IMG/VR virus record: IMGVR_UViG_3300042304_001125
Location: 1 to 64,000 of that record
DNA length: 64,000 bases
Direction: 5' to 3' (one strand)
From: a virus
Both the position numbers and the translations under genes were made by a program. The notes beneath the pieces were generated by a model. That model worked only from the letters and a program-made list of their open reading frames with translations, did no database searches and was not told where the DNA came from. Positions within the stretch are counted from its first letter, which is position 1. The number at the start of each line of letters is the position of its first letter. This document shows, one piece after another, positions 1-64,000 of this stretch.

Positions 1-210
1 GTACACCTTGAATACCTTGAGTAGCAGTACCTGTTGTACCTTGTACACCTTGAATACCTTGAGTAGCAGTACCTGTTGTACCTTGTACACCTTGAATACC
101 TTGAGTAGCAGTACCTGTTGTACCTTGTACACCTTGAATACCTTGAGTAGCAGTACCTGTTGTACCTTGTACACCTTGAATACCTTGAGTAGCAGTACCT
201 GTTGTACCTT
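1..210. repeat. 42-bp tandem repeat inside a collagen-like gene
   Basis: Five consecutive, essentially identical 42-bp units start at 1, 43, 85, 127 and 169, and the array appears to continue beyond the left edge. Each codes on the minus strand for 14 residues, G-V-Q-G-T-T-G-T-A-T-Q-G-I-Q. Because 14 is not a multiple of three, the Gly-X-Y register is broken once per unit at T-Q. The identity at DNA level points to recent expansion. Confidence 0.95.
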
Positions 211-1906
211 GAATACCTTGAGTAGCTGTGCCGGTGGTACCTTGAATTCCTTGAGTACCGGTGATACCTTGAATACCTTGAGTTGCTGTACCGGTTGTTC
301 CTTGAATACCTTGACCACCTGTAATGCCTTGTATACCCTGAGTACCGGTAGTACCCTGTACACCCTGTGTTCCTTGAACACCCTGTGCTCCTGAAGTTCT
401 AGTTTTTAGAGTACCGTCCGATGCTCTTACTAAGAAATCTGTTAAAGCATTATCTACTTCAGGGGTTTGGAGTTTTACACTACCTGAGATTGTGTTAGAT
501 GATCCGGAAATACCTGCTTCAATATTACCGCTTGCGTCAATGTTTAGGAATGGAGTACCTGAGATATCAGATACTGTAAAGATGTCTCCTGTTAGATCAT
601 CTGTAATTTCAAACAGTCTACCGGAACCTCCATCAATAGCAAATACTGTTCCTCCGGTTGCATTGGCTGACCTTAAAATCAACCCTTCTCCAGAGGCAGA
701 AATAAACATACTGCCGGTAAACTTATGAGTATCTGTTACATCATCACCGAACTTAGTTGAACCGGATCTGTAAATGATAGAAGCTGATACAAACTGAGTA
801 TGAAATTCTCTTGCAGTTACCTTACCGTCTACCGATACATCACCGGTTACAGTTAAGGTTGAACCGTCAAAGGTCATGTTAGCCTCTGCTACAGCTGAAT
901 TTGATGAACCGTCCGAAGTTAGTACCCTGTTATTTGCAGCAGAAGATACCGTTGAAAATCCTGGTCCTTGAACACCTTGTACGCCCTGTGTTCCGGTAAC
1001 GCCTTGGATGCCTTGAGTACCAGTTGTACCTTGTACGCCCTGTGTTCCGGTAACGCCTTGGATGCCTTGAGTACCAGTTGTACCTTGAATGCCTTGTGTT
1101 CCGGTAACGCCTTGGATGCCTTGAATTCCTTGGGTACCTGTAGTACCCTGGGTGCCGGTAATGCCTTGAATTCCTTGGGTACCTGTAGTACCCTGGGTGC
1201 CGGTAATGCCTTGAATTCCTTGGGTACCTGTAGTACCCTGGGTGCCGGTTATTCCTTGAATACCTTGATTACCGGTTGTGCCTTGAGTACCTTGAGTTCC
1301 GGTGATACCTTGAGCTCCAGTGATACCTTGTATACCCTGAGTACCATCAGTACCTTGAGTTCCGGTGGTGCCTTGTACGCCTTGAGCTCCGGTGATACCT
1401 TGTATACCCTGAGTACCGTTAGTACCTTGAGTACCTTGTGTTCCGGTTGTACCTTGAGCTCCAGTGATACCCTGTATACCTTGAGTACCATTAGTACCTT
1501 GAGTTCCGGTTGTACCTTGAGTGCCTGTAATACCTTGAATGCCTTGATTACCGGTTGTACCTTGTGTGCCTTGGGTTCCTGTAATACCTTGGATACCTTG
1601 AGTTCCAGTGGTTCCTTGAGTTCCGGTGATACCTTGAATTCCTTGAGTTCCGGTGATGCCTTGAATACCTTGAGTTCCGGTTGTACCTTGAGTTCCGGTT
1701 ATACCCTGAGTACCCTGTATACCTTGAGCACCTGAAGTTCTTTTCTTTAGCGTACCGTCCGCGGCAAGTACAATAAAGTCTGTTAGCGCATTATCGGTAG
1801 TAACTTGTGTTACTGCAATACTTCCAGTAACAGCAAAACTACCTGTTACGCTTGAGTCCCCTTTGGACACAAACCCGTTACGGGCAACAAACTTTTTATC
1901 TGCCAT
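1..1906 (-). CDS. Collagen-like tail fibre, 3' end outside the window
   Basis: About 635 residues are visible; the gene runs off the left edge, so its C-terminus is missing. The start at 1906 gives an N-terminus beginning MADKKFVARNG. A module DNALTDF...DGTLKKRTSGAQG leads into roughly 255 residues of Gly-X-Y repeats (GIQGTQ, GITGTQ), coded at 1735-968. A non-collagen segment of about 190 residues follows. Then a second copy of the module (DGTLKTRTSGAQG) leads into a second collagen block, coded from about 392 to the edge. Collagen-like phage proteins form trimeric fibre shafts; a host-adhesion role is inferred from this and from the adjoining fibre genes. The same module preceding both shafts suggests internal duplication. 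A late-type box lies upstream at 1956-1965. Confidence 0.85.
   Translation of the reverse strand, partial: MADKKFVARNGFVSKGDSSVTGSFAVTGSIAVTQVTTDNALTDFIVLAADGTLKKRTSGAQGIQGTQGITGTQGTTGTQGIQGITGTQGIQGITGTQGTTGTQGIQGITGTQGTQGTTGNQGIQGITGTQGTTGTQGTNGTQGIQGITGAQGTTGTQGTQGTNGTQGIQGITGAQGVQGTTGTQGTDGTQGIQGITGAQGITGTQGTQGTTGNQGIQGITGTQGTTGTQGIQGITGTQGTTGTQGIQGITGTQGTTGTQGIQGIQGVTGTQGIQGTTGTQGIQGVTGTQGVQGTTGTQGIQGVTGTQGVQGVQGPGFSTVSSAANNRVLTSDGSSNSAVAEANMTFDGSTLTVTGDVSVDGKVTAREFHTQFVSASIIYRSGSTKFGDDVTDTHKFTGSMFISASGEGLILRSANATGGTVFAIDGGSGRLFEITDDLTGDIFTVSDISGTPFLNIDASGNIEAGISGSSNTISGSVKLQTPEVDNALTDFLVRASDGTLKTRTSGAQGVQGTQGVQGTTGTQGIQGITGGQGIQGTTGTATQGIQGITGTQGIQGTTGTATQGIQGTTGTATQGIQGVQGTTGTATQGIQGVQGTTGTATQGIQGVQGTTGTATQGIQGVQGTTGTATQGIQGV
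976..1252. repeat. 54-bp and 45-bp tandem repeats inside the collagen block
   Basis: Two 54-bp units at about 976-1083 are followed by three 45-bp units starting at 1118, 1163 and 1208. All code for Gly-X-Y tripeptides on the minus strand. The third 45-bp unit diverges at its end. They are a second, independent expansion in the same fibre gene. Confidence 0.85.
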
Positions 1907-1955
1907 AGTTTTGATCCTTTTTCACTTTCCAAAGGACGGTATTAGAAAATTATAC

Positions 1956-1965
1956 TAATAAATAG
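1956..1965 (-). promoter_or_regulatory. Late-type promoter box (variant)
   Basis: The coding strand reads CTATTTATTA, 49 bases before the start of the collagen-like fibre gene. It is one base longer than the common CTATTTATA box of this window. Confidence 0.45.
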
Positions 1966-1966
1966 G

Positions 1967-4900
1967 TTACATATATCTTAGGTGTCCTTTTACTGTCCAG
2001 GTGCCGGCCGGTACTGCTAATATCAGATTTGCGTTAGATCCGGCAAGAGTCGGAGTAAATTCTGCACCTACAGTACTTCCTAGGTCTAAGGTAGATACAT
2101 CATTCCATTCAATGTCTAAAGGAGTCCAGACTGTAGCTAAAGTACCTGCACGTTTGTTACTCCCGCTAGCGATTACATAGTCCAGGAATGCTCCTTCGTA
2201 AGAACCTGTGCTGATAGATGTAACGGTGAGTGAAGTAGTTCCGCTTACTAGAATGCCTTGCTGTACAACTGCTGTAGTACCTTGAATGGTTAATGAGCCT
2301 GAAACTATTGCACTTCCATTAACATCTATAGCTGCTGACGGAGTAATCTTTTTGATACCTATATTGCCGGAAGTATCTTCATAAATCGAAGAAGTAGTTG
2401 CACTGTTTGAATCTTCATAGCGCATGATGTAACGAGCTACACCTCCACTGCCGGCATTCTGTACAAATGTACCGGCGGTTTGACCTCCGATATCAGAGAG
2501 TAGCTGTGCACCAGTTCTGTAGACTACTTCTGCACCCGTAAGTGCTAGGAACTTATCCGGATCTGAACCGAAGTTATCCACCGTATTAATGTTTACTTTT
2601 CCGGTAGTGGTTAGTGAACCCGTAATAATGGTTGTAGATCCGCTTGTAAAGATTTGAGAATCGTTTAAGTGATCTCCGCCATCAGACCTTGGGACAAACC
2701 ATTTTGTAAGGTTAGGTTCATCACCTAGTGATCCTGTGTTTCTGGGGCCAGCTAGTAGCATACCTCCGGTATACGTAGACCCGCTTACATTCTGATATAC
2801 CCAGTGGTTGTGCAGTGAGTCCCAAGCAAGAGATGCTGTAGCCTGGTGGGATAGAGATCCTGAATCGTATACTTTTAATCCTCCGAATCTTTCTGCAGGT
2901 TCAAATATGTTTACAGAAATGAACGAGGCTGCGACGTTTAACTGTGAGGAGGTTACGTAGGTAAGTGACGAAGTTCCGAATACTTGAAGATTCCCGTTTA
3001 TTACTACGTTCTGATTTAGCTGCCCTACTGACTCGGCTTTTAAGGCATAAGATGCAGTGGTGGCTGTAGAAGCATTGCCGGTAAGGTTTCCTGTTAGGGT
3101 TCCATTTATCCCTAAGCTACCGGTGAGTTGGTAGGCTCCAATCAGATTACGGGTGTGACGCCATACCCCTCCGGTTCCACTTCCGCTGTAGATTAGCAGG
3201 TCTCCGTGAGTATACGCTCCCTCTACTCTAACTGAGCTTAGGTCTGCAAAGTCTTTTGGTTGTTCTGTAGTTACGTATATAATACCACTTCCACCGGGGC
3301 CCGCTTTAACAACAATTCCTACTGGGATTACCTCATAAGGAGCCGGAGGAGCTACTTTGGTAAGTTTACCTGCTGATGATGATACAAATAACCTATCCCC
3401 ATCGCTAAACGCATTTGTATTTAATCCTTTAACAAGTCCCTCAGTGGTGACATATCCTATAGTGTTTATCTCAATATCATGAGTAGCAAGACCTAGTATT
3501 TGATTACTTGTTTCTACACTTCCTGATACTGCAATAGCTTGTGCTAGCTGTATTTCAGGAACGTCTCCGTGAGATCCTACAAGTCTTACTGGAGTACCAT
3601 CTTGTATTAATACCCCGCTGGCATTAAAAACTCTTGTCCAGTTTTCCTGTCCTACTTGTAATGTAATATCTGCTTCAGCATTATAAACTGATAAAGCTCC
3701 ATCTGTGTTATCCCAAAATACTCTACCTGATTTCCAAGCAGGGGTTGCGGATCCTGTATTAAAGTCAATATAGTTTACATTGGCTATGCTTCCTGAGATG
3801 GTTAGGTTCGCAGCATGGGATGCTGTAAGAGCATAAGATGCTGAAAGTGCGTAGGATGATGAAAGTGCATTTAAAGCAAGCGATGCTGTACCGAACAACG
3901 AACCTGTAAACGATGCTGCAGTAATAGAGGTGGTTGTAGTATTTCCTTGAGTGGTGACTTGTTGTAAAGTCGGTACTACGGCTGCTTGAGAGCTTACACT
4001 GGATAGAGAAGCTGATACTGACCCCCATTGGTCAATTCTAACATCTGAACCTGTGATCGAACCATTAGTATTTAAGCTACCGGTTACTGTTAAGCTCTCA
4101 GATACATGCAAATCTCCGTAGACTTTTAAAAGCTGATTGTCAAACTCACCGTAAAGTAGAGGCTGGTTACTGCCTGTGTTGTGTATGTAGAGTTTGTTAG
4201 ATACAGTAACAAGTCCTCCGATAGGTCCTGCTCCTGTTCCGATAAAGACGCTATCAGAAGAGTATTGAGCGGTACCGCCTGCTCGATATCCTAGCAGTAC
4301 GTTATTACTCCCAGAGTACAGGTAGTAGCCTGCATAGGCTCCTAATCCTGCATTATATCCACCCATATTAAGGGTCTGTAGACTATGGCGGCCTAGAGCA
4401 CTATTCCAGGCATTAAATTCAGAGGCACCTATATTATCTAATCCTCCTAGAGCAGTATGACCTACAGCGGTATTACTGCTACCGGATGTTAAGGAGTCTA
4501 AAGCGTTGTTACCTACAGCAACATTCAAGTATCCTGCAGTGCTGTTACGTAGAGCCTGGTAGCCGATAGCAATACTTCCTGGGTTTGGCATTGCATTACT
4601 CCCAAGTGTCTGGTGTCCGATTGCAAGACTGGTTAGGTTGCCTGCAGACTGATTGGCAGGTCTGCCGATCTTAATTAAGTTAAAGTAACTGTCTTGAGAA
4701 GCACTTATTCCTCCTGTTACCTGTACTGTCTGATCTAGAGGGTTTACGTATGATGCTGTTGCCGTATAGGAAGAAGAAACTACTCCTGTGATTGCACTTC
4801 CGTTACCTTTAAAAAATGAAGCTGTTACTGGCCCGTTGATATTTAAGCTACCCGTTATTACAGCATTAGTAGTGACGATAGTTTGAATAGTATCATCATC

Positions 4901-5020
4901 TCGCTTAAAGTATACTTTACCGTCAACAGTATTAATTGCAAGCTCTCCTGTGGATAACGAGCCTGTTGAAGGTACTTTACCGGCTATCGCCGACCTTTTG
5001 AGTTTGATTTGTTGGGCCAT
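1967..5020 (-). CDS. Large tail fibre protein with YadA-head-like repeats
   Basis: The protein has 1017 residues. The N-terminus (KLKRSAIAGK...STGELAINT.DGKVYFK) is the type found at the start of many T4-like marine phage tail fibre proteins and probably attaches the fibre. Residues about 130-250 carry repeats such as SIAIGYQAL, VAVGNNAL, TAVGHTAL and SALGRHSL, resembling the left-handed head repeats of trimeric adhesins (YadA). Long stretches of Ser/Thr/Gly beta-rich sequence with GSFxG and GSAITG modules follow. The C-terminal 70 residues are a distinct compact domain ending HLRYM. Role inferred: distal tail fibre and receptor binding. It lies between a collagen-like fibre and another fibre gene. 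A terminator of the upstream gene and a late-type box sit just before its start. Confidence 0.85.
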   Translation of the reverse strand: MAQQIKLKRSAIAGKVPSTGSLSTGELAINTVDGKVYFKRDDDTIQTIVTTNAVITGSLNINGPVTASFFKGNGSAITGVVSSSYTATASYVNPLDQTVQVTGGISASQDSYFNLIKIGRPANQSAGNLTSLAIGHQTLGSNAMPNPGSIAIGYQALRNSTAGYLNVAVGNNALDSLTSGSSNTAVGHTALGGLDNIGASEFNAWNSALGRHSLQTLNMGGYNAGLGAYAGYYLYSGSNNVLLGYRAGGTAQYSSDSVFIGTGAGPIGGLVTVSNKLYIHNTGSNQPLLYGEFDNQLLKVYGDLHVSESLTVTGSLNTNGSITGSDVRIDQWGSVSASLSSVSSQAAVVPTLQQVTTQGNTTTTSITAASFTGSLFGTASLALNALSSSYALSASYALTASHAANLTISGSIANVNYIDFNTGSATPAWKSGRVFWDNTDGALSVYNAEADITLQVGQENWTRVFNASGVLIQDGTPVRLVGSHGDVPEIQLAQAIAVSGSVETSNQILGLATHDIEINTIGYVTTEGLVKGLNTNAFSDGDRLFVSSSAGKLTKVAPPAPYEVIPVGIVVKAGPGGSGIIYVTTEQPKDFADLSSVRVEGAYTHGDLLIYSGSGTGGVWRHTRNLIGAYQLTGSLGINGTLTGNLTGNASTATTASYALKAESVGQLNQNVVINGNLQVFGTSSLTYVTSSQLNVAASFISVNIFEPAERFGGLKVYDSGSLSHQATASLAWDSLHNHWVYQNVSGSTYTGGMLLAGPRNTGSLGDEPNLTKWFVPRSDGGDHLNDSQIFTSGSTTIITGSLTTTGKVNINTVDNFGSDPDKFLALTGAEVVYRTGAQLLSDIGGQTAGTFVQNAGSGGVARYIMRYEDSNSATTSSIYEDTSGNIGIKKITPSAAIDVNGSAIVSGSLTIQGTTAVVQQGILVSGTTSLTVTSISTGSYEGAFLDYVIASGSNKRAGTLATVWTPLDIEWNDVSTLDLGSTVGAEFTPTLAGSNANLILAVPAGTWTVKGHLRYM

Positions 5021-5071
5021 ATGTATGGAACTTTTTTAAGGTATAAACCGGAAAATGTCTATGTAGACTAT

Positions 5072-5080
5072 TATAAATAG
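5072..5080 (-). promoter_or_regulatory. Late-type promoter box
   Basis: CTATTTATA on the coding strand, 51 bases before the 1017-residue fibre start and directly after a terminator hairpin, so it can restart transcription for this gene. Confidence 0.55.
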
Positions 5081-5081
5081 G

Positions 5082-5101
5082 AAAGCCGGCTGTTGCCGGC
5101 T
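5082..5101 (-). terminator. Hairpin terminator after the 654-residue fibre gene
   Basis: On the minus strand AGCCGGC-AACA-GCCGGCT forms a 7-bp GC-rich stem with a 4-base loop, followed by TTT. It lies 21 bases after the stop of the upstream gene. The short T run makes termination efficiency uncertain. Confidence 0.6.
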
Positions 5102-5122
5102 CCTAATCTATATATGAGTCTT

Positions 5123-7087
5123 TTAGAACGTTCCTCCGTCGATTACCGAAGTTGCTACAAATGTTCCGTCTGCTTTGTATCCGACTAGTGTTGATACTTC
5201 AACAGCTGAGTCTGTATTGGCGAGAGCTCCTAATCTGTTTGATCCGTCTCTAAAAATTACTCTAGAAGATGTATCGATTACTCCTTGAAGTCCTACTGCT
5301 GTAATACCTGTTGCAGCATTTACGACGCTACCGCTAACAGTACCTGCTACAGTTACAGTACTGCCGTTGTCGGTAATGATTGATGCTACTAATCTTTTGT
5401 TACTGTCTACTTTCTGAATGCTGTTGGCAGCAGGAGAGGCGTTATCGTAGGTAGTTAACCTGTATTGAGTAGATCCGCTAAGACCTGCATACCAGTAGTC
5501 GTCTGTTGCATTCCAGAGCAATGAACCTGAAAGTAGCTGTGCTCCTAATGCGTCTCTTACTACGATACCGCCGTCTGCTGCAACACCTGCTGCGTTTAGT
5601 ACGATGATATTATCTCCAATCTCAACAGTAGTTGAGTTGACAATTGTCTGGGTGCCTGTTACAGTGAGGTTTCCTGCAACAATTACATCGTTGCCTGTAA
5701 AGCGAGTACCTTCTACGTAAACGTCTCCGTTGGTTGAAGCAATTGAAAGATTACCAGTTGCTCCGGTGTGGGTGATGGATTGGTTGCCGTTATTATTTAA
5801 GACGAAATCATTATCGGTAGAATTACCGTTGTTCATGATATCGTCTAGAGGTAATGAAGCTGGATTGATACCACCAATAGTTAAGCTATCGATAGATGCA
5901 CTTACGAAGTAGCCAACTCTCCACTTATCAGAAGAAGCACCAAGATCGAAGGCATTATTAGCTGAAGGTATAATACTAGAGCTTACATCTGCTTTGTAAG
6001 TTACAACATCTGTTGCAGCATCACCTAGGTTTACATTTCCATTAAGGGTTGTTGTACCCGCTACTGTTAACGAGCTTCCTAGTACAGCTGAGCCTGTTAA
6101 GATTAAAGTGCCGGCGATCTTAGTGTTACCTGTGTCGGACTTTACTAAGAATTTCTCAGTATTACCGGTACCCATCTGGAAGGTACCTATACTACCGCCT
6201 GTACCTACGTATAGGTCTAGGGCAGTAGTGATAGCTCCGATTGTTAGGTTGTCCTGAATGACGGCACTGTTATCTACGTATAGAGCAGAAGCAGATGCAA
6301 GTACACCGACATTTAAAAAGTCTACAGAAGCAGCTGATCCTGCTGAACCGCTGAAGTTGTCAGCGTAAACTGTCTTCCAGTATTTGGTAGTGCTACCTAG
6401 GTCAAATGCACTATCAACGTCAGGTACAAACGATGAAGAAATTTCAGCTCCAAAGTTTACAAAGTCTGTTGTAGCATCACCTACTGTGATGTTACCTCCG
6501 ATAACTACGTTACCGCTAATGTCAGCATTTCCTGTCAACTTTAAATTAGAACCGGAAATGTTACCGGTTGTGTTAATATTTAAAGTTGTAGCATCTAAAG
6601 CTGTTGCAGTAACCTTTAAGTTACTTGTTGCTGCAACTGCTCCGGCGTTGTTAAAAAGTACTTCAGTGGTATTACCTGGTGCTGTAATACTTGCTAGAGA
6701 AAGGTTCGTTAATGCTGAACCATTACCGGTAAATGATCCGCTAAATGAGCCTGAAGCAATAATACTTGAGATCGTAGTACCTTCTAAGTTACCTGAAAGG
6801 TCTAATGCAGTACTGCCGGCGTTATTAAGAATAAAGAGGGCTTGGGAGTCAGTCTTGTAATATGGTAGCCCGTTGAGGGTGTTAATAAAAGAACTCGCTA
6901 AAGCAGTACCTGTGTAGAGCTTGTTTATAGGAGTAAAGGTATTGTTACCGTCTGCATTACCGACGAATACTACGTTCTCGATTCCACTATTACTGCCTGT
7001 AGCAAAAAGTAATTCTCCTTTTGATACGGCGATAGTAGTCCCTAGATTGCCTATACTACCTCTCCTAATTAATATTTTTTGTGCCAT
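5123..7087 (-). CDS. Tail fibre protein
   Basis: The protein has 654 residues and starts MAQKILIRRGS, like the N-terminus of the next fibre (MAQQIKLKRSA), with a KGELLFATG segment that parallels GELAINT. It contains the GSFSGSF-GNGSALTNL module that recurs in the other fibre genes here. A duplicated block of about 45 residues appears twice, marked by GDATTDFVNFGAEISSSFVP and GDAATDVVTYKADVSSSIIP, each followed by AFDLG...W. The C-terminal third has GTQTIVNSTTVEIGDNIIVLN and a tail ending DGTF. Fibre or adhesin shaft function is inferred from composition and context. No enzymatic motif is seen. Confidence 0.8.
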   Translation of the reverse strand: MAQKILIRRGSIGNLGTTIAVSKGELLFATGSNSGIENVVFVGNADGNNTFTPINKLYTGTALASSFINTLNGLPYYKTDSQALFILNNAGSTALDLSGNLEGTTISSIIASGSFSGSFTGNGSALTNLSLASITAPGNTTEVLFNNAGAVAATSNLKVTATALDATTLNINTTGNISGSNLKLTGNADISGNVVIGGNITVGDATTDFVNFGAEISSSFVPDVDSAFDLGSTTKYWKTVYADNFSGSAGSAASVDFLNVGVLASASALYVDNSAVIQDNLTIGAITTALDLYVGTGGSIGTFQMGTGNTEKFLVKSDTGNTKIAGTLILTGSAVLGSSLTVAGTTTLNGNVNLGDAATDVVTYKADVSSSIIPSANNAFDLGASSDKWRVGYFVSASIDSLTIGGINPASLPLDDIMNNGNSTDNDFVLNNNGNQSITHTGATGNLSIASTNGDVYVEGTRFTGNDVIVAGNLTVTGTQTIVNSTTVEIGDNIIVLNAAGVAADGGIVVRDALGAQLLSGSLLWNATDDYWYAGLSGSTQYRLTTYDNASPAANSIQKVDSNKRLVASIITDNGSTVTVAGTVSGSVVNAATGITAVGLQGVIDTSSRVIFRDGSNRLGALANTDSAVEVSTLVGYKADGTFVATSVIDGGTF

Positions 7088-7113
7088 TCTCTACGTTGTT
7101 GTTTGAGTCTTTA

Positions 7114-7122
7114 TATAAATAT
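7114..7122 (-). promoter_or_regulatory. Late-type promoter box
   Basis: The coding strand reads ATATTTATA, 26 bases before the 654-residue fibre start. Confidence 0.45.
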
Positions 7123-7376
7123 CAATAAAAACCTCCTAAATCTAAATTAGCATTACTACTTCGATCTGCAAGAGTACCCAGGTTTTGAATTGTTAAACTA
7201 GCAGAAACTACTTGGGATTGAATCTCTGCTTTTACGATCTCTATAGCTCCTGAGACTATCAAAGCGCTCTGGGCTGCTGTTGTTTGGTATAGCGTGGTTT
7301 GCCCTTGAACTGAGAAGGATCCTGTTATGTTTAACGATCCTGATGGATCTAATTCTCTTAACCTAACTCTAGACAT
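7122..7376 (-). CDS. Small fibre-associated protein
   Basis: The product has 84 residues: MSRVRLRELDPSGSLNITGSF, then a Ser/Thr/Gln-rich stretch, ending LDLGGFY. The GSLNITGSFSVQG phrase is the same style as in the neighbouring fibres, so it may be a short fibre adaptor or a trimerisation partner. It starts one base after the end of the gp15-like gene and is followed by the 654-residue fibre. No family recognised. Confidence 0.65.
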   Translation of the reverse strand: MSRVRLRELDPSGSLNITGSFSVQGQTTLYQTTAAQSALIVSGAIEIVKAEIQSQVVSASLTIQNLGTLADRSSNANLDLGGFY

Positions 7377-7377
7377 C

Positions 7378-8634
7378 TTAATTAAACTTACCTATAAGTA
7401 GAACTTCGTCTGCTGCCTCTAAAACTGCACCAGCTTGCTCAAAGAATCCTGCAACATCGAGTAGTACTTCAATATTAACACTTACTTGAGTAACTGAGGT
7501 GATCTGAGAATCCGGAACTCTTCTACCGTTTACATAAACTTCAAAGTCCTTAGTAGTGATTGCAGCAAAGCCTGGAGGCGGAGTTGCAATAGTTCTACCC
7601 GTAAATGTAGCAGTGCCGCCCGACTTGGTGGTGGCGATTCCTGCGTTCCTTAATGAAACGTAAACTATTTCTGCTGCTGTCATACCTGCTACGATTTCTG
7701 ATACTAACTGAGTTGAGTTAAGCTGTCCGTCGTAGAATCTTACCGCTCCCTTATTAGTAAACGATTGTGACTGTACTTCCGTACCCGTCACATCAGTAAC
7801 AGTCTCTGTGCTGAACAGAAGCTGGGATTTTGAATAAAATTTCTTAAGGTTGGCCTTATCTCTATTATACGTATCTGTAATTATATATCCATTTAACTTT
7901 ATGCTAAATGTAGCTTTAACTCCCCTATCCTGACCCTGTAGTACTTCTACAGTAGGGGTGTAGGAGTCGATCATCGCTCTAAAGCGGTAACGGTCTTTAT
8001 CCCCCCAATATGAATCCGAGGCAAAGTTCAGAGCTTCAATCAGCTTATCACACTGCTCTACGTAGTCGGTAAACATAATGCACTGGTAGGTGATGGTAAC
8101 GTAGTCCGGTACTACTACTCCGTATAGTTCCTGAGAAGGATTTCTGTTTGATAGAACTGAGAATCTATCGTAGATATTTCTCTTAGAGTATTTCTTCTCG
8201 TAAATTACAAAGTTGTTAACTTCGTTACCGTCTAACTTGTTTCCTAGAGTTCTATTCTTTTCAATATTACTCTTCTTAAACATAATTAACGGTACTTGAA
8301 TCTTACCGTTCTTATCTCTATAAAATCCTCCAGCTTGAACGGATGACCATCTTTCAGGAGATCCGTAAAGAACCGGTACGTCTACTTTGTTACCGTTCTG
8401 AATTACTGAAGGTTTGATTACATTGTTAAAGTAGTAGATGATTGCTTCATCCATATCCTTAAAGCCAACAACTGGTAATTTTACCGTATCGTCTTTAAGT
8501 GAGATTTGATTCTCTCTTTTAGATTTACTTGAAGCAGGCACAGCACCCTTCAACGCGTCATAAGGAACGATTTGTTCACGCGTTAACTCTGATTGAGTCT
8601 TTGGTACGGGCACTCTTTTTTTAGGTTGTGCCAT
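7378..8634 (-). CDS. gp15: Tail sheath stabiliser and completion protein, gp15-like
   Basis: The protein has 418 residues, longer than T4 gp15 (272). The middle part fits the gp15 pattern: YQCIMFTDYVEQCDKLIEAL, then RYRFRAMIDSYTP, then a conserved ATFSIKLNGYIITD, corresponding to the T4 stretch ending FEVNGWMYP. In T4, gp15 caps the tail tube and sheath at the head-proximal end and binds the neck. The C-terminal 150 residues (FTNKGAVRFYDGQLNS...VYVNGRRVPDSQI) are extra. It overlaps the gp14-like gene by one base and belongs to the neck cluster gp13-x-gp14-gp15. Assignment rests on the pattern plus gene order. Confidence 0.75.
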   Translation of the reverse strand: MAQPKKRVPVPKTQSELTREQIVPYDALKGAVPASSKSKRENQISLKDDTVKLPVVGFKDMDEAIIYYFNNVIKPSVIQNGNKVDVPVLYGSPERWSSVQAGGFYRDKNGKIQVPLIMFKKSNIEKNRTLGNKLDGNEVNNFVIYEKKYSKRNIYDRFSVLSNRNPSQELYGVVVPDYVTITYQCIMFTDYVEQCDKLIEALNFASDSYWGDKDRYRFRAMIDSYTPTVEVLQGQDRGVKATFSIKLNGYIITDTYNRDKANLKKFYSKSQLLFSTETVTDVTGTEVQSQSFTNKGAVRFYDGQLNSTQLVSEIVAGMTAAEIVYVSLRNAGIATTKSGGTATFTGRTIATPPPGFAAITTKDFEVYVNGRRVPDSQITSVTQVSVNIEVLLDVAGFFEQAGAVLEAADEVLLIGKFN

Positions 8635-9119
8635 TATCTAACTGTAGTTATACCGAGCTTGTCTGCTCTTGTTAGGTGTGCTTTACAGATGATAGAAACA
8701 CTAGTACCGTAGTCAGAACTTCTACCGTAGTTGTAGGAAGGATCTTTACCCCAGAATAGCTCATTCTCGCTAACGTTATCTACTTCGTAGTAGTCCTCCT
8801 GCCACATTATAATATCTCCTACTTCCGGTACTAACTGTTTATCTACTAGATCATCTCTTAGGAAAGCAAATGAACTCTCTCTGGTTAGATCTCCTCCAAA
8901 TTCATCAGCAGTCATAGTCTGATCTCCTCTAGTAACAAGGCAGTTAAAGAGTAAAGGTCCGTAGAAAGTTTTTTCTAAAGACTCCCCGTAAATGTTAGCT
9001 TGAGTATCTACCAGAGAAAATTTATAGTAAGCGATTTCCTGCTGGATGATGTCCTGGATGATCTCTCTATTCATATGTCGAATAAGAGCAAAGTCTCTTT
9101 GACTGCCGAATAAGCTCAT
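8634..9119 (-). CDS. gp14: Neck protein, gp14-like
   Basis: The protein has 161 residues. It keeps the T4 gp14 layout: an early segment NIYGESLEKTFYGPLL, then PEVGDIIMWQEDYYEVDNV and ELFWGKDPSYNYGRSS, matching the gp14 stretch EGDLIYFP...FEI followed by DPFYQLG. In T4, gp14 joins gp13 to complete the head neck before the tail docks. It overlaps the 104-residue gene by 4 bases and gp15 by one base, an arrangement typical of one translated operon. Confidence 0.75.
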   Translation of the reverse strand: MSLFGSQRDFALIRHMNREIIQDIIQQEIAYYKFSLVDTQANIYGESLEKTFYGPLLFNCLVTRGDQTMTADEFGGDLTRESSFAFLRDDLVDKQLVPEVGDIIMWQEDYYEVDNVSENELFWGKDPSYNYGRSSDYGTSVSIICKAHLTRADKLGITTVR

Positions 9120-9430
9120 ATCTCTGACTGTTCTATGTGGCGTTCAGAGAATTGAAATTTTTTGAGATCAGGAATAGCAGTCATTGCTGCTTTCTGAACT
9201 TCTTGGAACGTCTCAAGGGCTGGCTTAGTTGTAATAATTTTAATCAATAGCAGACCTCTAGGTCTAGGGTCTTCCTTATTCGATTTATTGTTTACAACTG
9301 CAACCTTGTCTACGCTTCTAATAAGCTGTGCGACAGTAGTAATATCTGTCTCGGGATTGAACTCAACGTATACGTACGTTTTGTACATCCTAAATTCTAC
9401 CTCGCTTAGTAACTGCTCTAGTGTAATCAT
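9116..9430 (-). CDS. Conserved small virion or assembly protein, unknown
   Basis: The product has 104 residues: an N-terminal helix (MITLEQLLSEVEF), then VYVEFNPETDITTVAQLIRS, KVAVVNN and GLLLIKIITTKPALETFQEV. The alternating strand-helix pattern suggests a small ferredoxin-like alpha/beta fold, as seen in short assembly proteins of other T4-like marine phages. It sits between gp13 and gp14 with 4-base overlaps on both sides. Function unknown. Confidence 0.7.
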   Translation of the reverse strand: MITLEQLLSEVEFRMYKTYVYVEFNPETDITTVAQLIRSVDKVAVVNNKSNKEDPRPRGLLLIKIITTKPALETFQEVQKAAMTAIPDLKKFQFSERHIEQSEI

Positions 9431-10569
9431 CCTACAAAGATAGTCATTGGAACACTCTGAAGTGTTGTTTTTATAAATTCACTTTCGTTAGCTTTTCTTT
9501 CAAGCTGATTACGTCTTGAGGTTTGCTCAAGCATGTCTCTTAATTGAGTAAGCAATTCAGTTTTTTCTGTTCTAGCATCTGTAAGAAGATCGGCCTGGTT
9601 TAGGGTTGTGTTTGAACCCGGAACCGGTACCTGCTGGTACTTTCCTCTGATATATCCTAAAAGTTCTTTTGATAGAGCTAAAGCATACCGGTAGATCCAC
9701 TGACGACCTACTGAGTTGATTCCTGTGTAGGTTGGGTTATCGTAAGGAACTTCTCCTACGTTGGTAATTAGACCTGCTCCTGAACCTGATACTGCAGCTG
9801 TTCTTTCTGATCTCTTGAAGTAATCAATTCTGATTGCTAGTCTTTCTCTAGGAACTGGTAAGATTGAAAGCTTGTTTCCTATTAATTCAAAGCTATAAGA
9901 AGATTTTCTAATCTGATCGTTAAACTCGATTGCCTGTACTTTCAGCATATCATAGTATGCTGGCATTAAAAGGAAGTTGATACCTGGTGAGTATGAACCA
10001 AAGTCAAATGCATCCATTAAAGATTGGATACCGGTACCGGTTCCTGCATACGGGTCAAAGTAGCGAAGGATTGCAGGAGGTGCTTCGTAGTAAACTTTTA
10101 CAATTTCAATTCCTCCGGTGATGCCTTGTGATGTTGCCCATGCGTCTAAATCATAAGTCTGTACGCTAGAGGAAAGCTGTAATAGTCCAGAGTACTTCTC
10201 TATACTTCCTCCAACACCGGCTTCAGTACCGTAGTTCTGAGAGATTTGAATTACTCTGTCTAATGAAGGTTGAACTAAGGTGTTATTAAAAGATCCGGCT
10301 GAAGAAGCTCCTTCCATTGAGAGATAGTTCTCTCTTACTTTATACTGGAATACTTCGTTGCCGTAAGTTGTTACTGCTTCTTCAAAACAGGCATAAAAAG
10401 ATCTAGCCTGAAGCTCTACATCCATCAGAGGATATCCTAAGCGGGTGGCACAAAATGAAGCTACCTTATCGGCATCAGCTTGAAACTGTGTGTCGCTGTC
10501 ATAAAAGCCAAAAGGTGTTTCTCCTGGAAAGAATGTACTAGTACCGGTCCAGATTGTTACGTCAGCCAT
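9427..10569 (-). CDS. gp13: Neck protein, gp13-like
   Basis: The protein has 380 residues. The N-terminal stretch TPFGFYDSDTQFQADADKV...RLGYPLMDVELQ...FYACFEEAVTTYGN is characteristic of gp13-type neck proteins in T4-like marine phages. Later landmarks are KVYYEAPPAILRYFDP, NFLLMPAYYDMLKVQAIEFND and KLSILPVPR. In T4, gp13 forms the neck ring with gp14 and seals the filled head. A late-type box lies 10 bases upstream of the ATG, the first gene of the neck operon (gp13, small protein, gp14, gp15). Confidence 0.85.
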   Translation of the reverse strand: MADVTIWTGTSTFFPGETPFGFYDSDTQFQADADKVASFCATRLGYPLMDVELQARSFYACFEEAVTTYGNEVFQYKVRENYLSMEGASSAGSFNNTLVQPSLDRVIQISQNYGTEAGVGGSIEKYSGLLQLSSSVQTYDLDAWATSQGITGGIEIVKVYYEAPPAILRYFDPYAGTGTGIQSLMDAFDFGSYSPGINFLLMPAYYDMLKVQAIEFNDQIRKSSYSFELIGNKLSILPVPRERLAIRIDYFKRSERTAAVSGSGAGLITNVGEVPYDNPTYTGINSVGRQWIYRYALALSKELLGYIRGKYQQVPVPGSNTTLNQADLLTDARTEKTELLTQLRDMLEQTSRRNQLERKANESEFIKTTLQSVPMTIFVG

Positions 10570-10579
10570 GCTTTTTCTT

Positions 10580-10588
10580 TATAAATAG
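10580..10588 (-). promoter_or_regulatory. Late-type promoter box
   Basis: CTATTTATA on the coding strand followed by AAGAAAAAGC and the gp13-like ATG, only 10 bases away. If this is a promoter the messenger would be almost leaderless. Confidence 0.55.
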
Positions 10589-10621
10589 CAACTTTGTACA
10601 CCTACTGTGTATGAGTACCTT

Positions 10622-11101
10622 TTAGAAAAAAGTCAAAGTTATCGTCTGTGTAGGGGCGTTAACAGTGTATTCATTTGTACCACCCCAGTTCTGATTATTA
10701 ATCATAGGTCTCAAAGCGTAGGTACTAGTAGCACTGCAGGAAGCAGTATTCGAGAACTCAACAGCTACTCCGCCGATTTTCGGGGTTCCGCACCCAGTCC
10801 CAACTCTCCAAAAAACTGTATCAATTGCCACTACAGTTCCGTTGGTTGCGTTCCTCAGTCCGTTTGCTAGAGTCTGTACGTGAGTTGGATGTGTGACAGT
10901 TAAGCTATTGCCGTTAGTACTAGACCATGTAAAGGAGGTGTACGTACCTGTTAAGCTTGCTCTAAAAGTATTCCATGCTGTCTCAACTGCGGTAGAGGGA
11001 GCCTGGTTTTGAGTAAAGAGTTGTGAAAACGTAGGTCCGATTGGCGGGGTTATAACCTGTACCGGTGCTGGCTGTTGCCTAAATGCAAACGGAACAAACA
11101 T
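10622..11101 (-). CDS. Virion-associated beta-rich protein, unknown
   Basis: The product has 159 residues, Thr/Asn/Val-rich, with APVQVITPPIGPTFSQLF near the start and NQNWGGTNEYTVNAPTQ near the end. The stop codon of the preceding collagen-like fibre gene and this ATG share one base (11101). It probably forms a fibre tip or decoration partner, inferred from position only. Confidence 0.6.
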   Translation of the reverse strand: MFVPFAFRQQPAPVQVITPPIGPTFSQLFTQNQAPSTAVETAWNTFRASLTGTYTSFTWSSTNGNSLTVTHPTHVQTLANGLRNATNGTVVAIDTVFWRVGTGCGTPKIGGVAVEFSNTASCSATSTYALRPMINNQNWGGTNEYTVNAPTQTITLTFF

Positions 11102-12321
11102 TAAATCAGGTTCTTAACGTTAGCTAAATATACGTCGGTAGAATCGAATGTAATAAGGGATACAATGTCAACTCCGGTTCCGGCTGTAGGAGTGTAGCTT
11201 GAGCCGCTGACTTGTTTAACAGCTGAGTTAAAAGTTACTGTTCCTGAACCTCCTGTGTTGATTCTAAGGTTTACTGTCTGTCCTGGTTGCTGTCCACTAA
11301 CATTAACGTGTGTGTTACTTCCTGCTGCTAGTTGCAAAGTGAAGAAATTTGATGCAGACATATTTAGAGACGCAGTAGAAGAAGTTATAGTCAGCGGACT
11401 GACACTTCCCTGTAATGATCCGCTCATTACTAGTAAGTCTCTTATATAGTTTTTTGCAGGAGAATTACTACCGAATCCTAAATAAATTTCGTTACTTGCA
11501 GAAACAAATACGTTTACTCCGTGGTTTACGGTCGCTAGTGCAATGTCCTGGGCGGTGCTGAGTGGCTGTAATACTACCGGGTTTTTAGTTGTTCCGAAGG
11601 TACTGCCGGCTTGGTTGTATAGCGATCTAGCAACTAACGGGTATAAATACCCGCCCCATGCTGTGTTCGGGAATCCAAAAGCGCTTGAATGTCTTACAAC
11701 TTTAATACCTCCGTCACTGGTTGTTGTGATGGCATTAGATCCTGTGTTAAGTATCTCTAACGATCCTGTGATTTGAGCTGTTCCTGAGTATGGAAATGCA
11801 GATGTTCCTGTTATTCCAGTAAGTCCTGATCCATCTCCTTTAAAAGACCCTGTAAATGATCCTGTAGCTGTAGAATCTACTAAACTAACTCCGTTGATAT
11901 AAAACGGAAAAGAAGGAGTGTTTCCTAAACTAATACCGGTATTTCCTAGAGCAATACTGTTATTTGTAATCTGTGTACCGTTGATCTGGGAAGATCCAGA
12001 TACTAGTCCGGCTGGCTTGCTGCTGATACTGTTCCAGTCACTTGCTCCTGATGTACCTTGTGTACCTTGAATTCCTTGAGTGCCGGTTCCTGAAGTACCT
12101 TGAATTCCTTGGGTTCCTGTACCGTTGTTACCCTGTATTCCTTGGGTTCCTTGTATACCTTGTATTCCCTGTACGCCCTGGTTACCTGTTGTACCTTGTA
12201 CACCTTGGACACCTGTAGCTCCAGTAGCTCCAACAATTCCTGTAGACGATACTGTTACTGCGGTAGTACCTGTTTGAGATACTGATAAGTCGGTTCCGCT
12301 AACCTGTACTGTTAAACTCAT
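11101..12321 (-). CDS. Collagen-like fibre protein
   Basis: The protein has 406 residues. A short N-terminal strand-rich domain (LTVQVSGTDLSVSQTGTT) is followed by a collagen-like region, residues about 30-95 (GATGATGVQG, GIQGIQGTQG, GTSGTGTQG). A C-terminal part carries GSFTGSFKGDGSGLTGI, the module shared with the other fibres. The last 100 residues (FFTLQLAAGSNTHVNVSG, TVTFNSAVKQVSGS) look like a beta-sandwich head. It overlaps its neighbours by 4 bases upstream and 1 base downstream. Likely a head or neck fibre, given its place between phoH and the neck genes. Confidence 0.75.
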   Translation of the reverse strand: MSLTVQVSGTDLSVSQTGTTAVTVSSTGIVGATGATGVQGVQGTTGNQGVQGIQGIQGTQGIQGNNGTGTQGIQGTSGTGTQGIQGTQGTSGASDWNSISSKPAGLVSGSSQINGTQITNNSIALGNTGISLGNTPSFPFYINGVSLVDSTATGSFTGSFKGDGSGLTGITGTSAFPYSGTAQITGSLEILNTGSNAITTTSDGGIKVVRHSSAFGFPNTAWGGYLYPLVARSLYNQAGSTFGTTKNPVVLQPLSTAQDIALATVNHGVNVFVSASNEIYLGFGSNSPAKNYIRDLLVMSGSLQGSVSPLTITSSTASLNMSASNFFTLQLAAGSNTHVNVSGQQPGQTVNLRINTGGSGTVTFNSAVKQVSGSSYTPTAGTGVDIVSLITFDSTDVYLANVKNLI

Positions 12322-12698
12322 CGGGTTACTTCTTTATCTAATTTAATAGTTCCTTGAAGTAGCCTTGTAACTGTAATACCTGTTACTAGCTCTAAATCAT
12401 AAACTGCTGTATCAAAAGTAAAACCTGATGAAGAAGCTGCTGAGATATAAACTCCGATTGATCCTGAAGATAGAGGTAGAGTTCCGGCTGATCCGCTAAG
12501 ATTCAGGCCTGTTCCATCAGCATCTAAAGAACTAGAGAGACGGCCGATAATTGTAGACGAGCCAATAGTTTCTCTGATCTGCATACGGGCATGATATCCG
12601 GATAGATTTACCGGAGTTCCGTTTGCATCTTTGTATACAACCTGGAAGCTTGTGGTAGAGCCCTGTTCAACTGTGAATGAGTATTTGCCTGCAGCCAT
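12318..12698 (-). CDS. Fibre-base beta-domain protein (BppU-like N-terminus)
   Basis: The product has 126 residues. FTVEQGSTTSFQVVYKDANGTPVNLSGYHARMQIR resembles the N-terminal beta-sandwich of phage baseplate upper protein or fibre-anchoring domains; this is pattern resemblance only. It overlaps the collagen-like gene by 4 bases, so the two are probably made together and may assemble together. Confidence 0.65.
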   Translation of the reverse strand: MAAGKYSFTVEQGSTTSFQVVYKDANGTPVNLSGYHARMQIRETIGSSTIIGRLSSSLDADGTGLNLSGSAGTLPLSSGSIGVYISAASSSGFTFDTAVYDLELVTGITVTRLLQGTIKLDKEVTR

Positions 12699-12710
12699 GA
12701 GAGAGATTTA

Positions 12711-12720
12711 TAATAAATAG
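12711..12720 (-). promoter_or_regulatory. Late-type promoter box (variant)
   Basis: The coding strand reads CTATTTATTA, 12 bases before the 126-residue gene start; it probably serves the fibre pair. Confidence 0.45.
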
Positions 12721-12730
12721 GATTTGCGCT

Positions 12731-13417
12731 TTAATCCCTAAATGTCTCGTATACCTTTAAGATCGGTTCAACGATTGGGTGTCTGTGGTTCTGTTTAAGG
12801 GTAACAACACGTACGCCCTTAACCTGCTCTTCAACTCGAGTTAAGAAAGAAAGACCTGTCTCTTTTTTGACTTTAAGATCGATCTGGGCGATATCTCCGC
12901 AGATTGACATCCAGCTATTTTTACCTAATCTTCCTAGCACCATCTCCATCTGGGTGTGGGTTACGTTCTGGGCTTCATCCACAATCACAAATGCATTGAT
13001 AAAAGTCCTACCTCTCATAAACGCGAAGGGTAGAATCTCTATCCTTCCGTCTTCTACCTCACGGTCGACTTTCACCTTATCGTATAACAGGTAAAGGTTG
13101 TGATAGATCGGAGCAAGCCACGGGTCCATCTTTTCTCTGATGTCACCGGGTAAGAATCCGATATCTTCTTTCGATACAGTTGGACGGGTGATAATAATTT
13201 TTTCGACTTCCCCGGTAAATAGTAAATCAAGTGCAGTTTGAACTGCCACTAATGTTTTACCTGATCCGGCCATGCCTCTTAAGACAGTTACGGGGTTAGA
13301 CAGAATGACCTCTTTGGCAGCCTTCTGTTCCTCATTTAGAGTGATATTAAACTTGATAGGATTCTTGGGGCGTCTCTTTGCTTTGAAGATCTCGTCTTCG
13401 TGGTGGTTTGAGGCCAT
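12731..13417 (-). CDS. phoH: PhoH-like ATPase
   Basis: The protein has 228 residues, near full length for a phage PhoH. The Walker A motif GMAGSGKT is at residues 48-55, the Walker B region VIVDEAQN at about 144-151, and the conserved RPTVSKEDIGFLPG and LKQNHRHP segments are present. PhoH is a cytoplasmic P-loop ATPase of the RNA helicase-like group, common in marine phages; its phage role is unsettled. It is separated from the capsid gene by a strong terminator and has its own late-type box. Confidence 0.93.
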   Translation of the reverse strand: MASNHHEDEIFKAKRRPKNPIKFNITLNEEQKAAKEVILSNPVTVLRGMAGSGKTLVAVQTALDLLFTGEVEKIIITRPTVSKEDIGFLPGDIREKMDPWLAPIYHNLYLLYDKVKVDREVEDGRIEILPFAFMRGRTFINAFVIVDEAQNVTHTQMEMVLGRLGKNSWMSICGDIAQIDLKVKKETGLSFLTRVEEQVKGVRVVTLKQNHRHPIVEPILKVYETFRD

Positions 13418-13441
13418 AAATGTAACGTTAGGTTATACACC

Positions 13442-13450
13442 TATAAATAG
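13442..13450 (-). promoter_or_regulatory. Late-type promoter box
   Basis: CTATTTATA on the coding strand, 24 bases before the phoH start, directly downstream of the capsid gene terminator. Confidence 0.55.
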
Positions 13451-13454
13451 GGAT

Positions 13455-13482
13455 AAAAAAAAGAGGGGCCCGAAAGCCCCTC
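13455..13482 (-). terminator. Rho-independent terminator after the capsid gene
   Basis: On the minus strand AGGGGC-TTTCGG-GCCCCT forms a GC-rich stem followed by C and eight T residues. It lies 24 bases after the major capsid stop and insulates the highly expressed capsid gene from phoH. Confidence 0.9.
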
Positions 13483-13505
13483 CTTGTTTCTCTATCCGAG
13501 TTCTA

Positions 13506-15083
13506 TTAGATAGTAGCTACGTCAGAAACGTAGATCTTACCGTAGAATTCTGGACGGATCATCTTCTTAGCGTAACGAGTCATGATGCCCTTCGTTGGAG
13601 TGAAGTTAGCAGGATCGTACACTAATGGAGTCATCATTAGAGGGATGTAAGGAGCGTAAACCGCACCAGTCTCTAGGAACTGTGAACCTCTGTAGCCCAT
13701 AAGGATTACGTTCTCAGTCATGTATGGGTTCTTGTATACGCGGAAGCGGCTGTTAAGCTGACCTACCTTCTGTACGCCCATTGCGAAGTCCATCTTGTCT
13801 CCGTTTGTATCAGCAGCATATCCTGGGATTGACTCGAGGATAGTTGCAACAGTCGGAGAAACTACTAGGAAGTTTGCACCGCCACGTAGAGTCTTCTGGT
13901 GGATCTTGTTAGACACCTTCTGGACCTTAGTACCAAGAGTTTGGAACCACTGACCTTGAGTGTTGTAGAAGTCTGCAGTAGCAGTAGACCACAAGCCAGT
14001 AGTGGCATTCCACACTTTGTTGTTCTCAGCTGACCAACGCTCAGTAGTAACTGCGTCTTGGATAAGCATGTCAAGAAGCTCAAGATCGATTTCCATAGAG
14101 ATGTACTCTGATAGAAGTGAGGTAAGCTCGGCCTCAGCATCGATGCTGTGGTAAGCGTTCAAGTCTTGAGCGAATTCTGGAGACCATTGAGCTTTAAGCT
14201 TTCTAGTCTTAGCAACGATAGCCTCAGAAGCAAGAGATACGTTGATCTCAGGGATAGCTGGGCTTCTGTCGTCAACACCACCAGTGAATTCGAAGTCACC
14301 TCTAGTAGTGTCAGTAGGCTGCTTGTGGTACATTACTGATCCAGTGATTTCTCCAGTTACAGAAAGGTCGCTAGCTTTAACTACGAAGATAATGTTAGTA
14401 CCGTCGTAAGTAGTGAATTCTGGGTAGTTAGTTACGTCAGTTGAACCAGAACGAAGACGGAAAGCTCTTACACCCTTAAGATCTGGGGCTGTGAAGCTAG
14501 CAGCAGAAACTGATACAGTCTTGAATAAAGTTCCAGCTAGTTCGTCACGGTATCCGATAGAAGCTGAAGTAGCAGCACCAGTAGATTGAGTGATAGCTAA
14601 AGAAGCTGAGTTGATAGTGTAGCCGAATTGACCAGCACCGTAAAGGCCGCCAGAAACTTCCTCGTCTACAGACATCTTGTTGTTAGCAGTAGATACGTTA
14701 CCGTACATATTGTCACCGTCAGTTCTTCCGTTAGCAGTAGTACCGTACTTGAAGTCAAGATAGAATACAAGACCTGAAGGAAGGTTCATAGGCTGTACAG
14801 ATACGAAATCTTTAGCAGCGATCTGAGCGAATACCTTTCTTACAAGCGGTAGAGCAACACCAGCCCACTGCTCGGCTCCGCCGTTAGCATTGGTAGCGTT
14901 GGATTCCTTGATGATTTGTTTTGCCTGGTTCTCAAGGATCATAGACATATTGTTCTTGTCGATCTCGTTGCCAAGACCCTCAAGAAGACCAGTTGCAGAC
15001 CACTTGTCAGCGAGTCTAGCAGCATCAGCTTGCAGAGACTTGAAGCCCTGTGCTGATTCGTTTAAAAGAGAATTTAATTCCAT
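13506..15083 (-). CDS. gp23: Major capsid protein gp23
   Basis: The protein has 525 residues (T4 gp23 has 521). The T4 signature VQPMNLPSGLVFYLDFKYG is present, as are AEAELTSLLSEYISMEIDLELLDML and the C-terminal MTPLVYDPANFTP...RYAKKMIRPEFYGKIYV. In T4 the prohead protease removes the first 65 residues after a (L/I)-x-E site; here I predict cleavage after E60 in KQIIKE-SNATN. The protein also begins MELNSLLNES, close to the tags described elsewhere. It lies 17 bases after the gp22 stop and is followed by a strong terminator, as expected for the most abundant virion protein. Confidence 0.97.
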   Translation of the reverse strand: MELNSLLNESAQGFKSLQADAARLADKWSATGLLEGLGNEIDKNNMSMILENQAKQIIKESNATNANGGAEQWAGVALPLVRKVFAQIAAKDFVSVQPMNLPSGLVFYLDFKYGTTANGRTDGDNMYGNVSTANNKMSVDEEVSGGLYGAGQFGYTINSASLAITQSTGAATSASIGYRDELAGTLFKTVSVSAASFTAPDLKGVRAFRLRSGSTDVTNYPEFTTYDGTNIIFVVKASDLSVTGEITGSVMYHKQPTDTTRGDFEFTGGVDDRSPAIPEINVSLASEAIVAKTRKLKAQWSPEFAQDLNAYHSIDAEAELTSLLSEYISMEIDLELLDMLIQDAVTTERWSAENNKVWNATTGLWSTATADFYNTQGQWFQTLGTKVQKVSNKIHQKTLRGGANFLVVSPTVATILESIPGYAADTNGDKMDFAMGVQKVGQLNSRFRVYKNPYMTENVILMGYRGSQFLETGAVYAPYIPLMMTPLVYDPANFTPTKGIMTRYAKKMIRPEFYGKIYVSDVATI

Positions 15084-15100
15084 GTTTGAAATTTGGGTTT

Positions 15101-16456
15101 TTATTTAATAATACCTGCAAGTTTTTGCATACGCAGTACAGCCGCATTAGTTTCAGTGATTACTTCTGGCTTGGTAGAGATTCCTGCAGCAGCTGAAGCA
15201 AAGCCCTTGGCTTCCTTCACTACTTCTTTCTTACCTCCAGCAGTAACGTTGTTACTAACTGTTTCGTATACTAGCTTAACTTCCTTAACTGTTTCAGCCT
15301 TATCGAAAGTAGCGATTACGTTTGCTTTCTGACCTTCAGTCAAGTTGTTAGCCTTGAACACTTTGTTTACGTAGAGTAACTTAGCGTTAAGCAAGTTAGT
15401 CTCGTTTAATTCGTTACGGAGAGTTTCGATGGTAGATAGAGCTTCCTGTATGTCAGCGCTTTCGTATCGGTTTCTTGGATCAAGTGGTGTGTAGTCAATA
15501 AAATCAGTAACTGCTTTAACGACTGCTTTAGCAGCGTCTTTGCCCATACTTTTAATTTTTTCAATTACATCCTCAGCGCTTTCTTCCATTGCGGGAGCAG
15601 TAGCTACAGGAGTTGTGATAAGTCTTTCCATTACTCTGTTGCAAGCAGCCTCACCTAATCCGTGAGCAGCTTCAAGCATCTTAGCAACTTCTTTCATATC
15701 AACGGATGCACCGTACTTAGCCATCTCCGTCATCACCTCTTGTAGAGTCATACCTTTGCGTTCAGCAAAAGCACCTACAGTCTGCTTAACTTCGGCTTTT
15801 AGGTAGCCCATTAATTCGTTTACTGCAGCTTCAGCAAGTGGATCTGCTTCTTTCTTAGCCTCCGGAATGTTACCGTGTGCTGTAGGTCCTTCTGGGTCAT
15901 TGATAAGAGCTAGCTCGGCCATAAGTTCGTCGATATTGATCTCTGTATCAGTTACAGCGGTCATATCTTCAGCACCCATTTCCTCAGCACCAGCCTCTAG
16001 TTCGTCCTCTTGTCCTGCTTCCTTGTCGCCCATTACTTGCATAAGTACGTCGCGGATTAAGTCCTTAAGGTCATCAACGCTCATCTCACCAACCTCTTCT
16101 TCTGCCTCGTCCTCTGATTCTTCAGAGTCACCCTCGGCTTCTTCGCCAGCTTCTTCACCTTCTTCTTCGCCTTCTTCTTCAGCGCCTTCTTCTTCTGCTT
16201 CGGCAACAGCCCGTAGGCCGTCTGGTCCGATTGCTTCTTCAAGAGACTCTTCAGCTACTTCCTCTGTTACTTCTTCTTCAGAAATTACAGCGGCAGGTGC
16301 TTCCTCTTCTTCCATCTCAGCGAGACGTTGAGCTAGAAGCTCTTTCAATTGAGGAGTTAGAGACTCTTCCAAAGCAAGTTTAGCATTAGCAATGGCAGCT
16401 TCACGAATAGACTTAGCATCGGCAATAGCCTGCTTAAATAAATCTTTGTTAGCCAT
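15101..16456 (-). CDS. gp22: Prohead core scaffold gp22-like
   Basis: From the ATG at 16456 the protein has 451 residues (an upstream ATG would add eight). It is strongly acidic, with long Glu runs at residues about 65-165, and helical, with the pattern AIADAKSIREAAIANAKLALEE at the start. In T4, gp22 is the main scaffold of the prohead core, lies directly before gene 23 and is degraded by gp21; position and composition match. The C-terminal part (RNELNETNLLNAKLLYVNKVFK, LTEGQKANVIATFDKA) is the conserved gp22 tail. Confidence 0.88.
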   Translation of the reverse strand: MANKDLFKQAIADAKSIREAAIANAKLALEESLTPQLKELLAQRLAEMEEEEAPAAVISEEEVTEEVAEESLEEAIGPDGLRAVAEAEEEGAEEEGEEEGEEAGEEAEGDSEESEDEAEEEVGEMSVDDLKDLIRDVLMQVMGDKEAGQEDELEAGAEEMGAEDMTAVTDTEINIDELMAELALINDPEGPTAHGNIPEAKKEADPLAEAAVNELMGYLKAEVKQTVGAFAERKGMTLQEVMTEMAKYGASVDMKEVAKMLEAAHGLGEAACNRVMERLITTPVATAPAMEESAEDVIEKIKSMGKDAAKAVVKAVTDFIDYTPLDPRNRYESADIQEALSTIETLRNELNETNLLNAKLLYVNKVFKANNLTEGQKANVIATFDKAETVKEVKLVYETVSNNVTAGGKKEVVKEAKGFASAAAGISTKPEVITETNAAVLRMQKLAGIIK

Positions 16457-16550
16457 GTTGTTAACTTTGGATTTGTACACCCATTAAATTTGTGGGGGTG
16501 TAATGTAGTTTGTTTACATTCGATATCGTATCTGTGACGATATATTCGTA

Positions 16551-16559
16551 TATAAATAC
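16551..16559 (-). promoter_or_regulatory. Late-type promoter box
   Basis: The coding strand reads GTATTTATA, 94 bases before the gp22-like start and downstream of a terminator. The long leader differs from the other late genes; it probably serves gp22 and gp23. Confidence 0.45.
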
Positions 16560-16576
16560 ATATGAGTTACAAAAAC

Positions 16577-16603
16577 AAAAAAACCCCGGCCTTTCGACCG
16601 AGG
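16577..16603 (-). terminator. Rho-independent terminator before gp22
   Basis: On the minus strand CCTCGGTC-GAAA-GGCCGGGG pairs over 8 bp (two G-T wobbles) with a GAAA tetraloop, followed by seven T residues. It ends the transcript of the Hc1-like and 40-residue genes. Confidence 0.88.
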
Positions 16604-16629
16604 TGCCCAAGGTAGCGCCCGAGGGAGTT

Positions 16630-16752
16630 TTATTTAGCTTCTAACTTGCTTAAGATCTCGTTATTGGTCTGCATTCTTTTTTTGAATTTAACCTGAGATT
16701 TTCTACTTAAGGGCTTGAAAGCGGCTTGTCTTCTCTTGGCTGACTTTGCCAT
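16630..16752 (-). CDS. Small basic protein, 40 residues
   Basis: The reading frame MAKSAKRRQAAF...KKRMQTNNEILSKLEAK is rich in Lys and Arg. Its ATG overlaps the stop of the Hc1-like gene as TAATG, so the two are probably co-translated. A basic peptide in the prohead cluster could bind DNA or the acidic scaffold; this is inference. No family recognised. Confidence 0.65.
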   Translation of the reverse strand: MAKSAKRRQAAFKPLSRKSQVKFKKRMQTNNEILSKLEAK

Positions 16753-16925
16753 TACTTTGCCTTACTTTCAGCAGTTGAAACTTTTCTGTATTCGGTAACA
16801 AGTTTTTTAATCTCTCCTAGATTCTTACGGGCTCTTGCTTTAGCGGCCTTAGTCTCTTTGTTGTGATTAGAAACGAATTCCTGGTACAGGGCATCAATTT
16901 TTTCGAATAACTCTTGTGATGTCAT
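16752..16925 (-). CDS. Histone H1-like protein, Hc1 family
   Basis: The reading frame has 57 residues: MTSQELFEKIDALYQEF, then KETKAAKARARKNLGEIKKL, then TEYRKVS. This matches short Bacteroidota Hc1-type proteins, which share FEKI.AL..EF, a KAA.ARARK core and I.KL..EYRK. Such proteins are basic DNA-binding factors. Its place among gp20, gp21 and gp22 suggests a DNA-condensing or core protein of the head, or a host-derived nucleoid factor. A terminator follows the 40-residue partner gene. Confidence 0.72.
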   Translation of the reverse strand: MTSQELFEKIDALYQEFVSNHNKETKAAKARARKNLGEIKKLVTEYRKVSTAESKAK

Positions 16926-16958
16926 AACAAATATAATTAAAATTAGGGTTTGGGTTTA

Positions 16959-17255
16959 CTATAGGTTCATCGGACGACCCATATCGTCAGTGACTCCTGT
17001 GATTTTCGTAACAGCTCTTACTGTTCTGTTTTTGAATTTGATTGTTACTGGTAGGGGGCTATTTTTTATGTACAGGTCAAACTTCTCGGCGCTAAGTTTA
17101 GTATAGGACTTTATTTTACCGTCTTCATCAAGTACCTCTACTTCGTAGATAATTTCTTCCTCACCGGTCGATTTAATATCATATTCTAATAATTCCTTAG
17201 AATTATCAGTAAGCTTATTCTCTACTAAGAATTTTTTTAAATCAAAGTTTTCCAT
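16959..17255 (-). CDS. Unknown head-cluster protein
   Basis: The product has 98 residues. The start MENFDLKKFLVE-N is similar to the short tags ending in (L/I)xE found on other proteins of this window. The rest is charged with a beta-rich middle (EEIIYEVEVLDEDGKIKSY, VTIKFKNRTVRAVTKITGV). It is located between the protease and the Hc1-like gene, where T4 carries small core proteins (gp67 and gp68 region). Function unknown. Confidence 0.65.
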   Translation of the reverse strand: MENFDLKKFLVENKLTDNSKELLEYDIKSTGEEEIIYEVEVLDEDGKIKSYTKLSAEKFDLYIKNSPLPVTIKFKNRTVRAVTKITGVTDDMGRPMNL

Positions 17256-17278
17256 CTTCTTTTACTTTTTTTTTAGTT

Positions 17279-17857
17279 TTATGCTCTTAAAATGTCTCCG
17301 ATAATGTTATGAAGCTTGCTGTAGCGGTCTACAACTTGCTTTGTTTCATTTAAAGAGACGGGGTTTAGAAATGCTCCGTGTGTAGAAGGATTCGATACGA
17401 AATCCCAGCACACCAATTCAAAATCGTCTTTAACCATTAGGGTGTTCTCACCAATTGGCTGGACTGAACCTGTACCTCTAGAAGAGATACCGATTGTGTG
17501 TCCGCCTTTGATGATTTCTTTTACGATGTTACCGGCCGGGGTGTTGAGTAGCTCAACCTTACCCATTAGATCATCTCCATCCCACCATAAATCCTTCACA
17601 ACGTGTGAAGCATTCTTTAGTGATACAATTGGAGATTCTGGGTGATCTAGTTCACCGTATGCGTTACCTACTTTAACGAAAGCTTCCATGTACTTCTTAA
17701 CCTCTCTATCGAGGATAGCTCTTTCGTAGATTCTTCCGTTTTGGTTCTTCTTTCCGGCTCTCTGCATAACACCTGTCACCTCAAAGATACCGGGTCTTTT
17801 GACGGACTCGGTGATCGTAGGACGGAAGGGGGTATATTCAATTAAGAGATTTGCCAT
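17279..17857 (-). CDS. gp21: Prohead maturation protease gp21
   Basis: The protein has 192 residues (T4 gp21 has 212). The herpesvirus-type serine protease pattern is visible: GELDHPES with His72, GISSRGTGSV with Ser125/Ser126, and DFVSNPSTHGAFL near the C-terminus. The start VTGVMQRAGKKNQNGRIY is typical of this family. It cleaves scaffold, capsid and internal proteins after (L/I)-x-E during prohead maturation. It sits 2 bases from the upstream gene in the operon gp20-x-x-x-gp21. It is the probable processor of the tagged proteins reported in the findings. Confidence 0.95.
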   Translation of the reverse strand: MANLLIEYTPFRPTITESVKRPGIFEVTGVMQRAGKKNQNGRIYERAILDREVKKYMEAFVKVGNAYGELDHPESPIVSLKNASHVVKDLWWDGDDLMGKVELLNTPAGNIVKEIIKGGHTIGISSRGTGSVQPIGENTLMVKDDFELVCWDFVSNPSTHGAFLNPVSLNETKQVVDRYSKLHNIIGDILRA

Positions 17858-17859
17858 GA

Positions 17860-18720
17860 TTATGATTCTAGAGTCTTCTTAATTAAAGCCTTTACTGCTT
17901 CTTTGAGCTGGGCTTCTTTCATTATGTCTTTGATGTCGTAAGTGCCGTCGTCTTTCTTTTTTGGATGGCTTGAAGCGAAATCTCTAGTATTGGTTCTGTT
18001 AGCTTCAAAATCATCTACATTAACGTCTTCTGCTCCTTCTTGGAAGTCAGGCTGACCTGCAATAGCATCCATTCGCTCTTGAGCTTCTTGATCGATGTAG
18101 TAGTTCTCTTTGTAGTCTTTGAAAGCAGCAATAAGCTCGTCTTTAGACATTTTCACATACGTCTCAGGCTCTTGCATTACCATATCTCTGAATGCTTTAC
18201 CTACATTGTTAGGCTCATCTGCTACTGCAGCAGCTACTTCCTTGTCTGAAAGTTCATCTCTTAGTCTTTCACGGTCTCTTAAGAAAGTATTTTGAGTGTC
18301 ACCTTCTTGAAGCTTTGCTTTCTCCATTTTCTCACCCATCTCAGGCATGGTCTGGGCATTCTTATAATGAAGAGGATCTTTTGCTAGATTCTTAGCTGCT
18401 TTCTCTTTTGCTTTTGTGTACTCTTCTTCAGAAGGAGTTCCTTCGATGCCCTTAGCTTCTAGTTCAGCTCTGATGCCGTCATCTAAAAGGTCCGGGGCAA
18501 TTAAATCGATAGGATCTACTTCTGGCTTTTTGTAGGCTGTTACTTCTTCTTTTTTAGCTTCAGCAATCATACCTCTGTTCTTGAGGATGGCTGTCATATC
18601 TTCAAAGCTGTTAAACTTAGAAACAACGTTAGGAAGCTGCATAACTGCATCTCTCCTAAATTGCTCTTTTGAGAAGTTTCCTTCTAGAACAGCATTATAT
18701 TTTTCCTGTAGTGTTCTCAT
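17860..18720 (-). CDS. Unknown charged head-cluster protein
   Basis: The product has 286 residues, highly charged and helical: MRTLQEKYNAVLEGNFS at the start, a Lys/Glu-rich middle, and an amphipathic C-terminal helix (LKEAVKALIKKTLES). No catalytic motif is seen. It overlaps the tagged 72-residue gene by 4 bases and precedes gp21, so an internal or core virion protein is likely. Confidence 0.65.
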   Translation of the reverse strand: MRTLQEKYNAVLEGNFSKEQFRRDAVMQLPNVVSKFNSFEDMTAILKNRGMIAEAKKEEVTAYKKPEVDPIDLIAPDLLDDGIRAELEAKGIEGTPSEEEYTKAKEKAAKNLAKDPLHYKNAQTMPEMGEKMEKAKLQEGDTQNTFLRDRERLRDELSDKEVAAAVADEPNNVGKAFRDMVMQEPETYVKMSKDELIAAFKDYKENYYIDQEAQERMDAIAGQPDFQEGAEDVNVDDFEANRTNTRDFASSHPKKKDDGTYDIKDIMKEAQLKEAVKALIKKTLES

Positions 18721-18935
18721 TTGAAATCAAACATTTTAGTGTGTGAGGGTCTCTTTGGTCTTTCTGCTTTAGTGTAACCAAAGCCCTTCATTGTCTTAAC
18801 GGCTCTGTTGTCTTTTTTTCCTTTTGAAAAAGCGAAAGGAGTTGTGATAGGTGCAATAGCTCCTGTTACGTTCACCTCGTTGAGCTCCTGTTGAATGAGC
18901 TCTCTTAGTACTTCGATGAATTCGCTCTTTTTCAT
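18717..18935 (-). CDS. Tagged small basic protein (putative internal virion protein)
   Basis: The product has 72 residues. The N-terminus MKKSEFIEVLRELIQQELNE-V is an amphipathic helix ending in LNE, a plausible gp21 site. The remaining 50 residues are basic and end RPSHTKMFDFK. The layout resembles T4 internal proteins, whose leader MKTYQEFIAE is removed by gp21. Genes overlap by 4 bases on both sides. Confidence 0.68.
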   Translation of the reverse strand: MKKSEFIEVLRELIQQELNEVNVTGAIAPITTPFAFSKGKKDNRAVKTMKGFGYTKAERPKRPSHTKMFDFK

Positions 18936-19786
18936 ATTGACTTTAACTCATTTACTAATTCGTAGTATTGCAACAAATTAACAATATGATTATCGTCGAT
19001 ACGAGTCTTCTTATCTAAAGGTTTGATAATCTTATGTACTTCGTCAAGCTTGATTTTTACAATCTCGTCGTTTACTTTAGCCTTCAAAGTTTCAACTTCT
19101 TTAGAGATCTTCTCTAATTCTTCGTTGATCATATTTCTTAACTTAACCTGAGATTCAGAAGCTGTGATAAACTCTCTAAGGATTGCTTTCTGCTCAGGTA
19201 GGAAGTTTTCGTACTCGCCGTTAAACTTCTCAAGTAGAATTCTGTAGGTAAGGAGTCTTAAGTCCTTATCGTATTTTGCGTACTCTTCAATTAGTGCATC
19301 TTTTACGTCAACCTCATTTTGCTTCTTAGCAGTCAAGTGCTCTAGAATAGTAACTCTGTTATCGACGATGAACTTAGGATCAGCGAGATCTTCAGAGCTT
19401 TGAGTCTCCATCAAGCAGTACAGAGCAGCTAACGGCTTATAGTCCCGGACCTTCATAGAGAAGAACTCCTCTAGGTCGTAAGACTCTTTAATCTCTTTGA
19501 TAAGATCGTACTTCTGCTTCTTGATAGCAGTTCTATCTAACTTGTTAGAGATCTCGATGATAGTGGAGACGATGGTGTCGGCTTTGGGCTGGGATACTCC
19601 TTTGTTCTTAAGGATGTATTCGTAGAGTTTAAATTCTCTAACTAGCGATGTCTTTCCTGTGTAGAACTTCTTGAGTACCTTCACTGCCGGGGAGTCTTTC
19701 CTCGATAGAGTATCGGCAGCGATCTGCTTTACCAATAGCTCAAAAATAAGGCCAGTGTTTTTATACTTTGAATGCTTAATTTTCAT
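18932..19786 (-). CDS. Unknown helical protein next to the portal
   Basis: The product has 284 residues: MKIKHSKYKNTGLIFELLVKQI, then long Lys/Glu/Leu helices (about 200-260 probably coiled coil), ending YELVNELKSI. It sits directly after the portal gene, where T4 has the core genes 67 and 68. No motif of known function. A late-type box lies 19 bases upstream. Confidence 0.65.
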   Translation of the reverse strand: MKIKHSKYKNTGLIFELLVKQIAADTLSRKDSPAVKVLKKFYTGKTSLVREFKLYEYILKNKGVSQPKADTIVSTIIEISNKLDRTAIKKQKYDLIKEIKESYDLEEFFSMKVRDYKPLAALYCLMETQSSEDLADPKFIVDNRVTILEHLTAKKQNEVDVKDALIEEYAKYDKDLRLLTYRILLEKFNGEYENFLPEQKAILREFITASESQVKLRNMINEELEKISKEVETLKAKVNDEIVKIKLDEVHKIIKPLDKKTRIDDNHIVNLLQYYELVNELKSI

Positions 19787-19805
19787 GAGTATGTAATTCT
19801 ACTAA

Positions 19806-19813
19806 TATAAATA
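19806..19813 (-). promoter_or_regulatory. Late-type promoter box
   Basis: TATTTATA on the coding strand, 19 bases before the 284-residue gene start; it may give the head-core operon its own transcript. Confidence 0.45.
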
Positions 19814-19817
19814 TATG

Positions 19818-21695
19818 TTACTTATCTAAATCCTTAATATTGCTTTCATCCAGTAGTGTGCTGGATTCTGCAGTATGGTCCTGTTCAAAGATTAGCTTTT
19901 TACGCTCTTTGAATAGATCCTGATTTTGATAGAACACTGCTCTAGTAGCGAGACTGCCTTCCTTCAGTTTGTCATTCTGAGATTCGTAGCCTCCTTTCAT
20001 ATCATGTTGTCCAAGTCTGTCTCTGCCTAACGGATCTTCTTGAGTTCCGTAGATAGAGATATTGGTTCTAGGGCGACCTTCCGGGTTAGGCTCACCTACT
20101 AGTTCATCGTAACCAACAGGTACTTTTTGTGAATCTGATCCTCTTCTACCGTACATCGAAGCAAGGTCGTGAGGAGTTCCGTAAGATATACCTGATTTAG
20201 CTGGGTCATTGCCTTCGTTCTCAATTTGAGTTGCACGGAAGGTTCTCTTACTATCTTCTCTGATAAGATCGCGCATTTCGTTGTACTGATCTTCAGATAG
20301 GTTAAAGATGTTTTCGTAGATGTAGTCAGAAGAGAATAACTTACTGTCCATCATCTGGCTTGCTAGGTCGATCTTCTCTTTTAGAAGGGCAACTTTCTCC
20401 TGTTCGTAAATGATAGAAGGAGTTGTAAGCTTAAGTTCAAAGTTTGTTAAGCTTTCACCCTTGTAGCCCTGGGTGTATAAGTGAATAAGAGCAATCTTAG
20501 TAAGCTCTGATTCGATGATGCGCTGGATTCTTTCGATTGTTCTTGCAAAACGAATATCTTCTGCAGCTAGAGTTGCTTTACCTTGAAGATCTCCTTCGTA
20601 TCCAAAGTACGCTTTAGGTACTTTAAGGGCAGCAAACATTTTATCTCTTAAGTAAGCGACGTCGTTGGTGCCGTCGTACTCAAGTCCTTTAGTTGTTTCG
20701 ATTCTAGTTGAAGTATCTCCTCCACGAACAGGGATGTAGAAGTCCTCGATCATGTTCTGCATATTGAAACGCAGGTTGTATTGACCGGTTTGAGGATCTA
20801 CATAAGGAGTTTTCTTCATCTGGTTGATAGTCTTCTGCATGAACTGCTCAACCTCGTTTGGTGGTACGTTACCAACGTTGACATAGAAAGTTCTCTTCTC
20901 AGGAGCTCTCATGATGCGGTGAATCAGCATCGCATCTTCCATTAGTATCAACTGCTTGTATACTTTTCTAGCAGGCTCTAGGTAAGAACGTCCGTAAGGA
21001 AGGAAGTTAGTATCAGATAAAAGACGGAAGTGTGCTACTTCGTAGTTATCTAGCTGAATTACTTTATCCTTATGTCTAGGAATGTAGTTAGGATCGGTAG
21101 ATGAAGCGATTCCATCTGGGTCGATGGTAAAGGTTACCTTAGCAGGAGCGTTAGGATCCTGACTCTCATGGCGTACCATACTGTAGACTGTATACGGCAG
21201 TACGTTGTAAACACCGAATGTTTCTGCAATCTCTAGCTTAAGGAAGAAATCACCATACTTACACATATTACGAGTCCAAGACCAAAGATTGAACTCGATA
21301 TTAAGTACGTCGTAAAATAAGTTATTTAAGATCTTCTTAATGTTCTCGTCCGATGTCTTAACTGTAAGTACATCCCCCATATCATTTCTCAGGGTAGCTT
21401 CGTCGGCTAGGATATCAAGTGCTGAAGCGATGATTGGATCAGAGTCCATTGCTTCGTAATCCGAGTAAAGTTGAATCCTTAACGTCTGGTAGTTAAGGTT
21501 CGGATTAAAAATGTTCTTATTATTGTAGATGTAAAGACGAGAGAAACGGTCAACCAACGAGTTAGTCTCGTATCGACCGGTGCTCTGAATGTGGTTTACG
21601 TCTGCTATCTTGAGCTGATTACCGCCAACGTTGCGAATAACTACGTCGGTAGAGAAAAGTCTCTGTAATCTACTAAATAATGAAGTATCAGCCAT
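19818..21695 (-). CDS. gp20: Portal protein gp20
   Basis: The protein has 625 residues (T4 gp20 has 524). Characteristic stretches include YRTLRI-type LYSDYEAMDSDPIIASALDI, NLWSWTRNMCKYGDFFLKLE, RAPEKRTFYVNVGNVPP and TKGLEYDGTNDVAYLRDKMFAALKVPKAYFGYE. The last 120 residues, including SGISYGTPHDLASMYGRRG, extend beyond the T4 form. It forms the dodecameric ring at the unique vertex through which DNA is packaged and ejected, and docks gp17. It follows gp17 directly; the sheath and tube genes that separate them in T4 are absent. Confidence 0.95.
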   Translation of the reverse strand: MADTSLFSRLQRLFSTDVVIRNVGGNQLKIADVNHIQSTGRYETNSLVDRFSRLYIYNNKNIFNPNLNYQTLRIQLYSDYEAMDSDPIIASALDILADEATLRNDMGDVLTVKTSDENIKKILNNLFYDVLNIEFNLWSWTRNMCKYGDFFLKLEIAETFGVYNVLPYTVYSMVRHESQDPNAPAKVTFTIDPDGIASSTDPNYIPRHKDKVIQLDNYEVAHFRLLSDTNFLPYGRSYLEPARKVYKQLILMEDAMLIHRIMRAPEKRTFYVNVGNVPPNEVEQFMQKTINQMKKTPYVDPQTGQYNLRFNMQNMIEDFYIPVRGGDTSTRIETTKGLEYDGTNDVAYLRDKMFAALKVPKAYFGYEGDLQGKATLAAEDIRFARTIERIQRIIESELTKIALIHLYTQGYKGESLTNFELKLTTPSIIYEQEKVALLKEKIDLASQMMDSKLFSSDYIYENIFNLSEDQYNEMRDLIREDSKRTFRATQIENEGNDPAKSGISYGTPHDLASMYGRRGSDSQKVPVGYDELVGEPNPEGRPRTNISIYGTQEDPLGRDRLGQHDMKGGYESQNDKLKEGSLATRAVFYQNQDLFKERKKLIFEQDHTAESSTLLDESNIKDLDK

Positions 21696-21711
21696 GTAAA
21701 AGCAGTTTAAA

Positions 21712-21720
21712 TATAAATAG
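21712..21720 (-). promoter_or_regulatory. Late-type promoter box
   Basis: CTATTTATA on the coding strand, 16 bases before the portal start. Confidence 0.55.
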
Positions 21721-21722
21721 TC

Positions 21723-23303
21723 CTAGCGGAGTAACCAAGAGATGTCCTCTTTTCCGTACGGAGTATCCATAATATACGGGTTATTTTGCATATTTCCAAC
21801 ATTATACACGGGAGCCTGACGATTATTTAGACTAGAAAACGAAGATAGCTGTGCTCTAGCCAGGTCCATACCCTGTTGTCTTAGTCTTAGAGCTGTATCT
21901 CTAACGTATAATGAGGTAGCGAAAGCTATAATAAGATCATCGTTGTAGCCATTCTGTGCTTGAGCCTTTCCATTCTTCCAAACAAATACTCTCATCTCTT
22001 CCAGCAACCTTTTTGACTGAATGGTTACTGATTTATCTCGGATATATTCCATCATCTTGGCGATAACCAGGGGACGAGTCTTCATAGACATGGTAAAGCC
22101 AGGTACTAGATTACCCCGCTCATACTTTGTCATATAACTCTCAACCGTATCCTGGTCTGATCTGGATGAATAATAAAGGTTTGGATATTCTCTTTCTAGG
22201 ATCTGCTCGATTGTAGCCCATCCCATTGAAGCATTTTCTACTACTAGTAGGGCGTTGTTGTATTCTGAGGCTATTCCTACTAAAATGTTACCGAAATCCC
22301 TAGGAGATACCTTGCTTCTATACTCTCCGATTTGCGTAGCCCCTTCAACGTCCATGATATGGAAGGTAGAGTAGTCGGCTCCGTCCCCTCTTGCTACGTC
22401 AGCCACAACCATGTATGACTTTGTATAGTCGGGATATTCCCAGATCCATAAGTTGCTATCAACTCCTCTTTTTTCGCTAGGGTCCTTCTGGTAAGTCTGT
22501 TCGTAGAATGAAAGATATTCAGGCTCAAATACTGTCTCACCGGATGCAAGGAAGTCACAGTCACATTCCTGTGCTGCCATTCTAGGCCCTAGGTCAGCAT
22601 CCTGCTGATCTCTCCAGGCTTGGGTTCTTTCCGGGTGAACGGTCCAAGGTAGCTTAACAGGTATAAAAGAATTCTCTCTTGTTTCTGCTTTTACCCAGGT
22701 TTGATGGAACCAGTTACCTACACCGTTAGGAGTAGATAGTGCCATACACTGACCTCCTGTTGCTAGGGTTTGTTGGGCTGCTGCGAACGTCTCGTCGATG
22801 TTCTCAATGAATGCAGCTTCATCAATTAAAAGCAGAGATACAGCTTCCGATCGAGCAGCATCTGAATTAGATGATTTAGCTGAGATCCTTGACCCGTTGG
22901 TGAGACGTAGGGATAGTTTGTTCTTTTCTACTGATTTTAGTCTCAGCCAGCTTGGTAGCTGATCGTACATAAACTGTACTTTAGTTACTAGATTTCTAGC
23001 AGTAGATTGGGTGGTTGCAAGCGCAAGGACGTTCTTGTCTTTGTGAAACAGCATCAACCACAGAGCATACCCTGATGCTAGGGTTGAGATACCAAGCTGT
23101 CTAGATTTTAGCGTAATCAGGAACTGATTATCTCTAAAAAGGTGTAAAACCTTATCCTGGAATGGGTAGAGATTGAATAGGATTCTACCTCGGGTAGGGT
23201 GCTGAATATAACAATATTTACGCATGAAGTATGCCGGGTCTTGGGCACACTTTGCGTATTCTTGAATTACTAGCTGTTTGACATTTACTGGTTGTTCACT
23301 CAT
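21723..23303 (-). CDS. gp17: Large terminase subunit gp17
   Basis: The protein has 526 residues, shorter than T4 gp17 (610). The N-terminal ATPase has a Walker A-like SRQLGIST at 67-74, Walker B LLLIDEAAF with D161 and E162, and a coupling motif STPNG at 190-194. The C-terminal RNase H-like nuclease shows D302 (VVADVARGDGADYSTF), E356 (LLVVENASMGW) and D455/D456 (YNDDLIIAFA). It cuts concatemeric DNA and pumps it through the portal. Its start overlaps the end of the spanin-like gene by 4 bases. No small terminase was recognised nearby. Confidence 0.97.
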   Translation of the reverse strand: MSEQPVNVKQLVIQEYAKCAQDPAYFMRKYCYIQHPTRGRILFNLYPFQDKVLHLFRDNQFLITLKSRQLGISTLASGYALWLMLFHKDKNVLALATTQSTARNLVTKVQFMYDQLPSWLRLKSVEKNKLSLRLTNGSRISAKSSNSDAARSEAVSLLLIDEAAFIENIDETFAAAQQTLATGGQCMALSTPNGVGNWFHQTWVKAETRENSFIPVKLPWTVHPERTQAWRDQQDADLGPRMAAQECDCDFLASGETVFEPEYLSFYEQTYQKDPSEKRGVDSNLWIWEYPDYTKSYMVVADVARGDGADYSTFHIMDVEGATQIGEYRSKVSPRDFGNILVGIASEYNNALLVVENASMGWATIEQILEREYPNLYYSSRSDQDTVESYMTKYERGNLVPGFTMSMKTRPLVIAKMMEYIRDKSVTIQSKRLLEEMRVFVWKNGKAQAQNGYNDDLIIAFATSLYVRDTALRLRQQGMDLARAQLSSFSSLNNRQAPVYNVGNMQNNPYIMDTPYGKEDISWLLR

Positions 23304-23719
23304 AACAATGTTAATACCAGTACTAGGCCTGCACCTGCTCCTAGTCCGGTGAATAACCCTTTCCAGTAGTTAGCGGCTTTGCCGGTCTTTAGTACTGCGA
23401 TTTCTTTTTCTTTAATTCCTAATTGTACATTAAGTTCGGTAATAATGCCGTCTTTCTTAGTCACAATAGTTTTAAAGTTTGTAATTTCTTCTTCTTTAAT
23501 ACCGATTAGAGTAAGGTAGCTTTCAACGTCTTTTTTGTAGCTTAGAAGCTCTCTTTGACATAAGTCTCCTTCCTCTAGATCAGCGATAACTTTTCTAGCA
23601 ATTGAATCTGGCAGGCAGATTAGGGTGTCGTTATTTACGATTGTAACGCTCTGCGAAGTAGCGGGCAAGCTCAGCATTAGAAAGCTTACCAAGCTCAGCC
23701 ATTTTACGATTGTGTGCAT
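23300..23719 (-). CDS. Spanin-like secreted or membrane protein (outer partner candidate)
   Basis: The product has 139 residues. A signal peptide is likely at residues 1-23 (MHTIVKWLSLVSFLMLSLPATS). A coiled coil follows (residues about 55-110), then a C-terminal hydrophobic segment (GLFTGLGAGAGLVLVLTLL). The first 89 bases overlap the preceding gene in another reading frame, as in Rz/Rz1 gene pairs. There is no lipobox Cys, so it is not a classic outer lipoprotein; it may be a membrane-anchored partner or a different lysis factor. Confidence 0.6.
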   Translation of the reverse strand: MHTIVKWLSLVSFLMLSLPATSQSVTIVNNDTLICLPDSIARKVIADLEEGDLCQRELLSYKKDVESYLTLIGIKEEEITNFKTIVTKKDGIITELNVQLGIKEKEIAVLKTGKAANYWKGLFTGLGAGAGLVLVLTLL

Positions 23720-23975
23720 CTCTTTCTTGTTTACGTTTGGTTTCTGAAGTTCCTAGAACTACTAGCACAGAATCTGTTCTCTCTTCTAAGATTGCATTTT
23801 CTACTTCCAGCATAAAGATCTCTGATTGCAGAGTATCTACTTTGGCTTGGCTAGCTTCTTCTTGAGCCTTTAGTTCGGTCAGGTATTTTTTCTTGTACGG
23901 ATTTAAAACTCCGGTCATTGCTAATATAGCAATTGCGATTGCTATAAGAGTAACTATTGATTGTAATTTTTGCAT
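23631..23975 (-). CDS. Inner-membrane spanin-like protein (Rz-like)
   Basis: The product has 114 residues. An N-terminal membrane anchor (residues about 6-25, SIVTLIAIAIAILAMTGVL) is followed by KKK and a coiled coil of about 65 residues, ending LSNAELARYFAERYNRK. This is the layout of i-spanins, and the C-terminal LSN.EL..YF..RY signature is common in phages of Bacteroidota. Spanins fuse the inner and outer membranes in the last step of lysis. It overlaps the next gene by 89 bases out of frame. Confidence 0.65.
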   Translation of the reverse strand: MQKLQSIVTLIAIAIAILAMTGVLNPYKKKYLTELKAQEEASQAKVDTLQSEIFMLEVENAILEERTDSVLVVLGTSETKRKQERDAHNRKMAELGKLSNAELARYFAERYNRK

Positions 23976-23978
23976 GGC

Positions 23979-25139
23979 TTAAATAATTACTGTTCCACGT
24001 AGGGAGGTGTGTGATCCTAATCTAGAGCTAGCTGTAGTTCCGTTAGGTTTGCTAGCGAAGATTCTCGGCATGGTTACTCCGTTGACTGTCTGCATATTAT
24101 CTACAAAGTAGTAATCTCCATCTCTTTTTCTAATATGAAGATATAAATCCTGCTTTGCAAACTCTTCTACTGGTTTAATATTACCATTAAAAGTAATTAC
24201 GTTTCCTTCTACCTGAGGCTGTACGTTCATATCTCCGATGTAGTATGCGTCTACTTCTCCTCCTACTGCTGGGGTACCTTTTACGATCTCTAGTACAATA
24301 TCTTCAGGAACTTTTCTGTTAACGTCTTTAAAGTAGCTTGTTTTGTAGAGGTTATATTCGGGAGTCAGTTCGGAATGCTCTTCAAAGATCTTTTTGTAAT
24401 ACTGGTATGCATCTTCGTAGAACTGTTTTATAAACTCTTGTACTTTAGGGGATAGTTTCATAGCTCCCTGTAGGCCTCCTCCTGCAATGGTAGGAGAGGT
24501 AAGCCCTTTAGCTGAGATTAAGAAAGGATCTTCGGTACCTTGAATTACAAGTTTAATATCAGAGTAAGGTTCATGCCTGTATCCCGGCACTGGTGACATT
24601 TTTTCTGCCCGAACTACACCTTCGATAGTGTGTCCGTTTTGATCTTTAATTGTCTTAATTCCTTCAATAGAATTAATAGTGTTGATCACTCCGTGCTCCT
24701 GTCTTTCAGAGGTCTCTTCTTTAGGACCGCCGGCTAGAATTAGAGCAACATCTCCTTTCTCTGTTTTAAATCGGAATAATGGGAATGTTCGGCTACCGTC
24801 TGGTTTAATTTGTTTATTGTTCTGAGATGTGTTTGGAGCGAAATATTCTGGGGCGGTGCCAAATTCTTTTTCGATGATAGCAGTAAAATCCGCAGCAGAT
24901 ATCTTACCTCTGTTACCTATACGGTGGGGGGCAGAATCAGCCATTGCCGAGAAAGTCTCGGGATATTTTTGTAAGAGTACTTGCTTGGCGGCGAGCGTAT
25001 TAGACTTCACAGATGCTTCGGTAAGGTTTATATTGAATAATCCTTCAAAGATACGAAGATCTTCCTTAGAGTCCAACTGTGGGTATCCTTTAGGGCATCT
25101 CCAAGCCCATTCCTCAATAACCTTATCTATTAGATTCAT
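23979..25139 (-). CDS. Putative nuclease-like protein, unknown
   Basis: The protein has 386 residues. The start LIDKVIEEWAWRCPKGYPQLDSKEDLRIFEGL is an N-terminal domain seen in other T4-like phage proteins, and it is followed by NINLTE-A, a possible gp21 site at residue about 41. In the middle, EPYSDIKLVIQGTEDPFLISAKGL has a spacing compatible with a PD-(D/E)XK nuclease core (D...D.FL.SAK), but this is weak. The C-terminus is beta-rich (GDYYFVDNM). The ATG is coupled to the upstream stop. Confidence 0.55.
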   Translation of the reverse strand: MNLIDKVIEEWAWRCPKGYPQLDSKEDLRIFEGLFNINLTEASVKSNTLAAKQVLLQKYPETFSAMADSAPHRIGNRGKISAADFTAIIEKEFGTAPEYFAPNTSQNNKQIKPDGSRTFPLFRFKTEKGDVALILAGGPKEETSERQEHGVINTINSIEGIKTIKDQNGHTIEGVVRAEKMSPVPGYRHEPYSDIKLVIQGTEDPFLISAKGLTSPTIAGGGLQGAMKLSPKVQEFIKQFYEDAYQYYKKIFEEHSELTPEYNLYKTSYFKDVNRKVPEDIVLEIVKGTPAVGGEVDAYYIGDMNVQPQVEGNVITFNGNIKPVEEFAKQDLYLHIRKRDGDYYFVDNMQTVNGVTMPRIFASKPNGTTASSRLGSHTSLRGTVII

Positions 25140-25702
25140 TATAGTCCTGCAAATACGTCTTCTTCTCCTGCGGCTGGTGTAGCGGGTGTTTCTGCTCCTG
25201 CTCCAGCACCGGCTTCAGCTCCTGTTTCTGCTCCGGCTGCGGGTTCAGGTGCTCCGGCTCCGGCGAATACATCGCCTCCGGCTCCTTCTTCTCCTCCTAA
25301 TGCATCCATTCCTGTCTGAATAGGACCGTGTGCGAGCATCATTCCGATCTTGTCTAATGCCTGCTGGAATTCCGGAAGGTTGGCTAGGTAGTAGCGCTTG
25401 CCTTCAATATTGGCTTCAAAGTTTTTACCCATCCACTTTAAGGTCATATCCTGTCCGGATTTAAATTCGACCTTAAACGTAGAAGGTTTGGGTGACATCC
25501 ATCCTACCTTTTCTACAAATTCCATATATTGGGAAGTTAACAAATGTGTTAACGTCTTCTGTAAGGTAGGAAATTTTTGAAGAATATCTAGTGTCGGGTC
25601 CGTTTGATCTCTCTTAGGACCGGTAGCTGGTTCTTCAGCTGCTTCAATTAGCACCTCAAGATAGGCTTCCTCGATGATATGTCTTAGATCCTGTAGCTTC
25701 AT
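25139..25702 (-). CDS. Tagged unknown protein with Ala/Gly/Glu-rich tail
   Basis: The product has 187 residues. An N-terminal amphipathic helix MKLQDLRHIIEE-A contains an IEE site of the gp21 type. A folded core of about 90 residues follows (TFKVEFKSGQDMTLKWMGKNFEANIEG), then a disordered Ala/Gly/Glu/Pro tail ending DVFAGL. It overlaps neighbours by one base on each side. Internal virion protein by inference. Confidence 0.65.
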   Translation of the reverse strand: MKLQDLRHIIEEAYLEVLIEAAEEPATGPKRDQTDPTLDILQKFPTLQKTLTHLLTSQYMEFVEKVGWMSPKPSTFKVEFKSGQDMTLKWMGKNFEANIEGKRYYLANLPEFQQALDKIGMMLAHGPIQTGMDALGGEEGAGGDVFAGAGAPEPAAGAETGAEAGAGAGAETPATPAAGEEDVFAGL

Positions 25703-26586
25703 TACTTCTTATGACTTGCGATTGCTTGACCGATCTTTACTCTTCTGTTTTTGATGTACTTGTCGGTTTTGGTATTCTTCTTACCGTCATTATCAACATC
25801 CTCATCTTCGTGGCCGACTGGGTCTAGTTTTTCTGTAACAGGCATTTCATCGCCTACTACTGCCTGATCCATTGCCGGTTCAGCTAGTTCGAACTCAAGG
25901 TAGTGCTTGGCACTGCTAACCATCGAAGATGCTTTTGTGACTTTAGACTGCCACCAGGCCGGAAAATCTACTTCTCCTTTACCTTCAAACTGATCAACCA
26001 TTTTGTAGAGCTCAAGAGCGTATTTAGCAATCTTGTAAAGCTCTGATTTGATCATATGCGGTTCGTCATCCTGGTGTCCTAGATCTAGGTCTTCCTCCAT
26101 TGGGGTGACTCTTGCACCAGCTTTTTCTAACTCTGCCTTCTGCTTAGGTGTTACCACATCCACTTCTGTTTCTCCAGTACGGCCGGTTATTTTGCTGACT
26201 TGTACTGTATTTTCAGCTAGTACTTCTTTAATAGCTTTTAAAATATCTTCTTTTTTCATCTTTCCTTTGTTTGGTACTACGAAGTATGCATCATCGCCGT
26301 AAGGTGATAACCCTTCTTTAAAAGGTCTTGGGCAAGGAGTTCCTTTAACGTGAGTGTGTCCGCATCTGCCGCAGTATGTAGCTTTTTTCTCGGTTACTTG
26401 CATAGGAGCCATGTCTAGGTCCTTGTGTGCATTATCAAAAATAATCCTTAAAAACTCAATGGTGTCTTTATCTTTCTTAAGATTAAAGTACTTATCTGAA
26501 AAAGCTGCTAGGATGTACTCCTCTACATCTGAATACTCTCTTGCAAGAGCATCCAAATCGCTCATAATACTTTCCTGTAGCTTCAT
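25702..26586 (-). CDS. Tagged unknown protein with zinc ribbon and EF-hand-like loop
   Basis: The product has 294 residues beginning MKLQESIMSDLDAL. A possible zinc-binding site, CGRCGHTHVKGTPCP, is at residues about 72-86. Near the C-terminus DVDNDGKKNTKTDKYIKNRR has the Asp spacing of an EF-hand or dockerin calcium loop. Similar D.DNDG...D.YI..RR tails occur in other T4-like marine phage proteins. The middle part is helical and acidic. It sits in the run of tagged genes. Function unknown. Confidence 0.65.
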   Translation of the reverse strand: MKLQESIMSDLDALAREYSDVEEYILAAFSDKYFNLKKDKDTIEFLRIIFDNAHKDLDMAPMQVTEKKATYCGRCGHTHVKGTPCPRPFKEGLSPYGDDAYFVVPNKGKMKKEDILKAIKEVLAENTVQVSKITGRTGETEVDVVTPKQKAELEKAGARVTPMEEDLDLGHQDDEPHMIKSELYKIAKYALELYKMVDQFEGKGEVDFPAWWQSKVTKASSMVSSAKHYLEFELAEPAMDQAVVGDEMPVTEKLDPVGHEDEDVDNDGKKNTKTDKYIKNRRVKIGQAIASHKK

Positions 26587-26587
26587 A

Positions 26588-26812
26588 TTACTTAGCTAAA
26601 AAAGCTCCTCCGGTTGAAAGTTTAATTTGTCTGATCTTTACTTCTAGGTTAAGACCAGCTGGTAGAGGTAGGTTTGCAACTGTACTACCGTCTGCAAATA
26701 CAGCAGATTCGATCACAGTGCTTGAAGATACTGAGGTAATTGCTCTCCAGCTACCTGATACTGGTGAAGTACCTGTTAGGTAATAGCCTCCGTTGAAAGT
26801 TACTTTAGACAT
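26588..26812 (-). CDS. Small beta-rich virion protein candidate
   Basis: The product has 74 residues: MSKVTFNGGYYLTGTSPVSGSW, then VSSSTVIESAVFADGS, ending STGGAFLAK. It has its own late-type box 16 bases upstream, which is unusual for so short a gene and suggests strong late expression, for example as a head decoration or fibre-tip protein. No family recognised. Confidence 0.62.
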   Translation of the reverse strand: MSKVTFNGGYYLTGTSPVSGSWRAITSVSSSTVIESAVFADGSTVANLPLPAGLNLEVKIRQIKLSTGGAFLAK

Positions 26813-26828
26813 GGCAAGGTTTTTTCTT

Positions 26829-26837
26829 TATAAATAG
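26829..26837 (-). promoter_or_regulatory. Late-type promoter box
   Basis: CTATTTATA followed by AAGAAAAAACC on the coding strand, 16 bases before the 74-residue gene. Confidence 0.55.
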
Positions 26838-26838
26838 A

Positions 26839-27051
26839 TCACTGACAGTGATAGTTAAGGTACCTCTGCAGGGCTTTAGCATATGTAGTACCTTTATCTT
26901 TAAGTTTTCCTCTAGCCGCTCTTACTTTAGAGCATGAAAGCTTACCTAACCTCTTTTTGAGAATGCCAGGATTCATAGGATCGTGAATTCCTTCTGTTAG
27001 CACTTCTGCTGCTAGCTCTTGAATCAAGTTCTGGAATTCAGATTTTTTCAT
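26839..27051 (-). CDS. Tagged small basic protein
   Basis: The product has 70 residues. MKKSEFQNLIQELAAEVLTE-G is a tag with an LTE site. The rest is basic (KKRLGKLSCSKVRAARGKLK) and ends YLNYHCQ. It closely parallels the 72-residue tagged protein at 18717-18935 (MKKSEF...L.QEL), so both may be DNA-associated internal proteins. The stop overlaps the promoter region of the next gene. Confidence 0.65.
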   Translation of the reverse strand: MKKSEFQNLIQELAAEVLTEGIHDPMNPGILKKRLGKLSCSKVRAARGKLKDKGTTYAKALQRYLNYHCQ

Positions 27052-27464
27052 TACTCCTTATCTTTGATCGGGCCTCCGATCACCCAGGCGTCACAGGTTC
27101 TAGCAGCTGCACACTTGAACTTTAAAAAGCGGCAGTAACCAAGCTGACCGGCATCAATAACATCGTAAGGATCTTCCGAACCCATGTCTGATCCGATGCC
27201 CTTAGCGATACAGTCTAAAGTCTTAGAAGTAATATCGAAGGCAGCACAAGTACCGCACACCATATTCTTAAGCTCTTCAGCCGTATCGACCTGCCACATA
27301 TCCATTTTCTTCTTCCAGAATTTTTCGTTCTTCTGGGAAGGGTCAGCAGGGCCGTATCCGTATTCGTCAATGGCTTTCTGTCTGTTCTCAAGATTGAGAT
27401 CGATGTTTTGGGTGGCAGGAGGACATTTAACCTCTGCTTCGCTGATGAGTTTACTTAGCTTCAT
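27051..27464 (-). CDS. Tagged Cys-rich protein (metal or Fe-S binding candidate)
   Basis: The product has 137 residues. The tag MKLSKLISE-A precedes KCPPATQNIDLNLENRQKAIDEYGYGP. Cysteines follow in CGTCAAFD, LDCIAKG, LGYCRFLKFKC and RTCDAW, and the C-terminus is VIGGPI. This Cys pattern is conserved in hypothetical proteins of T4-like marine phages. The number and spacing suggest a metal or Fe-S site. Its function is not known; the tag suggests transport inside the capsid. Confidence 0.7.
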   Translation of the reverse strand: MKLSKLISEAEVKCPPATQNIDLNLENRQKAIDEYGYGPADPSQKNEKFWKKKMDMWQVDTAEELKNMVCGTCAAFDITSKTLDCIAKGIGSDMGSEDPYDVIDAGQLGYCRFLKFKCAAARTCDAWVIGGPIKDKE

Positions 27465-27672
27465 CTTGCTTAACGATTTGATCGTAATGATCCATTGTTA
27501 GAGTTTCACCCTCTACAGAGAGTCTGATAGCGTTATCGGCCATAAAGTGTAGATCTACGTCTGCCTGGGCGTCTTCTCTGGCGTACTCTAGAAGTCTGAT
27601 GAATAAGGGAATATCAAAAGTAACTTTATCTTCCGGGTTGTTCTCTTCTAAGAGGAGGTCTATTAGTTTCAT
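27451..27672 (-). CDS. Tagged small acidic protein
   Basis: The product has 73 residues beginning MKLIDLLLEE-N, then VTFDIPLFIRLLEYAREDAQADVDLHFM. It looks like one short helical domain behind the tag. It overlaps the Cys-rich gene by 14 bases and the next gene by 4. Function unknown. Confidence 0.65.
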   Translation of the reverse strand: MKLIDLLLEENNPEDKVTFDIPLFIRLLEYAREDAQADVDLHFMADNAIRLSVEGETLTMDHYDQIVKQDEAK

Positions 27673-27842
27673 TTCTTTTCTTTTTTAAGAATCTCTCTTC
27701 CAGCCTTAACAGCATCTTTGAAAGCTTTACTGTTTGGGTGAGAAGGTTTCTCTCCTCTAGCTTTTTGTGCACGGATATTAGCCCATAGTCCGGGCTTCTC
27801 CTTGATTACCTCTAGGAGTAGCTCTCGCATAAAAGCGTGCAT
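27669..27842 (-). CDS. Tagged small basic protein, 57 residues
   Basis: I chose the ATG at 27842 (MHAFMRELLLEVIKE-K) over a GTG at 27866. The ATG lies 7 bases after the upstream stop and puts the (L/I)xE tag at the very N-terminus. The remainder (NIRAQKARGEKPSHPNSKAFKDAVKAGREI) is basic, with a KARGE..SHP.S.AFK pattern. Internal virion peptide by inference. Confidence 0.6.
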   Translation of the reverse strand: MHAFMRELLLEVIKEKPGLWANIRAQKARGEKPSHPNSKAFKDAVKAGREILKKEKK

Positions 27843-27849
27843 AGCAGAT

Positions 27850-27993
27850 TTACTTACCTTGGCCACGGTACTTCTTGGTGTAGTTCTTGCTAGTTTTTAG
27901 AACTGAAGTCTTAGTCTTAGAATGTACCCCCGGTCTGCTGACCTTCGGCCTGTCCTGGAATGTTGAGACCGCTTGAGACTTGATCTTAGCCAT
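27850..27993 (-). CDS. Small basic protein, 47 residues
   Basis: The reading frame MAKIKSQAVSTF...RPGVHSKTKTSVLKTSKNYTKKYRGQGK ends in KNYTKKYRGQG, a terminus I recognise from short basic proteins of other T4-like marine phages. The ATG overlaps the stop of the 99-residue gene as TAATG. Role unknown. Confidence 0.7.
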   Translation of the reverse strand: MAKIKSQAVSTFQDRPKVSRPGVHSKTKTSVLKTSKNYTKKYRGQGK

Positions 27994-28292
27994 TACTTGA
28001 CTTTGACTACGTCTGCTTTAAGGACTTTAACTCTTTTTCCGTCGATGATTGCAACGGCCTTCTTTCCTAGGTTAGAGACGTATTTCTCAATCTTTTTTCC
28101 CTGGTAGTATTCTCCTGGAGCTAATGTCTCAGCTTTCTTCTCTGCTTTAGGAGCAGGGGTTGCTACTGGTGCTTCGATAACTACTGGCTCTTCAACTACT
28201 GCTACTTCTTCAACTACCAGAGTCTCTTCTGGAGTTACTTCAGCTACTACTTCGTCGATAATCTCGTTATCAGTTTGCTTTTTCTTTGCCAT
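27993..28292 (-). CDS. Unknown protein with Val/Glu/Ala-rich linker
   Basis: The product has 99 residues. A Lys-rich start (MAKKKQTDNE) is followed by an acidic, probably disordered VVEEVAVVEEPVV region, then a basic C-terminal domain (GEYYQGKKIEKYVSNLGKKAVAIIDGKRVKVLK) with a small beta fold like a KOW or SH3 barrel. It overlaps the cupin gene by 23 bases. Function unknown. Confidence 0.65.
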   Translation of the reverse strand: MAKKKQTDNEIIDEVVAEVTPEETLVVEEVAVVEEPVVIEAPVATPAPKAEKKAETLAPGEYYQGKKIEKYVSNLGKKAVAIIDGKRVKVLKADVVKVK

Positions 28293-28587
28293 GTTTAAAA
28301 ATTTTTATAAGTAAATGACCGGAACCTTTAATGACACGATGCCAATCGTGCCTTTGTATAAATAGCTTATCTCCCGGCCAGAGCAGGATCGGGAGTTGAT
28401 CGTCAAATTGTATGTGCCATTCATAACCGCATTCCAGTATATGAATCTCGCGATCCTCATCGTCTCTATGCCAGTACAGCTCTTGAATATCGATATCGCT
28501 ATCAAACTTTCGAATGACGTAATGTTCGCCATTCTCATCGATTCCGCTTTCTAGATCGATGTACGGACGATCACCAGAATCCTCCAA
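28270..28587 (-). CDS. Cupin-like protein
   Basis: The product has 105 residues, one cupin domain. WHRDDEDREIHILE is followed by a core strand pair, LPILLWPGDKLFIQRHDWHRVIKGSGHLLIKIFK. The motifs WHRDDEDR, PGD and WHR.IKG.G are shared with small cupin proteins of other T4-like marine phages. Conserved His residues could bind a metal, but no substrate is evident. It overlaps the 309-residue gene by 17 bases. Confidence 0.78.
   Translation of the reverse strand: MEDSGDRPYIDLESGIDENGEHYVIRKFDSDIDIQELYWHRDDEDREIHILECGYEWHIQFDDQLPILLWPGDKLFIQRHDWHRVIKGSGHLLIKIFKHGKEKAN
28357..28365 (-). promoter_or_regulatory. Possible late-type box inside the cupin gene
   Basis: CTATTTATA occurs on the coding strand 64 bases before the 99-residue gene start. 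Since it lies in coding sequence it may be chance. Confidence 0.25.
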
Positions 28588-29500
28588 AGCTTGATTTGAG
28601 TCCGATAAGCTTGGCGTACCTTGGTAGTCTGCAAGACCAGTACCCGGGCTTGGTTTTGTCGTTTTTAGTAGCGCAGTTATGACGGCTGGCGAAGTTCCGG
28701 CGTGCTTCAGGATTGTTGATCTTGGCAGTCAGTCCTGTAGTACCTCCGAAGTTGACTTTGATGATCTTTCCTGTCTTAGGGTTACGAGTATAAACGTAGA
28801 ATTTCTTAGGTCCTCCTCTTTTGGGTTTGTTTAGAGCTACTTCTGATCCACGGTACTTAGCCTCTGCTAGAGCCTCGCTTGTGATATCAACTACCCAGAT
28901 GTCCGGGTCTGTATCCTTGCCTGAAGAAATGAGGCTATGTAGGATATCTTCTCCTACTACGATTTCGTATTTTACTTGACCGGCTTCCTGGTACTTAAGC
29001 ACTACTGGCATCTGGATTTGATCGTCGTCTGAAAAAGTAACTGTTTCTTCTCCTGATAGATCAGCCATCACTGGATCGATGTCTGTGTATTTGGCTGTAT
29101 ATCCAAATCCTCCGGCTGCTTTTGAGATGTCGGAAAGCTTCTTCCACTGCTCCTCACCCATCTTCTGGATCTGAGGATTGGTAGAGGCTTGCTGCCAGGT
29201 TGCTTCTGCATCCGGAATTATAAAGCTAATTTCTCCAATCATTGGGAAATCTAAAGGTACTTGCTTGCCTTCAAACTCTGCGTACTCTCCTACCTCGGTT
29301 TCAAATAGAAGTTCCATATCTTCTAGGCAGAGGCACCGTAGTAGACCTTCATTCATAAGAAGACGTGCCTGACGGATGGTAGTAAAGTATTGTTCTGATC
29401 CTGGACGGTAGATGTTCTCGTATAAGGGAGTACCGGTCTGCAAATGGTAGCGAAGACCTTCTGTTAATACCGCAGTAACTTTTGACTCAGTTAAAAGCAT
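28571..29500 (-). CDS. Tagged protein with conserved T4-like C-terminal domain
   Basis: The product has 309 residues. The start MLLTE-SKVTAVLTE-G contains two LTE sites. Residues 90-230 are unrecognised. The C-terminal 80 residues (GGPKKFYVYTRNPKTGKIIKVNFG...RRNFASRHNCATKNDKTKPGYWSCRLPR) match a domain frequent at the end of T4-like marine phage head proteins, marked by KVNFG, FR.RHNC and YWSC. It has its own late-type box 11 bases upstream. Probable internal head protein. Confidence 0.7.
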   Translation of the reverse strand: MLLTESKVTAVLTEGLRYHLQTGTPLYENIYRPGSEQYFTTIRQARLLMNEGLLRCLCLEDMELLFETEVGEYAEFEGKQVPLDFPMIGEISFIIPDAEATWQQASTNPQIQKMGEEQWKKLSDISKAAGGFGYTAKYTDIDPVMADLSGEETVTFSDDDQIQMPVVLKYQEAGQVKYEIVVGEDILHSLISSGKDTDPDIWVVDITSEALAEAKYRGSEVALNKPKRGGPKKFYVYTRNPKTGKIIKVNFGGTTGLTAKINNPEARRNFASRHNCATKNDKTKPGYWSCRLPRYAKLIGLKSSFGGFW

Positions 29501-29511
29501 TGGAGTTTCTT

Positions 29512-29520
29512 TATAAATAG
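29512..29520 (-). promoter_or_regulatory. Late-type promoter box
   Basis: CTATTTATA followed by AAGAAACTCCA on the coding strand, 11 bases before the 309-residue gene. Confidence 0.55.
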
Positions 29521-30093
29521 TTACTCCAGGTGCTTCTTAAGGTGCTGTAGGTACTCGTTGACGTTCTTCGTAATTTCGGCTTTCTGCTTGGCAGAATTAT
29601 TATTCCAATCTTCTATCGTTCCGTCTTCGGTTACAAAAGTCATAGATTCGTTAATCTGCTCTTGAACCCATTGCTCAAGTCCTTGTGCCCAGGCCTGCAT
29701 GTTGCCCTGCATCATCTGCTTTTCATACTCCTTGTAGAGGCCGGCTCTACGTAGACCGGCTTCCATATCAACGGTACAGTCAAAGCAGAAGCCATGGATT
29801 TTGTACATCTTCTTGGCTAGGTGATGATTCATTGAACCACCGCAGGAAGGACAAGTTAACGGTATTTGAGTTAGCTTTTTAGCAGCATCTAACTTGGTAA
29901 CATTTTGTTTAAGACCGTTTTTAATGGTCCATGCTCTACCATCTTCTTCCCAGACGTCACCTTCGCTATGCTTTTCTTTCGCTTTCTCGTACCCGGAACC
30001 AACCATGGTACGGGATGTAAAGTTTTTAGAAATAATGTTTCGGGCCCGATTTACAGCCCTTTCATCAAATTCTTTCTTCAGATGGCTTGACAT
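29521..30093 (-). CDS. Zinc-finger protein, unknown
   Basis: The product has 190 residues. CPSCGG at residues about 84-89 and CFDC at about 104-107 form a four-Cys zinc site. Before it, GDVWEEDGRAWTIKNGLKQNVTKLD is a conserved segment of T4-like phage hypotheticals, and KMYKIHGFCFDCTVDMEAGLRRAG follows the same family. No enzymatic motif. It overlaps the HAD phosphatase gene by 29 bases. Confidence 0.68.
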   Translation of the reverse strand: MSSHLKKEFDERAVNRARNIISKNFTSRTMVGSGYEKAKEKHSEGDVWEEDGRAWTIKNGLKQNVTKLDAAKKLTQIPLTCPSCGGSMNHHLAKKMYKIHGFCFDCTVDMEAGLRRAGLYKEYEKQMMQGNMQAWAQGLEQWVQEQINESMTFVTEDGTIEDWNNNSAKQKAEITKNVNEYLQHLKKHLE

Positions 30094-30625
30094 AACCTAA
30101 CTTTTCTAATCTTATAATAACGTTGGATGGGTCTCCGTTTTCTGGATGGTAGATTCCTACACCTCCTGCATCTATCCATCTCTGAATGGTATCTTCCCTA
30201 TCGTCGATTAGGATATCATCGGGTCCTGTACACTCTAGATGCTTTTCTTTAGCCGGACGGAAGATGATCGGAGGAATAGGTTCTAATTCCCTATTTGCCC
30301 ATTCTACCTTACCGTCTCTTGAAGACTGTTCTTCAGAGGGGGCAGTTAAGAGAGTTGGGTTAAAATCTCTAATGTGTTCCCATAGCTGTAGGCCGTGCGG
30401 GGTCCATTCCATTCCTTCCCAAAAGATCTGACCGATAGGTGCAATGACGCTCCAGAAGCCTCCGTCACCTTTTTTCTCCTTGTACTCGTTTGGATGCATA
30501 CCGAAGTAATGGTCAAAGCGGCCTACAAAATCCGTAAGCACGCCATCCATATCACAGAATAGTTTGCCTTTTGGTTTTGGATTTTGCTCCTCTTCAGTAA
30601 GTAGTAAGTCAGCTAACTTGCCCAT
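30065..30625 (-). CDS. Tagged HAD-family phosphatase (nucleotidase-like)
   Basis: The product has 186 residues. After the tag MGKLADLLLTE-E the HAD motif I reads LFCDMDGVLTDF with D25 as nucleophile and D27 as acid/base. Motif III/IV is represented by DDILIDDREDTIQRW. The overall layout resembles 5'(3')-deoxyribonucleotidases and related phage HAD proteins. It would remove phosphate from nucleotides or similar substrates. If the tag is cut by gp21 the enzyme travels inside the capsid. It follows the 951-residue gene by one base. Confidence 0.78.
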   Translation of the reverse strand: MGKLADLLLTEEEQNPKPKGKLFCDMDGVLTDFVGRFDHYFGMHPNEYKEKKGDGGFWSVIAPIGQIFWEGMEWTPHGLQLWEHIRDFNPTLLTAPSEEQSSRDGKVEWANRELEPIPPIIFRPAKEKHLECTGPDDILIDDREDTIQRWIDAGGVGIYHPENGDPSNVIIRLEKLGYVKPSEERI

Positions 30626-30626
30626 T

Positions 30627-33482
30627 TTATTTTAAGTTTGGAATACCTCCGATTTGGGGAATTCTGCTCTTCCAAAGATCGTAAATTTTTTGCTTATTTG
30701 CAACTGTTATAATTTCACCCTGTACTAGGTCTTCTAGGTACTGGTCAACGGTTGACTGGAAGTCTTTCTTCTCGTACTTTGACTTTGTATGCAAGCCCTG
30801 GATGTTAGCATCTACTTCTTTAGGAAGCATGTAATACTTGTACCATATCTCCGGGTTCTGACGAATAGCTCTTCTTCTAGCTTCGTCCTTTCTCATCCAC
30901 TTATCCGGGCGAACTTCTACCCCGGATTGGGTTAGGTGTTCGGTTTCGTGACGAATAAGATCGGTTAAGATTGGTTGGATTTGTTGAAGCATATTAGTCC
31001 CGTCAGCCGGATTAAAAGCTAGTATGATATCGATTTCTCCTTCATCGGAACCGGCTTCACCGTCGATGTGGAATTTGCCCGGTGCTACTTGGTCGGTTTG
31101 AGCAAATTTTAAACTTACCCCTACATTTACCGGCTTGCCGTCTTCTGTCTTAGTTCCTTTCTCGCTTTTGCTTGTAAACTCTCCCAGGTATGCTGATTGA
31201 TATTCGTTGTAAAGCATAGCTCCTAAAGGAGACATTCCGTATTTTTCAGCAAACTCTAAATCCTTTTTAGTAGGCTCTCTTTTGGTCTTAACGTTATATC
31301 CTTTTAGCTTTTTACCACTAATTAAGACATTAAGAGCATCGTTAACAGCTCTTCTAACGTCAGCAACGATTGAACGGTATTTGGTACCTTCTTCCAGGCT
31401 ATCTTCCTTCTTAATCGAATCTTCGTACTCTCTCATGAGCATGCTACCAAGGAAATGAGCTTCCTTTTCAATATCATTTAATGTAGAATCTTCCTGGGTG
31501 TTGGTAGTAGTAAAAGCTGGTAGACGATCTTCTAGGTTCTGCATGTGATGAATCATCTCATGGCAGAATGAACGCAGTACATCTTTAGGGTGACGTCCTG
31601 TTACATACAGCACGACTTCTTTCTTAGTAGGATCGTAGTAAGCAGTCCTACCAAAAACGTTAGCAGCGTTTTCTTCATCTTCTCTAGTTTTGATCTCCGG
31701 CAGCGGTAATACCGTCATACCCTTCTTAATCATATGCTCTAGAATACCAGCGATATAAGGTACGTAGTTGATAGCTGCTGCAGTATCCTGGTATTCGTCG
31801 ATAGGTTTCTGCTCGGGAGTGTAGTCAGCTGGTCCCATCGGTAGAGCTTTGTTGTAGTACATCGGGGTAATAACGATCGATTGACCGTTAAAGTCTACGA
31901 TCACATCGTCCGGGGCAAGCTTCTGGAAGTATGCGGTAAGGTTTTGCATTTTCTGACGAATCTCAGAAGGTACTACGGCAATCGGTGCCATGGGAGTTCC
32001 CATGGTTACTTCAGAAGTTTCTTCTTCTTTCTTTTCTGCTTTTTCTTTTGTACCTTCTCCTAGGAAGCTGTTGAATACATCGTCGATGGCTTCTGCCATT
32101 TTGTACTCTGGGGTTGCTTTTAGGATTCCTAGTACTGTTTTTTTATCGTCTGCTGAAAGTTCTTCAGGCATCCATTGACCTGCTTTTAGGTAGTCCATAT
32201 CTGTTCTAATTGTAGTAGCAGATAGCTTTTCTTCGTTGATCGTTGACACAATTTTTAATTTTGCTCTATCGTAGAGATTATCCTTATTGAGCTGTAGAGC
32301 TTTAAACTTAGCTAGATCTGCCGGGTCAGTAGAGGAACCTACTAAGTAGTCTTGTTTTTTGTTAGCTTCGATTTCCTGGTAGATTGAAAGGATAGGGGTG
32401 ACCGGTGCTATTTCAATTTCAGTGGGCACACCTAAATACTTGGCATAGATCCCCCAGATATCTTTTGACTGCTGAGCTGTAATTATTTCTCCTTTTCTGA
32501 TTGTACCACCGATGTAGATCTTAATTGAATCTACGTCCTTGGCTAGCTCTTTAGCGATGTGGAAGTGACCGCGGTGAGGGGGTTTGAATCCACCTCCGTA
32601 AAGTCCGATGGTGCTTTCTTCTCCTTCTGTTAGAGTTTGAGCAACTTGTGACAAAGCCTTCTCTTTATTATCTCCTTTAGGAGTACCTACTTCACCGGAT
32701 TTAACCGATACCATCGAGCGGAAGATTCCTGCTACGCGGTTCTTACTTCTAGGATTGGTAAGCGATCTTGTTATCTGGTCTAAAAGCTTTTCAAAGGGCT
32801 GATTAAGATCAAAATCCTTTAATAGGTTCTGTACGTCAGACCAGTTATTTGATTTCCAGATTTCCTCTCTAGCTACTTCTTTAAAGTTGTCTAGGGTTAC
32901 TTTTCTGAGAGTTAGATTTACGCTAGAAAGGTTAAATTCGTATTCCTGATTTGCTTCTAAGGGGGGTAGATTTTTAATTCCCATACGGGCGAATACTTCG
33001 GCCGGCTTCTGCTCTACTAATGCAGTCTTAACTAGTCCTAAGATTAGACCCTGCACTTCGGCAGGTAGGTCTAAAAACGAGTTCTTAAACTGGTGTTCGG
33101 TTTCAGAAAGAGAAACCATAACATCAACTTGAATAGTTTCGCCCGGTGCTCCTTTGATTGGGTAGAGTACCGAGATAATCTCTCCGGAGTTATAAAATTT
33201 CTTACCTTTATACCGATCGCTTTGGAAGGGCATAATTAGAGAGTCTGGCATCTTAGATACCGTGTCGATGATTGCTTGCTTGGCAAGCTTCTTATCACCG
33301 TATTCAAAGGTACTAATAACGTCTAAGTCTCCGAAGTCGGCTTTAGTGCCAGCTTTAACGCTTCCAGATAGACTTGCAGCTTTGTAACCAGGGATTTTCT
33401 TGAGAACTTTATTCTCAAAATCATTAAACGTATCTTGGACGTCTTGCTTTTTAATTCTATTTCCTCCGGCTACACCGCTCAT
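30627..33482 (-). CDS. Multidomain nucleotidyltransferase / NMNAT-like / zinc-peptidase-like protein
   Basis: The protein has 951 residues. Domain 1 (about 15-130) is a Pol-beta-type nucleotidyltransferase: LSGSVKAGTKADFGDLDVI with the third Asp in IQVDVMVS. Domain 2 (about 290-460) is an NMN-adenylyltransferase-like fold: LYGGGFKPPHRGHFHIAK at 294-311 and SATTIR at 421-426, the GH and ISSTxxR motifs. Domain 3 (about 510-690) has HEMIHH at 641-646 with a downstream EKEAH, a gluzincin-like zinc site. Domain 4 (about 700-951) has a second HETEH at 845-849. LTE-G, LGE-G and LEE-G occur at residues 284-287, 474-477 and 696-699, between the domains. NAD or nucleotide metabolism plus proteolysis is inferred. 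Confidence 0.8.
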   Translation of the reverse strand: MSGVAGGNRIKKQDVQDTFNDFENKVLKKIPGYKAASLSGSVKAGTKADFGDLDVISTFEYGDKKLAKQAIIDTVSKMPDSLIMPFQSDRYKGKKFYNSGEIISVLYPIKGAPGETIQVDVMVSLSETEHQFKNSFLDLPAEVQGLILGLVKTALVEQKPAEVFARMGIKNLPPLEANQEYEFNLSSVNLTLRKVTLDNFKEVAREEIWKSNNWSDVQNLLKDFDLNQPFEKLLDQITRSLTNPRSKNRVAGIFRSMVSVKSGEVGTPKGDNKEKALSQVAQTLTEGEESTIGLYGGGFKPPHRGHFHIAKELAKDVDSIKIYIGGTIRKGEIITAQQSKDIWGIYAKYLGVPTEIEIAPVTPILSIYQEIEANKKQDYLVGSSTDPADLAKFKALQLNKDNLYDRAKLKIVSTINEEKLSATTIRTDMDYLKAGQWMPEELSADDKKTVLGILKATPEYKMAEAIDDVFNSFLGEGTKEKAEKKEEETSEVTMGTPMAPIAVVPSEIRQKMQNLTAYFQKLAPDDVIVDFNGQSIVITPMYYNKALPMGPADYTPEQKPIDEYQDTAAAINYVPYIAGILEHMIKKGMTVLPLPEIKTREDEENAANVFGRTAYYDPTKKEVVLYVTGRHPKDVLRSFCHEMIHHMQNLEDRLPAFTTTNTQEDSTLNDIEKEAHFLGSMLMREYEDSIKKEDSLEEGTKYRSIVADVRRAVNDALNVLISGKKLKGYNVKTKREPTKKDLEFAEKYGMSPLGAMLYNEYQSAYLGEFTSKSEKGTKTEDGKPVNVGVSLKFAQTDQVAPGKFHIDGEAGSDEGEIDIILAFNPADGTNMLQQIQPILTDLIRHETEHLTQSGVEVRPDKWMRKDEARRRAIRQNPEIWYKYYMLPKEVDANIQGLHTKSKYEKKDFQSTVDQYLEDLVQGEIITVANKQKIYDLWKSRIPQIGGIPNLK

Positions 33483-34390
33483 TGTACTTTATATTTTACT
33501 AAATTAGAATCGTCTGGAAGGAACTTACCTTTGAGCTGCAGTCTCTCCTGATTTGCAATCCAGTAGTCCTGTAAATCTTCCGGAATGTCGGCTCTAGTGC
33601 TGTCAAGAATCTTGAGGTAGATATCGTAGACCTTATTTAGATCCTGCTCACTTAGATTGTTTTTGAGAGCCTCCATAACACTGAAGTAGTTCTCTAGAAT
33701 CTCGGAAGTAAAGTCTGCTTTGTAGAGCTTGTTTAAAAGCTCGATAGCTTCAGTTGGAGATTTAGCTTCTATTTCCTGGGTGTCTCTATTCTTAACTCCG
33801 TAGTTGTGAGAGAAGATATATCCTTTATTTGCAAATAGGGCAACCAGTAACTGGGTACGGTGCAATCCTTTCACATTTCCAGAATAAACGCTAGAGTAGT
33901 AAGCAAATTTAAGCCAGTCAACATCCCCGACATTTATATCGATTTGAACGTTGCTATCTAGCTGCTCTCCTGCTTCGTTGTATTGAGGAGCTTGCAGGAA
34001 TAATGCACCCGAAGCTGAACCTTTTACGTCGACAGCAAGGTCGGTATCAGCATCTTGGATCTTTTCAGCAATAGCAACAATCACAGCTCTTTTCATAAGC
34101 TGCTCTTCCGAGGCTGTTCTTGATCTCTTTTTGAAGAGTTCGAAAAGCTCCTGGACGTGCTGCTGATCTAGACCCCAGTCCTGAATCTTATCAAAGCTTT
34201 TATCGGAAATCGCTAAATCGATATCTCCAGAAACCTCCTTCTTACCTACAGATCCTAGGGTCTGCATTTGACGGAAGTGAGGTTCTGCTTGAGGAAATAA
34301 TCTCTTGAATTCTTTTAAAAAGTTTAAGAGGGTAGGCTTGATGTCCTCCCTCTTAATCTTGTCTGTGGTTCCGAATACGTTTCCTCCCAT
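33479..34390 (-). CDS. Pol-beta-type nucleotidyltransferase
   Basis: The protein has 303 residues. LGSVGKKEVSGDIDLAI carries the hG(S/G)...DhDh signature, and VQIDINVGDVDW provides the third carboxylate. The remainder is helical. It overlaps the 951-residue gene, whose first domain is of the same class, by 4 bases, so two nucleotidyltransferases are made together. The target (tRNA, protein or small molecule) is not evident. It is preceded by an early promoter and a late-type box. Confidence 0.8.
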   Translation of the reverse strand: MGGNVFGTTDKIKREDIKPTLLNFLKEFKRLFPQAEPHFRQMQTLGSVGKKEVSGDIDLAISDKSFDKIQDWGLDQQHVQELFELFKKRSRTASEEQLMKRAVIVAIAEKIQDADTDLAVDVKGSASGALFLQAPQYNEAGEQLDSNVQIDINVGDVDWLKFAYYSSVYSGNVKGLHRTQLLVALFANKGYIFSHNYGVKNRDTQEIEAKSPTEAIELLNKLYKADFTSEILENYFSVMEALKNNLSEQDLNKVYDIYLKILDSTRADIPEDLQDYWIANQERLQLKGKFLPDDSNLVKYKVQ

Positions 34391-34409
34391 TTTGTGCTAT
34401 TTATCACCC

Positions 34410-34441
34410 TAAAGATAGGCTCTTTATAAATAGCTTACAAC
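34410..34441 (-). promoter_or_regulatory. Early promoter (TTG-N20-TATCTTTAG)
   Basis: TTG at 34441-34439, 20-base spacer, TATCTTTAG at 34418-34410, ahead of the nucleotidyltransferase gene. The spacer contains a late-type box, so both early and late transcription are possible. Confidence 0.7.
34426..34434 (-). promoter_or_regulatory. Late-type box inside an early promoter
   Basis: CTATTTATA on the coding strand lies inside the 20-base spacer of the early promoter, 35 bases before the nucleotidyltransferase ATG. Confidence 0.5.
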
Positions 34442-35217
34442 TTTACCGATAGAGGATATGTCTGAAAGGATGGTTCGTCAGCAGGATGCTCTAAAAGGTA
34501 TAATTTGTAAATGAGTTGAAACAGTTCGAAGTTTTCATCGATGTTATCAACTACTTTAAGCTCCCAGCCCTTACCTTGGAATGCTCCGTCTTTGCTAGAG
34601 GTAGTTCTCTTGGTTGATTTTAGCCAGATGATACCTGTCCGGTCGATTTTCTGACCGTACATCTCCTCCCAGGCCTTGGCATAGGCCGACAGCTGTAACT
34701 CGTGAGACTTATGCAAAGAGTTAGAGGTCTTGATATCTAACAGCCAAACCTCATCACCGATCTTAGCGATGATGTCAGCAGTACCGGCGTACTTATGGAC
34801 GTCCGAGAAGGTAAACTCTTCTGTAGCGATGACTTCAGGAGCCATAGCCTTCCAAGCTTCAACGAACTTATTGATCATCTGCCATACCAGCAGCGAGTAC
34901 TTAGCCTTGCCGTAGTCATCCATCCATTGGACTTCCCCGCCTTTGATCAGCTCTTCGGCTGCGTTGTGGACTGCCGTCCCCTCTTCACCTGCCCTTCTCA
35001 TAATGAGATCGGCGTTATGACCTACGTCCTTAATCCACTGCTCAAAGAACTTATTCTTAGGCATGTACTGCAGGATCGTAGTAACGGAGGGGTAATAAAG
35101 GCCTTCGCTTCTTTTATAAACCCGGCGGTCCGGTAAAGTGATCTGCTTTAGCTCTCCGTCGAACTTAATGCGTTTTTGCTTATGCTCTAAAAGAAAATTG
35201 GAACCTGGATAAATCAT
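34435..35217 (-). CDS. PD-(D/E)XK exonuclease
   Basis: The protein has 260 residues. The nuclease core is YAGTADIIAKIGDEVWLLDIKTSNS with D148, D161 and K163, followed by the QLSAYAKAW motif (Gln175, Tyr179), and GEEGTAVHNAAE with His84 upstream. This order matches Cas4/RecB-type exonucleases of phages. It probably processes DNA ends in replication or recombination. It overlaps the primase gene by 4 bases and ends just before the nucleotidyltransferase promoter. Confidence 0.85.
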   Translation of the reverse strand: MIYPGSNFLLEHKQKRIKFDGELKQITLPDRRVYKRSEGLYYPSVTTILQYMPKNKFFEQWIKDVGHNADLIMRRAGEEGTAVHNAAEELIKGGEVQWMDDYGKAKYSLLVWQMINKFVEAWKAMAPEVIATEEFTFSDVHKYAGTADIIAKIGDEVWLLDIKTSNSLHKSHELQLSAYAKAWEEMYGQKIDRTGIIWLKSTKRTTSSKDGAFQGKGWELKVVDNIDENFELFQLIYKLYLLEHPADEPSFQTYPLSVKL

Positions 35218-36137
35218 ACGAATGCTAATTTGTATCTTAGGAGGTCGCTGAAGGTTAGCTCCTGGGATTGTTGGATATGGTGGGTGAAATTAGTAAAACC
35301 CATTTCGGAAGGATCTTTATCGACCATGTCAACAAGGAACACTCTTTTACCCATAGCAAGGAATTGCTCAGAGTATCGTAGCGCACTTTTTAAAGCATCT
35401 TTATCCAACGCTATATAAATGTCTTGAACCTTGTTAGACACTAATTTCATTAATAAACTCTTAGATAAAGATTTACCTAAGATTGGAACGGCATTACGTT
35501 TAACAGCCATGGCATCGAAGACTCCTTCAACCAAGATGACGGGCTGGTCCCAGTTAATCATATTTTCAAACCCTACTATATCCTTGGATGCAGAAGGATT
35601 CTTATATTTAAAATAACTATTTTCAAATGTTCTACCAACAAAGAAGTTTAGCTGATTATTATCATCGTATGAAGGTACGATAATTCTACCGGCATATTCT
35701 CCTGTTGTGCAGTAGCCTATGTTATACTTAATAAAATCGTTCTCTGTCAAACCTCTCCTGTAGAGGTAGTTTCTGATCTTATTTGCAATTACTGAGGTCT
35801 GAGAGGCAGTAGCTAGTGCTTGAAATTCTTTAGGAAGTTCTACAAACGTTACCTCGTAGTCAGCTGTCTCTCCTTTTCTAACGTACTTAAGCACTTCATT
35901 AGCTTCCTCTCTTGAAAGCTTCATCTGTCTTAGAAGCGATTTAATGGTACGACCTCGGGTATTGCACACCCAGCACTCCCATGGATTTTCCCCCTTCTCG
36001 TTGGTCGAGAGTTTAACCTCTAGCTTAGGTTTGCGATGATTACAAAACGGACAGCTAAAAGCATAGTTATCCCGAGCTCTCTTATGAGACTTTCCGAGTA
36101 CGTTTTCAACTGCGTTTAATAAAACAGGGTTCTCCAT
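35214..36137 (-). CDS. gp61: DNA primase, gp61-like
   Basis: The protein has 307 residues. An N-terminal zinc-binding domain carries CPFCNH (C29, C32, H34) and CWVC (C55, C58). The Toprim domain has ILVEGVFDAMAV with E204 and ALDKDA with D245 and D247. It makes RNA primers for lagging-strand synthesis together with the replicative helicase. The T4 counterpart is gp61 (342 residues). An early promoter with TATATTAAG as -7 lies 24 bases upstream. Confidence 0.92.
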   Translation of the reverse strand: MENPVLLNAVENVLGKSHKRARDNYAFSCPFCNHRKPKLEVKLSTNEKGENPWECWVCNTRGRTIKSLLRQMKLSREEANEVLKYVRKGETADYEVTFVELPKEFQALATASQTSVIANKIRNYLYRRGLTENDFIKYNIGYCTTGEYAGRIIVPSYDDNNQLNFFVGRTFENSYFKYKNPSASKDIVGFENMINWDQPVILVEGVFDAMAVKRNAVPILGKSLSKSLLMKLVSNKVQDIYIALDKDALKSALRYSEQFLAMGKRVFLVDMVDKDPSEMGFTNFTHHIQQSQELTFSDLLRYKLAFV

Positions 36138-36161
36138 TAGGAGGTATTAACTAGTTATAAC

Positions 36162-36193
36162 CTTAATATAAGAACGAAACCGTTCCGAACCAA
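36162..36193 (-). promoter_or_regulatory. Early promoter ahead of primase (TATATTAAG)
   Basis: TTG at 36193-36191, a 20-base spacer, then TATATTAAG at 36170-36162. The rest of the leader runs to the primase ATG at 36137. Confidence 0.7.
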
Positions 36194-36194
36194 C

Positions 36195-36734
36195 TTAATA
36201 GTCGATTAATTTTATCTGACCGTCGGCGGTTGCCATTACGTTGTTATCATCTCCGTACATATCAACATCTTCAGGGTCGACTCCGGCTTGAATCATTTCC
36301 TGTCTTGCACCGATAAAGACCTTCTGTAGGTACGGGGATAGATTTGAAAGTATGCTCTTATCTCCTTCCATAAAGAACTCATCTAATATACGAACGTTCT
36401 TTTTAATTTCCTGAGAGTATTCTTGCGGTAGTGGTTCTAAGTTCTCAACCTGGTACCAGCCTCCTTTTTCCATCTCCACTGCCTTGCCAACGTTTGCCAG
36501 GTATTTAAAGCTCTTACCTTGAGCCTTGAGCATAGCCTGCATTTCGATGTCATCCTGAGTAATTTTTACTAGGTAGCCTTCTTTAGGTTCGTATCCGAAT
36601 TCCGGCACAGGATTGGGTGCATTATAAACAACCCCATGAGATCCTCCCCCTACATAGGTAACTCCGGCTTTCTTAAAAGCATCTTTGATTTTAGAGTAAG
36701 TGCTCTCAGTAAGAAGGGCTTGTATTAGTTTCAT
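36195..36734 (-). CDS. Tagged protein kinase-like protein
   Basis: The product has 179 residues. The tag MKLIQALLTE-S is followed by a kinase-like chain: GGGSHGVVYN (glycine loop), GYLVKIT (Lys candidate), a helical middle, DMYGDDNNVM (catalytic-loop-like, D and N) and IKLIDY* (DFG-like Asp). It ends directly after the DFG-equivalent, so the C-lobe is missing. It may be an unusual short kinase, a pseudokinase, or a phosphotransferase. It overlaps the GIY-YIG gene by 4 bases. Confidence 0.62.
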   Translation of the reverse strand: MKLIQALLTESTYSKIKDAFKKAGVTYVGGGSHGVVYNAPNPVPEFGYEPKEGYLVKITQDDIEMQAMLKAQGKSFKYLANVGKAVEMEKGGWYQVENLEPLPQEYSQEIKKNVRILDEFFMEGDKSILSNLSPYLQKVFIGARQEMIQAGVDPEDVDMYGDDNNVMATADGQIKLIDY

Positions 36735-37183
36735 AGAAAATCTTTCCTGTAGAATTTACCTAGGATGTTATCATTGTAGTATAAAGGATTATTCTCAATA
36801 GCATCGTATTTAAATAAATATTTACACTCAAAGTAAGTAAGCATCTTTTTGGAAGATACAAACTCTAGGATTTCTTTCTGGAATTCTTCTTTAGGGTAGG
36901 TTCTAGTTAGGGTTAGAAACTCTTTATTTGATCCATAGTAACTATCCCAATCACTTTCTTTGGTAACGAGCTTGGTAGTTGGCTTGCGGCCAGGACCAGT
37001 CTGTTCGGCAATCTCTTTTTTAGTAAGTTTTACCTTGCGGGTAAAGTATACGACTTTTTTGCCGAGGTATTTTTTGTTGGTAGGGGTGTGAGTAATCTGA
37101 TAGATAAATCCGTAAGTGCCTTCCGGCATGTCAGAAATCTCAGTGATACCCCTACCCTTATAAGTCCAGGTAGGTTCAGTCAT
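36731..37183 (-). CDS. GIY-YIG-type endonuclease-like protein
   Basis: The product has 150 residues. YGFIYQITHTPTNKKYLGKK gives a GIY-(x)10-YLG motif, and SDWDSYYGS, FQKEILEFVSSKKML and YFECKYLF follow as in SegE-like phage proteins. These enzymes nick or cut DNA, often as mobile homing nucleases, but this class is also conserved as a fixed gene in T4-like phages. It sits 4 bases before the start of a tail structural gene, with no sign of insertion. Confidence 0.72.
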   Translation of the reverse strand: MTEPTWTYKGRGITEISDMPEGTYGFIYQITHTPTNKKYLGKKVVYFTRKVKLTKKEIAEQTGPGRKPTTKLVTKESDWDSYYGSNKEFLTLTRTYPKEEFQKEILEFVSSKKMLTYFECKYLFKYDAIENNPLYYNDNILGKFYRKDFL

Positions 37184-37187
37184 AGTT

Positions 37188-38081
37188 TTAAATGTCTAAT
37201 GTAATGACGAAAGTCATATCGTTATACCTTGACTTAGGTATAGGTTGACCTAACTTTCCTACTGCTATAAGTTCGTTAGAATCATTGTATAATCCAACTG
37301 TTGTTACATAAGGTTGGAAATAACTTCCGGTAGCAAAGTCATAAATGTCTCCGTTGCTTCCTGATTTAATTGAAGGATTCTGAGAGTAATTAAAGTCCTG
37401 TTCTCTTACTCTGCATTTGTAGTTATGGGTATATACTTCGTAGGTAGATTGCCAATGCATACTGTAGCTCGGTAGAGACTGTATCGAAGAGATTGAGGCT
37501 GAATCGGTTAGTATTGCAAGACCGTGAGGGTAGATTATATCTCCAATTTTTGCAACACTACCGCTTACTAGTAGTTTACCTTCTCCGTCATCGTATATAA
37601 TAAAGCTTCCTGAGGTTGATCCTACTACATAGCCAGGACTAACGTAACCTCCTGAAACGTAAGCAGAGATTGCTGCTTCAGTTCCTAGTGAAAAGGTACC
37701 GGGTTTGATTGCAGACCCTACAATGTTACGAGGAATACTAACAACTAGTAGATCGTTAGAAATAGCTCGAGACATACTAGGCTGTATATCAGTTTGTTTG
37801 TAGTCTTCAAAAGAGCTACTAGTTTCTGCTCCTGTAAAAACACCGGAGTAATATAGATGTTTTAGGGACCTGTGTATTAGGGTGTTGTATTCCGAGTTAG
37901 ATTGACCGCTAGTATCTGATAAAATCGGGCTAAAGATACCCGTATATGATCCTGTAGCTTCAGCTGTAAAAGTTTCGATGCTGTAGTCTTGCAGACTAGC
38001 GCTACTAATAGACCAGCTCTTATACGCGGTATAAGGAGTTACGAATGCATCCTGTTTGTTTAGCTTTATAAATGCACTCAT
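37188..38081 (-). CDS. Tail/baseplate structural protein (paralogue A)
   Basis: The protein has 297 residues: MSAFIKLNKQDAFVTPYTAYKSW at the start, and a C-terminal domain CRVREQDFNYSQNPS...PYVTTVGLYNDSNELIAVGKLGQPI. The C-terminal domain repeats in the next gene (VRNSEFNYSTNPS...TTVGMYNDNNELVAVAKLSRPL). This RN.(E/D)FNY.(Q/T)NP motif is widespread in baseplate proteins of T4-like marine phages. Exact place in the baseplate unknown. Confidence 0.72.
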   Translation of the reverse strand: MSAFIKLNKQDAFVTPYTAYKSWSISSASLQDYSIETFTAEATGSYTGIFSPILSDTSGQSNSEYNTLIHRSLKHLYYSGVFTGAETSSSFEDYKQTDIQPSMSRAISNDLLVVSIPRNIVGSAIKPGTFSLGTEAAISAYVSGGYVSPGYVVGSTSGSFIIYDDGEGKLLVSGSVAKIGDIIYPHGLAILTDSASISSIQSLPSYSMHWQSTYEVYTHNYKCRVREQDFNYSQNPSIKSGSNGDIYDFATGSYFQPYVTTVGLYNDSNELIAVGKLGQPIPKSRYNDMTFVITLDI

Positions 38082-38085
38082 TCAT

Positions 38086-39102
38086 TTAGAAATCAAGCTT
38101 GATTCTGATAAGAGCTTCTTTAGTAAAGTCTTTTAGTAGAGGTCTTGATAGTTTAGCTACTGCTACAAGCTCGTTATTATCATTATACATACCTACTGTT
38201 GTGATGTAGCTCTGCGGAGTATCTAACATACTGCTAATTCTAAGATCCCCGGATCCTGTAATGTAAGAAGGGTTAGTAGAGTAGTTGAACTCGCTGTTTC
38301 TTACTCTAGCAAAAACAAACTGAGAAGTTACTGTTTCTTTGTAATTAAGTTGGAATGAGCTACCTGAGTTAATTAGTTGGAAAAGCTTTCCAGGATTACC
38401 TGCATTTGTAGTTCCTCTAGTAGTACCAAGTGCTACGCCTTCCGCAGTACCGCTGATATCAAGTGCTGCTCCGTTTAGTAGGATCACTCCGACGTCTGGA
38501 AGGAATAGTCCGTAAGATCCTGAAGTACCTGTATATCCATTTGCATTAACTCCGGTGTAGGGAGTGCCGTTAGATCCACTGACCACTTGGTAGACTCTAC
38601 CTGCATCATTGTAACTTACTGTAGTAACTGCCGCGCTATTGTCTGTTAGCTTTAAAGTTTTATTGCTCGTATTCTTTAAAGTTAAATTAAAAGAAGCTGG
38701 CAGTAGAGATTCTTTGAATCTGTCTCTATCAATAGCAATAGCGTAAAAATATTCTTGATTTACTCCACCAAAGCTAAATGAGGTTTCTTCGTCTCCTAAC
38801 ACTAATGTTCTATACTGTCCGTAGATTGTAGAAGAAGGTGATTTACCTACAACAGAAGGGTTATAAGGAGCAGATCCTGAACCGTCTAAATCGCCGTAAG
38901 CAATTGAAAACTGTACTGCTGCGTTTTCTAAAGTTGAACCTGTCTGGTATACATCGTAGTAAAACTTACCTGACTCTAGATTAGGTTGAGTAGAGGATGT
39001 AAAGAGAGTTGAAAGTATGGGATCTCCTGTTGACCAAACCGGGGCTGATACAGCTTCGGAAGCGATTACTAAGTCTTCGGCGTCAAATCTTTTAAATGAC
39101 AT
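38086..39102 (-). CDS. Tail/baseplate structural protein (paralogue B)
   Basis: The protein has 338 residues: MSFKRFDAEDLVIASEAVSAPVW at the start, a beta-rich middle and the C-terminal domain VRNSEFNYSTNPSYITGSG...VAKLSRPLLKDFTKEALIRIKLDF, similar to the 297-residue neighbour. The pair probably arose by duplication and forms related baseplate parts. Confidence 0.75.
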   Translation of the reverse strand: MSFKRFDAEDLVIASEAVSAPVWSTGDPILSTLFTSSTQPNLESGKFYYDVYQTGSTLENAAVQFSIAYGDLDGSGSAPYNPSVVGKSPSSTIYGQYRTLVLGDEETSFSFGGVNQEYFYAIAIDRDRFKESLLPASFNLTLKNTSNKTLKLTDNSAAVTTVSYNDAGRVYQVVSGSNGTPYTGVNANGYTGTSGSYGLFLPDVGVILLNGAALDISGTAEGVALGTTRGTTNAGNPGKLFQLINSGSSFQLNYKETVTSQFVFARVRNSEFNYSTNPSYITGSGDLRISSMLDTPQSYITTVGMYNDNNELVAVAKLSRPLLKDFTKEALIRIKLDF

Positions 39103-39108
39103 ATGCTA

Positions 39109-39762
39109 TTAATTTACTTTTGTAATTGTTACAGGAATGGTCACTCTAGCTCCTGAATCTCTGCCGATAATGGTTAGAGTGGTTTGTAGCTGGGTATTGG
39201 TTCCAAATAGAGTGTTTACGTTTGTAGCTGTGATGTTCAGGCTAGTTCCAATTACAGTCTTAGATACATTTGTTCCAAGAGTTGTAGTGTTATTTAGTCT
39301 ATTTGCTTCTTCTGTGTTGATTCCTACTCCTTGGAATGCAGAAGCAACTCTTGCATCAGCAATTGTAAACGTATATCCGCTTGTTTCAAAAGTCTGATTG
39401 TTACCGAGGTAGTTAAGGGTCTGAGGGGTGATAGCCTCTGATTGACCTTGCTTTAATGTTACTACAGACTTGGTAGCTAGGATTGGAAGACGAGCTGTAC
39501 CTCTAGGAAGAGTAGTAAGCTTGTACTTCATAATTTGAGTCTCGTCTGGGAATGCTTCAAGTAGCGGCATAGCTTCAATAGCTTCTCCATAGTAGGCAGA
39601 GCCTGAAGGGTGAGAAGTATTGTAAAGTGTGTAGTCGATTTCATCGTCAGATAGAGCGAATTGAGTGATGCGGAAAGATCCGTCGCCTCTTGCTAGAAGC
39701 TCTCTACCTTTTTTGGTAAGGATCGCATCAACTGTTACTACTGAGTTATTTAAATATCCCAT
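39109..39762 (-). CDS. Tail/baseplate structural protein
   Basis: The product has 217 residues. TVDAILTKKGRELLARGDGSFRITQFALSDDEIDYTLYN is a signature common in the baseplate gene set of T4-like marine phages. The rest is Thr/Ala-rich with RDSGARVTIPVTIT at the end. It has its own late-type box 18 bases upstream and belongs to the baseplate cluster. Confidence 0.72.
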   Translation of the reverse strand: MGYLNNSVVTVDAILTKKGRELLARGDGSFRITQFALSDDEIDYTLYNTSHPSGSAYYGEAIEAMPLLEAFPDETQIMKYKLTTLPRGTARLPILATKSVVTLKQGQSEAITPQTLNYLGNNQTFETSGYTFTIADARVASAFQGVGINTEEANRLNNTTTLGTNVSKTVIGTSLNITATNVNTLFGTNTQLQTTLTIIGRDSGARVTIPVTITKVN

Positions 39763-39780
39763 TTCTTGTTAGATTTTAAT

Positions 39781-39789
39781 TATAAATAG
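39781..39789 (-). promoter_or_regulatory. Late-type promoter box
   Basis: CTATTTATA on the coding strand, 18 bases before the 217-residue structural gene. Confidence 0.5.
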
Positions 39790-39809
39790 AGCCTAAGGGA
39801 GGTTTTAGA

Positions 39810-42800
39810 TTACTGTATTAATGTGAAGGCTTTGTCCGCATAACTTTCAAAGTTTGCTTGAAGATCCTGGGAGATGTATTGCGGGGTAATAGTTCCAAAC
39901 TCATCGACTGTTTTTGGGTTTGAAGTATATAGGAGTACTTTTGTTGGGTCATCTACGTACCTTCTAATTAAGATGTTAGAAAGTAAAGTGCCGCGTGGAA
40001 CAGGGGGAGCTACTTTTATTACCATTCCTTTATCTGGTCTAGCTGCAAATAAATGACTATTGTTTATTCGACTGTCCCCTTTCTCCCAGATGTCAATAAC
40101 TGTATAAACTTTATTCTCGTTACCTTCTGCTCTTAATTCATCTCCTAGTTGAATTGTAAACGGAGTTATAAATTCTTTGAACCCTAAGCTTTCATGGTTG
40201 TCAGAGGTTTGAAAAGCTCCGAAATTTTCAGTGAGACTGGAAGATACCCATATGTAGGGATTGAAGGCAGCGCTTGTAATACTAGTACCTACACTAGAGG
40301 TAGGGTGGTATTCAGACGGAGCAAAAGGTACAACAGCTTGACTAGTTGGAAAAATAACCGATCCTTGTGGTTTAACTTCCTGATCTACTGCAAAGTTTGA
40401 TTTAAGTTTTCTGTAATCTGGGGGTGTTTGAAATTTAGGTCCGTGTACAACAGTAGTGATAGCGGGACCGAAAGATCCAAACGCACTATAATTTGTTCCT
40501 CTGTATATATTCTCTCTAGCCTTTATTGCAGGCCACCCTCCTGCTTTGTATACATCAATATAGTCTAGAAGGTACACATCGTCGTTCCCGGTTGTATTAT
40601 TTACAACTTTTACTCTTATTTTTTGAGTAGTTAAGCTTGAACCGAAAGGTATAAACCCAGTAGACATAGTAGCTTTTACGTACACGTAAACTACGCCGGC
40701 GGTTCCAGATTCTACGTGTCCTACGATATCAATACCATCAGGCTGTTCGTGTTTGACTCCAGACCTATTCCAGGTTGGTTTAATAGTTTTAGTATCTAGA
40801 GTCGTCCAAGTACTTCCGTCGTAGTATTCTAACACTACGTCTACAGAAATACTGTCTGACCATTTTGAGCCATCTCTATCGAATTCAAGATATACATCAG
40901 TATCGTACTTTATACTTGTGTTAGCTTGTATAGATGGGAGACTATACGCACGATCAGGTACATCCCATCTAGCGAGGGTGTTACCGCTGCTGGCAGTTGC
41001 AAAGTACACGATTAGGGTTGAGCTATTCGTAATCTGTGTAGCTCGGTCGGTAGATCCTGAAGCTACTCCTTGCAGCCTGTATTCTCCAACGCCGGTATCT
41101 TCGCCAAAGAATATCGTATTAAAATAAGATCCTGAAGTTGTTACTAGTTTTCCGGTAGAATTAAACGATCCACTTTGAGTAACTAGGATAGGTTCAACTC
41201 TCTTTCCTCCTTTTTTAATTCTATACTCTCCGTTAAGTGCAAGCACCTTTCTAGAACCTGATGTGTTAGTTTTAAAAAGTATGGTAGCATTTTTATTCTC
41301 TGTAAAGATAAATTGCATATCTTTAGCAGTATCGGGATTAGTATTAGAAGAATAAATGTCGCCGTTTTGAAACGTCACATAAGGAATAGTCATCTCAACA
41401 GCATTAAGTAGGTCTTGAGTTGCTGACATTTGACTGAAAGTTCCAAAATACGGCACTGTCTGCTCTATTACTGGAGTGCTTCCGTAGGATTTATCAGTTG
41501 CTCTGTTGAATACGTTAACCTGTTCTGCAAAAAGCTGTTTACCTGTATATCTGCCGCTAACAATGCCTGCACTGTTGTAAAGGTACTCCTGTACGTCAGC
41601 TATATCTGCTGTATTGTCTCTCAAAGCTTGAATATTACTTGGAACCATAACTCCATTTGAATAATCAACCTTACGTAATTTTGCAGAATTTGCAATTGCA
41701 GTAGCGTTGTTTAGTAGAGGATTATAATCAGAGTTTTCAAAAGTAGATGGTAAATATGGCTGTAAAATTACCTGTACTGTTGTGGGAGTAGTTGGGTATG
41801 CGGCGGGGCTAAGTCCTAGGCCTGATCCTGGGTCTCCTAGTGTTAGTACGGTTGTGGACGTAGTTACTGTTTTATTTAAGAAAGGATATTCAACTCCCGC
41901 TATCTTTATTTTTTCCAGCTCTAATACAGAGGTGTATATGTCTACCCCCCCTGTTAGTGTGTTCCTAAAGCGAATATATCTAAGGTAGTTATACCCTCCT
42001 TTGGAATTATACTCCCAGAAAAAGTGCATATTTCCTACTGATATAACCTGGGTTAGAAAATCGTTTGCTGTTACTTCATCAAATCCTGGCGCCGGGGTAA
42101 GGGTTGATAGGTACTCTGTTAATGAGTAGTTAAGTTCCGGGTGTACTTCATGCTTGAATGGATTTTCATCATTAAGCTCTCCTGTTACTACGTCTATAAA
42201 AGAACCTCCTAGTTCTCCGTTATATTTCTCAACTCCGGTAGTTTTAGTTTCTGTAACAGTTCCTGCAGGAGTTTTTATTTCAACTGTATTAGTTGTAGAG
42301 AGTTCATTAATCACTCCTCCATCCTGGGCTTCTAAGAAAGCTGTGTTAATAGAAGCAGAGTATTCCGGCTGGGTAAGGGATAGAGTAGGTTGTTTTATCT
42401 TACCTCTTTCTAGCAGGTGAGGCTTGATAATAATACCTGTTGTTGCACTTGCTCTTACAGGTACAAAATCTTTTACCATCTTGAAGACCTGGTTATCAAA
42501 GAACTTAATAAGTCTGACAAAGTCAAACATATCGTATCTTGATAAATTGCCAAGGCTTGAAGAGATGAAGGGCTGTAGGGTTGTGTATCTAGAATCGTGA
42601 GCTGTTCTAGGGTCTCCAATGTAGTTATCTATATTGAAGCTGCTGGTGATGTTGTCGACTATGTACTTATCTACGTAATAGGTAGGTGAGAAGCCTACTT
42701 CTAGTGTATGAATATCTTCTGTATATTCTCCTGCAGGGTTTTGAATAGAAGTATACTGAGAGAGCGTATTTCCCGGTACAATGCTTCCTGTATTACTTAT

Positions 42801-44537
42801 TCTGATTTTATCTACAGAGCCTGTTTCAGCTGCAAAGTAAATAGGAGAAGATCTACCAACTCCACCGAATTCTTTAATTTCTAAAGACCCGCTAGGTATG
42901 CCAAAGCAGTTAATAAGCGCCCTTAAACCGCGCTCGGTTCCCTTTGTCTTAATAAGGTAAGGAAGGTTATGGTACAGTCTCTTGTAAGTTTCCTGGATGA
43001 TATCTTTATCAGGGGTAGGGGAGTTTGAAGCAGTTACAAATGATGTAATTTGTTCAGATCCGCTATCGTACCACTCTCCTAGCAGTAAGGATGAAAGGGA
43101 GGCTACTGAGAAGTTTGAGGAGTATAACTTTACTCCAAAGCTTCTAAGGGCTTCCCCGACTAGATCTTTAGAGATTCCGTAGTCAAGTCTATTATCAGCA
43201 TCATACTTATCGGTAACAGCTTTAGCATAAATCCAGATGTTGTCAAAATGCTGACCGATCATGTTTAAAAATACCGAATACGGTGCGTTAGCATCATCCT
43301 GGCGGATAAATTCCGGAACAGTATACACTAAGTTGCTCTGATTCAGTTCGTCGTATAGAGAGGCTGATGCAAATTGAGTAGTGTACCAGTTAGTTACCGT
43401 AGCGCTTGATCCGGTAAGATTTATGTAAGGAGGTAGGTTGTTTGATTTAGGCCAAGCAAAGCTTGTACTCTCAAAGTAAAGATACTGTTCATATCCGTCA
43501 AACTTTCCAATAATACCGCTTACTAAATTATCATAATATGTACTGCTTTCACTCACTGCAGCAGAAGCGTTTACTGATAGTGTACTCTTGATAGAGATAG
43601 ATTTACTCTCGTAGTACTGTACTAGACCTATTTTGTAATTAAAGTTCTCTAACCTCTCTTGGGCTGATGAGAAGTGTATGAAGTTGCTGTAGTCTGAATA
43701 ATCTATACTGACCTGTATCCCGCTTTGACTGGCTTGAAGTAGTAACTTATGGTAGCTTCCTGTAACGGGATACGAGAAAAGCTCATTGTAGTTAAGGTAG
43801 CCGGTGTTGAGTACGTTTTGTTCTCTATCCTCTAATGTAAAATTCGGTCCTTTTAAAAATACTGGTTGTTCTGGTTCTGGAGTAAACGTAGCCTCTACCT
43901 GATAAGATATACTGTCTGCTACTAGTTCTACCAGTTCGAAAGTGTTCTTTAATAGTATGTTGGCAGGAAGCGGTTCGTATAGTTTAACAAGTACGCTACC
44001 GTCTGTCTCTATATCAAGATTAACTCCAATAAACAGATCGTTATTTTTGAAATTTAACCGAAACTCTGTGAAGTATGAGTTAGCTTGTAGCTGAGTTTTG
44101 TAGTCGGTTAATATCTGCAGTAATGCAGGAGATACTTCTACTCCTCTAGTTCTAAGCTCTGTTCTGTCTGGTGATATATCAGAGATGTATAAAGAGCTTG
44201 GCAGGATAGGTCTTAAAAAATGATATAGGAGTGATACTCCACCTTGAGTGTATCCTAAACTATTTGCATCTAAAACCGGATCAATGTATAATGTGCTAGC
44301 GCCGTCCTGACCAGCTCCTGCTGAGTTTAGAAGTTGTTTTTCATTTTGGTAATTGTAGACTGAAGTCAGTAATTCACCTGCTGCAGAATAAGCGTGTAGT
44401 TCTATAAAATGCTCATCAACATTGTAGTTAGAGTTGATTGCGAAAGAATTCACTAATGTAGTATCAGAAGTTGAATAAGTTTCAACTCCTAGATCTGCAG
44501 TGTTAGCTGGAATTACGTTGTATTGAACTGTAGCCAT
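39810..44537 (-). CDS. Large baseplate wedge protein (gp7-like candidate)
   Basis: The protein has 1575 residues, longer than T4 gp7 (1032). A key landmark at residues about 517-558 is YKRLYHNLPYLIKTKGTERG followed by LRALINCFGIPSGSLEIKEFGG, the motif of the tail protein I/baseplate wedge family in marine myoviruses. The C-terminal half has beta-rich domains and DVLYD-type contact loops, ending YISQDLQANFESYADKAFTLIQ. It lies between the gp6, gp25, gp5 block and the small structural genes. Assignment to gp7 rests on position and size, so it is tentative. Confidence 0.7.
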   Translation of the reverse strand: MATVQYNVIPANTADLGVETYSTSDTTLVNSFAINSNYNVDEHFIELHAYSAAGELLTSVYNYQNEKQLLNSAGAGQDGASTLYIDPVLDANSLGYTQGGVSLLYHFLRPILPSSLYISDISPDRTELRTRGVEVSPALLQILTDYKTQLQANSYFTEFRLNFKNNDLFIGVNLDIETDGSVLVKLYEPLPANILLKNTFELVELVADSISYQVEATFTPEPEQPVFLKGPNFTLEDREQNVLNTGYLNYNELFSYPVTGSYHKLLLQASQSGIQVSIDYSDYSNFIHFSSAQERLENFNYKIGLVQYYESKSISIKSTLSVNASAAVSESSTYYDNLVSGIIGKFDGYEQYLYFESTSFAWPKSNNLPPYINLTGSSATVTNWYTTQFASASLYDELNQSNLVYTVPEFIRQDDANAPYSVFLNMIGQHFDNIWIYAKAVTDKYDADNRLDYGISKDLVGEALRSFGVKLYSSNFSVASLSSLLLGEWYDSGSEQITSFVTASNSPTPDKDIIQETYKRLYHNLPYLIKTKGTERGLRALINCFGIPSGSLEIKEFGGVGRSSPIYFAAETGSVDKIRISNTGSIVPGNTLSQYTSIQNPAGEYTEDIHTLEVGFSPTYYVDKYIVDNITSSFNIDNYIGDPRTAHDSRYTTLQPFISSSLGNLSRYDMFDFVRLIKFFDNQVFKMVKDFVPVRASATTGIIIKPHLLERGKIKQPTLSLTQPEYSASINTAFLEAQDGGVINELSTTNTVEIKTPAGTVTETKTTGVEKYNGELGGSFIDVVTGELNDENPFKHEVHPELNYSLTEYLSTLTPAPGFDEVTANDFLTQVISVGNMHFFWEYNSKGGYNYLRYIRFRNTLTGGVDIYTSVLELEKIKIAGVEYPFLNKTVTTSTTVLTLGDPGSGLGLSPAAYPTTPTTVQVILQPYLPSTFENSDYNPLLNNATAIANSAKLRKVDYSNGVMVPSNIQALRDNTADIADVQEYLYNSAGIVSGRYTGKQLFAEQVNVFNRATDKSYGSTPVIEQTVPYFGTFSQMSATQDLLNAVEMTIPYVTFQNGDIYSSNTNPDTAKDMQFIFTENKNATILFKTNTSGSRKVLALNGEYRIKKGGKRVEPILVTQSGSFNSTGKLVTTSGSYFNTIFFGEDTGVGEYRLQGVASGSTDRATQITNSSTLIVYFATASSGNTLARWDVPDRAYSLPSIQANTSIKYDTDVYLEFDRDGSKWSDSISVDVVLEYYDGSTWTTLDTKTIKPTWNRSGVKHEQPDGIDIVGHVESGTAGVVYVYVKATMSTGFIPFGSSLTTQKIRVKVVNNTTGNDDVYLLDYIDVYKAGGWPAIKARENIYRGTNYSAFGSFGPAITTVVHGPKFQTPPDYRKLKSNFAVDQEVKPQGSVIFPTSQAVVPFAPSEYHPTSSVGTSITSAAFNPYIWVSSSLTENFGAFQTSDNHESLGFKEFITPFTIQLGDELRAEGNENKVYTVIDIWEKGDSRINNSHLFAARPDKGMVIKVAPPVPRGTLLSNILIRRYVDDPTKVLLYTSNPKTVDEFGTITPQYISQDLQANFESYADKAFTLIQ

Positions 44538-44878
44538 TATTTACCCTGTTGTACTGAAAGTGCTAATATTTCCTGATTTGCTGAAAGGAGCTGTTGTCTG
44601 AGCTGTGTAATCTCGTCAAGGAGAGGTTGTACATCTACTGATTGTACTTGCTGTGAGTAGAGTTTGGAGCTTTCAGTCACTAGGTACTGGTGGGAGTTTG
44701 TATCCCCTTCTACCGGTATACGTAAGTACAGTTTATTGTATAGTCTAAAAAGCTCCTCTACGGTATCTGTATCAACAGCAGGTACTGGTTGTGCAAATGT
44801 TTTGAAGGAAGTATCTACAACTCTTCTAAAATTAACCGGGTCGTAAACCGTTTTTTGTAATTTAACTTCTTCAGCCAT
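44537..44878 (-). CDS. Small coiled-coil baseplate protein
   Basis: The product has 113 residues. VYDPVNFRRVVDTSFKTF is followed by SVDTDTVEELFRLYNKLYLRIP and a C-terminal coiled coil (LLDEITQLRQQLLSANQEILAL). It overlaps its neighbours by 8 bases upstream and one base downstream, and sits within the baseplate operon. Probably a small bridging subunit; no family recognised. Confidence 0.65.
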   Translation of the reverse strand: MAEEVKLQKTVYDPVNFRRVVDTSFKTFAQPVPAVDTDTVEELFRLYNKLYLRIPVEGDTNSHQYLVTESSKLYSQQVQSVDVQPLLDEITQLRQQLLSANQEILALSVQQGK

Positions 44879-46010
44879 TTCTTACGACTTTAAAAGTTAC
44901 TCCGTTGTCAAGTACTGATGTTGATCCGTCGATGGTAGTTTTAATTAGAAGTCTATAATGTCTTTCGGGCTGTAAACCGTTCATATACACATCGAAGTAG
45001 TTGCTAGTGTTATCACTACTAATCTTTGTGTAAGTTGTATCAAAATCTACAACCATTTCTTCTGTATTCTCATCTCTAAGTCCCCAGTACGATGTTGTGG
45101 GTAAGTAGTGTTGAGTGATGTAGTTTGAAGAGGTTACAAAAGTTCTGGCTGGGTATTTAGGTCTTACGTTTAAGCGGAAGCGGTACTTACCTTCATCAGT
45201 GTAACGGTCTTTAGCGTTTTTAATACCTACAATACAGGTAGGGTCTGTTACCGCTCGAGTTGCAACCAAACTACTTGTTACAAAATCATTCCACTTAAAC
45301 TCCAGACACGGAGGGTAAATGGTATGAGTGTTACTAGAGAAGTACTTTAAGAAGGTGAGACTCCCTGTTTGAAATTCATTAACACTGTTTAACTTTAAAA
45401 TGAATCCGTTGTTAGTAATACCTGTTAACCCTTGGGACTGTGAATAATGTAGTTTTACAGAAGGTGTTACATCTAGATCAATATCGTGAGTAGATACTGT
45501 GGAATGTGATTGGAAGTGTACTAGATTAATTCCGTAAGAGCCGGTGTACCAAACACCTCCAATAGCTACGCTTCCAGAATTATAATAAGCTGCTGTATTA
45601 GCGGGGGTAGGGTTAGTCCAACGTGTCCCTGGTTTTGTGTAAAACCAGCTTACTCCTGTTTTATTAATTGGGTTGTCTCCGTATTTTCCAGTTCCTGTAT
45701 CCCAAGAATCATACAGAGGGGAAGCTTCAATAGCGTATCCGGTAGGTACTTCCTCTCCTTCTGCTAAGTATAGTTTAATAGATGCAGAAAACTCCATCTG
45801 TCCTCCTGCAATAACAGTCGGGGATATTTTACTCTCTATAACATCCTCAATTTCTGAGTTGTTAAACTGAATTACGGTTCTGTTAGCAAAGCTACTACTT
45901 CCTAAGTAGAATGAACTAATCTCAAGGATTTCGTCTAATCCGGTATTAGAAGCTTCATACCTAGAGTATAAGGTTGCGTCCTTCTCAGGAAAAATTCTGT
46001 AGATTGCCAT
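44871..46010 (-). CDS. Baseplate structural protein (DNRLRE-like)
   Basis: The protein has 379 residues. The start YRIFPEKDATLYSRYEASNTGLDEILEISSF followed by NRTVIQFN resembles DNRLRE-type virion domains. The middle is rich in aromatics (YDSWDTGTGKYGDNPINKTGVSWFY) and the end (GLQPERHYRLLIKTT) is beta-rich. It sits between gp6 and the small coiled-coil gene. Placement as a baseplate part is inferred from context. Confidence 0.65.
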   Translation of the reverse strand: MAIYRIFPEKDATLYSRYEASNTGLDEILEISSFYLGSSSFANRTVIQFNNSEIEDVIESKISPTVIAGGQMEFSASIKLYLAEGEEVPTGYAIEASPLYDSWDTGTGKYGDNPINKTGVSWFYTKPGTRWTNPTPANTAAYYNSGSVAIGGVWYTGSYGINLVHFQSHSTVSTHDIDLDVTPSVKLHYSQSQGLTGITNNGFILKLNSVNEFQTGSLTFLKYFSSNTHTIYPPCLEFKWNDFVTSSLVATRAVTDPTCIVGIKNAKDRYTDEGKYRFRLNVRPKYPARTFVTSSNYITQHYLPTTSYWGLRDENTEEMVVDFDTTYTKISSDNTSNYFDVYMNGLQPERHYRLLIKTTIDGSTSVLDNGVTFKVVRNG

Positions 46011-46016
46011 CTTTTA

Positions 46017-46025
46017 TAATAAATA
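46017..46025 (-). promoter_or_regulatory. Late-type promoter box (variant)
   Basis: The coding strand reads ATATTTATTA next to the gp6 stop, 6 bases before the 379-residue gene start. The distance is very short, so it may be chance or drive an internal start. Confidence 0.3.
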
Positions 46026-46026
46026 T

Positions 46027-47856
46027 TTACAATGAAGTTACGCGACCGGTAATGTCTGTGTCTGGGAATTTTACTTCAAAGATACAAGGATCGTAGGAAG
46101 GGTATACAATATTATTCTTAGTAGCTCCTTTCACATCGTAGGCATACTGTGAGTATGCTCCTCCTACTTTGTTTTCTACTTCAATATTTTGAACTGTTTG
46201 AACTCCTTTAACTCTATCAAGTAGGGTATACAGGGTAGATAGATTTATAGGCTGGTTAATTGACCACTTTTCTACTGAGAAGTATTCTTTTAATACTTGA
46301 GTGCATGCTAGAAGAACATCTCTACCTGTGTAGTTAGGTAATACCAAAATATCATACTTTACCCCAATATTAACTACAAATGCATCTTTGATATTGATAG
46401 CATCTGTTAATAACCTGTACTGGGAGAGATATGTTTTTAGATTATTTCGGAGAGTATTAGAAGCTGTAGTAAGTTTCTTATTATTATCGTAAGCTAGTAC
46501 ATATAGAGATAAGGATAAGGGGTTACTGTCTACTATATTATCTGTAGTTGACTTAGTAGAGCTTAGCTGATCTTGAACTATATACGCTTTTGCTACAGAT
46601 CCAAACTTAGAAGGTAGTGATAGGGTACGAATTATGTAGTCTTCTTTTGTTACAGCTCTCAGCTGTTCTGCATAAGCTTTTAAACTATTTTCACGTAACT
46701 CGTCAGAAGTATCTCCATCTTTTCCTCCAACTGCTGCAGCGGGATTATTGAATGCTACTGTGTTTTCATACCCTGCTAAAGTAGCAGTTCTAGTGGATGA
46801 TAGGATAGTAGTTACGGTATCGGAGGGTACGTTTGCTTCAACTCCGCCGCCGGCTAGGTAGCGGATCGTCAATACTGTGTTAGCAGGAGCTAGACCATAT
46901 GTTCCTGTAAACATAAAATTTGAAGGGTCGTAGGCCTTATCTATTTTAGATACCCCTATAATTTGATCTCCTAAACCTACATTAGTAGGATCTGGTGTGA
47001 ATACAGTATCGGATCCTCCTACTGTTCCTGCTCCAAATTGAATTTCTAAATTACCTGCTGAGTTAAATCTTGATACGAATCTTCTAGGTACTTTTTGAAG
47101 CTGTAGGGTATAGGGTACTAAGCTAGAATCTGCTGCATTATTTGACTGATCTAAAAAGATACTGTCTTGTGCCAGGTAAGGTACTTCGTACCACCTATTA
47201 CTACTTGCATCTGTAATATCTAATACACCTAGTATATCGGTATCCTCTACTACAACAGTTCTAAATTTTTCCGGAGCTGTTACTGTGATTGTGGTAGTTT
47301 TTACCTCGGCAGAAATAGCTTTAGTTTTTTTCTTTAATAGAAATAAGGTGGGTTTAACCCCGTCATCTGCATAAACTGATACATCTGTAGGATCGTAAGA
47401 GCTTGAGAAGGTAAAATTAATCTTATTATCTATAAGAAACTTTACAGGAGGATTAGTAGTAGACTGTAGTTGTGAATTTTCACTAATAGTGACTGCGTAA
47501 TCGTAATCTGGTATCCATTGTCCACTTACTAGCTTGGAAGGTACTCTTTGGTAGATGTCTAAGTCTACCGTTGCAGCTGCGCTTATTTTAGGACGGTAAC
47601 CCATCATGTAAGCTAATGTATACAGATTACCTGGTTCTTTAGCGTACTGTAGGAAGGTTTCTTGAAGCTGTACGTCTTGGTAGAATGAGAGTACATCTCC
47701 TACGTAAGCTGCCATCTCCATAAACATCATACCTGGTGATGTTGGAGAAAAGTCGTTGTAGGTGTCTGGGAAGTAGTTTTTAGCGTAGTCTACTAACTGT
47801 TGACGAAAATCGCTAAAAGACTTTCCTACATATTTTATATCTCTTTCCTGTGCCAT
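46027..47856 (-). CDS. gp6: Baseplate wedge protein gp6 (baseplate J-like)
   Basis: The protein has 609 residues (T4 gp6 has 660). The start DIKYVGKSFSDFRQQLVDYAKNYFPDTYNDFSPTSPGMMFMEMAAYVGDVLSFY is the conserved gp6 N-terminus. Later landmarks are LRENSLKAYAEQLRAVTKEDYIIR and TDAINIKDAFVVNIGVKYDI, typical of the P2 J family. It forms the wedge ring that holds gp25 and gp53 and transmits contraction. The next upstream gene gp25 ends at the same base as this ATG. Confidence 0.94.
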   Translation of the reverse strand: MAQERDIKYVGKSFSDFRQQLVDYAKNYFPDTYNDFSPTSPGMMFMEMAAYVGDVLSFYQDVQLQETFLQYAKEPGNLYTLAYMMGYRPKISAAATVDLDIYQRVPSKLVSGQWIPDYDYAVTISENSQLQSTTNPPVKFLIDNKINFTFSSSYDPTDVSVYADDGVKPTLFLLKKKTKAISAEVKTTTITVTAPEKFRTVVVEDTDILGVLDITDASSNRWYEVPYLAQDSIFLDQSNNAADSSLVPYTLQLQKVPRRFVSRFNSAGNLEIQFGAGTVGGSDTVFTPDPTNVGLGDQIIGVSKIDKAYDPSNFMFTGTYGLAPANTVLTIRYLAGGGVEANVPSDTVTTILSSTRTATLAGYENTVAFNNPAAAVGGKDGDTSDELRENSLKAYAEQLRAVTKEDYIIRTLSLPSKFGSVAKAYIVQDQLSSTKSTTDNIVDSNPLSLSLYVLAYDNNKKLTTASNTLRNNLKTYLSQYRLLTDAINIKDAFVVNIGVKYDILVLPNYTGRDVLLACTQVLKEYFSVEKWSINQPINLSTLYTLLDRVKGVQTVQNIEVENKVGGAYSQYAYDVKGATKNNIVYPSYDPCIFEVKFPDTDITGRVTSL

Positions 47857-48266
47857 TATTGCTCAAAGTTAATTACAATCTCATCTGTAATGTTGGTTTC
47901 TCTAACAGAGTATTTTAATTCAAAAGAGATTAAGTTTTGGTCCGGTTCTGGTGTAAGTTTTAAAGTCTTAACCTGAACTTGTGGAAAGTATAGTTTTAGT
48001 GAGGTCTCTATACGTTCTGTGATCTCTTCAACGCTATCTTGGGTAATAGCTTCAAATACAAAATTTCGAAGACCTGCTCCAAAATCTACATTGAAAACTC
48101 TTTCATTCTGTCCGGTGAGAAAGAAATTGATAAGATTAGCTTTAGTAGCGTCTTTGGTAGTATACGTAGAATTAAAAACAGCTCTACCTTGGAAAGGTAA
48201 AGCAACCCCTACAGCTTTTCTAGGCTGAAGGTCTAATGGGTTAATTCTCTGTACGTTATACGCCAT
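47856..48266 (-). CDS. gp25: Baseplate wedge protein gp25
   Basis: The protein has 136 residues (T4 gp25 has 132), the GPW/gp25 family. Typical landmarks are LINFFLTGQNERVFNVDFGAGLRNFVFE, followed by ITERIETSLKLYFPQVQVK. Gp25 nucleates sheath polymerisation in the wedge. It shares one base with the gp6 gene and overlaps the tagged 141-residue gene by 11 bases. Confidence 0.94.
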   Translation of the reverse strand: MAYNVQRINPLDLQPRKAVGVALPFQGRAVFNSTYTTKDATKANLINFFLTGQNERVFNVDFGAGLRNFVFEAITQDSVEEITERIETSLKLYFPQVQVKTLKLTPEPDQNLISFELKYSVRETNITDEIVINFEQ

Positions 48267-48681
48267 ATGGATCTCTCTTCTTATTTGCTTGCTTTACAAT
48301 TGCTGCTGCTTTATTAACAAAGCTCAACTGGGATAGATCTAGCCCTACTTTTGGGGCGGCGGCTACAGCTTGAGCTACTGCTCTAGGATCTTCAGAGACT
48401 GGTTTGAAGGCCTGCCTGGGCGTGAATGCGCCTCTATCAAACATTTCAGCCATATTAGCTGTTGCTGTTCCCATGCTGCGGTAATCTTCCGAAGTCATAG
48501 AACGGCTAGTCATATTAAGGGCTTCCATAAGAGGATTTCCTCCTGAGAATTGTAATGGCTTAGGTGCAGGTGCTGTAGCTTCAGTCTGCATAGGAGCGGG
48601 AGCTTTCATTTCAGAAAGTTCTTCTCTGATAGCTTCTCTTACAGCTTCTTTAATTAGACTTTTAAATTCACTAGCTTTCAT
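48256..48681 (-). CDS. Tagged protein in the baseplate cluster, unknown
   Basis: The product has 141 residues. MKASEFKSLIKEAVREAIREELSE-M is an amphipathic helix with IKE and LSE sites. An Ala/Pro-rich linker and NPLMEALNMTSRSM follow, ending VKQANKKRDPYGV. It is unusual to find a tag of the internal-protein type between gp25 and the next baseplate gene. It may be a chaperone, a tail-internal protein, or a head protein encoded out of place. Confidence 0.6.
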   Translation of the reverse strand: MKASEFKSLIKEAVREAIREELSEMKAPAPMQTEATAPAPKPLQFSGGNPLMEALNMTSRSMTSEDYRSMGTATANMAEMFDRGAFTPRQAFKPVSEDPRAVAQAVAAAPKVGLDLSQLSFVNKAAAIVKQANKKRDPYGV

Positions 48682-48683
48682 AA

Positions 48684-48693
48684 TAATAAATAG
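48684..48693 (-). promoter_or_regulatory. Late-type box of doubtful function
   Basis: CTATTTATTA ends only 2 bases before the tagged gene ATG. It is too close to serve that gene unless the messenger starts inside it; it might serve gp25. Confidence 0.25.
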
Positions 48694-48695
48694 AT

Positions 48696-49898
48696 TTAAT
48701 TAACTAGTCGATCAATGGCTAGCTTAAGCTCTTCTATAAGAAGTTCGTTAGAGCTAGAGAAGGACTTGTTACCTTCTAGCACGACTGCTCCAATAGAGTC
48801 AATAGCTACTGCGTAACGCCTAGGAGCGACTGGTGGTGAGTTTGGGTCAATACGAACTTCAATCCTGTAACCTTGATATGTACCTAGGTTATTTTCCCCG
48901 CTCTGTGAAAGTTGTACTGGTATAAAGTTACCTGTGTCTATTTGATCTTTACTGCAGGATTGTAGTAGCGTATCAATGATTGTGATAATAGCTTGAACGG
49001 TGTTTACTTGAATTGTAATATATGTAACTGTTTTAGCTGCTTGACAGGCTATCCCGTCTAATCCTTTCTCTCCGTAGCGGTTACTGGGACCTTGAATATC
49101 AGGCCTGATGCGATCTGCTAGTCTATAAACTCTAGCAGTAAGTAGGGCGAACACTCCGGATGCACCGCTTGGGGTAGCGGCGGAAGCAAAAGTACTTGCT
49201 TCAGAAGCTTTAGCAGCTTCTTCTAATGCAGTAAGGGTTAAGCTTATTGCATTGATAGCAGATGAAGTTAGATTTACAACCTGTGTAAGAGTTTGTAGCT
49301 TTGTTGCAAGACTGTTTACAAACTTCTTAATGGTTCTAACTACGTTAATTAGTGTTTGAAGTGTTTGACCGGTTGGACATTGAATCTTTTGAGTAACCTG
49401 AGAGAGTATGATGGGGGTCAGAAAGCTTAGAGTGTAGGCTGTCCCTCTATCTTGGAACCATTGGTTGAACTCTTTCCTCTCTTGTTCTGAAAGTTTATTT
49501 AACCCAGTTTTGATTCCTCCTTCAGCTTGTATAATTTTAGCAGTGTAAGGAGGTAAAGAGACTCCAGAAGCTTCTATATATAGTACTACATCTGCCTGCT
49601 CTTGCGGGGTAAGTTTATCAAACCCTTGAATCAATAGTTTAAGAGTGTGTGGGGGTAGGTTTAGTCCAGAAAGTAGTAAGTTGATTGCTTCGTCGGTTTG
49701 ATTATTTGCAATCAGTCTGAGAAATCTCTCGCTTACAAGATCACATGGCTTAACATCTTCTATTCCGAATTCAGTCAAGATCTGGGCTAGTTCATCACAG
49801 GATTTTTGCTTGGCTTGAGCTAAGGCTTTTAAAAGCTCATCGCTAAGCTTTTGTATGAGATGCCTGCCGTCGCAGGGCTGTAGATCAAACTCGCTCAT
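48696..49898 (-). CDS. Baseplate hub/tail protein, unknown
   Basis: The protein has 400 residues. The first 190 are helical with internal similarity (LLLSGLNLPPHTLKLLIQGFDKLTPQEQADVVLYIEASGVSLPP). A middle helical region (residues about 165-310) holds SQVTQKIQCPTGQTLQTLINVVRTIKK. The C-terminal part (YQGYRIEVRIDPNSPPVAPRRYAVAIDS...VLEGNKSFSSSNELLIEELK) is a beta-rich domain. It overlaps the gp5-like gene by 4 bases. Possibly the counterpart of a hub protein such as gp48 or gp53, but I cannot place it firmly. Confidence 0.62.
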   Translation of the reverse strand: MSEFDLQPCDGRHLIQKLSDELLKALAQAKQKSCDELAQILTEFGIEDVKPCDLVSERFLRLIANNQTDEAINLLLSGLNLPPHTLKLLIQGFDKLTPQEQADVVLYIEASGVSLPPYTAKIIQAEGGIKTGLNKLSEQERKEFNQWFQDRGTAYTLSFLTPIILSQVTQKIQCPTGQTLQTLINVVRTIKKFVNSLATKLQTLTQVVNLTSSAINAISLTLTALEEAAKASEASTFASAATPSGASGVFALLTARVYRLADRIRPDIQGPSNRYGEKGLDGIACQAAKTVTYITIQVNTVQAIITIIDTLLQSCSKDQIDTGNFIPVQLSQSGENNLGTYQGYRIEVRIDPNSPPVAPRRYAVAIDSIGAVVLEGNKSFSSSNELLIEELKLAIDRLVN

Positions 49899-50956
49899 TT
49901 CTGGATAAGTACTTTGTTTGATTTCATTTGCTCTACCTCTAATATGAACCTTGTTGCTCGCTCGGTAAATGAAGCGGCAGGTGCTGTAAGGGGAGCTATA
50001 CCTAGTGATCCGAGTGCAGCAGTTACCTTAGTAAGTTCAATTAAAACCGCTGATAGATCTGCTAACATTCTATCTCCTAATATTGCTTTTTGATCTGCCT
50101 GTTCTCCTAGTTTGATTTGAGGAGCTTCACTAGTTATAGTGTCTTCTGCTTTGATGTTTACAACTCTTCCTGAAGCTTCTAAAGCAGCGGGAGTAGATAA
50201 GATCAGGTTGTTGTCTCGAGCGTTAAGTACTACTCTGCCGCTAGTTAAGATAGCTTGAGGCTGGTCGTACTCGTTTAGTGGTTGGGTAAGCTTGTTACCT
50301 GGGGTTAGTGGGAGTTTTTGAGTAGAAGTTAGATATAAAGAAGCGTAATCTTCATTTACATCTTCTTTTATGTATTCAAATCCATTATTAACTGTAACTT
50401 GACCATTACTCAGAACCATAATAGGTTCTCCTAAAGGACCATTCCAGGGAGTCTTATTAGGAATACTTTGTGAAAATCTAAGACTCTGCCCTTGCCTTCC
50501 TTCAAATAGAACATCCCCAGCGTAAGGAGTAAGCGGGTTAATATCGCTCCTCTCTGTAAAATCCTTGACAGTCGTTACATTATCTTCATTACCTATAGGA
50601 GTCTGCCCGTGTTGAGGATGTTTCCATAAGTTAAGAGGTTCTAAGTAGTAAGAGTTTTCTAGAGGTGTAGAAGTTTTACCTTGACTCTTTATCTGTGTAC
50701 GTATGACTAAAACTACCTCTCCCGGTAGGGGTGGTTTTTTATAAGCGCTACTATATGGAAGCGCTGTACTATATGCTGTACTATCTCTCGATACTGGGTT
50801 ATCTAGGTCCTTAGTGTACTTAATCTTAAAAGTACTCTCAGGATCTACTGTTGAAAGATCTGTGGAGATTACCTTAGCAAGGAATATATCGTAGACCTGC
50901 TTTAAGGAACTACCATATTTCCTGTCTTTTTTAGACGGGCCGTATTCGTATGCCAT
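49895..50956 (-). CDS. gp5: Baseplate hub spike, gp5-like, no lysozyme domain
   Basis: The protein has 353 residues. The N-terminus has an OB-fold-like segment with KPPLPGEVVLVIRTQI; DVLFEGRQGQSLRFSQSIPNKTPWNGPLGEPIMVLSNGQ follows and is conserved in gp5 counterparts of marine T4-like phages. The C-terminal part (RVVLNARDNNLILSTPAALEASGRVVNIKAEDTIT) has the strand repeats of a beta-helix needle. T4 gp5 is 575 residues with a lysozyme domain between these parts; none is visible here. The spike punctures the outer membrane. Confidence 0.78.
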   Translation of the reverse strand: MAYEYGPSKKDRKYGSSLKQVYDIFLAKVISTDLSTVDPESTFKIKYTKDLDNPVSRDSTAYSTALPYSSAYKKPPLPGEVVLVIRTQIKSQGKTSTPLENSYYLEPLNLWKHPQHGQTPIGNEDNVTTVKDFTERSDINPLTPYAGDVLFEGRQGQSLRFSQSIPNKTPWNGPLGEPIMVLSNGQVTVNNGFEYIKEDVNEDYASLYLTSTQKLPLTPGNKLTQPLNEYDQPQAILTSGRVVLNARDNNLILSTPAALEASGRVVNIKAEDTITSEAPQIKLGEQADQKAILGDRMLADLSAVLIELTKVTAALGSLGIAPLTAPAASFTERATRFILEVEQMKSNKVLIQK

Positions 50957-51294
50957 TATTTTTGCTCTCCTAATGCATTGGCTTGTTCTAGGATCTGGGC
51001 TAGTTCTTCTGCTCCTAGTTCAAATCCTGCTGTATCACCAGATGTCCTAGCATTATCCATTCTCTGGACGATGGTGAGCATTTTTACGAGCATCTCATCG
51101 TTCTTAACTCCGATCTCTAGGTAGTTAGCGATCATGGGGACTACTAGGGTAGCGTCCCCGATATTTTCAATAAGAGGCTTAAGCTCTCCGATGAGAGCAT
51201 TGATCTGTTTATCTTTTTTCTTAGAGTTGTTATAAATCTCCTCTAGTACGTTAGAAACAGTCTTGCCGTTAAATAGCTCCTTATCCAGTGCCAT
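50956..51294 (-). CDS. Small helical protein, unknown
   Basis: The product has 112 residues: MALDKELFNGKTVSNVLEEIYNNSKKKDKQI, then LKPLIENIGDATLVVPMIANYLEIGVKNDEMLVKMLTI, mainly helical. It shares one base with the gp5-like gene and carries its own late-type box. Possibly a chaperone for the hub or a transcription partner of gp55; no evidence either way. Confidence 0.6.
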   Translation of the reverse strand: MALDKELFNGKTVSNVLEEIYNNSKKKDKQINALIGELKPLIENIGDATLVVPMIANYLEIGVKNDEMLVKMLTIVQRMDNARTSGDTAGFELGAEELAQILEQANALGEQK

Positions 51295-51304
51295 ACTCTT
51301 TCTT

Positions 51305-51313
51305 TATAAATAG
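51305..51313 (-). promoter_or_regulatory. Late-type promoter box
   Basis: CTATTTATA followed by AAGAAAGAGT on the coding strand, 10 bases before the 112-residue gene. It is the first box downstream of the gp55 gene and opens the baseplate cluster. Confidence 0.55.
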
Positions 51314-51318
51314 AAAGG

Positions 51319-52020
51319 TTAGTTTTTTAGGTCAATTAAACCTTCCTGCTCTAATCCATTATATAAAGTATAGAACTCTTCTTTCAATACGTTGATAACT
51401 TTAGTAAGGTACGGAGTTTCAGTACCGGTAATCTCTCGTATATAGATGTATAACGCTTTCTTCTTAAAAATGTCGAGATCGTAACGTTTTTCAAAAAGCG
51501 TTAAAATAGCATCAGCTACCTTCTTATCTGATTCTTTAGGGAAAAGGGCGTCTAGTTTGCTATAAGTACGTTCTATATAGATATCGAAGATTTGACGTAA
51601 TGTAAACGCGTACGGACGTACTTCAGATGTATCTAAATCATAGGTTCCGTTAAAGTCTTCGACAGGAGCTAATGATTTGAGGCGCTTGTAGTTCTTATTA
51701 TTGTAGTTGATTAAGTGCCTTTTCACAATTGTACCGAAGTACGAGTAGGCTTTTGCACCTCTAGTAGGGTCAAACATATGAATCTTCTCCTCTATTAACA
51801 GGGAAATGACCTCGTGTTTTAAATCTTCGAGGTCATCAACGTCGGTGTAGTAGAATCTAAAGGTGTGAATGATGTTTTCTACGAGCTTGTAGAAAGGGTA
51901 GTAGATTTCATCCGTAAAAATCTTCTGTCTGAAGGTTGTATCGGTTGAGTTGTTGTAAGCTACTATTGCATTCTCGGTATCTTGTGTAAAATAGTTTGTA
52001 TTACTCTTCTTTCTTCCCAT
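51319..52020 (-). CDS. gp55: Late sigma factor gp55
   Basis: The protein has 233 residues (T4 gp55 has 185). NYFTQDTENAIVAYNNSTD, RQKIFTDEIYYPFYKLVENIIHTF, FYYTDVDDLEDLKHEVISLLIEEKIHMF and KAYSYFGTIVKRHLINYNNKNYKRLK match T4 gp55 closely. It is a small sigma-70-like protein that directs host RNA polymerase to late promoters. The C-terminal 75 residues (KSDKKVADAILTLFEKRYDLDIFKKKAL) extend beyond the T4 form. It is part of the operon that starts at the TATATTTG promoter at 53318-53311. Confidence 0.93.
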   Translation of the reverse strand: MGRKKSNTNYFTQDTENAIVAYNNSTDTTFRQKIFTDEIYYPFYKLVENIIHTFRFYYTDVDDLEDLKHEVISLLIEEKIHMFDPTRGAKAYSYFGTIVKRHLINYNNKNYKRLKSLAPVEDFNGTYDLDTSEVRPYAFTLRQIFDIYIERTYSKLDALFPKESDKKVADAILTLFEKRYDLDIFKKKALYIYIREITGTETPYLTKVINVLKEEFYTLYNGLEQEGLIDLKN

Positions 52021-52023
52021 AGG

Positions 52024-52293
52024 TTATCTTAGTCTGTAACCATCGAGAGCACTCTGTATTTCTTTTAGGTTTTCAAAGAAGAAACCGACTTCATCATCTG
52101 CACTGAAGTGCCCTTTGTCGTCGATTTCACGTAACCTTTTGTTTGAATCCTCAATAATATTGGAGATATTCTCAACGTATCTTTGTTGATCTTGAACGGT
52201 GTCCTCTAACTTCTCTAGTTTTCTTAGGAGATTCCATGTAGAAAACCCGAGGACTGATGCTAATATAGCTAGAAAAATGGATAGAACCAACAT
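52024..52293 (-). CDS. Small membrane-anchored coiled-coil protein
   Basis: The product has 89 residues: an N-terminal membrane segment (MLVLSIFLAILASVLGFST), then a coiled coil, then DKGHFSADDEVGFFFENLKEIQSAL. The last motif (D.DEVG.FFE.LK.IQ) is a hallmark of a small protein near gp55 in many T4-like marine phages. It lies 3 bases from gp55 and 2 bases from the HD gene. Function unknown. Confidence 0.7.
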   Translation of the reverse strand: MLVLSIFLAILASVLGFSTWNLLRKLEKLEDTVQDQQRYVENISNIIEDSNKRLREIDDKGHFSADDEVGFFFENLKEIQSALDGYRLR

Positions 52294-52295
52294 TT

Positions 52296-53033
52296 TTAGA
52301 TGTTTTTTAATAAATTACTTAAATTTTCTGAAGATTTAACAGTTTTACCGGTAGAGGTACCTGTTTTACTTACGTTTGGAGTGCTTTTACCTCCGTTTCC
52401 TAACCAGCGATCATACTCAATCTTAGAAGCCATGAAGTCAGCCTGGTGTAGGACAAAGACTATATTGGTTTTGAACCTAGAATCTGGGTTATGATTGAAG
52501 AAATACGCCTTATTTGCATCATCGAAGATGCCATCATGGAGTCTGATACCTAAATACTCTTTCTGAGACATGGAAATACCGTATTTCTGAAGGAGATAAA
52601 GGGATCTATCTTGAATAAGCATAAAATCTAGGGAAGTATTAATAGAATACTCCTCTTTTAGCTTGTCTCTCCTCCAATTATCGGTTTGAGGTAGGTAACC
52701 GTCCTGTTCTCCGTCACCGATCTTACCTAGATCATGGTTTAAAGCAGCAAAAACAAGTTCTTCCTCGGTAAAATCAATATTTGCACCGGATACTGCCCAG
52801 AATTTCATAGTACGGAGTGCAAGCTCTACTACTCTATTAACATGCTCTACATATCCTCCCGGAAATGCATTGTGGTACCATGTTTTTGAGGAGGCAGGAG
52901 CAAGAACCATGTGTTCAGCAAGAGATTCGTAAGTAGCTTTAAGCTTTTCCTTACGTTCTCCGGTAATATAATCTTCAACGTATTGAAGATGACGATTCCA
53001 ATTAGCTTCTACTTGTTCGGGTGTGAGCTGCAT
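52296..53033 (-). CDS. HD-domain phosphohydrolase
   Basis: The protein has 245 residues. The HD signature is H64 (GGYVEHVNRVVE), H100-D101 (LNHDLGKIG), RLHDGIFDD around residue 167 and HQADFMASKIEYD. Metal-dependent HD proteins hydrolyse nucleotides or cyclic nucleotides. In a phage this could serve dNTP control or removal of signalling nucleotides; the substrate cannot be read from the sequence. It is in the same operon as gp55. Confidence 0.82.
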   Translation of the reverse strand: MQLTPEQVEANWNRHLQYVEDYITGERKEKLKATYESLAEHMVLAPASSKTWYHNAFPGGYVEHVNRVVELALRTMKFWAVSGANIDFTEEELVFAALNHDLGKIGDGEQDGYLPQTDNWRRDKLKEEYSINTSLDFMLIQDRSLYLLQKYGISMSQKEYLGIRLHDGIFDDANKAYFFNHNPDSRFKTNIVFVLHQADFMASKIEYDRWLGNGGKSTPNVSKTGTSTGKTVKSSENLSNLLKNI

Positions 53034-53035
53034 AG

Positions 53036-53218
53036 TTAAGCTTTAAAGTATTCCTCTTCTCGGTTAATCATAGTTTGCATATCTCGAAGGATCTCTCGAG
53101 CTTTATCTAACTCTACATAAGCTTGATCTCTATTTAGAGTTGCAACACTGTGTTCAATCTTCTTGATTTGTGATTCAAGACGATTAATTTTTTCTTGATA
53201 TAAATTTTTGTTTTTCAT
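53036..53218 (-). CDS. Small coiled-coil protein
   Basis: The product has 60 residues, a single coiled coil (NRLESQIKKIEHSVATLNRDQAY). It is the first gene after the strong early promoter (TATATTTG) and sits 2 bases from the HD gene. Function unknown; the operon leads to gp55. Confidence 0.72.
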   Translation of the reverse strand: MKNKNLYQEKINRLESQIKKIEHSVATLNRDQAYVELDKAREILRDMQTMINREEEYFKA

Positions 53219-53310
53219 AAGTACTTAATAATTATTAATCTTTATATATAATATACTAATATTATCTATATAATATTTTTACTCTCCCCTTTTTTTCCTC
53301 CCCTTCGTTT

Positions 53311-53341
53311 CAAATATACGAAATAAATCAATGCGAAACAA
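53311..53341 (-). promoter_or_regulatory. Strong early promoter of the gp55 operon
   Basis: TTG at 53341-53339, a 20-base spacer, then TATATTTG at 53318-53311, an exact match to the Bacteroidota TAnnTTTG element. It drives the 60-residue gene, the HD gene, the membrane protein and gp55. The leader of about 90 bases is AT-rich, much longer than for other early genes. Confidence 0.75.
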
Positions 53342-53399
53342 CTGTTTTATAAAAAAGTTTTCACACGCGCCGCGCCGCGCACGAAGCCGCCCCGCAAAT

Positions 53400-54029
53400 C
53401 TAGTAATAGAAAGCATCTCCGATCTTCATTTGTGCACCTAACAGTTCAATAACTTCAATAGCACGGTCTAGCGTAACCTCAAAGAATTCACGGGAAGATC
53501 CTTGATCGGTAGTCCGGCGGTGGTTAACTAAATACTCGTGAACGGAATGCTCTAACAGATAATCATTCTCTACCGGGAGTGAATACCGAAGCTTCCATTC
53601 CGAAACAACACCAGCACCGTTAATCTGTTCAACTCTCCGCAAGGGATTAACCGCTTTACCAATCTTGACAAATCCCGGGTAAGCCTCGTTGGTGAGGATG
53701 TAGATATAACTTCCTCTAGAATGATACTGCTTGAACTTATTAAGATCTTGAGTCAGCTTAGCAAATAAGTACTTCCAGGAATGGGTATTGGTTTCAGGCT
53801 CATAAGCCATAGGGACCTCAATACGGTAGTCACAGTTAAGCATATTAGAGACATCGGCAGGATTATGCTGACGAAACTTAAAGCGCATATCGGCGTAGTT
53901 CTGAAACCATTCCTTAGCCTTGGGGTGATAGTCTAGCTCAGAGGTATCTGGGTAGAAATCGTAGATGGTAATGAGAGACTCAGATTCAAGTTCTAAAGCC
54001 TCTTCGAAGGATAGTTTCTTTAAAGACAT
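53400..54029 (-). CDS. T5orf172/GIY-YIG-type protein
   Basis: The protein has 209 residues. YIYILTNEAYPGFVKIGKAVNPLRRVEQIN is the T5orf172 version of the GIY-YIG motif, and LPVENDYLLEHSVHEYL...SREFFEV is its C-terminal half. The N-terminal 85 residues (MSLKKLSFEEALELES) are unique. These proteins may nick DNA or protect it; the role here is unknown. It has no promoter of its own visible and ends in a GC-rich tract. Confidence 0.78.
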   Translation of the reverse strand: MSLKKLSFEEALELESESLITIYDFYPDTSELDYHPKAKEWFQNYADMRFKFRQHNPADVSNMLNCDYRIEVPMAYEPETNTHSWKYLFAKLTQDLNKFKQYHSRGSYIYILTNEAYPGFVKIGKAVNPLRRVEQINGAGVVSEWKLRYSLPVENDYLLEHSVHEYLVNHRRTTDQGSSREFFEVTLDRAIEVIELLGAQMKIGDAFYY

Positions 54030-54032
54030 AAC

Positions 54033-54236
54033 TTACTCTTGATCGTTACCGAAAAATAGATTCCTAGCTAAAATAAAGATAAAGAAGAGTATAGTTATCG
54101 GCCAGATAATAGTCACGATAATACGCTCTAACATAGTGAAACGGTTTTCCTCTTTTCGAGTCTTTGAGACAACAAAATCCCATAGGAAGTTAAAAGTAAC
54201 TCCTACAATGATGTAGTAAATGATCGTACTAAGCAT
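54033..54236 (-). CDS. Small membrane protein (two segments)
   Basis: The product has 67 residues with hydrophobic segments at residues about 3-22 and 38-60, separated by a basic loop (SKTRKEENRFTML). A holin-like role is conceivable but unproven; an early promoter drives it, which argues against a late lysis function. Confidence 0.65.
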   Translation of the reverse strand: MLSTIIYYIIVGVTFNFLWDFVVSKTRKEENRFTMLERIIVTIIWPITILFFIFILARNLFFGNDQE

Positions 54237-54258
54237 AACCTTTATTTTTTATTGATAC

Positions 54259-54290
54259 TTAAAGATAGTAAGTAAATGCTTAAGAAGCAA
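54259..54290 (-). promoter_or_regulatory. Early promoter (TATCTTTAA)
   Basis: TTG at 54290-54288, a 20-base spacer and TATCTTTAA at 54267-54259. The TTG lies in the last codons of the gene upstream. It drives the small membrane protein. Confidence 0.7.
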
Positions 54291-54708
54291 CTTCTACTGC
54301 TAAAATATTATAAATCTTTTGGATTCGTGCACATCTTTCATACTCTTCAATACCCTCATAGTGATCTCTTAACTCCTCCATAGCAAAGGCAATTTCCTGA
54401 GGAGTAAATTTTCTAGCCTCTACTATATGCTCATATCTACTCTCATCGAATCTTTCTAGGTAAGTGAATACTCTATCAAAGTAAGTCTTTCGCACGGTCT
54501 GCTCAATTGATTGATATCTCTCTCCGTATTTTTTACGGTACATCTCATTAATGATAAAGAAGTTCTCAACGCATTTGATCACGGTACCGAAAATGATGTA
54601 CGGATGCTGGGTGTAATCGATCACCGCCTTAGTAAACCCCTCCTTACTAAGGTCATCCTGATCATCGTAATCGAAGATCGATAGAAAGGCAGGTGGTAGA
54701 GCTTTCAC
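54280..54708 (-). CDS. Hypothetical protein
   Basis: The product has 142 residues, helical: MKALPPAFLSIFDYDDQDDLSKEGFT, then YIIFGTVIKCVENFFIINEMYRKKYGERY, ending NILAVEVAS. It overlaps the tagged 127-residue gene by 4 bases. No family recognised. Confidence 0.65.
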   Translation of the reverse strand: MKALPPAFLSIFDYDDQDDLSKEGFTKAVIDYTQHPYIIFGTVIKCVENFFIINEMYRKKYGERYQSIEQTVRKTYFDRVFTYLERFDESRYEHIVEARKFTPQEIAFAMEELRDHYEGIEEYERCARIQKIYNILAVEVAS

Positions 54709-55088
54709 GCTGATAGTTTAGTTGTAACAGCACCGTAGCGGCGAAATACCTCTACCGGGTCCGGGGAGATATTCCAAAGCTTACCTAGTTTCTCTCTTAC
54801 GGCCGGGGTCTGAAGGATTGCTTTGAAGATTTTTTCATCGTAGAAAAATTCTCCCGTAGTCTCGATATACCTAAAGTGTAAATCCGAAGGCTCTTCATAA
54901 GCTATGGTTAAATCCATTTTTAGATCGGGATCGTGGCCTTTTTTGATAACTAGTCTAGGATGAACAAATCTAGCTAAGGCCTCGTACCCTTTCTCAAACT
55001 CCATAGCCGAAGTAGCATCATCAAGGTAAGTTTTACCGTCAAAGATACCGCTTTTAGATTCCGAAAGAAGAGCAGAGATAAGCTTCAT
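54705..55088 (-). CDS. Tagged hypothetical protein with early and late promoters
   Basis: The product has 127 residues. MKLISALLSE-S is the tag with an LSE site. The rest is a folded domain (RFVHPRLVIKKGHDPDLKMDLTIAYEEPSDLHFRYIETTGEF). It is the last tagged gene before the early region and is preceded by both an early promoter and a late-type box. Confidence 0.65.
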   Translation of the reverse strand: MKLISALLSESKSGIFDGKTYLDDATSAMEFEKGYEALARFVHPRLVIKKGHDPDLKMDLTIAYEEPSDLHFRYIETTGEFFYDEKIFKAILQTPAVREKLGKLWNISPDPVEVFRRYGAVTTKLSA

Positions 55089-55097
55089 AGTTTTTTA

Positions 55098-55106
55098 TAT
55101 AAATAG
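55098..55106 (-). promoter_or_regulatory. Late-type promoter box
   Basis: CTATTTATA followed by TAAAAAACT on the coding strand, 9 bases before the tagged 127-residue gene. Confidence 0.5.
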
Positions 55107-55122
55107 GATTCCTCCTATATTA

Positions 55123-55154
55123 TTAAATATATAAAGATATAATTATATAGACAA
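55123..55154 (-). promoter_or_regulatory. Early promoter (TATATTTAA)
   Basis: TTG at 55154-55152, a 20-base spacer and TATATTTAA at 55131-55123, about 34 bases before the tagged 127-residue gene. It is the left half of a divergent pair. Confidence 0.6.
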
Positions 55155-55197
55155 CTACATATATAAAAATTTTTCCGGAAAATTTCCCCGGACATAG

Positions 55198-55229
55198 TTG
55201 GTTTTTCTACCAAAAGTTCTTATATTAAA
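55198..55229 (+). promoter_or_regulatory. Plus-strand early promoter (TATATTAAA)
   Basis: TTG at 55198-55200, a 20-base spacer and TATATTAAA at 55221-55229, facing the plus-strand gene at 55279. It is the right half of the divergent pair; between the halves is an imperfect TCCGG...CCGGA inverted repeat. Confidence 0.65.
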
Positions 55230-55278
55230 ACCGTAGTAAGGGTGCTACAAGTGCTTTGACATATATAAAATATATAAT

Positions 55279-55557
55279 ATGGAAACAATATCATTTCTTT
55301 TAGGTGTAGGTGCTGTTATTACTTCGGTAGTAGTTGCGGTTACGTTTATGAACTATGTGACAATTAAGAGTCTTATCAAAGCAGTAGCTGATTTTGAGAA
55401 AGCTGAACAAAGGTTATACGAATTTAGTAACGAACAGGACAATGCCATAAGGCGGGACCTGGAGGCAGTCTACCGTCATATCGACAGTAGGGTGGATAAA
55501 TGTGAAGAGAGAACAAAAAAGGAGTTGAAGGATCTAGCTTCAACTAAATCTAATTAA
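55279..55557 (+). CDS. Membrane-anchored coiled-coil protein, only clear plus-strand gene
   Basis: The product has 92 residues. A membrane segment (residues 3-24, TISFLLGVGAVITSVVVAVTF) is followed by a coiled coil that contains LEAVYRHIDSRVDKCEERT. The EVYRHIDSR.DK motif is conserved in small proteins of other T4-like marine phages. It is convergent with the minus-strand gene ending at 55786. Function unknown. Confidence 0.75.
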   Translation: METISFLLGVGAVITSVVVAVTFMNYVTIKSLIKAVADFEKAEQRLYEFSNEQDNAIRRDLEAVYRHIDSRVDKCEERTKKELKDLASTKSN

Positions 55558-55754
55558 TTAACCCGTTGAAGCGCTTGTACCCTTGCTTTCTATATATAAA
55601 TATATATTAGTATACCTTAAAATTTGATCAGCGATGCATTACTAGGGTTACCTCTAGCTAACCGTCGAGAAAACCGTATAGTGAAATATACTAGCAGGTT
55701 TATAGCACCTTGCCGTCACCCCGCTCTCACCTTGACCTCCTGACGACATCAGTC

Positions 55755-55780
55755 AAAAAAAAAGAGCCCCTAAGGGCCCT
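55755..55780 (-). terminator. Rho-independent terminator after the 75-residue gene
   Basis: On the minus strand AGGGCCC-TTAG-GGGCTCT (7-bp stem, one G-T wobble) is followed by eight T residues. It ends the transcript of the leftmost gene of the early minus-strand block and faces the plus-strand gene. Confidence 0.85.
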
Positions 55781-55785
55781 CTCTC

Positions 55786-56013
55786 TTAATCCTGTACTGC
55801 CGGGGTATCGATTAGCTCCTGCACCCTGAACCGATGTCCGAACTCTCTCAGCATTTGAGCGGTCCAGTTAGGATGGAACATCGGGATCTTACCATCGGCC
55901 TTCATCTTGTCTAACTCCTGGATGAATGCATTCTGCCAGAGCTGTAGTGATTCTACCAATACACCTTCTAGGACTGCGTCAAGCTGGGCTTTAGGATACT
56001 TTTTCTTGTTCAT
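55786..56013 (-). CDS. Hypothetical early protein
   Basis: The product has 75 residues, mainly helical: MNKKKYPKAQLDAVLEGVLVES, then FHPNWTAQMLREFGHRFRVQEL. It has its own early promoter and terminator. No family recognised. Confidence 0.75.
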   Translation of the reverse strand: MNKKKYPKAQLDAVLEGVLVESLQLWQNAFIQELDKMKADGKIPMFHPNWTAQMLREFGHRFRVQELIDTPAVQD

Positions 56014-56044
56014 GTCTTGCTGTTGTTAGTTGTTATTCTGTTTA

Positions 56045-56076
56045 CTAAAGATATGAAGGATACTCTCAGGTGACAA
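56045..56076 (-). promoter_or_regulatory. Early promoter (TATCTTTAG)
   Basis: TTG at 56076-56074, 20-base spacer, TATCTTTAG at 56053-56045; drives the 75-residue gene. Confidence 0.75.
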
Positions 56077-56083
56077 CTCTATG

Positions 56084-56350
56084 TTACTGCTTCCACACCA
56101 TCATCGTACCGGCGTCATGCCACTCAAAGTACCAGCCCGACTCCTCAACCAGCTTGTTGAGTGAAGGCTTAACACCGAACGTATCAGCCCAAGCCTCAGA
56201 CCAGTAGTTGAATAGGTCCGGGGTGTACTCAGCTGCTACCCAGATACCGTCGATGTGAGTCTTAGCACTGTAGAACTCTGAAGCTGTGCCGCATACCTTC
56301 ACACCCTTTGCTTTGAGTGCTGACATCATTGAGGTGATTTCTTTTACCAT
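56084..56350 (-). CDS. Hypothetical early protein
   Basis: The product has 88 residues: a helical start (MVKEITSMMSALKAKG), then VCGTASEFYSAKTHIDGIWVAAEYTPDLFNYWSEAW and a Trp-rich end (WYFEWHDAGTMMVW). It is driven by its own early promoter with the GGTTATG leader. Function unknown. Confidence 0.78.
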   Translation of the reverse strand: MVKEITSMMSALKAKGVKVCGTASEFYSAKTHIDGIWVAAEYTPDLFNYWSEAWADTFGVKPSLNKLVEESGWYFEWHDAGTMMVWKQ

Positions 56351-56372
56351 AACCGTTGTTGTTTTTATTTAA

Positions 56373-56404
56373 CTAAAGATAAGAAGAAGGCCCCGAAGGG
56401 CCAA
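56373..56404 (-). promoter_or_regulatory. Early promoter (TATCTTTAG)
   Basis: TTG at 56404-56402, 20-base spacer, TATCTTTAG at 56381-56373; the spacer is the terminator hairpin of the gene upstream. Confidence 0.78.
56382..56402 (-). terminator. Terminator overlapping the next promoter
   Basis: On the minus strand GGCCC-TTCG-GGGCC is followed by TTCTTCTT, 9 bases after the stop of the 60-residue gene. It forms most of the spacer of the next promoter. Confidence 0.7.
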
Positions 56405-56411
56405 CTCTTAT

Positions 56412-56594
56412 TTAGGCATTAGCGATTGCTTCATCAGCCTCTTTCAAAGCTTTCTTCATCATCTCGATCTTCTCTTCTTCAGTGTAAGAAGCTACATGAT
56501 CGATCAGGACATTCATAGTGCCTGAGAGGATGCCTACTGCATGAGCGTAAGCATAAGCGACTTCCATTAGCGCTTCTTCTTTGATGTTTGACAT
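56412..56594 (-). CDS. Small early protein, 60 residues
   Basis: The product is helical: MSNIKEEALMEVAYAYAHAVG, then a Glu/Lys-rich second helix. It is driven by the TATATTTAG variant promoter and followed by a terminator. No family recognised. Confidence 0.72.
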   Translation of the reverse strand: MSNIKEEALMEVAYAYAHAVGILSGTMNVLIDHVASYTEEEKIEMMKKALKEADEAIANA

Positions 56595-56619
56595 AACCTT
56601 TATTTGTTTTTAATTATAC

Positions 56620-56651
56620 CTAAATATACGAACTAAACTCTCTAAAGGCAA
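56620..56651 (-). promoter_or_regulatory. Early promoter (TATATTTAG)
   Basis: TTG at 56651-56649, 20-base spacer, TATATTTAG at 56628-56620, before the 60-residue gene. Confidence 0.72.
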
Positions 56652-56741
56652 CTATTGTAACCAGGAAGAGATCCCGAAGGATCCCAACCCAGACAAACAA
56701 CAACCCTGGTGTATATGCGCCCAACCAGGAGGCTAAATATC

Positions 56742-56909
56742 TTAGTCGACGTAATAGGTTATAATATCCCATCCGTCCGAATCCTGTACTGCAGTGAAGT
56801 ACCTAGGACCTTTCTTCCTCTCGATGGAGTAGGACCCTAGCGAACTAGGATCCCACCTCCGTAGCGTCTTAGCAATCTCTTCAGAGACTCTGATCAGCTT
56901 ACTCCTCAT
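56742..56909 (-). CDS. Small early protein, 55 residues
   Basis: The reading frame MRSKLIRVSEEIAKTLRRWDPSS...YSIERKKGPRYFTAV ends DIITYYVD. Its ATG overlaps the stop of the upstream gene as ATGA, so it is probably translated by coupling. Function unknown. Between its stop and the promoter at 56620 is about 90 bases holding a weak GATCC-TTCG-GGATC hairpin. Confidence 0.68.
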   Translation of the reverse strand: MRSKLIRVSEEIAKTLRRWDPSSLGSYSIERKKGPRYFTAVQDSDGWDIITYYVD

Positions 56910-57658
56910 TGACCGAGGTACTGAGCCAATTCTTCAGCACTCTTACCAGTAGTCGTTACATCGATAAAGCGATAAACTGACTCCTCATCATTCTTAAATC
57001 CGGGCTTAACAACTAACAGATTACCATTCTCAAACTTTACAGTCACAGTATCGAAGGAGTAGTAATCACGGCCTCTAGACGTACCATCACGACCCACCAC
57101 CACTTCAGCCCCAGGAGCAAGCTTCTGATACTTCTCAGCAGTATAGCTGAGTACTGACTTCCTATTACGAGTAGATATCATCTCCCATTCAGCAGCAGAA
57201 TTCTTATCAGCCAACTTCTCTTTTAGCGTACGGAAGGTAACCCACCGGCCATTATTATTGATAGTATAACACTCTACTTTATTTTGCTCGATACTAAAGC
57301 CAGCCGTCGACTGAACAATCGTATCAGAAGTAACTTCATATCGATCGTAGAGTAATGCACACTGCCCCTTGACGTGCAGAATATCCACAGTAACGATTAA
57401 TTCAGCATCATTCCAGCCATTAGCATTAACATCTACGTTTTCATTTACCTCCTCCATAGAGAAGCTAAAATCCTTACCTTCGACAAAGCCATTTTCTAAC
57501 AGTAGAGCTTGCTTACGGAGCAAAGAAGCTTTCAGATTCTTATTACTCTTATCCAATCGCTCTTTAAATGCTTCCACTCGCTCTATCTGATCGACAGTCA
57601 ATACTTGGCTTTCAATACCGAGAGTAAGCTGATTGGGATCTTGAATTTCATTCATCAT
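56906..57658 (-). CDS. Hypothetical early protein, 250 residues
   Basis: The protein begins MMNEIQDPNQLTLGIESQVLTVDQIERVEAF and has a long middle with KGQCALLYDRYEVTSDTIVQ and RDYYSFDTVTVKFENGNLLVV, mixed alpha/beta. It starts with the GGTTATG leader and a good early promoter. No recognised domain; size and early timing suggest a host-directed or replication accessory role. Confidence 0.72.
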   Translation of the reverse strand: MMNEIQDPNQLTLGIESQVLTVDQIERVEAFKERLDKSNKNLKASLLRKQALLLENGFVEGKDFSFSMEEVNENVDVNANGWNDAELIVTVDILHVKGQCALLYDRYEVTSDTIVQSTAGFSIEQNKVECYTINNNGRWVTFRTLKEKLADKNSAAEWEMISTRNRKSVLSYTAEKYQKLAPGAEVVVGRDGTSRGRDYYSFDTVTVKFENGNLLVVKPGFKNDEESVYRFIDVTTTGKSAEELAQYLGQ

Positions 57659-57683
57659 AACCGTTGTTTGTTTTTAATTATAC

Positions 57684-57715
57684 CTAAAGATACGAACTAT
57701 ACTCTTAGGAGGCAA
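57684..57715 (-). promoter_or_regulatory. Early promoter (TATCTTTAG)
   Basis: TTG at 57715-57713, 20-base spacer, TATCTTTAG at 57692-57684, before the 250-residue gene. Confidence 0.78.
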
Positions 57716-58192
57716 CTATTTTTCTAAAAGTGCTCCGTAGATTTGAGCATCGATGAAGTTGATGATATCTGCTCTATCAAATCCTTCTTCCTGCAAATCA
57801 AAAGCCAAACTCTTAACCACAGATTTCAAAATCGCAACATCAGCAATTCGAACCAATCCATCCATTCGTTCATATGTGTCATCTACACCATTGAACCCTT
57901 TTAACTCAATGATATAGCGTGGGTAATTATAACCCTGTGTATCTACTAGAAACGTTCTACCTTCACTTTCAAATAAGTAAAACTGTTGGTCACCATCTAG
58001 GACTTCAATATCCATTAGATCTGCATACCAATCTATTTGGAGAATAGGAAAAGATAAAATTGTATCTTTTATTTCACCATCCAACTCACACCACTCAGTT
58101 TCATTTGTTTTATACAAATAATTTTCTTTGCGGCTGTAGTCTAGATTAACCAATTTCTTGTAAATTCCTTCATTCAATTCTTTTACTTTCAT
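57716..58192 (-). CDS. Hypothetical early protein, 158 residues
   Basis: The product starts MKVKELNEGIYKKLVNLDYSRKENYLYKT and has an acidic beta-rich centre (IEVLDGDQQFYLFESEGRTFLVDTQG), with a helical end (FDRADIINFIDAQIYG). It has its own early promoter. Function unknown. Confidence 0.72.
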   Translation of the reverse strand: MKVKELNEGIYKKLVNLDYSRKENYLYKTNETEWCELDGEIKDTILSFPILQIDWYADLMDIEVLDGDQQFYLFESEGRTFLVDTQGYNYPRYIIELKGFNGVDDTYERMDGLVRIADVAILKSVVKSLAFDLQEEGFDRADIINFIDAQIYGALLEK

Positions 58193-58214
58193 AACCGTTG
58201 TTGTTTTTATTTAT

Positions 58215-58246
58215 CTAAAGATAGTAACTAGACTAATACCAACCAA
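58215..58246 (-). promoter_or_regulatory. Early promoter (TATCTTTAG)
   Basis: TTG at 58246-58244, 20-base spacer, TATCTTTAG at 58223-58215. The 50-base block at 58201-58250 recurs at 58691-58740 with one difference. Confidence 0.78.
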
Positions 58247-58372
58247 CTATTTTCCAGAACTAAATTCCTCCGTTAGAGCTATTTTCAAAACTCCATTAGC
58301 TTTATTTGCTTCACCTTTATCTAAAAGCGAAATAGCTATCTGCATTACTACAATCAAATCATTCTTTTTCAT
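58247..58372 (-). CDS. Small early protein, 41 residues
   Basis: The reading frame MKKNDLIVVMQIAISLLDKGEANKANGVLKIALTEEF is preceded by an AAAGGTTATG leader like its neighbours. It is one short helical hairpin. It abuts the TTG of the next promoter. Function unknown. Confidence 0.62.
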   Translation of the reverse strand: MKKNDLIVVMQIAISLLDKGEANKANGVLKIALTEEFSSGK

Positions 58373-58397
58373 AACCTTTATTTATTTCTTATTATAC

Positions 58398-58429
58398 CTA
58401 AATATACGAACAAGATCTGGGTTAAACTA
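58398..58429 (-). promoter_or_regulatory. Early promoter with weak -33 (TATATTTAG)
   Basis: TATATTTAG at 58406-58398, but the -33 position 20 bases upstream reads TAG instead of TTG. It serves the 41-residue gene. Confidence 0.5.
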
Positions 58430-58441
58430 GACCCTTTATAA

Positions 58442-58681
58442 TTAGGTATTTTCTGGAACTATAAAATAAACATATTGACTTTTATTTTTTTTATGTTTAA
58501 CTCTATAATATAAACCTTTACGTAAACCCCTTCTTAATAAGTCAGCAAATTTCTTATTTGCTAACCTAGTTTCATTTCTAAAATAACCCCAAACATTTTC
58601 TTGAATTTCAGATTCTGTTTGAAAATTATGCTTTTTCAAATATTCTACTACTTGATTAACTGAATTTCTAGGATAACCCAT
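58442..58681 (-). CDS. Possible winged-helix DNA-binding early protein
   Basis: From the ATG in the GGTT-ATG leader (58681) the product has 79 residues; a start six bases upstream is less likely. YPRNSVNQVVEYLKKHNFQTESEIQENVW, then LANKKFADLLRRGLRKGLYYRVKH, then SQYVYF, has the helix-turn-helix and beta-wing spacing of winged-helix domains. No name can be given. Confidence 0.65.
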   Translation of the reverse strand: MGYPRNSVNQVVEYLKKHNFQTESEIQENVWGYFRNETRLANKKFADLLRRGLRKGLYYRVKHKKNKSQYVYFIVPENT

Positions 58682-58704
58682 AACCATTTGTTGTTTTTAT
58701 TTAC

Positions 58705-58736
58705 CTAAAGATAGTAACTAGACTAATACCAACCAA
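58705..58736 (-). promoter_or_regulatory. Early promoter (TATCTTTAG), duplicate of the one at 58215
   Basis: TTG at 58736-58734, 20-base spacer, TATCTTTAG at 58713-58705. The spacer is identical to that of the 58215 promoter. Confidence 0.78.
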
Positions 58737-58739
58737 CTA

Positions 58740-58850
58740 TTAGTTAAGGGAATTATCAAGTTCATCATTCACCCACTCCTTCTCATTTGGACCTAATTGA
58801 TTATAATCCATTCCAAATTCCTTTTGAGCAAGTACATCACGTACATCCAT
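58740..58850 (-). CDS. Small early protein, 36 residues
   Basis: The reading frame MDVRDVLAQKEFGMDYNQLGPNEKEWVNDELDNSLN is preceded by promoter and leader. LGPNEKEWV.DE.DN resembles a short motif at the end of other T4-like phage hypotheticals. Function unknown. Confidence 0.65.
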   Translation of the reverse strand: MDVRDVLAQKEFGMDYNQLGPNEKEWVNDELDNSLN

Positions 58851-58872
58851 AACCGTTGTTGTTTTTATTTAC

Positions 58873-58904
58873 CTAAAGATAAGAACGAAATTTCAATTGA
58901 GCAA
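58873..58904 (-). promoter_or_regulatory. Early promoter (TATCTTTAG)
   Basis: TTG at 58904-58902, 20-base spacer, TATCTTTAG at 58881-58873, before the 36-residue gene. Confidence 0.76.
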
Positions 58905-58912
58905 CTATTTTT

Positions 58913-59113
58913 TTAAAGCTTTGGCTGATTGTCAGCAAAAAATTCCATCACTGCTTCATACTCATCATCATCTGTGACTGGCAAACCAGTTGAAACTTCA
59001 GTCAATTCCTCTGAATAAGACATCAAATCTTCATAATAGAAGAGGTTGTAAATATTACCACCGAATTTGATAGTATAATTGATAGTCTGATTTTTTACTT
59101 CTACTAATTCCAT
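58913..59113 (-). CDS. Hypothetical early protein, 66 residues
   Basis: I start it at 59113 (MELVEVKNQT) because the GGTT-ATG leader and promoter precede this ATG; a longer frame to 59167 would cover the promoter. The product is acidic, with IYNLFYYEDLMSYSEEL and DDDEYEAVMEFF. Function unknown. Confidence 0.7.
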   Translation of the reverse strand: MELVEVKNQTINYTIKFGGNIYNLFYYEDLMSYSEELTEVSTGLPVTDDDEYEAVMEFFADNQPKL

Positions 59114-59135
59114 AACCGTTTTTTTTATTTGTTTA

Positions 59136-59167
59136 CTAAAGATACGAAGAAGGGTTGGATAAACCAA
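59136..59167 (-). promoter_or_regulatory. Early promoter with TTG in a terminator hairpin
   Basis: TTG at 59167-59165, 20-base spacer, TATCTTTAG at 59144-59136. The TTG lies in the hairpin that follows the upstream gene. Confidence 0.78.
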
Positions 59168-59170
59168 CCC
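59152..59170 (-). terminator. Terminator hairpin overlapping a promoter
   Basis: On the minus strand GGGTTGG-TTTAT-CCAACCC (7-bp stem) is followed by TTCTTC, 5 bases after the stop of the 80-residue gene. Confidence 0.68.
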
Positions 59171-59174
59171 CCTC

Positions 59175-59417
59175 CTAAAGAAATTCCATTACTTCAGCTA
59201 ATCCCATCTCCTCTAATTCATCTTGGTTTTCGATATCATCACCAAATACTAAACTGATATCTGAGTTATATATAATCAATGATACATCATCTCCCATGAC
59301 ACGACCTATCAACTGGACCTCTTTTGAAGTAAGCTCTTCAGTAAACACTTCTCCTACTTCACCAGTTTCGAAGTTCCAAGTAAATCCGAAAACTCTTTCT
59401 TTCAATTTCAATTCCAT
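59175..59417 (-). CDS. Hypothetical early protein, 80 residues
   Basis: The product is acidic: MELKLKERVFGFTWNFETGEVGEVF, then SLIIYNSDISLVFGDDIENQDEL. It shares the MEL start and acidic end with the adjacent 66-residue protein. It has its own early promoter and terminator. Function unknown. Confidence 0.7.
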   Translation of the reverse strand: MELKLKERVFGFTWNFETGEVGEVFTEELTSKEVQLIGRVMGDDVSLIIYNSDISLVFGDDIENQDELEEMGLAEVMEFL

Positions 59418-59444
59418 AACTGTTGTGTTTGTTGTTATTAATAC

Positions 59445-59476
59445 CTAAAGATAAGAAAGAGGGTCGGTAAAACCAA
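59445..59476 (-). promoter_or_regulatory. Early promoter with TTG in a terminator hairpin
   Basis: TTG at 59476-59474, 20-base spacer, TATCTTTAG at 59453-59445, before the 80-residue gene. Confidence 0.78.
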
Positions 59477-59479
59477 CCC
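59461..59479 (-). terminator. Terminator hairpin overlapping a promoter
   Basis: On the minus strand GGGTTGG-TTTTA-CCGACCC (one wobble pair) is followed by TCTTTCTT, about 30 bases after the stop of the 50-residue gene. Confidence 0.66.
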
Positions 59480-59508
59480 CCTCCTAAACTTTTTTGAAAT
59501 TATCTTAC

Positions 59509-59661
59509 CTAAATTGGTAAATATTTTGACAAATACCGAAGTAGTGCCTCTTTTGCAAAAGGCTTATCCTCAGCTTTTAGCTCATCAAATAATGCTATTA
59601 CAACTGATTCGTCTAATGCTTCTGCAAATTCAACCACCAATTCTTTAATGTTTTCATTCAT
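59509..59661 (-). CDS. Small early protein, 50 residues
   Basis: Started at 59661 (MNENIKELVVEF) on the basis of the AAAGGTTATG leader; a frame to 59727 would run through the promoter. Helical and acidic (SVVIALFDELKAEDKPFAKEALLRYL). Function unknown. Confidence 0.68.
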   Translation of the reverse strand: MNENIKELVVEFAEALDESVVIALFDELKAEDKPFAKEALLRYLSKYLPI

Positions 59662-59684
59662 AACCTTTATTTTTTTGTTTGTAC

Positions 59685-59716
59685 CTAAATATACGAAGGA
59701 AGGTTGGATAAACCAA
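59685..59716 (-). promoter_or_regulatory. Early promoter with TTG in a terminator hairpin
   Basis: TTG at 59716-59714, 20-base spacer, TATATTTAG at 59693-59685, before the 50-residue gene. Confidence 0.78.
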
Positions 59717-59718
59717 CC
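59702..59718 (-). terminator. Terminator hairpin overlapping a promoter
   Basis: On the minus strand GGTTGG-TTTAT-CCAACC is followed by TTCCTTC, 19 bases after the stop of the 110-residue gene. Confidence 0.66.
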
Positions 59719-59737
59719 CCCTCCCAAAACTTTTTTC

Positions 59738-60070
59738 CTAGAAGTTATAATCGTGATGCTTCATCGGGCAGTTAGCAAACTGCAAGAAGCTTCTCTTCAT
59801 AGAGCTCCTACTGAGAGAAAGCTCAAAGGGCTGCCCTTCATCGTAGAAGTCATAGTCCTGCTGGTAGTTGTTGACACAATGACCTGCAAAGCCTCCGGGC
59901 ACAAACTCCATCTTGACCTTATTCTCTCCTGCTTTCACTCTCTGGACTAGTACCTTGGTCTTACTCTTGATAGATACTATCCTACCTAAGGGCATAATAT
60001 CCGACCATAGCACCCGGTTGATATAAGTACCAACCATCTCCTCATTCAATATTAACTTTTCTTTTTTCAT
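59738..60070 (-). CDS. Hypothetical early protein, 110 residues
   Basis: Started at 60070 (MKKEKLILNEEMVGTYINRV) by the leader; the longer frame reaches into the promoter. It has a small beta-barrel-like pattern (GRIVSIKSKTKVLVQRVKAGENKVKMEFV) and ends NCPMKHHDYNF. Function unknown. Confidence 0.7.
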   Translation of the reverse strand: MKKEKLILNEEMVGTYINRVLWSDIMPLGRIVSIKSKTKVLVQRVKAGENKVKMEFVPGGFAGHCVNNYQQDYDFYDEGQPFELSLSRSSMKRSFLQFANCPMKHHDYNF

Positions 60071-60092
60071 AACCGTTGTTTTTATTTGTTTA

Positions 60093-60124
60093 CTAAAGAT
60101 AGGAACTATATTTAAAATAGTCAA
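60093..60124 (-). promoter_or_regulatory. Early promoter (TATCTTTAG)
   Basis: TTG at 60124-60122, 20-base spacer, TATCTTTAG at 60101-60093. Confidence 0.78.
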
Positions 60125-60370
60125 CTATCGACCCATTTCTTTTTCCCATTCTTTATCATCGATAAACATTCCGGGTTTATCTAACTCTTCATTCAAATCT
60201 AACTCTTCATTCAGTTCCTCAATCTCATTAAGCTGCTCCTTAAGGAAACGAATCATTCGAACACGATACCTTTCATCTCTTTCGTTTTCAGCTTCATTCC
60301 AGATATTCTCAAAACAATCTAAAAGATCGTTATACGTATTCTCAAATCGACAGTAGCTCATGTTTGCCAT
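60125..60370 (-). CDS. Hypothetical early protein, 81 residues
   Basis: The product starts MANMSYCRFENTYNDLLDCFENIW, a start shared by a family of short phage and bacterial hypotheticals (MSYCRFENT). The remainder is acidic (LNEIEELNEELDLNEELD). A start at the second Met is possible. It has its own early promoter. Confidence 0.75.
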   Translation of the reverse strand: MANMSYCRFENTYNDLLDCFENIWNEAENERDERYRVRMIRFLKEQLNEIEELNEELDLNEELDKPGMFIDDKEWEKEMGR

Positions 60371-60394
60371 AACAGTTGTTGTTTTTAATTGTAC

Positions 60395-60426
60395 CTAAAG
60401 ATAGGCACAAACTTTTTTCAATCCAA
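60395..60426 (-). promoter_or_regulatory. Early promoter (TATCTTTAG), left half of a divergent pair
   Basis: TTG at 60426-60424, 20-base spacer, TATCTTTAG at 60403-60395, before the 81-residue gene. The TTG sits in one arm of a CCAAC-T-run-GTTGG palindrome. Confidence 0.75.
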
Positions 60427-60437
60427 CTTTTTTTTAG

Positions 60438-60469
60438 TTGGTCACAAACTTTTTTTTTCGTACATTTAG
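60438..60469 (+). promoter_or_regulatory. Candidate plus-strand early promoter without a gene
   Basis: TTG at 60438-60440, 20-base spacer, TACATTTAG at 60461-60469. The TTG is the other arm of the palindrome at 60423-60441. Downstream I see only a 13-codon frame at 60471, then sequence antisense to minus-strand genes, so an RNA product is possible. Confidence 0.5.
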
Positions 60470-60575
60470 GATGGTTGACGGGCCTGCCCTTGGAAGAGAG
60501 GCGGAAGAGTAGACGGGCCGGTACCTTATACTCTAGACTTAAAGCTTTACTTTAACTTAAAGCTTTGCTTGAAGG

Positions 60576-60920
60576 TTATTTCATCCACTGATGCACTACT
60601 GCCAGGCGGTCTGGAGTCAGAACTCTCAACTCAGTTACTCCCTTCACCTGCTCCTGTATACTAAGGTCCTTGCTGCCTAACTCCTGCAGTAGGGCTTGCT
60701 CATACCCTAGAGCCTCTACCTTGGTCCTAAATTTTTTCTGCCCTAGTACTTCTATTTTTTTAAAAAGCGCTCGATAGGAATTTCTACCTTCGTAGCGCTC
60801 ATTAGCGTCTAGGCGGTACTCCGCATCATGCATCGACACTCCTACCTTAAGAATAACCTGAGAGGGAGAGAGGCGGACACCTACATAGTCATCCAGCCTC
60901 AGAGCATACACCACGTACAT
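60576..60920 (-). CDS. Hypothetical protein, possibly GIY-YIG-like
   Basis: The product has 114 residues. MYVVYALRL...VILKVGVSMHDAEYRLDANERY resembles the first half of a T5orf172/GIY-YIG domain (YVYAL...KVG.S......RL), but the usual catalytic features are incomplete. It sits in the repeat-rich block, 5 bases after the weak 75-residue frame. Weak call. Confidence 0.5.
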   Translation of the reverse strand: MYVVYALRLDDYVGVRLSPSQVILKVGVSMHDAEYRLDANERYEGRNSYRALFKKIEVLGQKKFRTKVEALGYEQALLQELGSKDLSIQEQVKGVTELRVLTPDRLAVVHQWMK

Positions 60921-60925
60921 CCGAC

Positions 60926-61153
60926 TTAAAGCTCTGCTTTAACTTCAAGCTTTGATTTAACTGTCCCAGTCTCTAGATCGATCACTAGACGGACGGTTGG
61001 CTGGACGGTTCCCTCCCTACGGTTTCCTCCTACGGTTTTCTGGACGGTTGTCTCCCTACGGTTACCTGGGACGGTTTCCTGGCTACGGTTACCTAGTAGG
61101 TACGGTTTTCTGTACGTTAAGGCACTGATGATTGTAAGGAGGATTATCTGCAT
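60926..61153 (-). CDS. Doubtful 75-residue frame inside the ACGGTT repeats
   Basis: The frame has repeats GNRSQETVP, GNRRETTVQ and GNRREGTVQ, all coded by the ACGGTT repeat cluster read in antisense. No leader or good promoter precedes it (a loose TTG-N20-TTTATTAAA lies near 61227-61257). It may be a by-product of the repeats rather than a gene. Confidence 0.28.
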   Translation of the reverse strand: MQIILLTIISALTYRKPYLLGNRSQETVPGNRRETTVQKTVGGNRREGTVQPTVRLVIDLETGTVKSKLEVKAEL

Positions 61154-61187
61154 ACGGTTTTCTGGGTTACGGTTTTTTCTACGGTTT
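60993..61187 (+). repeat. ACGGTT repeat cluster
   Basis: Twelve copies of ACGGTT, most as TACGGTTTCCT or TACGGTTACCT, lie in direct orientation on the plus strand within 195 bases, with irregular spacing. A thirteenth is at 61377-61382. It looks like an array of binding sites or iterons. The surrounding 61154-61393 has no gene I can support. Confidence 0.75.
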
Positions 61188-61393
61188 ACTGAATACTTAA
61201 AGCTTTACTTTAAGGTTGAAAATTTAATAAATTCTATAGAGAAAAAAGTTGCAAGAGGGGTAGGCAGGTACTAGCTATTGAATCTTTACTTTAACTTCAC
61301 TCTCTGCTTTAAGTCTACACACAATTTATATCTCCATATCTCTATATCACTCTATACAAATATCTTTATATACGCTACGGTTTCCTCTAAACA

Positions 61394-61657
61394 TCATCCC
61401 TTCTTAATCAACTTACGTTTTATCTTAATGAGAGAAAGGAGATCATTAACAGTCCCTTTAGCAATTTGACGTCCTTGTAGGGAGGTAGGACCAAAGTCTA
61501 GCACAAGTCTCTCATAATTTTCTACCATCCTCAGACATGCCTCCAGATGTTCCTCCCCAGTACTTGTCCAGATTGTATTCCTAGTTTTAGAGTATGCCTC
61601 TGTCCAGTGGTAGCCGAGTAACTCTGCCTTATGTGTTGATTTTATCTTATTCATCAT
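61394..61657 (-). CDS. Hypothetical protein, 87 residues
   Basis: The product starts MMNKIKSTHKAELLGYHWTEAY and ends KRKLIKKG; helical and basic. It overlaps the 37-residue frame by 11 bases as the last gene of the operon that starts at the DUF932-like gene. Function unknown. Confidence 0.62.
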   Translation of the reverse strand: MMNKIKSTHKAELLGYHWTEAYSKTRNTIWTSTGEEHLEACLRMVENYERLVLDFGPTSLQGRQIAKGTVNDLLSLIKIKRKLIKKG

Positions 61658-61760
61658 CTTCTAAAGATTCACTGAAGGTTGTCTTTTTTCTTTTGTATGC
61701 TGAGAAGATATCTACTCCATCTTCATAGCCATTCTCTTCTCTTTCTTCACTCTTCATCAT
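61647..61760 (-). CDS. Small acidic protein, 37 residues
   Basis: The frame MMKSEEREENGYEDGVDIFSAYKRKK...ESLEDDE overlaps the previous gene by 14 bases and the next by 11. Overlaps on both sides are in the style of this operon. No family recognised. Confidence 0.5.
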   Translation of the reverse strand: MMKSEEREENGYEDGVDIFSAYKRKKTTFSESLEDDE

Positions 61761-61881
61761 CACTCCACTCCTCATCCTCTAGTCCGTCTTGTAATGTATT
61801 ATCCCATTCCTGGATTGAAGGAAGGTCCCAATTTAGGTCCCGAAAGGCCGGGTCCTGGTCTAGAGGTATTCTCTTGGTCAT
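61747..61881 (-). CDS. Small acidic protein, 44 residues
   Basis: The frame MTKRIPLDQDPAFRDLNWDLPSIQEWDNTLQDGLEDEEW begins with an ATGA overlap of the upstream stop. The DPAFRDLNWD start is distinctive. Function unknown. Confidence 0.58.
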   Translation of the reverse strand: MTKRIPLDQDPAFRDLNWDLPSIQEWDNTLQDGLEDEEWSDDEE

Positions 61882-62132
61882 AGCTTTCTGATTAGATGTT
61901 CGACTTCATTCCACCACACCTCCTGTTCGTAGGAGTATAACTGAAGATAGTACCGCTCGGTCATTGAGACAACTGTTAGGAACTGCATGTTATGGACAGC
62001 CGTCCCTTCTTCGGACTTCTTCCATATCATCATATCTTCGAAGTTGTCAAATCTTACAACCTCTACTGTCCTCTTCTTTTCATCCTTAAGCACTACTACC
62101 CAAGGTTCCCATTTAATACTTCCGTACGCCAT
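61878..62132 (-). CDS. Hypothetical protein, 84 residues
   Basis: Started at 62132 (MAYGSIKWEPW) rather than at 62186, because the longer frame would run through a structured GC-rich intergenic stretch. The product has WVVVLKDEKKRTVEVVRFDNFEDMMIW and EQEVWWNEVEHLIRKL, a small alpha/beta fold. Function unknown. Confidence 0.6.
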   Translation of the reverse strand: MAYGSIKWEPWVVVLKDEKKRTVEVVRFDNFEDMMIWKKSEEGTAVHNMQFLTVVSMTERYYLQLYSYEQEVWWNEVEHLIRKL

Positions 62133-62150
62133 TGTTAAGTTTTGATTACA

Positions 62151-62166
62151 AGCCCTGCGGGCTTTT
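62151..62166 (+). terminator. Plus-oriented hairpin of unclear role
   Basis: AGCCC-TGC-GGGCT followed by TTTT on the plus strand; no plus-strand gene precedes it. A second hairpin, GCACC-TTC-GGTGC, lies at 62183-62195. On the minus strand this one lacks a T run. Confidence 0.35.
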
Positions 62167-62237
62167 GATGAGAATGCGCGTGGCACCTTCGGTGCGAGAG
62201 AGGGAAACGCCCCCTGCTCGCCCCTCGGCCTCCCTGC

Positions 62238-62687
62238 TTACCGGACCCTGCTGTTCCACTTTGGACTGTATTTGTTAATCAAAGCGTATTCCAAGCTCCT
62301 GCTTAGTGAGAGAATAACACCATGCCAGAATAATTTATCCCCCTTTGTGGAATATATCTCAAGCATGTGATCGTTCTCAATCATCTTCTTAAAGATCTTC
62401 TTGTTAGTTCCGCCCATCTTTGCAAAGCGGCCTTTGTCGTATCCTTCAAAGCGTTGCTGTAGAGAGTTAGCTGTATACCCGATGTAAAGAATCTCTTCTC
62501 CATCGCACATCATATACACTACATCTTCTTCTTTGGCTAGGTCTGGGTTGAAGTTAAAGATAAGTCTTTTACTTGGGTTAACCTTTCTACCTCTCTTACC
62601 TTCTTCACCACCCTTCATCCCGGTAGCCATCGTGCCTACCAGTTTAAACTTCTGATCGATAATTGCTTTAATCTTAGACATGCTCAT
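62238..62687 (-). CDS. GIY-YIG domain protein
   Basis: From 62687 the product has 149 residues (MSMSKIKAIID); 62681 is equally plausible, and the longer frame to 62714 would overlap the gene upstream. VVYMMCDGEEILYIGYTANSLQQRFEGY is a GIY-YIG-type motif (VYM...LYIGYT..SL..R). The C-terminal part ends YALINKYSPKWNSR, the usual second half. Endonuclease or DNA-nicking role is known for the family; the target is unknown. Confidence 0.75.
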   Translation of the reverse strand: MSMSKIKAIIDQKFKLVGTMATGMKGGEEGKRGRKVNPSKRLIFNFNPDLAKEEDVVYMMCDGEEILYIGYTANSLQQRFEGYDKGRFAKMGGTNKKIFKKMIENDHMLEIYSTKGDKLFWHGVILSLSRSLEYALINKYSPKWNSRVR

Positions 62688-62838
62688 AGAATCTTTCAAC
62701 AACACCGAACGCATAACCTTTCTTACACAACCTCACAGCGTACGCCATTTGAGAAGTCTTGTGAACTACCTCCCACAGCTGCCCGTCTCTTTCGAAACGG
62801 ACAGGTGGGGTAGCTTTCTTATCTCTGATCTTACGCAT
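62674..62838 (-). CDS. Small early protein, 54 residues
   Basis: The frame MRKIRDKKATPPVRFERDGQLWEVVHKTSQMAYAVRL...GYAFGVVERFYEHV overlaps the DUF932-like gene by 8 bases and the GIY-YIG gene by 14. Mixed alpha/beta. Function unknown. Confidence 0.62.
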   Translation of the reverse strand: MRKIRDKKATPPVRFERDGQLWEVVHKTSQMAYAVRLCKKGYAFGVVERFYEHV

Positions 62839-63652
62839 ACTGCAGAGCAAGTTCGAATAGGTCTTGATTGATCTTCAAGTCTTTCTCGAATGAACGAATC
62901 TTACGTACCTGGCGTACCTTAGCTCCATTCAATGCTCCTTTGAAGCCTCCTTGGGTGATAGCTTCCTGTACTCGGTTGAAAGTCAACCACAAATCATTTC
63001 CTTCGTCTTGCTTACGGCGGCTAGAAAGAATACCTTCCAACACCTCATCTTCTACTTTAACCTCATCGGTTAGTTCGATACCACGACGTAGTAGGTAAGC
63101 CTTCAAAGCAAAGTCTTTCTGCTGCTCTTCCGTCATCACAACCTCTTTCATCTTGTTGATAACCTCAACCTTCTTAGGTAGCTCCTGCACTGCAGTCTCA
63201 ATAAGCTTCTGCAGATCCTCAAACGAGTAACCCATGTGGCGGATCTTAAAGTTAGCAAACTGCTCATCAGCTACTACCAATCCATTGCTGCACACCAGAC
63301 GATACAGCCCCATCATAAACTTGAATGATTGAGTACCATCGTGAGAGTTAGTCAGAATGATCTGAGGAAATACATCATCACCTTCTGCACCTTTGATAAG
63401 GAGGTTAGGGTTCTGAAACTTAATCATGTGCTTAGAGAAGATAGAAGTCTTACCTGCACGACCTCGGCGTTGAGCAGCTTGAACTGGCTCCCATCCCATC
63501 GTCGTTAAGTCTTCAATTACTCGGCTAGTAGGTACGTGAACGTACTTGTCTGATACCTGTCGAGTAGGCTTGTCGATGAAGGCAAAAGGAACTACCTTCT
63601 TCAACTCTTCGATTGTCATTACGCGGTCTGCATTGCTGTTTGAAATCATCAT
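62831..63652 (-). CDS. DUF932-like phage protein
   Basis: Started at 63652 by the GGTT-ATG leader; two residues earlier is possible. The 273-residue product has VSDKYVHVPTSRVIEDLTTMGWEPVQA, ILTNSHDGTQSFKFMMGLYRLVCSNGLVV and LNRVQEA-type ends, matching the DUF932 (phage/plasmid-like) family. The domain is common in phages, plasmids and defence islands; its biochemical role is unknown. It opens an operon of at least seven genes. Confidence 0.88.
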   Translation of the reverse strand: MMISNSNADRVMTIEELKKVVPFAFIDKPTRQVSDKYVHVPTSRVIEDLTTMGWEPVQAAQRRGRAGKTSIFSKHMIKFQNPNLLIKGAEGDDVFPQIILTNSHDGTQSFKFMMGLYRLVCSNGLVVADEQFANFKIRHMGYSFEDLQKLIETAVQELPKKVEVINKMKEVVMTEEQQKDFALKAYLLRRGIELTDEVKVEDEVLEGILSSRRKQDEGNDLWLTFNRVQEAITQGGFKGALNGAKVRQVRKIRSFEKDLKINQDLFELALQYA

Positions 63653-63675
63653 AACCATTTTGTTTTTAATTATAC

Positions 63676-63707
63676 TTAAAGATAGGAACTAACTTCGTTG
63701 GTTCCAA
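63676..63707 (-). promoter_or_regulatory. Early promoter (TATCTTTAA)
   Basis: TTG at 63707-63705, 20-base spacer, TATCTTTAA at 63684-63676, before the DUF932-like gene. Confidence 0.76.
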
Positions 63708-63712
63708 CTCTT

Positions 63713-63946
63713 CTAAGTAATAATTCCTAACTTTTTTGCAGTAAGATATCCTACCACCTTACCTTCATCAGTCATGTACTGGTGTTTGGTCTTAGGTAGT
63801 CCTTTATTCTTCTCTTCTAACTCTTCATAGAGACTCTTATGACCCTTACTGTAAGAGGTTTCAGATGTTATAACCCTTCCATTTTCAGACATAAAGTACC
63901 TAATGGTAGTTCCGTCTGAGTGAGTCTTAGATAAGATCTCTTGCAT
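63713..63946 (-). CDS. Hypothetical protein, 77 residues
   Basis: The product starts MQEILSKTHSDGTTIRYFMSENGRVITSET and ends KKLGIIT, with GKVVGYLTAK. It overlaps the upstream gene by 20 bases. Function unknown. Confidence 0.65.
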   Translation of the reverse strand: MQEILSKTHSDGTTIRYFMSENGRVITSETSYSKGHKSLYEELEEKNKGLPKTKHQYMTDEGKVVGYLTAKKLGIIT

Positions 63947-64000
63947 CTGAAATCTGTTTGATTAACTGATAGGTATCGATTGCATCATCGTACATCTCTT
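63927..64000 (-). CDS. Partial gene at the right edge (C-terminus only)
   Basis: The last 23 residues are visible, EMYDDAIDTYQLIKQISDARDLI, ending at a stop at 63927. The start lies outside the window. Function unknown. Confidence 0.55.
   Translation of the reverse strand, partial: EMYDDAIDTYQLIKQISDARDLI

Follow-up and report, generated by a model that had tools for sequence, protein, structure and literature searches.

A 64,000-nucleotide stretch of viral DNA (positions 1 to 64,000 of IMG/VR record IMGVR_UViG_3300042304_001125; here called the window) raises the question of why unrelated proteins of one T4-like phage begin with a short segment ending in (L/I)xE. A preliminary description had listed 11 such N-termini and likened them to the T4 leader that gp21 removes. 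All 11 are encoded where it placed them, on the minus strand, and 10 of the 11 carry the core motif described next. The N-terminal tag family is thus confirmed, and it is broader than first described.

Core Motif

The core was defined as φ-x-x-φ-[L/I]-x-E, with φ a hydrophobic residue, and counted within the first 16 residues of non-redundant ORFs. It is present in 109 of 436 ORFs from related phages against 8.1 expected (13.5-fold). In the same 436 ORFs, shifting the spacing lowers the enrichment to about 1-fold, replacing E by K to 1.1-fold and by D to 1.8-fold, while certain other altered motifs are raised 1.9- to 3.5-fold, well under 13.5. Of the 139 ORFs in the full contig, 17 have the core with its E at or before residue 16 (shuffle mean 2.6, maximum 9), compared with 0, 4 and 3 for the E-to-D, E-to-K and shifted versions; gp21, gp23 and one likely false match (25139) are among the 17.

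The motif [LI][LI]xE lies near the start of 13/62 minus-strand ORFs at 7-56 kb (shuffle mean 1.3, maximum 6 of 500) and of 3/67 beyond 56 kb (shuffle mean 1.2), a difference with a Fisher p of 0.006 between limits picked after the list had been inspected. With its E at positions 7-12 it occupies 70 of 2616 positions (1.9-3.4%), and 0.14-0.75% in bins from 31 onward. The hydrophobic fraction at -6/-3 is 0.70/0.62 at N-termini versus 0.33/0.31 in bodies. The leaders are charged at -1, -4 and -5, so a Sec-type signal peptide appears disfavoured.

Phages differ in the extent of tagging. Up to 22 motif-positive ORFs occur in one genome of roughly 180 kb (shuffle 4.1), and a 484-kb phage has 68 of 693 when a wider motif is used (shuffle 21.4). 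The core count of G034 just equals the shuffle maximum, Mel-JY01 is unenriched (10/244 ORFs; shuffle 6.2, maximum 14), and a single ORF out of 36 has the core in the S-SM1 region. The background core frequency in the homologue survey was 222/896 ORFs overall.

Leader Types and Their Exchange

The leaders behave as exchangeable modules, with at least four sequence types that share one core and are found on the same bodies. Leader D (MIKLxDILKE) gave 133 matches, 124 of them at most 4 codons from the first ATG of the ORF, and 129 bodies behind it fall into 52 clusters that have no BLAST similarity to one another. A permuted control of this leader (one pattern) matched 0 stretches versus at least 120 for the real pattern. 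Leader C precedes 61 body clusters, and in 15 of its 126 matches it lies at least 60 residues inside the ORF. When leader A and C peptides were compared with phage records, matches were confined to the four immuto records; immuto_2-6A is a Flavobacterium phage isolated on Flavobacterium sp. LMO8. Two further leaders, MKKSELRQIIKEEL and MENFDLKKFLVEN, are named next to MIKLIDILKE.

Since leader types exchange across bodies, a protein could become cargo by gaining a leader. Homologues without the tag, named beforehand as evidence against the proposal, do exist for some families (27672 and the 5'-nucleotidase), implying both gain and loss of the tag; they fit a modular tag, and they mean that not every homologue is cargo.

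Tagged Proteins in the Window

The proteins of this section, named by their start position, are all encoded on the minus strand. The 179-aa protein 36734 (36195..36734) begins with MKLIQALLTE|S (36705-36734) and the 127-aa protein 55088 (54705..55088) with MKLISALLSE|S (55059-55088); the core is present in both, and neither has a homologue among the loci compared. The body of 36734 contains a glycine-rich YVGGGSHGVVY stretch. The protein has no match at E 0.01 in Pfam/PHROG or in 50,697 phage records and no significant match in PDB, and its predicted fold (7-row alignment) was unusable at pLDDT 46.7. Because the family profile matches PDB entries weakly (NleH1, E 0.034; STK4, E about 0.1; also interleukin-2), "kinase-like" is a remark on motif only.

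Several neighbouring bodies illustrate the exchange of leaders. The 137-aa protein 27464 (27051..27464; MKLSKLISE|A) has the core in 9/10 distinct homologues, and its body bears D-type or A-type leaders elsewhere (L279, L250, L146). The 57-aa protein 27842 (27669..27842), which has an ATG start and begins with MHAFMRELLLEVIKE|KPGLWANI, has it in 5/9; its body stands under leader D in L226 and L267, under B-like leaders in L046 and L037, and under another in L230. The 70-aa protein 27051 (26839..27051), with the B-type leader MKKSEFQNLIQELAAEVLTE|G, has the core in 9/11 distinct homologues, and its body doubles as the C-terminal module of bigger tagged proteins (L275, L301, L225, L078). The 73-aa protein 27672 (27451..27672; MKLIDLLLE(E)) has it in just 1/8, and its homologues L208, L196 and L101 start at the body, leaderless.

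Three other small proteins have the core in most or all of their distinct homologues. The 98-aa protein 17255 (16959..17255), with the A-type leader MENFDLKKFLVENKLTxNSK, has it in 12/12 distinct homologues; among the matches listed, 6 of 13 align over the first 20-24 aa only, with 80-90% identity, and one of these six falls within a larger protein. The 104-aa protein 9430 (9116..9430), starting MITLEQLLSE|V, has it in 6/6 (first 26 aa), and the 72-aa protein 18935 (18717..18935; B-type leader MKKSEFIEVLRELIQQELNE) in 31/37 within 26 aa. The gene for 18935 sits between the portal and protease genes, the position of T4 gp67/gp68.

Four of the listed examples are weak members. The 5'(3')-deoxyribonucleotidase-like HAD protein 30625 (30065..30625; PHROG 2643, E 2.3e-23) has a degenerate leader, MGKLADLLLTEEE, ahead of its DMDG motif and off the core by one residue of spacing; the extension is missing in phT4A, Atu_ph07, L329, L303 and L343, and only 3/27 distinct homologues have the core. 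The 309-aa protein 29500 (28571..29500; PHROG 7595, function unassigned) starts with MLLTESKVTAVLTEG and has LxE at 5 and 14, with the core only at 14; 21/41 distinct homologues have it. By sequence comparison, the 187-aa protein 25702 (25139..25702), starting with the B-type MKLQDLRHIIEEAYLEVLIEAAEE, is doubtful because its segment is an internal part of relatives' larger proteins (an immuto protein of 841 aa; L033, L027, L046, L025); its core frequency of 14/41 distinct homologues is close to the 25% background. The 141-aa protein 48681 (48256..48681), with N-terminus MKASEFKSLIKEAVREAIREELSE, fits the core and adjoins baseplate genes, and its immuto homologue stands ahead of a baseplate assembly gene; as head cargo it is doubtful. 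The core does not coincide with the end first named in 29500, where it is at Glu14 instead of MLLTE, or in 18935, 27051 and 48681, where it falls at the first LxE (Glu12), ahead of the named end.

Protein 25139 (23979..25139), considered as leader-bearing through MNLIDKVIEEWAWRC, was rejected: the segment belongs to a conserved N-terminal domain, and in relatives conservation continues unbroken through the EW...KGYP stretch.

Head Genes and the gp21-Family Protease

The gp21 gene reported for the window was recovered at 17279..17857 (minus strand) as a prohead protease of the gp21 family (Peptidase_S77; PHROG 207, head maturation protease, E 1.4e-49), whose immuto homologue is annotated as prohead core protein serine protease. 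It has (L/I)xE at 7 and 17, ahead of the catalytic domain, and the core is found in only 24/46 distinct homologues of this family. The major capsid protein gp23 (13506..15083, minus strand; 74% identity to the immuto MCP) does start MELNSLLNE|S, with the core at E9.

Peptidase_S77 was found in 24 of 40 leader-D records, including 11/11 searched records of at least 100 kb, and in only 2 of 19 control records drawn with an arbitrary pattern. A gp21-family protease is also encoded in 12 of 14 further records.

Comparison with Known Systems

The resemblance to the T4 leader is borne out in several T4 sequences that have the core, namely the CTS (YQEFIAE), gp24 (INELLRE), IPII, IPIII and gp23 at Glu65. 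IPI, gp67 and gp22 lack it, as does Alt when read from its own start; a match in Alt was rejected, as it lies in another register and depends on an ATG one codon before the annotated one. Mullaney and Black reportedly described the T4 capsid targeting sequence of IPI-III and Alt in 1996. In the available part of PMC9026906, CTS residues 4 and 7 are mapped to targeting and 8 and 10 to processing; the window core positions -6, -3, -2 and Glu correspond to these, which supports a leader of the same type. As excerpted, PMC9026906 and PMC12373910 describe T4 Ip1-3 as having the leader alone in common, each blocking a different type IV restriction enzyme. Like the T4 CTS, the present leaders are N-terminal, about 10 residues long, with the same hydrophobic positions and an LxE end, on unrelated proteins and with a gp21-family protease. 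Unlike it, they occur on more ORFs and in several interchangeable types, and the cargo has recognisable enzyme domains.

The N-terminal 30 residues of P1 DarB are enough for head entry, a similar packaging signal, although the accessible text (PMC9024508) describes a single cargo protein. In phiKZ/SPN3US, as far as the excerpts of PMC5694885 and PMC9026906 go, the prohead protease also cleaves after Glu and ejection proteins have propeptides, but the motif is S/A-x-E and several propeptides exceed 100 residues; S/A-x-E is absent from the window leaders listed, which have L or I two before Glu. MuF/portal fusions and polyvalent proteins carry the same sorts of predicted injected domains (ART, 2H, PBECR), whereas their packaging is deduced, in the accessible portions of PMC5512222 and PMC9503650, from head-protein fusion or neighbouring genes, without a short removable leader. 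The principle is already known from T4. No precedent for this scale, for the interchangeable leaders or for the enzyme cargo turned up in the literature searched (leaders and targeting, cyanophage virions, virion dismutase, immuto; mostly outside subscription journals).

Probable Cargo and Virion Evidence

As first proposed, the unrelated tagged bodies include enzymes, and they co-occur with a gp21-family protease. The domains recognised are superoxide dismutase, RNase_T exonuclease, nucleotidase, P-loop kinase with nucleotidase, and thioesterase; in one case the dismutase domain begins at residue 11, right behind MSDILLEAKG. For the ART-like cargo L215, a fold prediction made with no alignment was unusable (pLDDT 37.9). 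Relatives of Melnitz protein 12203 are confined to Melnitz and HTVC008M records, and those of protein 13272 are common in cyanophages.

Virion proteomics of the T4-like cyanophage S-SM1 detected T4-GC190, a putative cytidylyltransferase, according to the accessible part of PMC3037559, and its gene starts MKKFSAFLNEA. This is the single published virion case in the sources seen and comes from outside the clade of the window phage, for which the literature searched held no virion proteomics.

Interpretation and Alternatives

The leaders are N-terminal, share a core motif, are swapped, stand on unrelated bodies and are associated with gp21. Most probably they serve for capsid targeting as in T4 and are cut off by gp21, and the proteins behind them form a large, modular cargo; here we infer cleavage, packaging in this phage, and injection. 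During assembly of the prohead core, each tagged protein would dock there through the hydrophobic face of its leader (positions -6 and -3 relative to the Glu of the cleavage site). Cleavage behind (L/I)xE by the gp21-family protease would then release the leader, and the mature body would be retained in the head and pass into the next host along with the DNA. The coincidence of core positions with the mapped T4 CTS residues, the unrelated bodies, gp21 co-occurrence and, within the published text seen, S-SM1 T4-GC190 support this explanation. Counted against it are the leaderless homologues, the incomplete presence of the core in the 5'-nucleotidase and gp21 families, the rise of some altered motifs, unenriched Mel-JY01, G034 at its shuffle maximum, the sometimes internal leader C, the S-SM1 region, the misfits among T4 proteins and the failure of the literature search to turn up proteomics for this clade.

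A different reading, which we consider improbable, is that each segment stays uncut and serves as a helix for docking on a phage assembly (core, portal or baseplate), LxE being part of the helix instead of a protease site. B-type leaders do resemble long amphipathic helices, many leaders have two or three (L/I)xE, and the 48681 homologue is located among baseplate genes. A helix would tolerate D or K, yet these abolish most of the enrichment, and the site agrees with T4 gp21 substrates and the leaders are associated with gp21. Far less likely still, the leaders might be DNA cassettes (recombination sites or translation-start regions) that spread among genes with an inert peptide. Some leader-D codons are indeed fixed beyond body usage (Ile7 ATA in 75/77, body 0.50; Asp6 GAC 0.60, body 0.16), but Leu4 and Leu8 codons are near it, and one amino-acid core is common to four leader types that differ in sequence. 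The least credible alternative is that ordinary amphipathic N-termini were singled out by the reader: [LI]xE is a weak motif, mildly enriched in the first 25 residues (49/132 minus-strand ORFs versus 32 expected), yet the shuffle, spacing, residue, position and permuted-pattern controls refute this for the whole set. For single members, such as 25139, an ordinary N-terminus is possible.

Beyond the capsid-targeting explanation, there is perhaps an even chance that environmental T4-like phages, whose hosts are in part probably Flavobacteria, have an open cargo system of ten to several dozen different proteins per virion with a small set of interchangeable, removable leaders that spread between genes partly as DNA cassettes. 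At the same even strength, the cargo may include anti-defence and metabolic enzymes (Acb1-like 2H, ART-like, superoxide dismutase, nucleotidase, exonuclease).

Significance

The leaders suggest that in such T4-like phages the cargo, with enzymes among it, is large and variable, and that it is probably injected as well. Injected phage proteins work ahead of any phage gene expression, and homology searches have difficulty finding them, since the leader may be their sole common feature. With a controlled leader motif, many unknown genes of environmental phages can be predicted, in a testable way, to encode virion cargo, and candidates for early counter-defence come into view. The leaders also give a reading of an older result, the putative cytidylyltransferase in S-SM1 virions, and new ones are on offer for loading proteins into phage heads. 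If the open-cargo reading is true, the injected effectors of such phages would be readable from sequence alone.

A hydrophobic core ending in glutamate

The major capsid protein of the 102-kb virus record, whose first 64 kb are covered by the window, shares 74% identity with that of Flavobacterium phage immuto_2-6A, and most structural genes are syntenic between the two. Further relatives of this protein occur in Microcystis phage Mel-JY01 (55%), the 484-kb metagenomic phage LR756508 (53%), and Rhodothermus phage RM378 (37%).

The 11 N-termini named in the preliminary description were all found in the window. The (L/I)xE motif by which it defined the tags was weak alone, because [LI]xE shows only mild enrichment across the 25 N-terminal residues (49/132 vs 32 expected), and the signal is borne by the hydrophobic pattern that precedes it. 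The form [LI][LI]xE lies close to the start of 13 of the 62 minus-strand ORFs at 7-56 kb, boundaries chosen after the list had been seen (shuffle mean 1.3, maximum 6 of 500), and of only 3/67 minus-strand ORFs beyond 56 kb of the record. The immuto counts were 6/83 beyond 76 kb (shuffle mean 1.6, maximum also 6) and 5/135 before it (mean 2.3).

The best 80 of 593 related viral loci from a portal-protein search supplied 896 plus-strand ORFs, reduced to 436 by N-terminal similarity. With the Glu at positions 7-12, [LI][LI]xE reached 1.9-3.4% per position, vs 0.14-0.75% in bins from 31 onward, and its xD and xK versions were at or below 0.46% per position. The overlapping forms [LI]xxE and [LI][LI]E were likewise raised near the start, since both are yielded by the core itself, phi-x-x-phi-[LI]-x-E (phi, hydrophobic). 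This core was present within 16 residues in 109/436 ORFs (shuffle mean 8.1, maximum 16; ratio 13.5), and two shifted spacings gave 8 and 9 ORFs (ratios 1.0 and 1.1). Replacement of the core Glu left 11 ORFs for Lys (shuffle 10.1), 9 for Asp (5.0), 7 for Gln (3.6), and 15 for Ser (5.8); omission of the hydrophobic residue at -3 from the Glu left 38 (17.4), and a Glu shifted one place earlier or later left 26 (8.1) or 25 (7.1). The exact form therefore stands out, at 13.5-fold, with neighboring forms raised up to 3.5-fold.

A strict count per genome (core with Glu at 16 or less; shuffle mean and maximum in brackets) gave 17/139 for the whole record (2.6, 9), 14/223 for immuto (3.7, 10), 15/265 for T4 (4.7, 12), and, among further viral genomes, 14/243 for G007 (3.9, 11), 22/244 for G028 (4.1, 11), 19/236 for G022 (4.3, 10), and 9/199 for G034 (3.1, 9), the E-to-D, E-to-K, and shifted controls giving 0-8 per genome. 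Seven neighboring ORFs at 165.6-169.1 kb of G028 each begin with MIKL. A wider motif, with V permitted at -2 and Glu at 20 or less, was found in 68/693 for LR756508 (shuffle mean 21.4, maximum 34; controls 14, 21, and 15) and showed no enrichment in Mel-JY01 (10/244; mean 6.2, maximum 14). Unshuffled counts in partial records, with V or F permitted at -2, were 3/30 for RM378, 1/36 for S-SM1, 4/67 for Melnitz, and 4/55 for HTVC008M, so the core is not crowded everywhere.

Interchangeable leaders and bodies

At least four types of N-terminal leader occur in immuto and the 80 loci: A (MENFDLKKFLVEN), B (MKKSELRxIIKEEL), C (MKKQILSEQFRRMQKLAGIITE), and D (MIKLxDILKE, MKLIxxLLxE). A DNA pattern for MIKLxDILKE matched at least 120 stretches of viral contigs, and one permuted pattern of like degeneracy matched none. 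Among the matches listed, 124/133 for leader D lie at most four codons from the first ATG of the ORF, and single-linkage clustering of 129 bodies, the remainders of these proteins, by blastp at E up to 1e-3 yields 52 clusters; for leader C, 108/126 listed matches start within the first 25 residues, 15 lie at or beyond residue 60, and 108 bodies form 61 clusters. The D pattern hit 11 stretches in a 257-Gb genome collection; in each of six, 3 to 13 ORFs have homologues in these phage loci, and in the other five none do. In D leaders of loci L215-L334, Ile7 is ATA in 75/77 (body fraction 0.50) and Asp6 is GAC in 46/77 (body fraction 0.16), fixed codons that suggest that leaders may spread as DNA.

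Bodies in turn change leaders. That of window minus-strand ORF 27842 (such ORFs are named by start coordinate), with KPGLWANI, occurs with D, B-like, and other leaders; that of 27464 with D or A; and that of 27051 with a B or D-like leader, or elsewhere as the C-terminal module of larger tagged proteins. The small C-terminal module GILKxRLGxLSCSKVR (window 26839-27051; L225:3422-4453; L078:4005-5087) ends different tagged proteins. By regex typing, which confuses some B/D cases, 21/66 multimember body clusters contain at least two leader types, although the largest may be loose through single linkage; examples are 2H-like proteins of loci L238 (D) and L203 (C), ART-like proteins of L227 (D) and L231 (B), and proteins of L303 (D) and L069 (C). 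An 841-aa immuto protein (114006-116531), with an internal B-type segment, matches segments of the adjacent window proteins 26586 and 25702 (window 25139-26586), an arrangement that could reflect gene fission or fusion or a polyprotein.

The preliminary description proposed to test whether conservation is stronger in the tag than in the domain behind it. This was so for 17255, for which 6/13 listed matches are confined to the first 20-24 residues, with identities of 80-90%. The expectation that homologues would not lack the tag failed for 27672, whose homologues in L208, L196, and L101 have no leader. The first 26 residues contained the core in 12/12 distinct homologues for 17255, 6/6 for 9430, 4/4 for 48681, 9/10 for 27464, 31/37 for 18935, 9/11 for 27051, 5/9 for 27842, 24/46 for gp21, 21/41 for 29500, 14/41 for 25702, 1/8 for 27672, and 3/27 for 30625 (background 222/896, all plus-strand ORFs, tagged ones included). 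Of 33 nucleotidase-like proteins, 17 have DxDG at residue 17-28 and six, phT4A and Atu_ph07 among them, have it at 7-8; in five it lies deep within larger proteins, and in five it was not located.

Domains of the putative cargo

Twenty leader-bearing proteins picked by eye were scanned against Pfam; five passed the family cut-off, seven matched only below it, and eight had no match. The five are a superoxide dismutase from residue 11, where solved SODs also begin to align (L026), an RNase_T exonuclease (L219), a Zeta_toxin P-loop protein whose nucleotidase part narrowly misses its own cut-off (L218), a Thioesterase (L272), and DUF5649 repeats (L240). Matches below the cut-off include Acb1 and 2_5_RNA_ligase2 (L238), PBECR3 (L246), and NT5C (L225). 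CTP_transf_like passed the cut-off in proteins of S-SM1, Mel-JY01, and Melnitz; L372 and window 30627-33482, the latter without a leader, scored below it. L372:17502-18890 and L312:2685-4079 each apparently encode a single protein in which a leader is fused to a stretch resembling cytidylyltransferases and a domain resembling 5'-nucleotidases. LR756508 (L384-L391) has 17 tagged paralogues with RG, RxxSxF, and a C-terminal Glu, motifs that we take to resemble those of ADP-ribosyltransferases (ART). Ten named window proteins (27842 excluded) gave no Pfam match at E 0.01; 30625 and 29500 match PHROG 2643 and PHROG 7595.

Association with the gp21 protease

The gp21 gene that the preliminary description placed in the window was located at 17279-17857 (PHROG 207, E 1.4e-49). 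Peptidase_S77 was found in 24/40 leader-D records searched (40 of the 80 among the matches listed, at least 120 in all), including 11/11 of those of at least 100 kb, and in 12/14 further records of the study, both misses being under 30 kb. Records matching an arbitrary pattern had it in 2/19 (19 of its 39) and in 2/3 of those of at least 100 kb. Below 100 kb, the comparison is 13/29 for leader D vs 0/16 for the arbitrary pattern (p 0.0014). The gp21-family protease gene of LR756508 (L382:16480-18204) is interrupted by an in-frame insert, about 300 aa long or longer, starting at a Cys after HPD and ending at TGN|S, ends that we regard as intein-like.

Comparison with T4 and virion evidence

The T4 substrates that match the core are IPII and IPIII (YQEFIAE), gp24 (INELLRE), and gp23 (FGSFLTE, at Glu65); there is no match in IPI, gp67, or gp22, or in Alt at its own start. 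The matching places in gp23 and gp24 are exactly those at which these proteins are cleaved. The same core is present in the DNA end protector gp2 (MAIFQIINES; NC_000866 76061-76885) and in gp61.1 (MKTFKEFIKED; 18966-19130). According to a review (PMC9026906), the 10 N-terminal residues of IPIII are sufficient as a capsid targeting sequence (CTS); targeting depends on residues 4 and 7 and processing on residues 8 and 10, where an Asp at 10 prevents processing and leaves targeting intact. The core positions described here are these mapped residues.

S-SM1 virions contain T4-GC190, a putative cytidylyltransferase detected by proteomics, and the accessible text of that report makes no tie between the detection and a targeting leader (Sullivan et al., PMC3037559). 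SSM1_190, which is GC 190 according to its record, has the N-terminus MKKFSAFLNEAERSF, with the core at Glu10. Proteins with the same Pfam domain, CTP_transf_like, begin MGKLINILLSE in Mel-JY01 and MKKFSEIIEA in Melnitz, the latter not matching the strict core.

The principle of a packaging leader is already in print for T4, since, according to the accessible text of PMC12373910, Ip1-3 are unrelated apart from their leader, each blocking a different GmrSD restriction enzyme, and T-even ip genes were found via their signal sequence. Literature searches on leaders and targeting, cyanophage virions, and dismutase in virions did not find such scale, interchangeable types, and enzyme cargo. The results above establish the motif and where it lies, how specific it is, its modular use, and its association with gp21. 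For this clade, we infer that the leaders would dock and be cut, and that the proteins bearing them, which the preliminary description read as internal cargo, would be packaged and injected.
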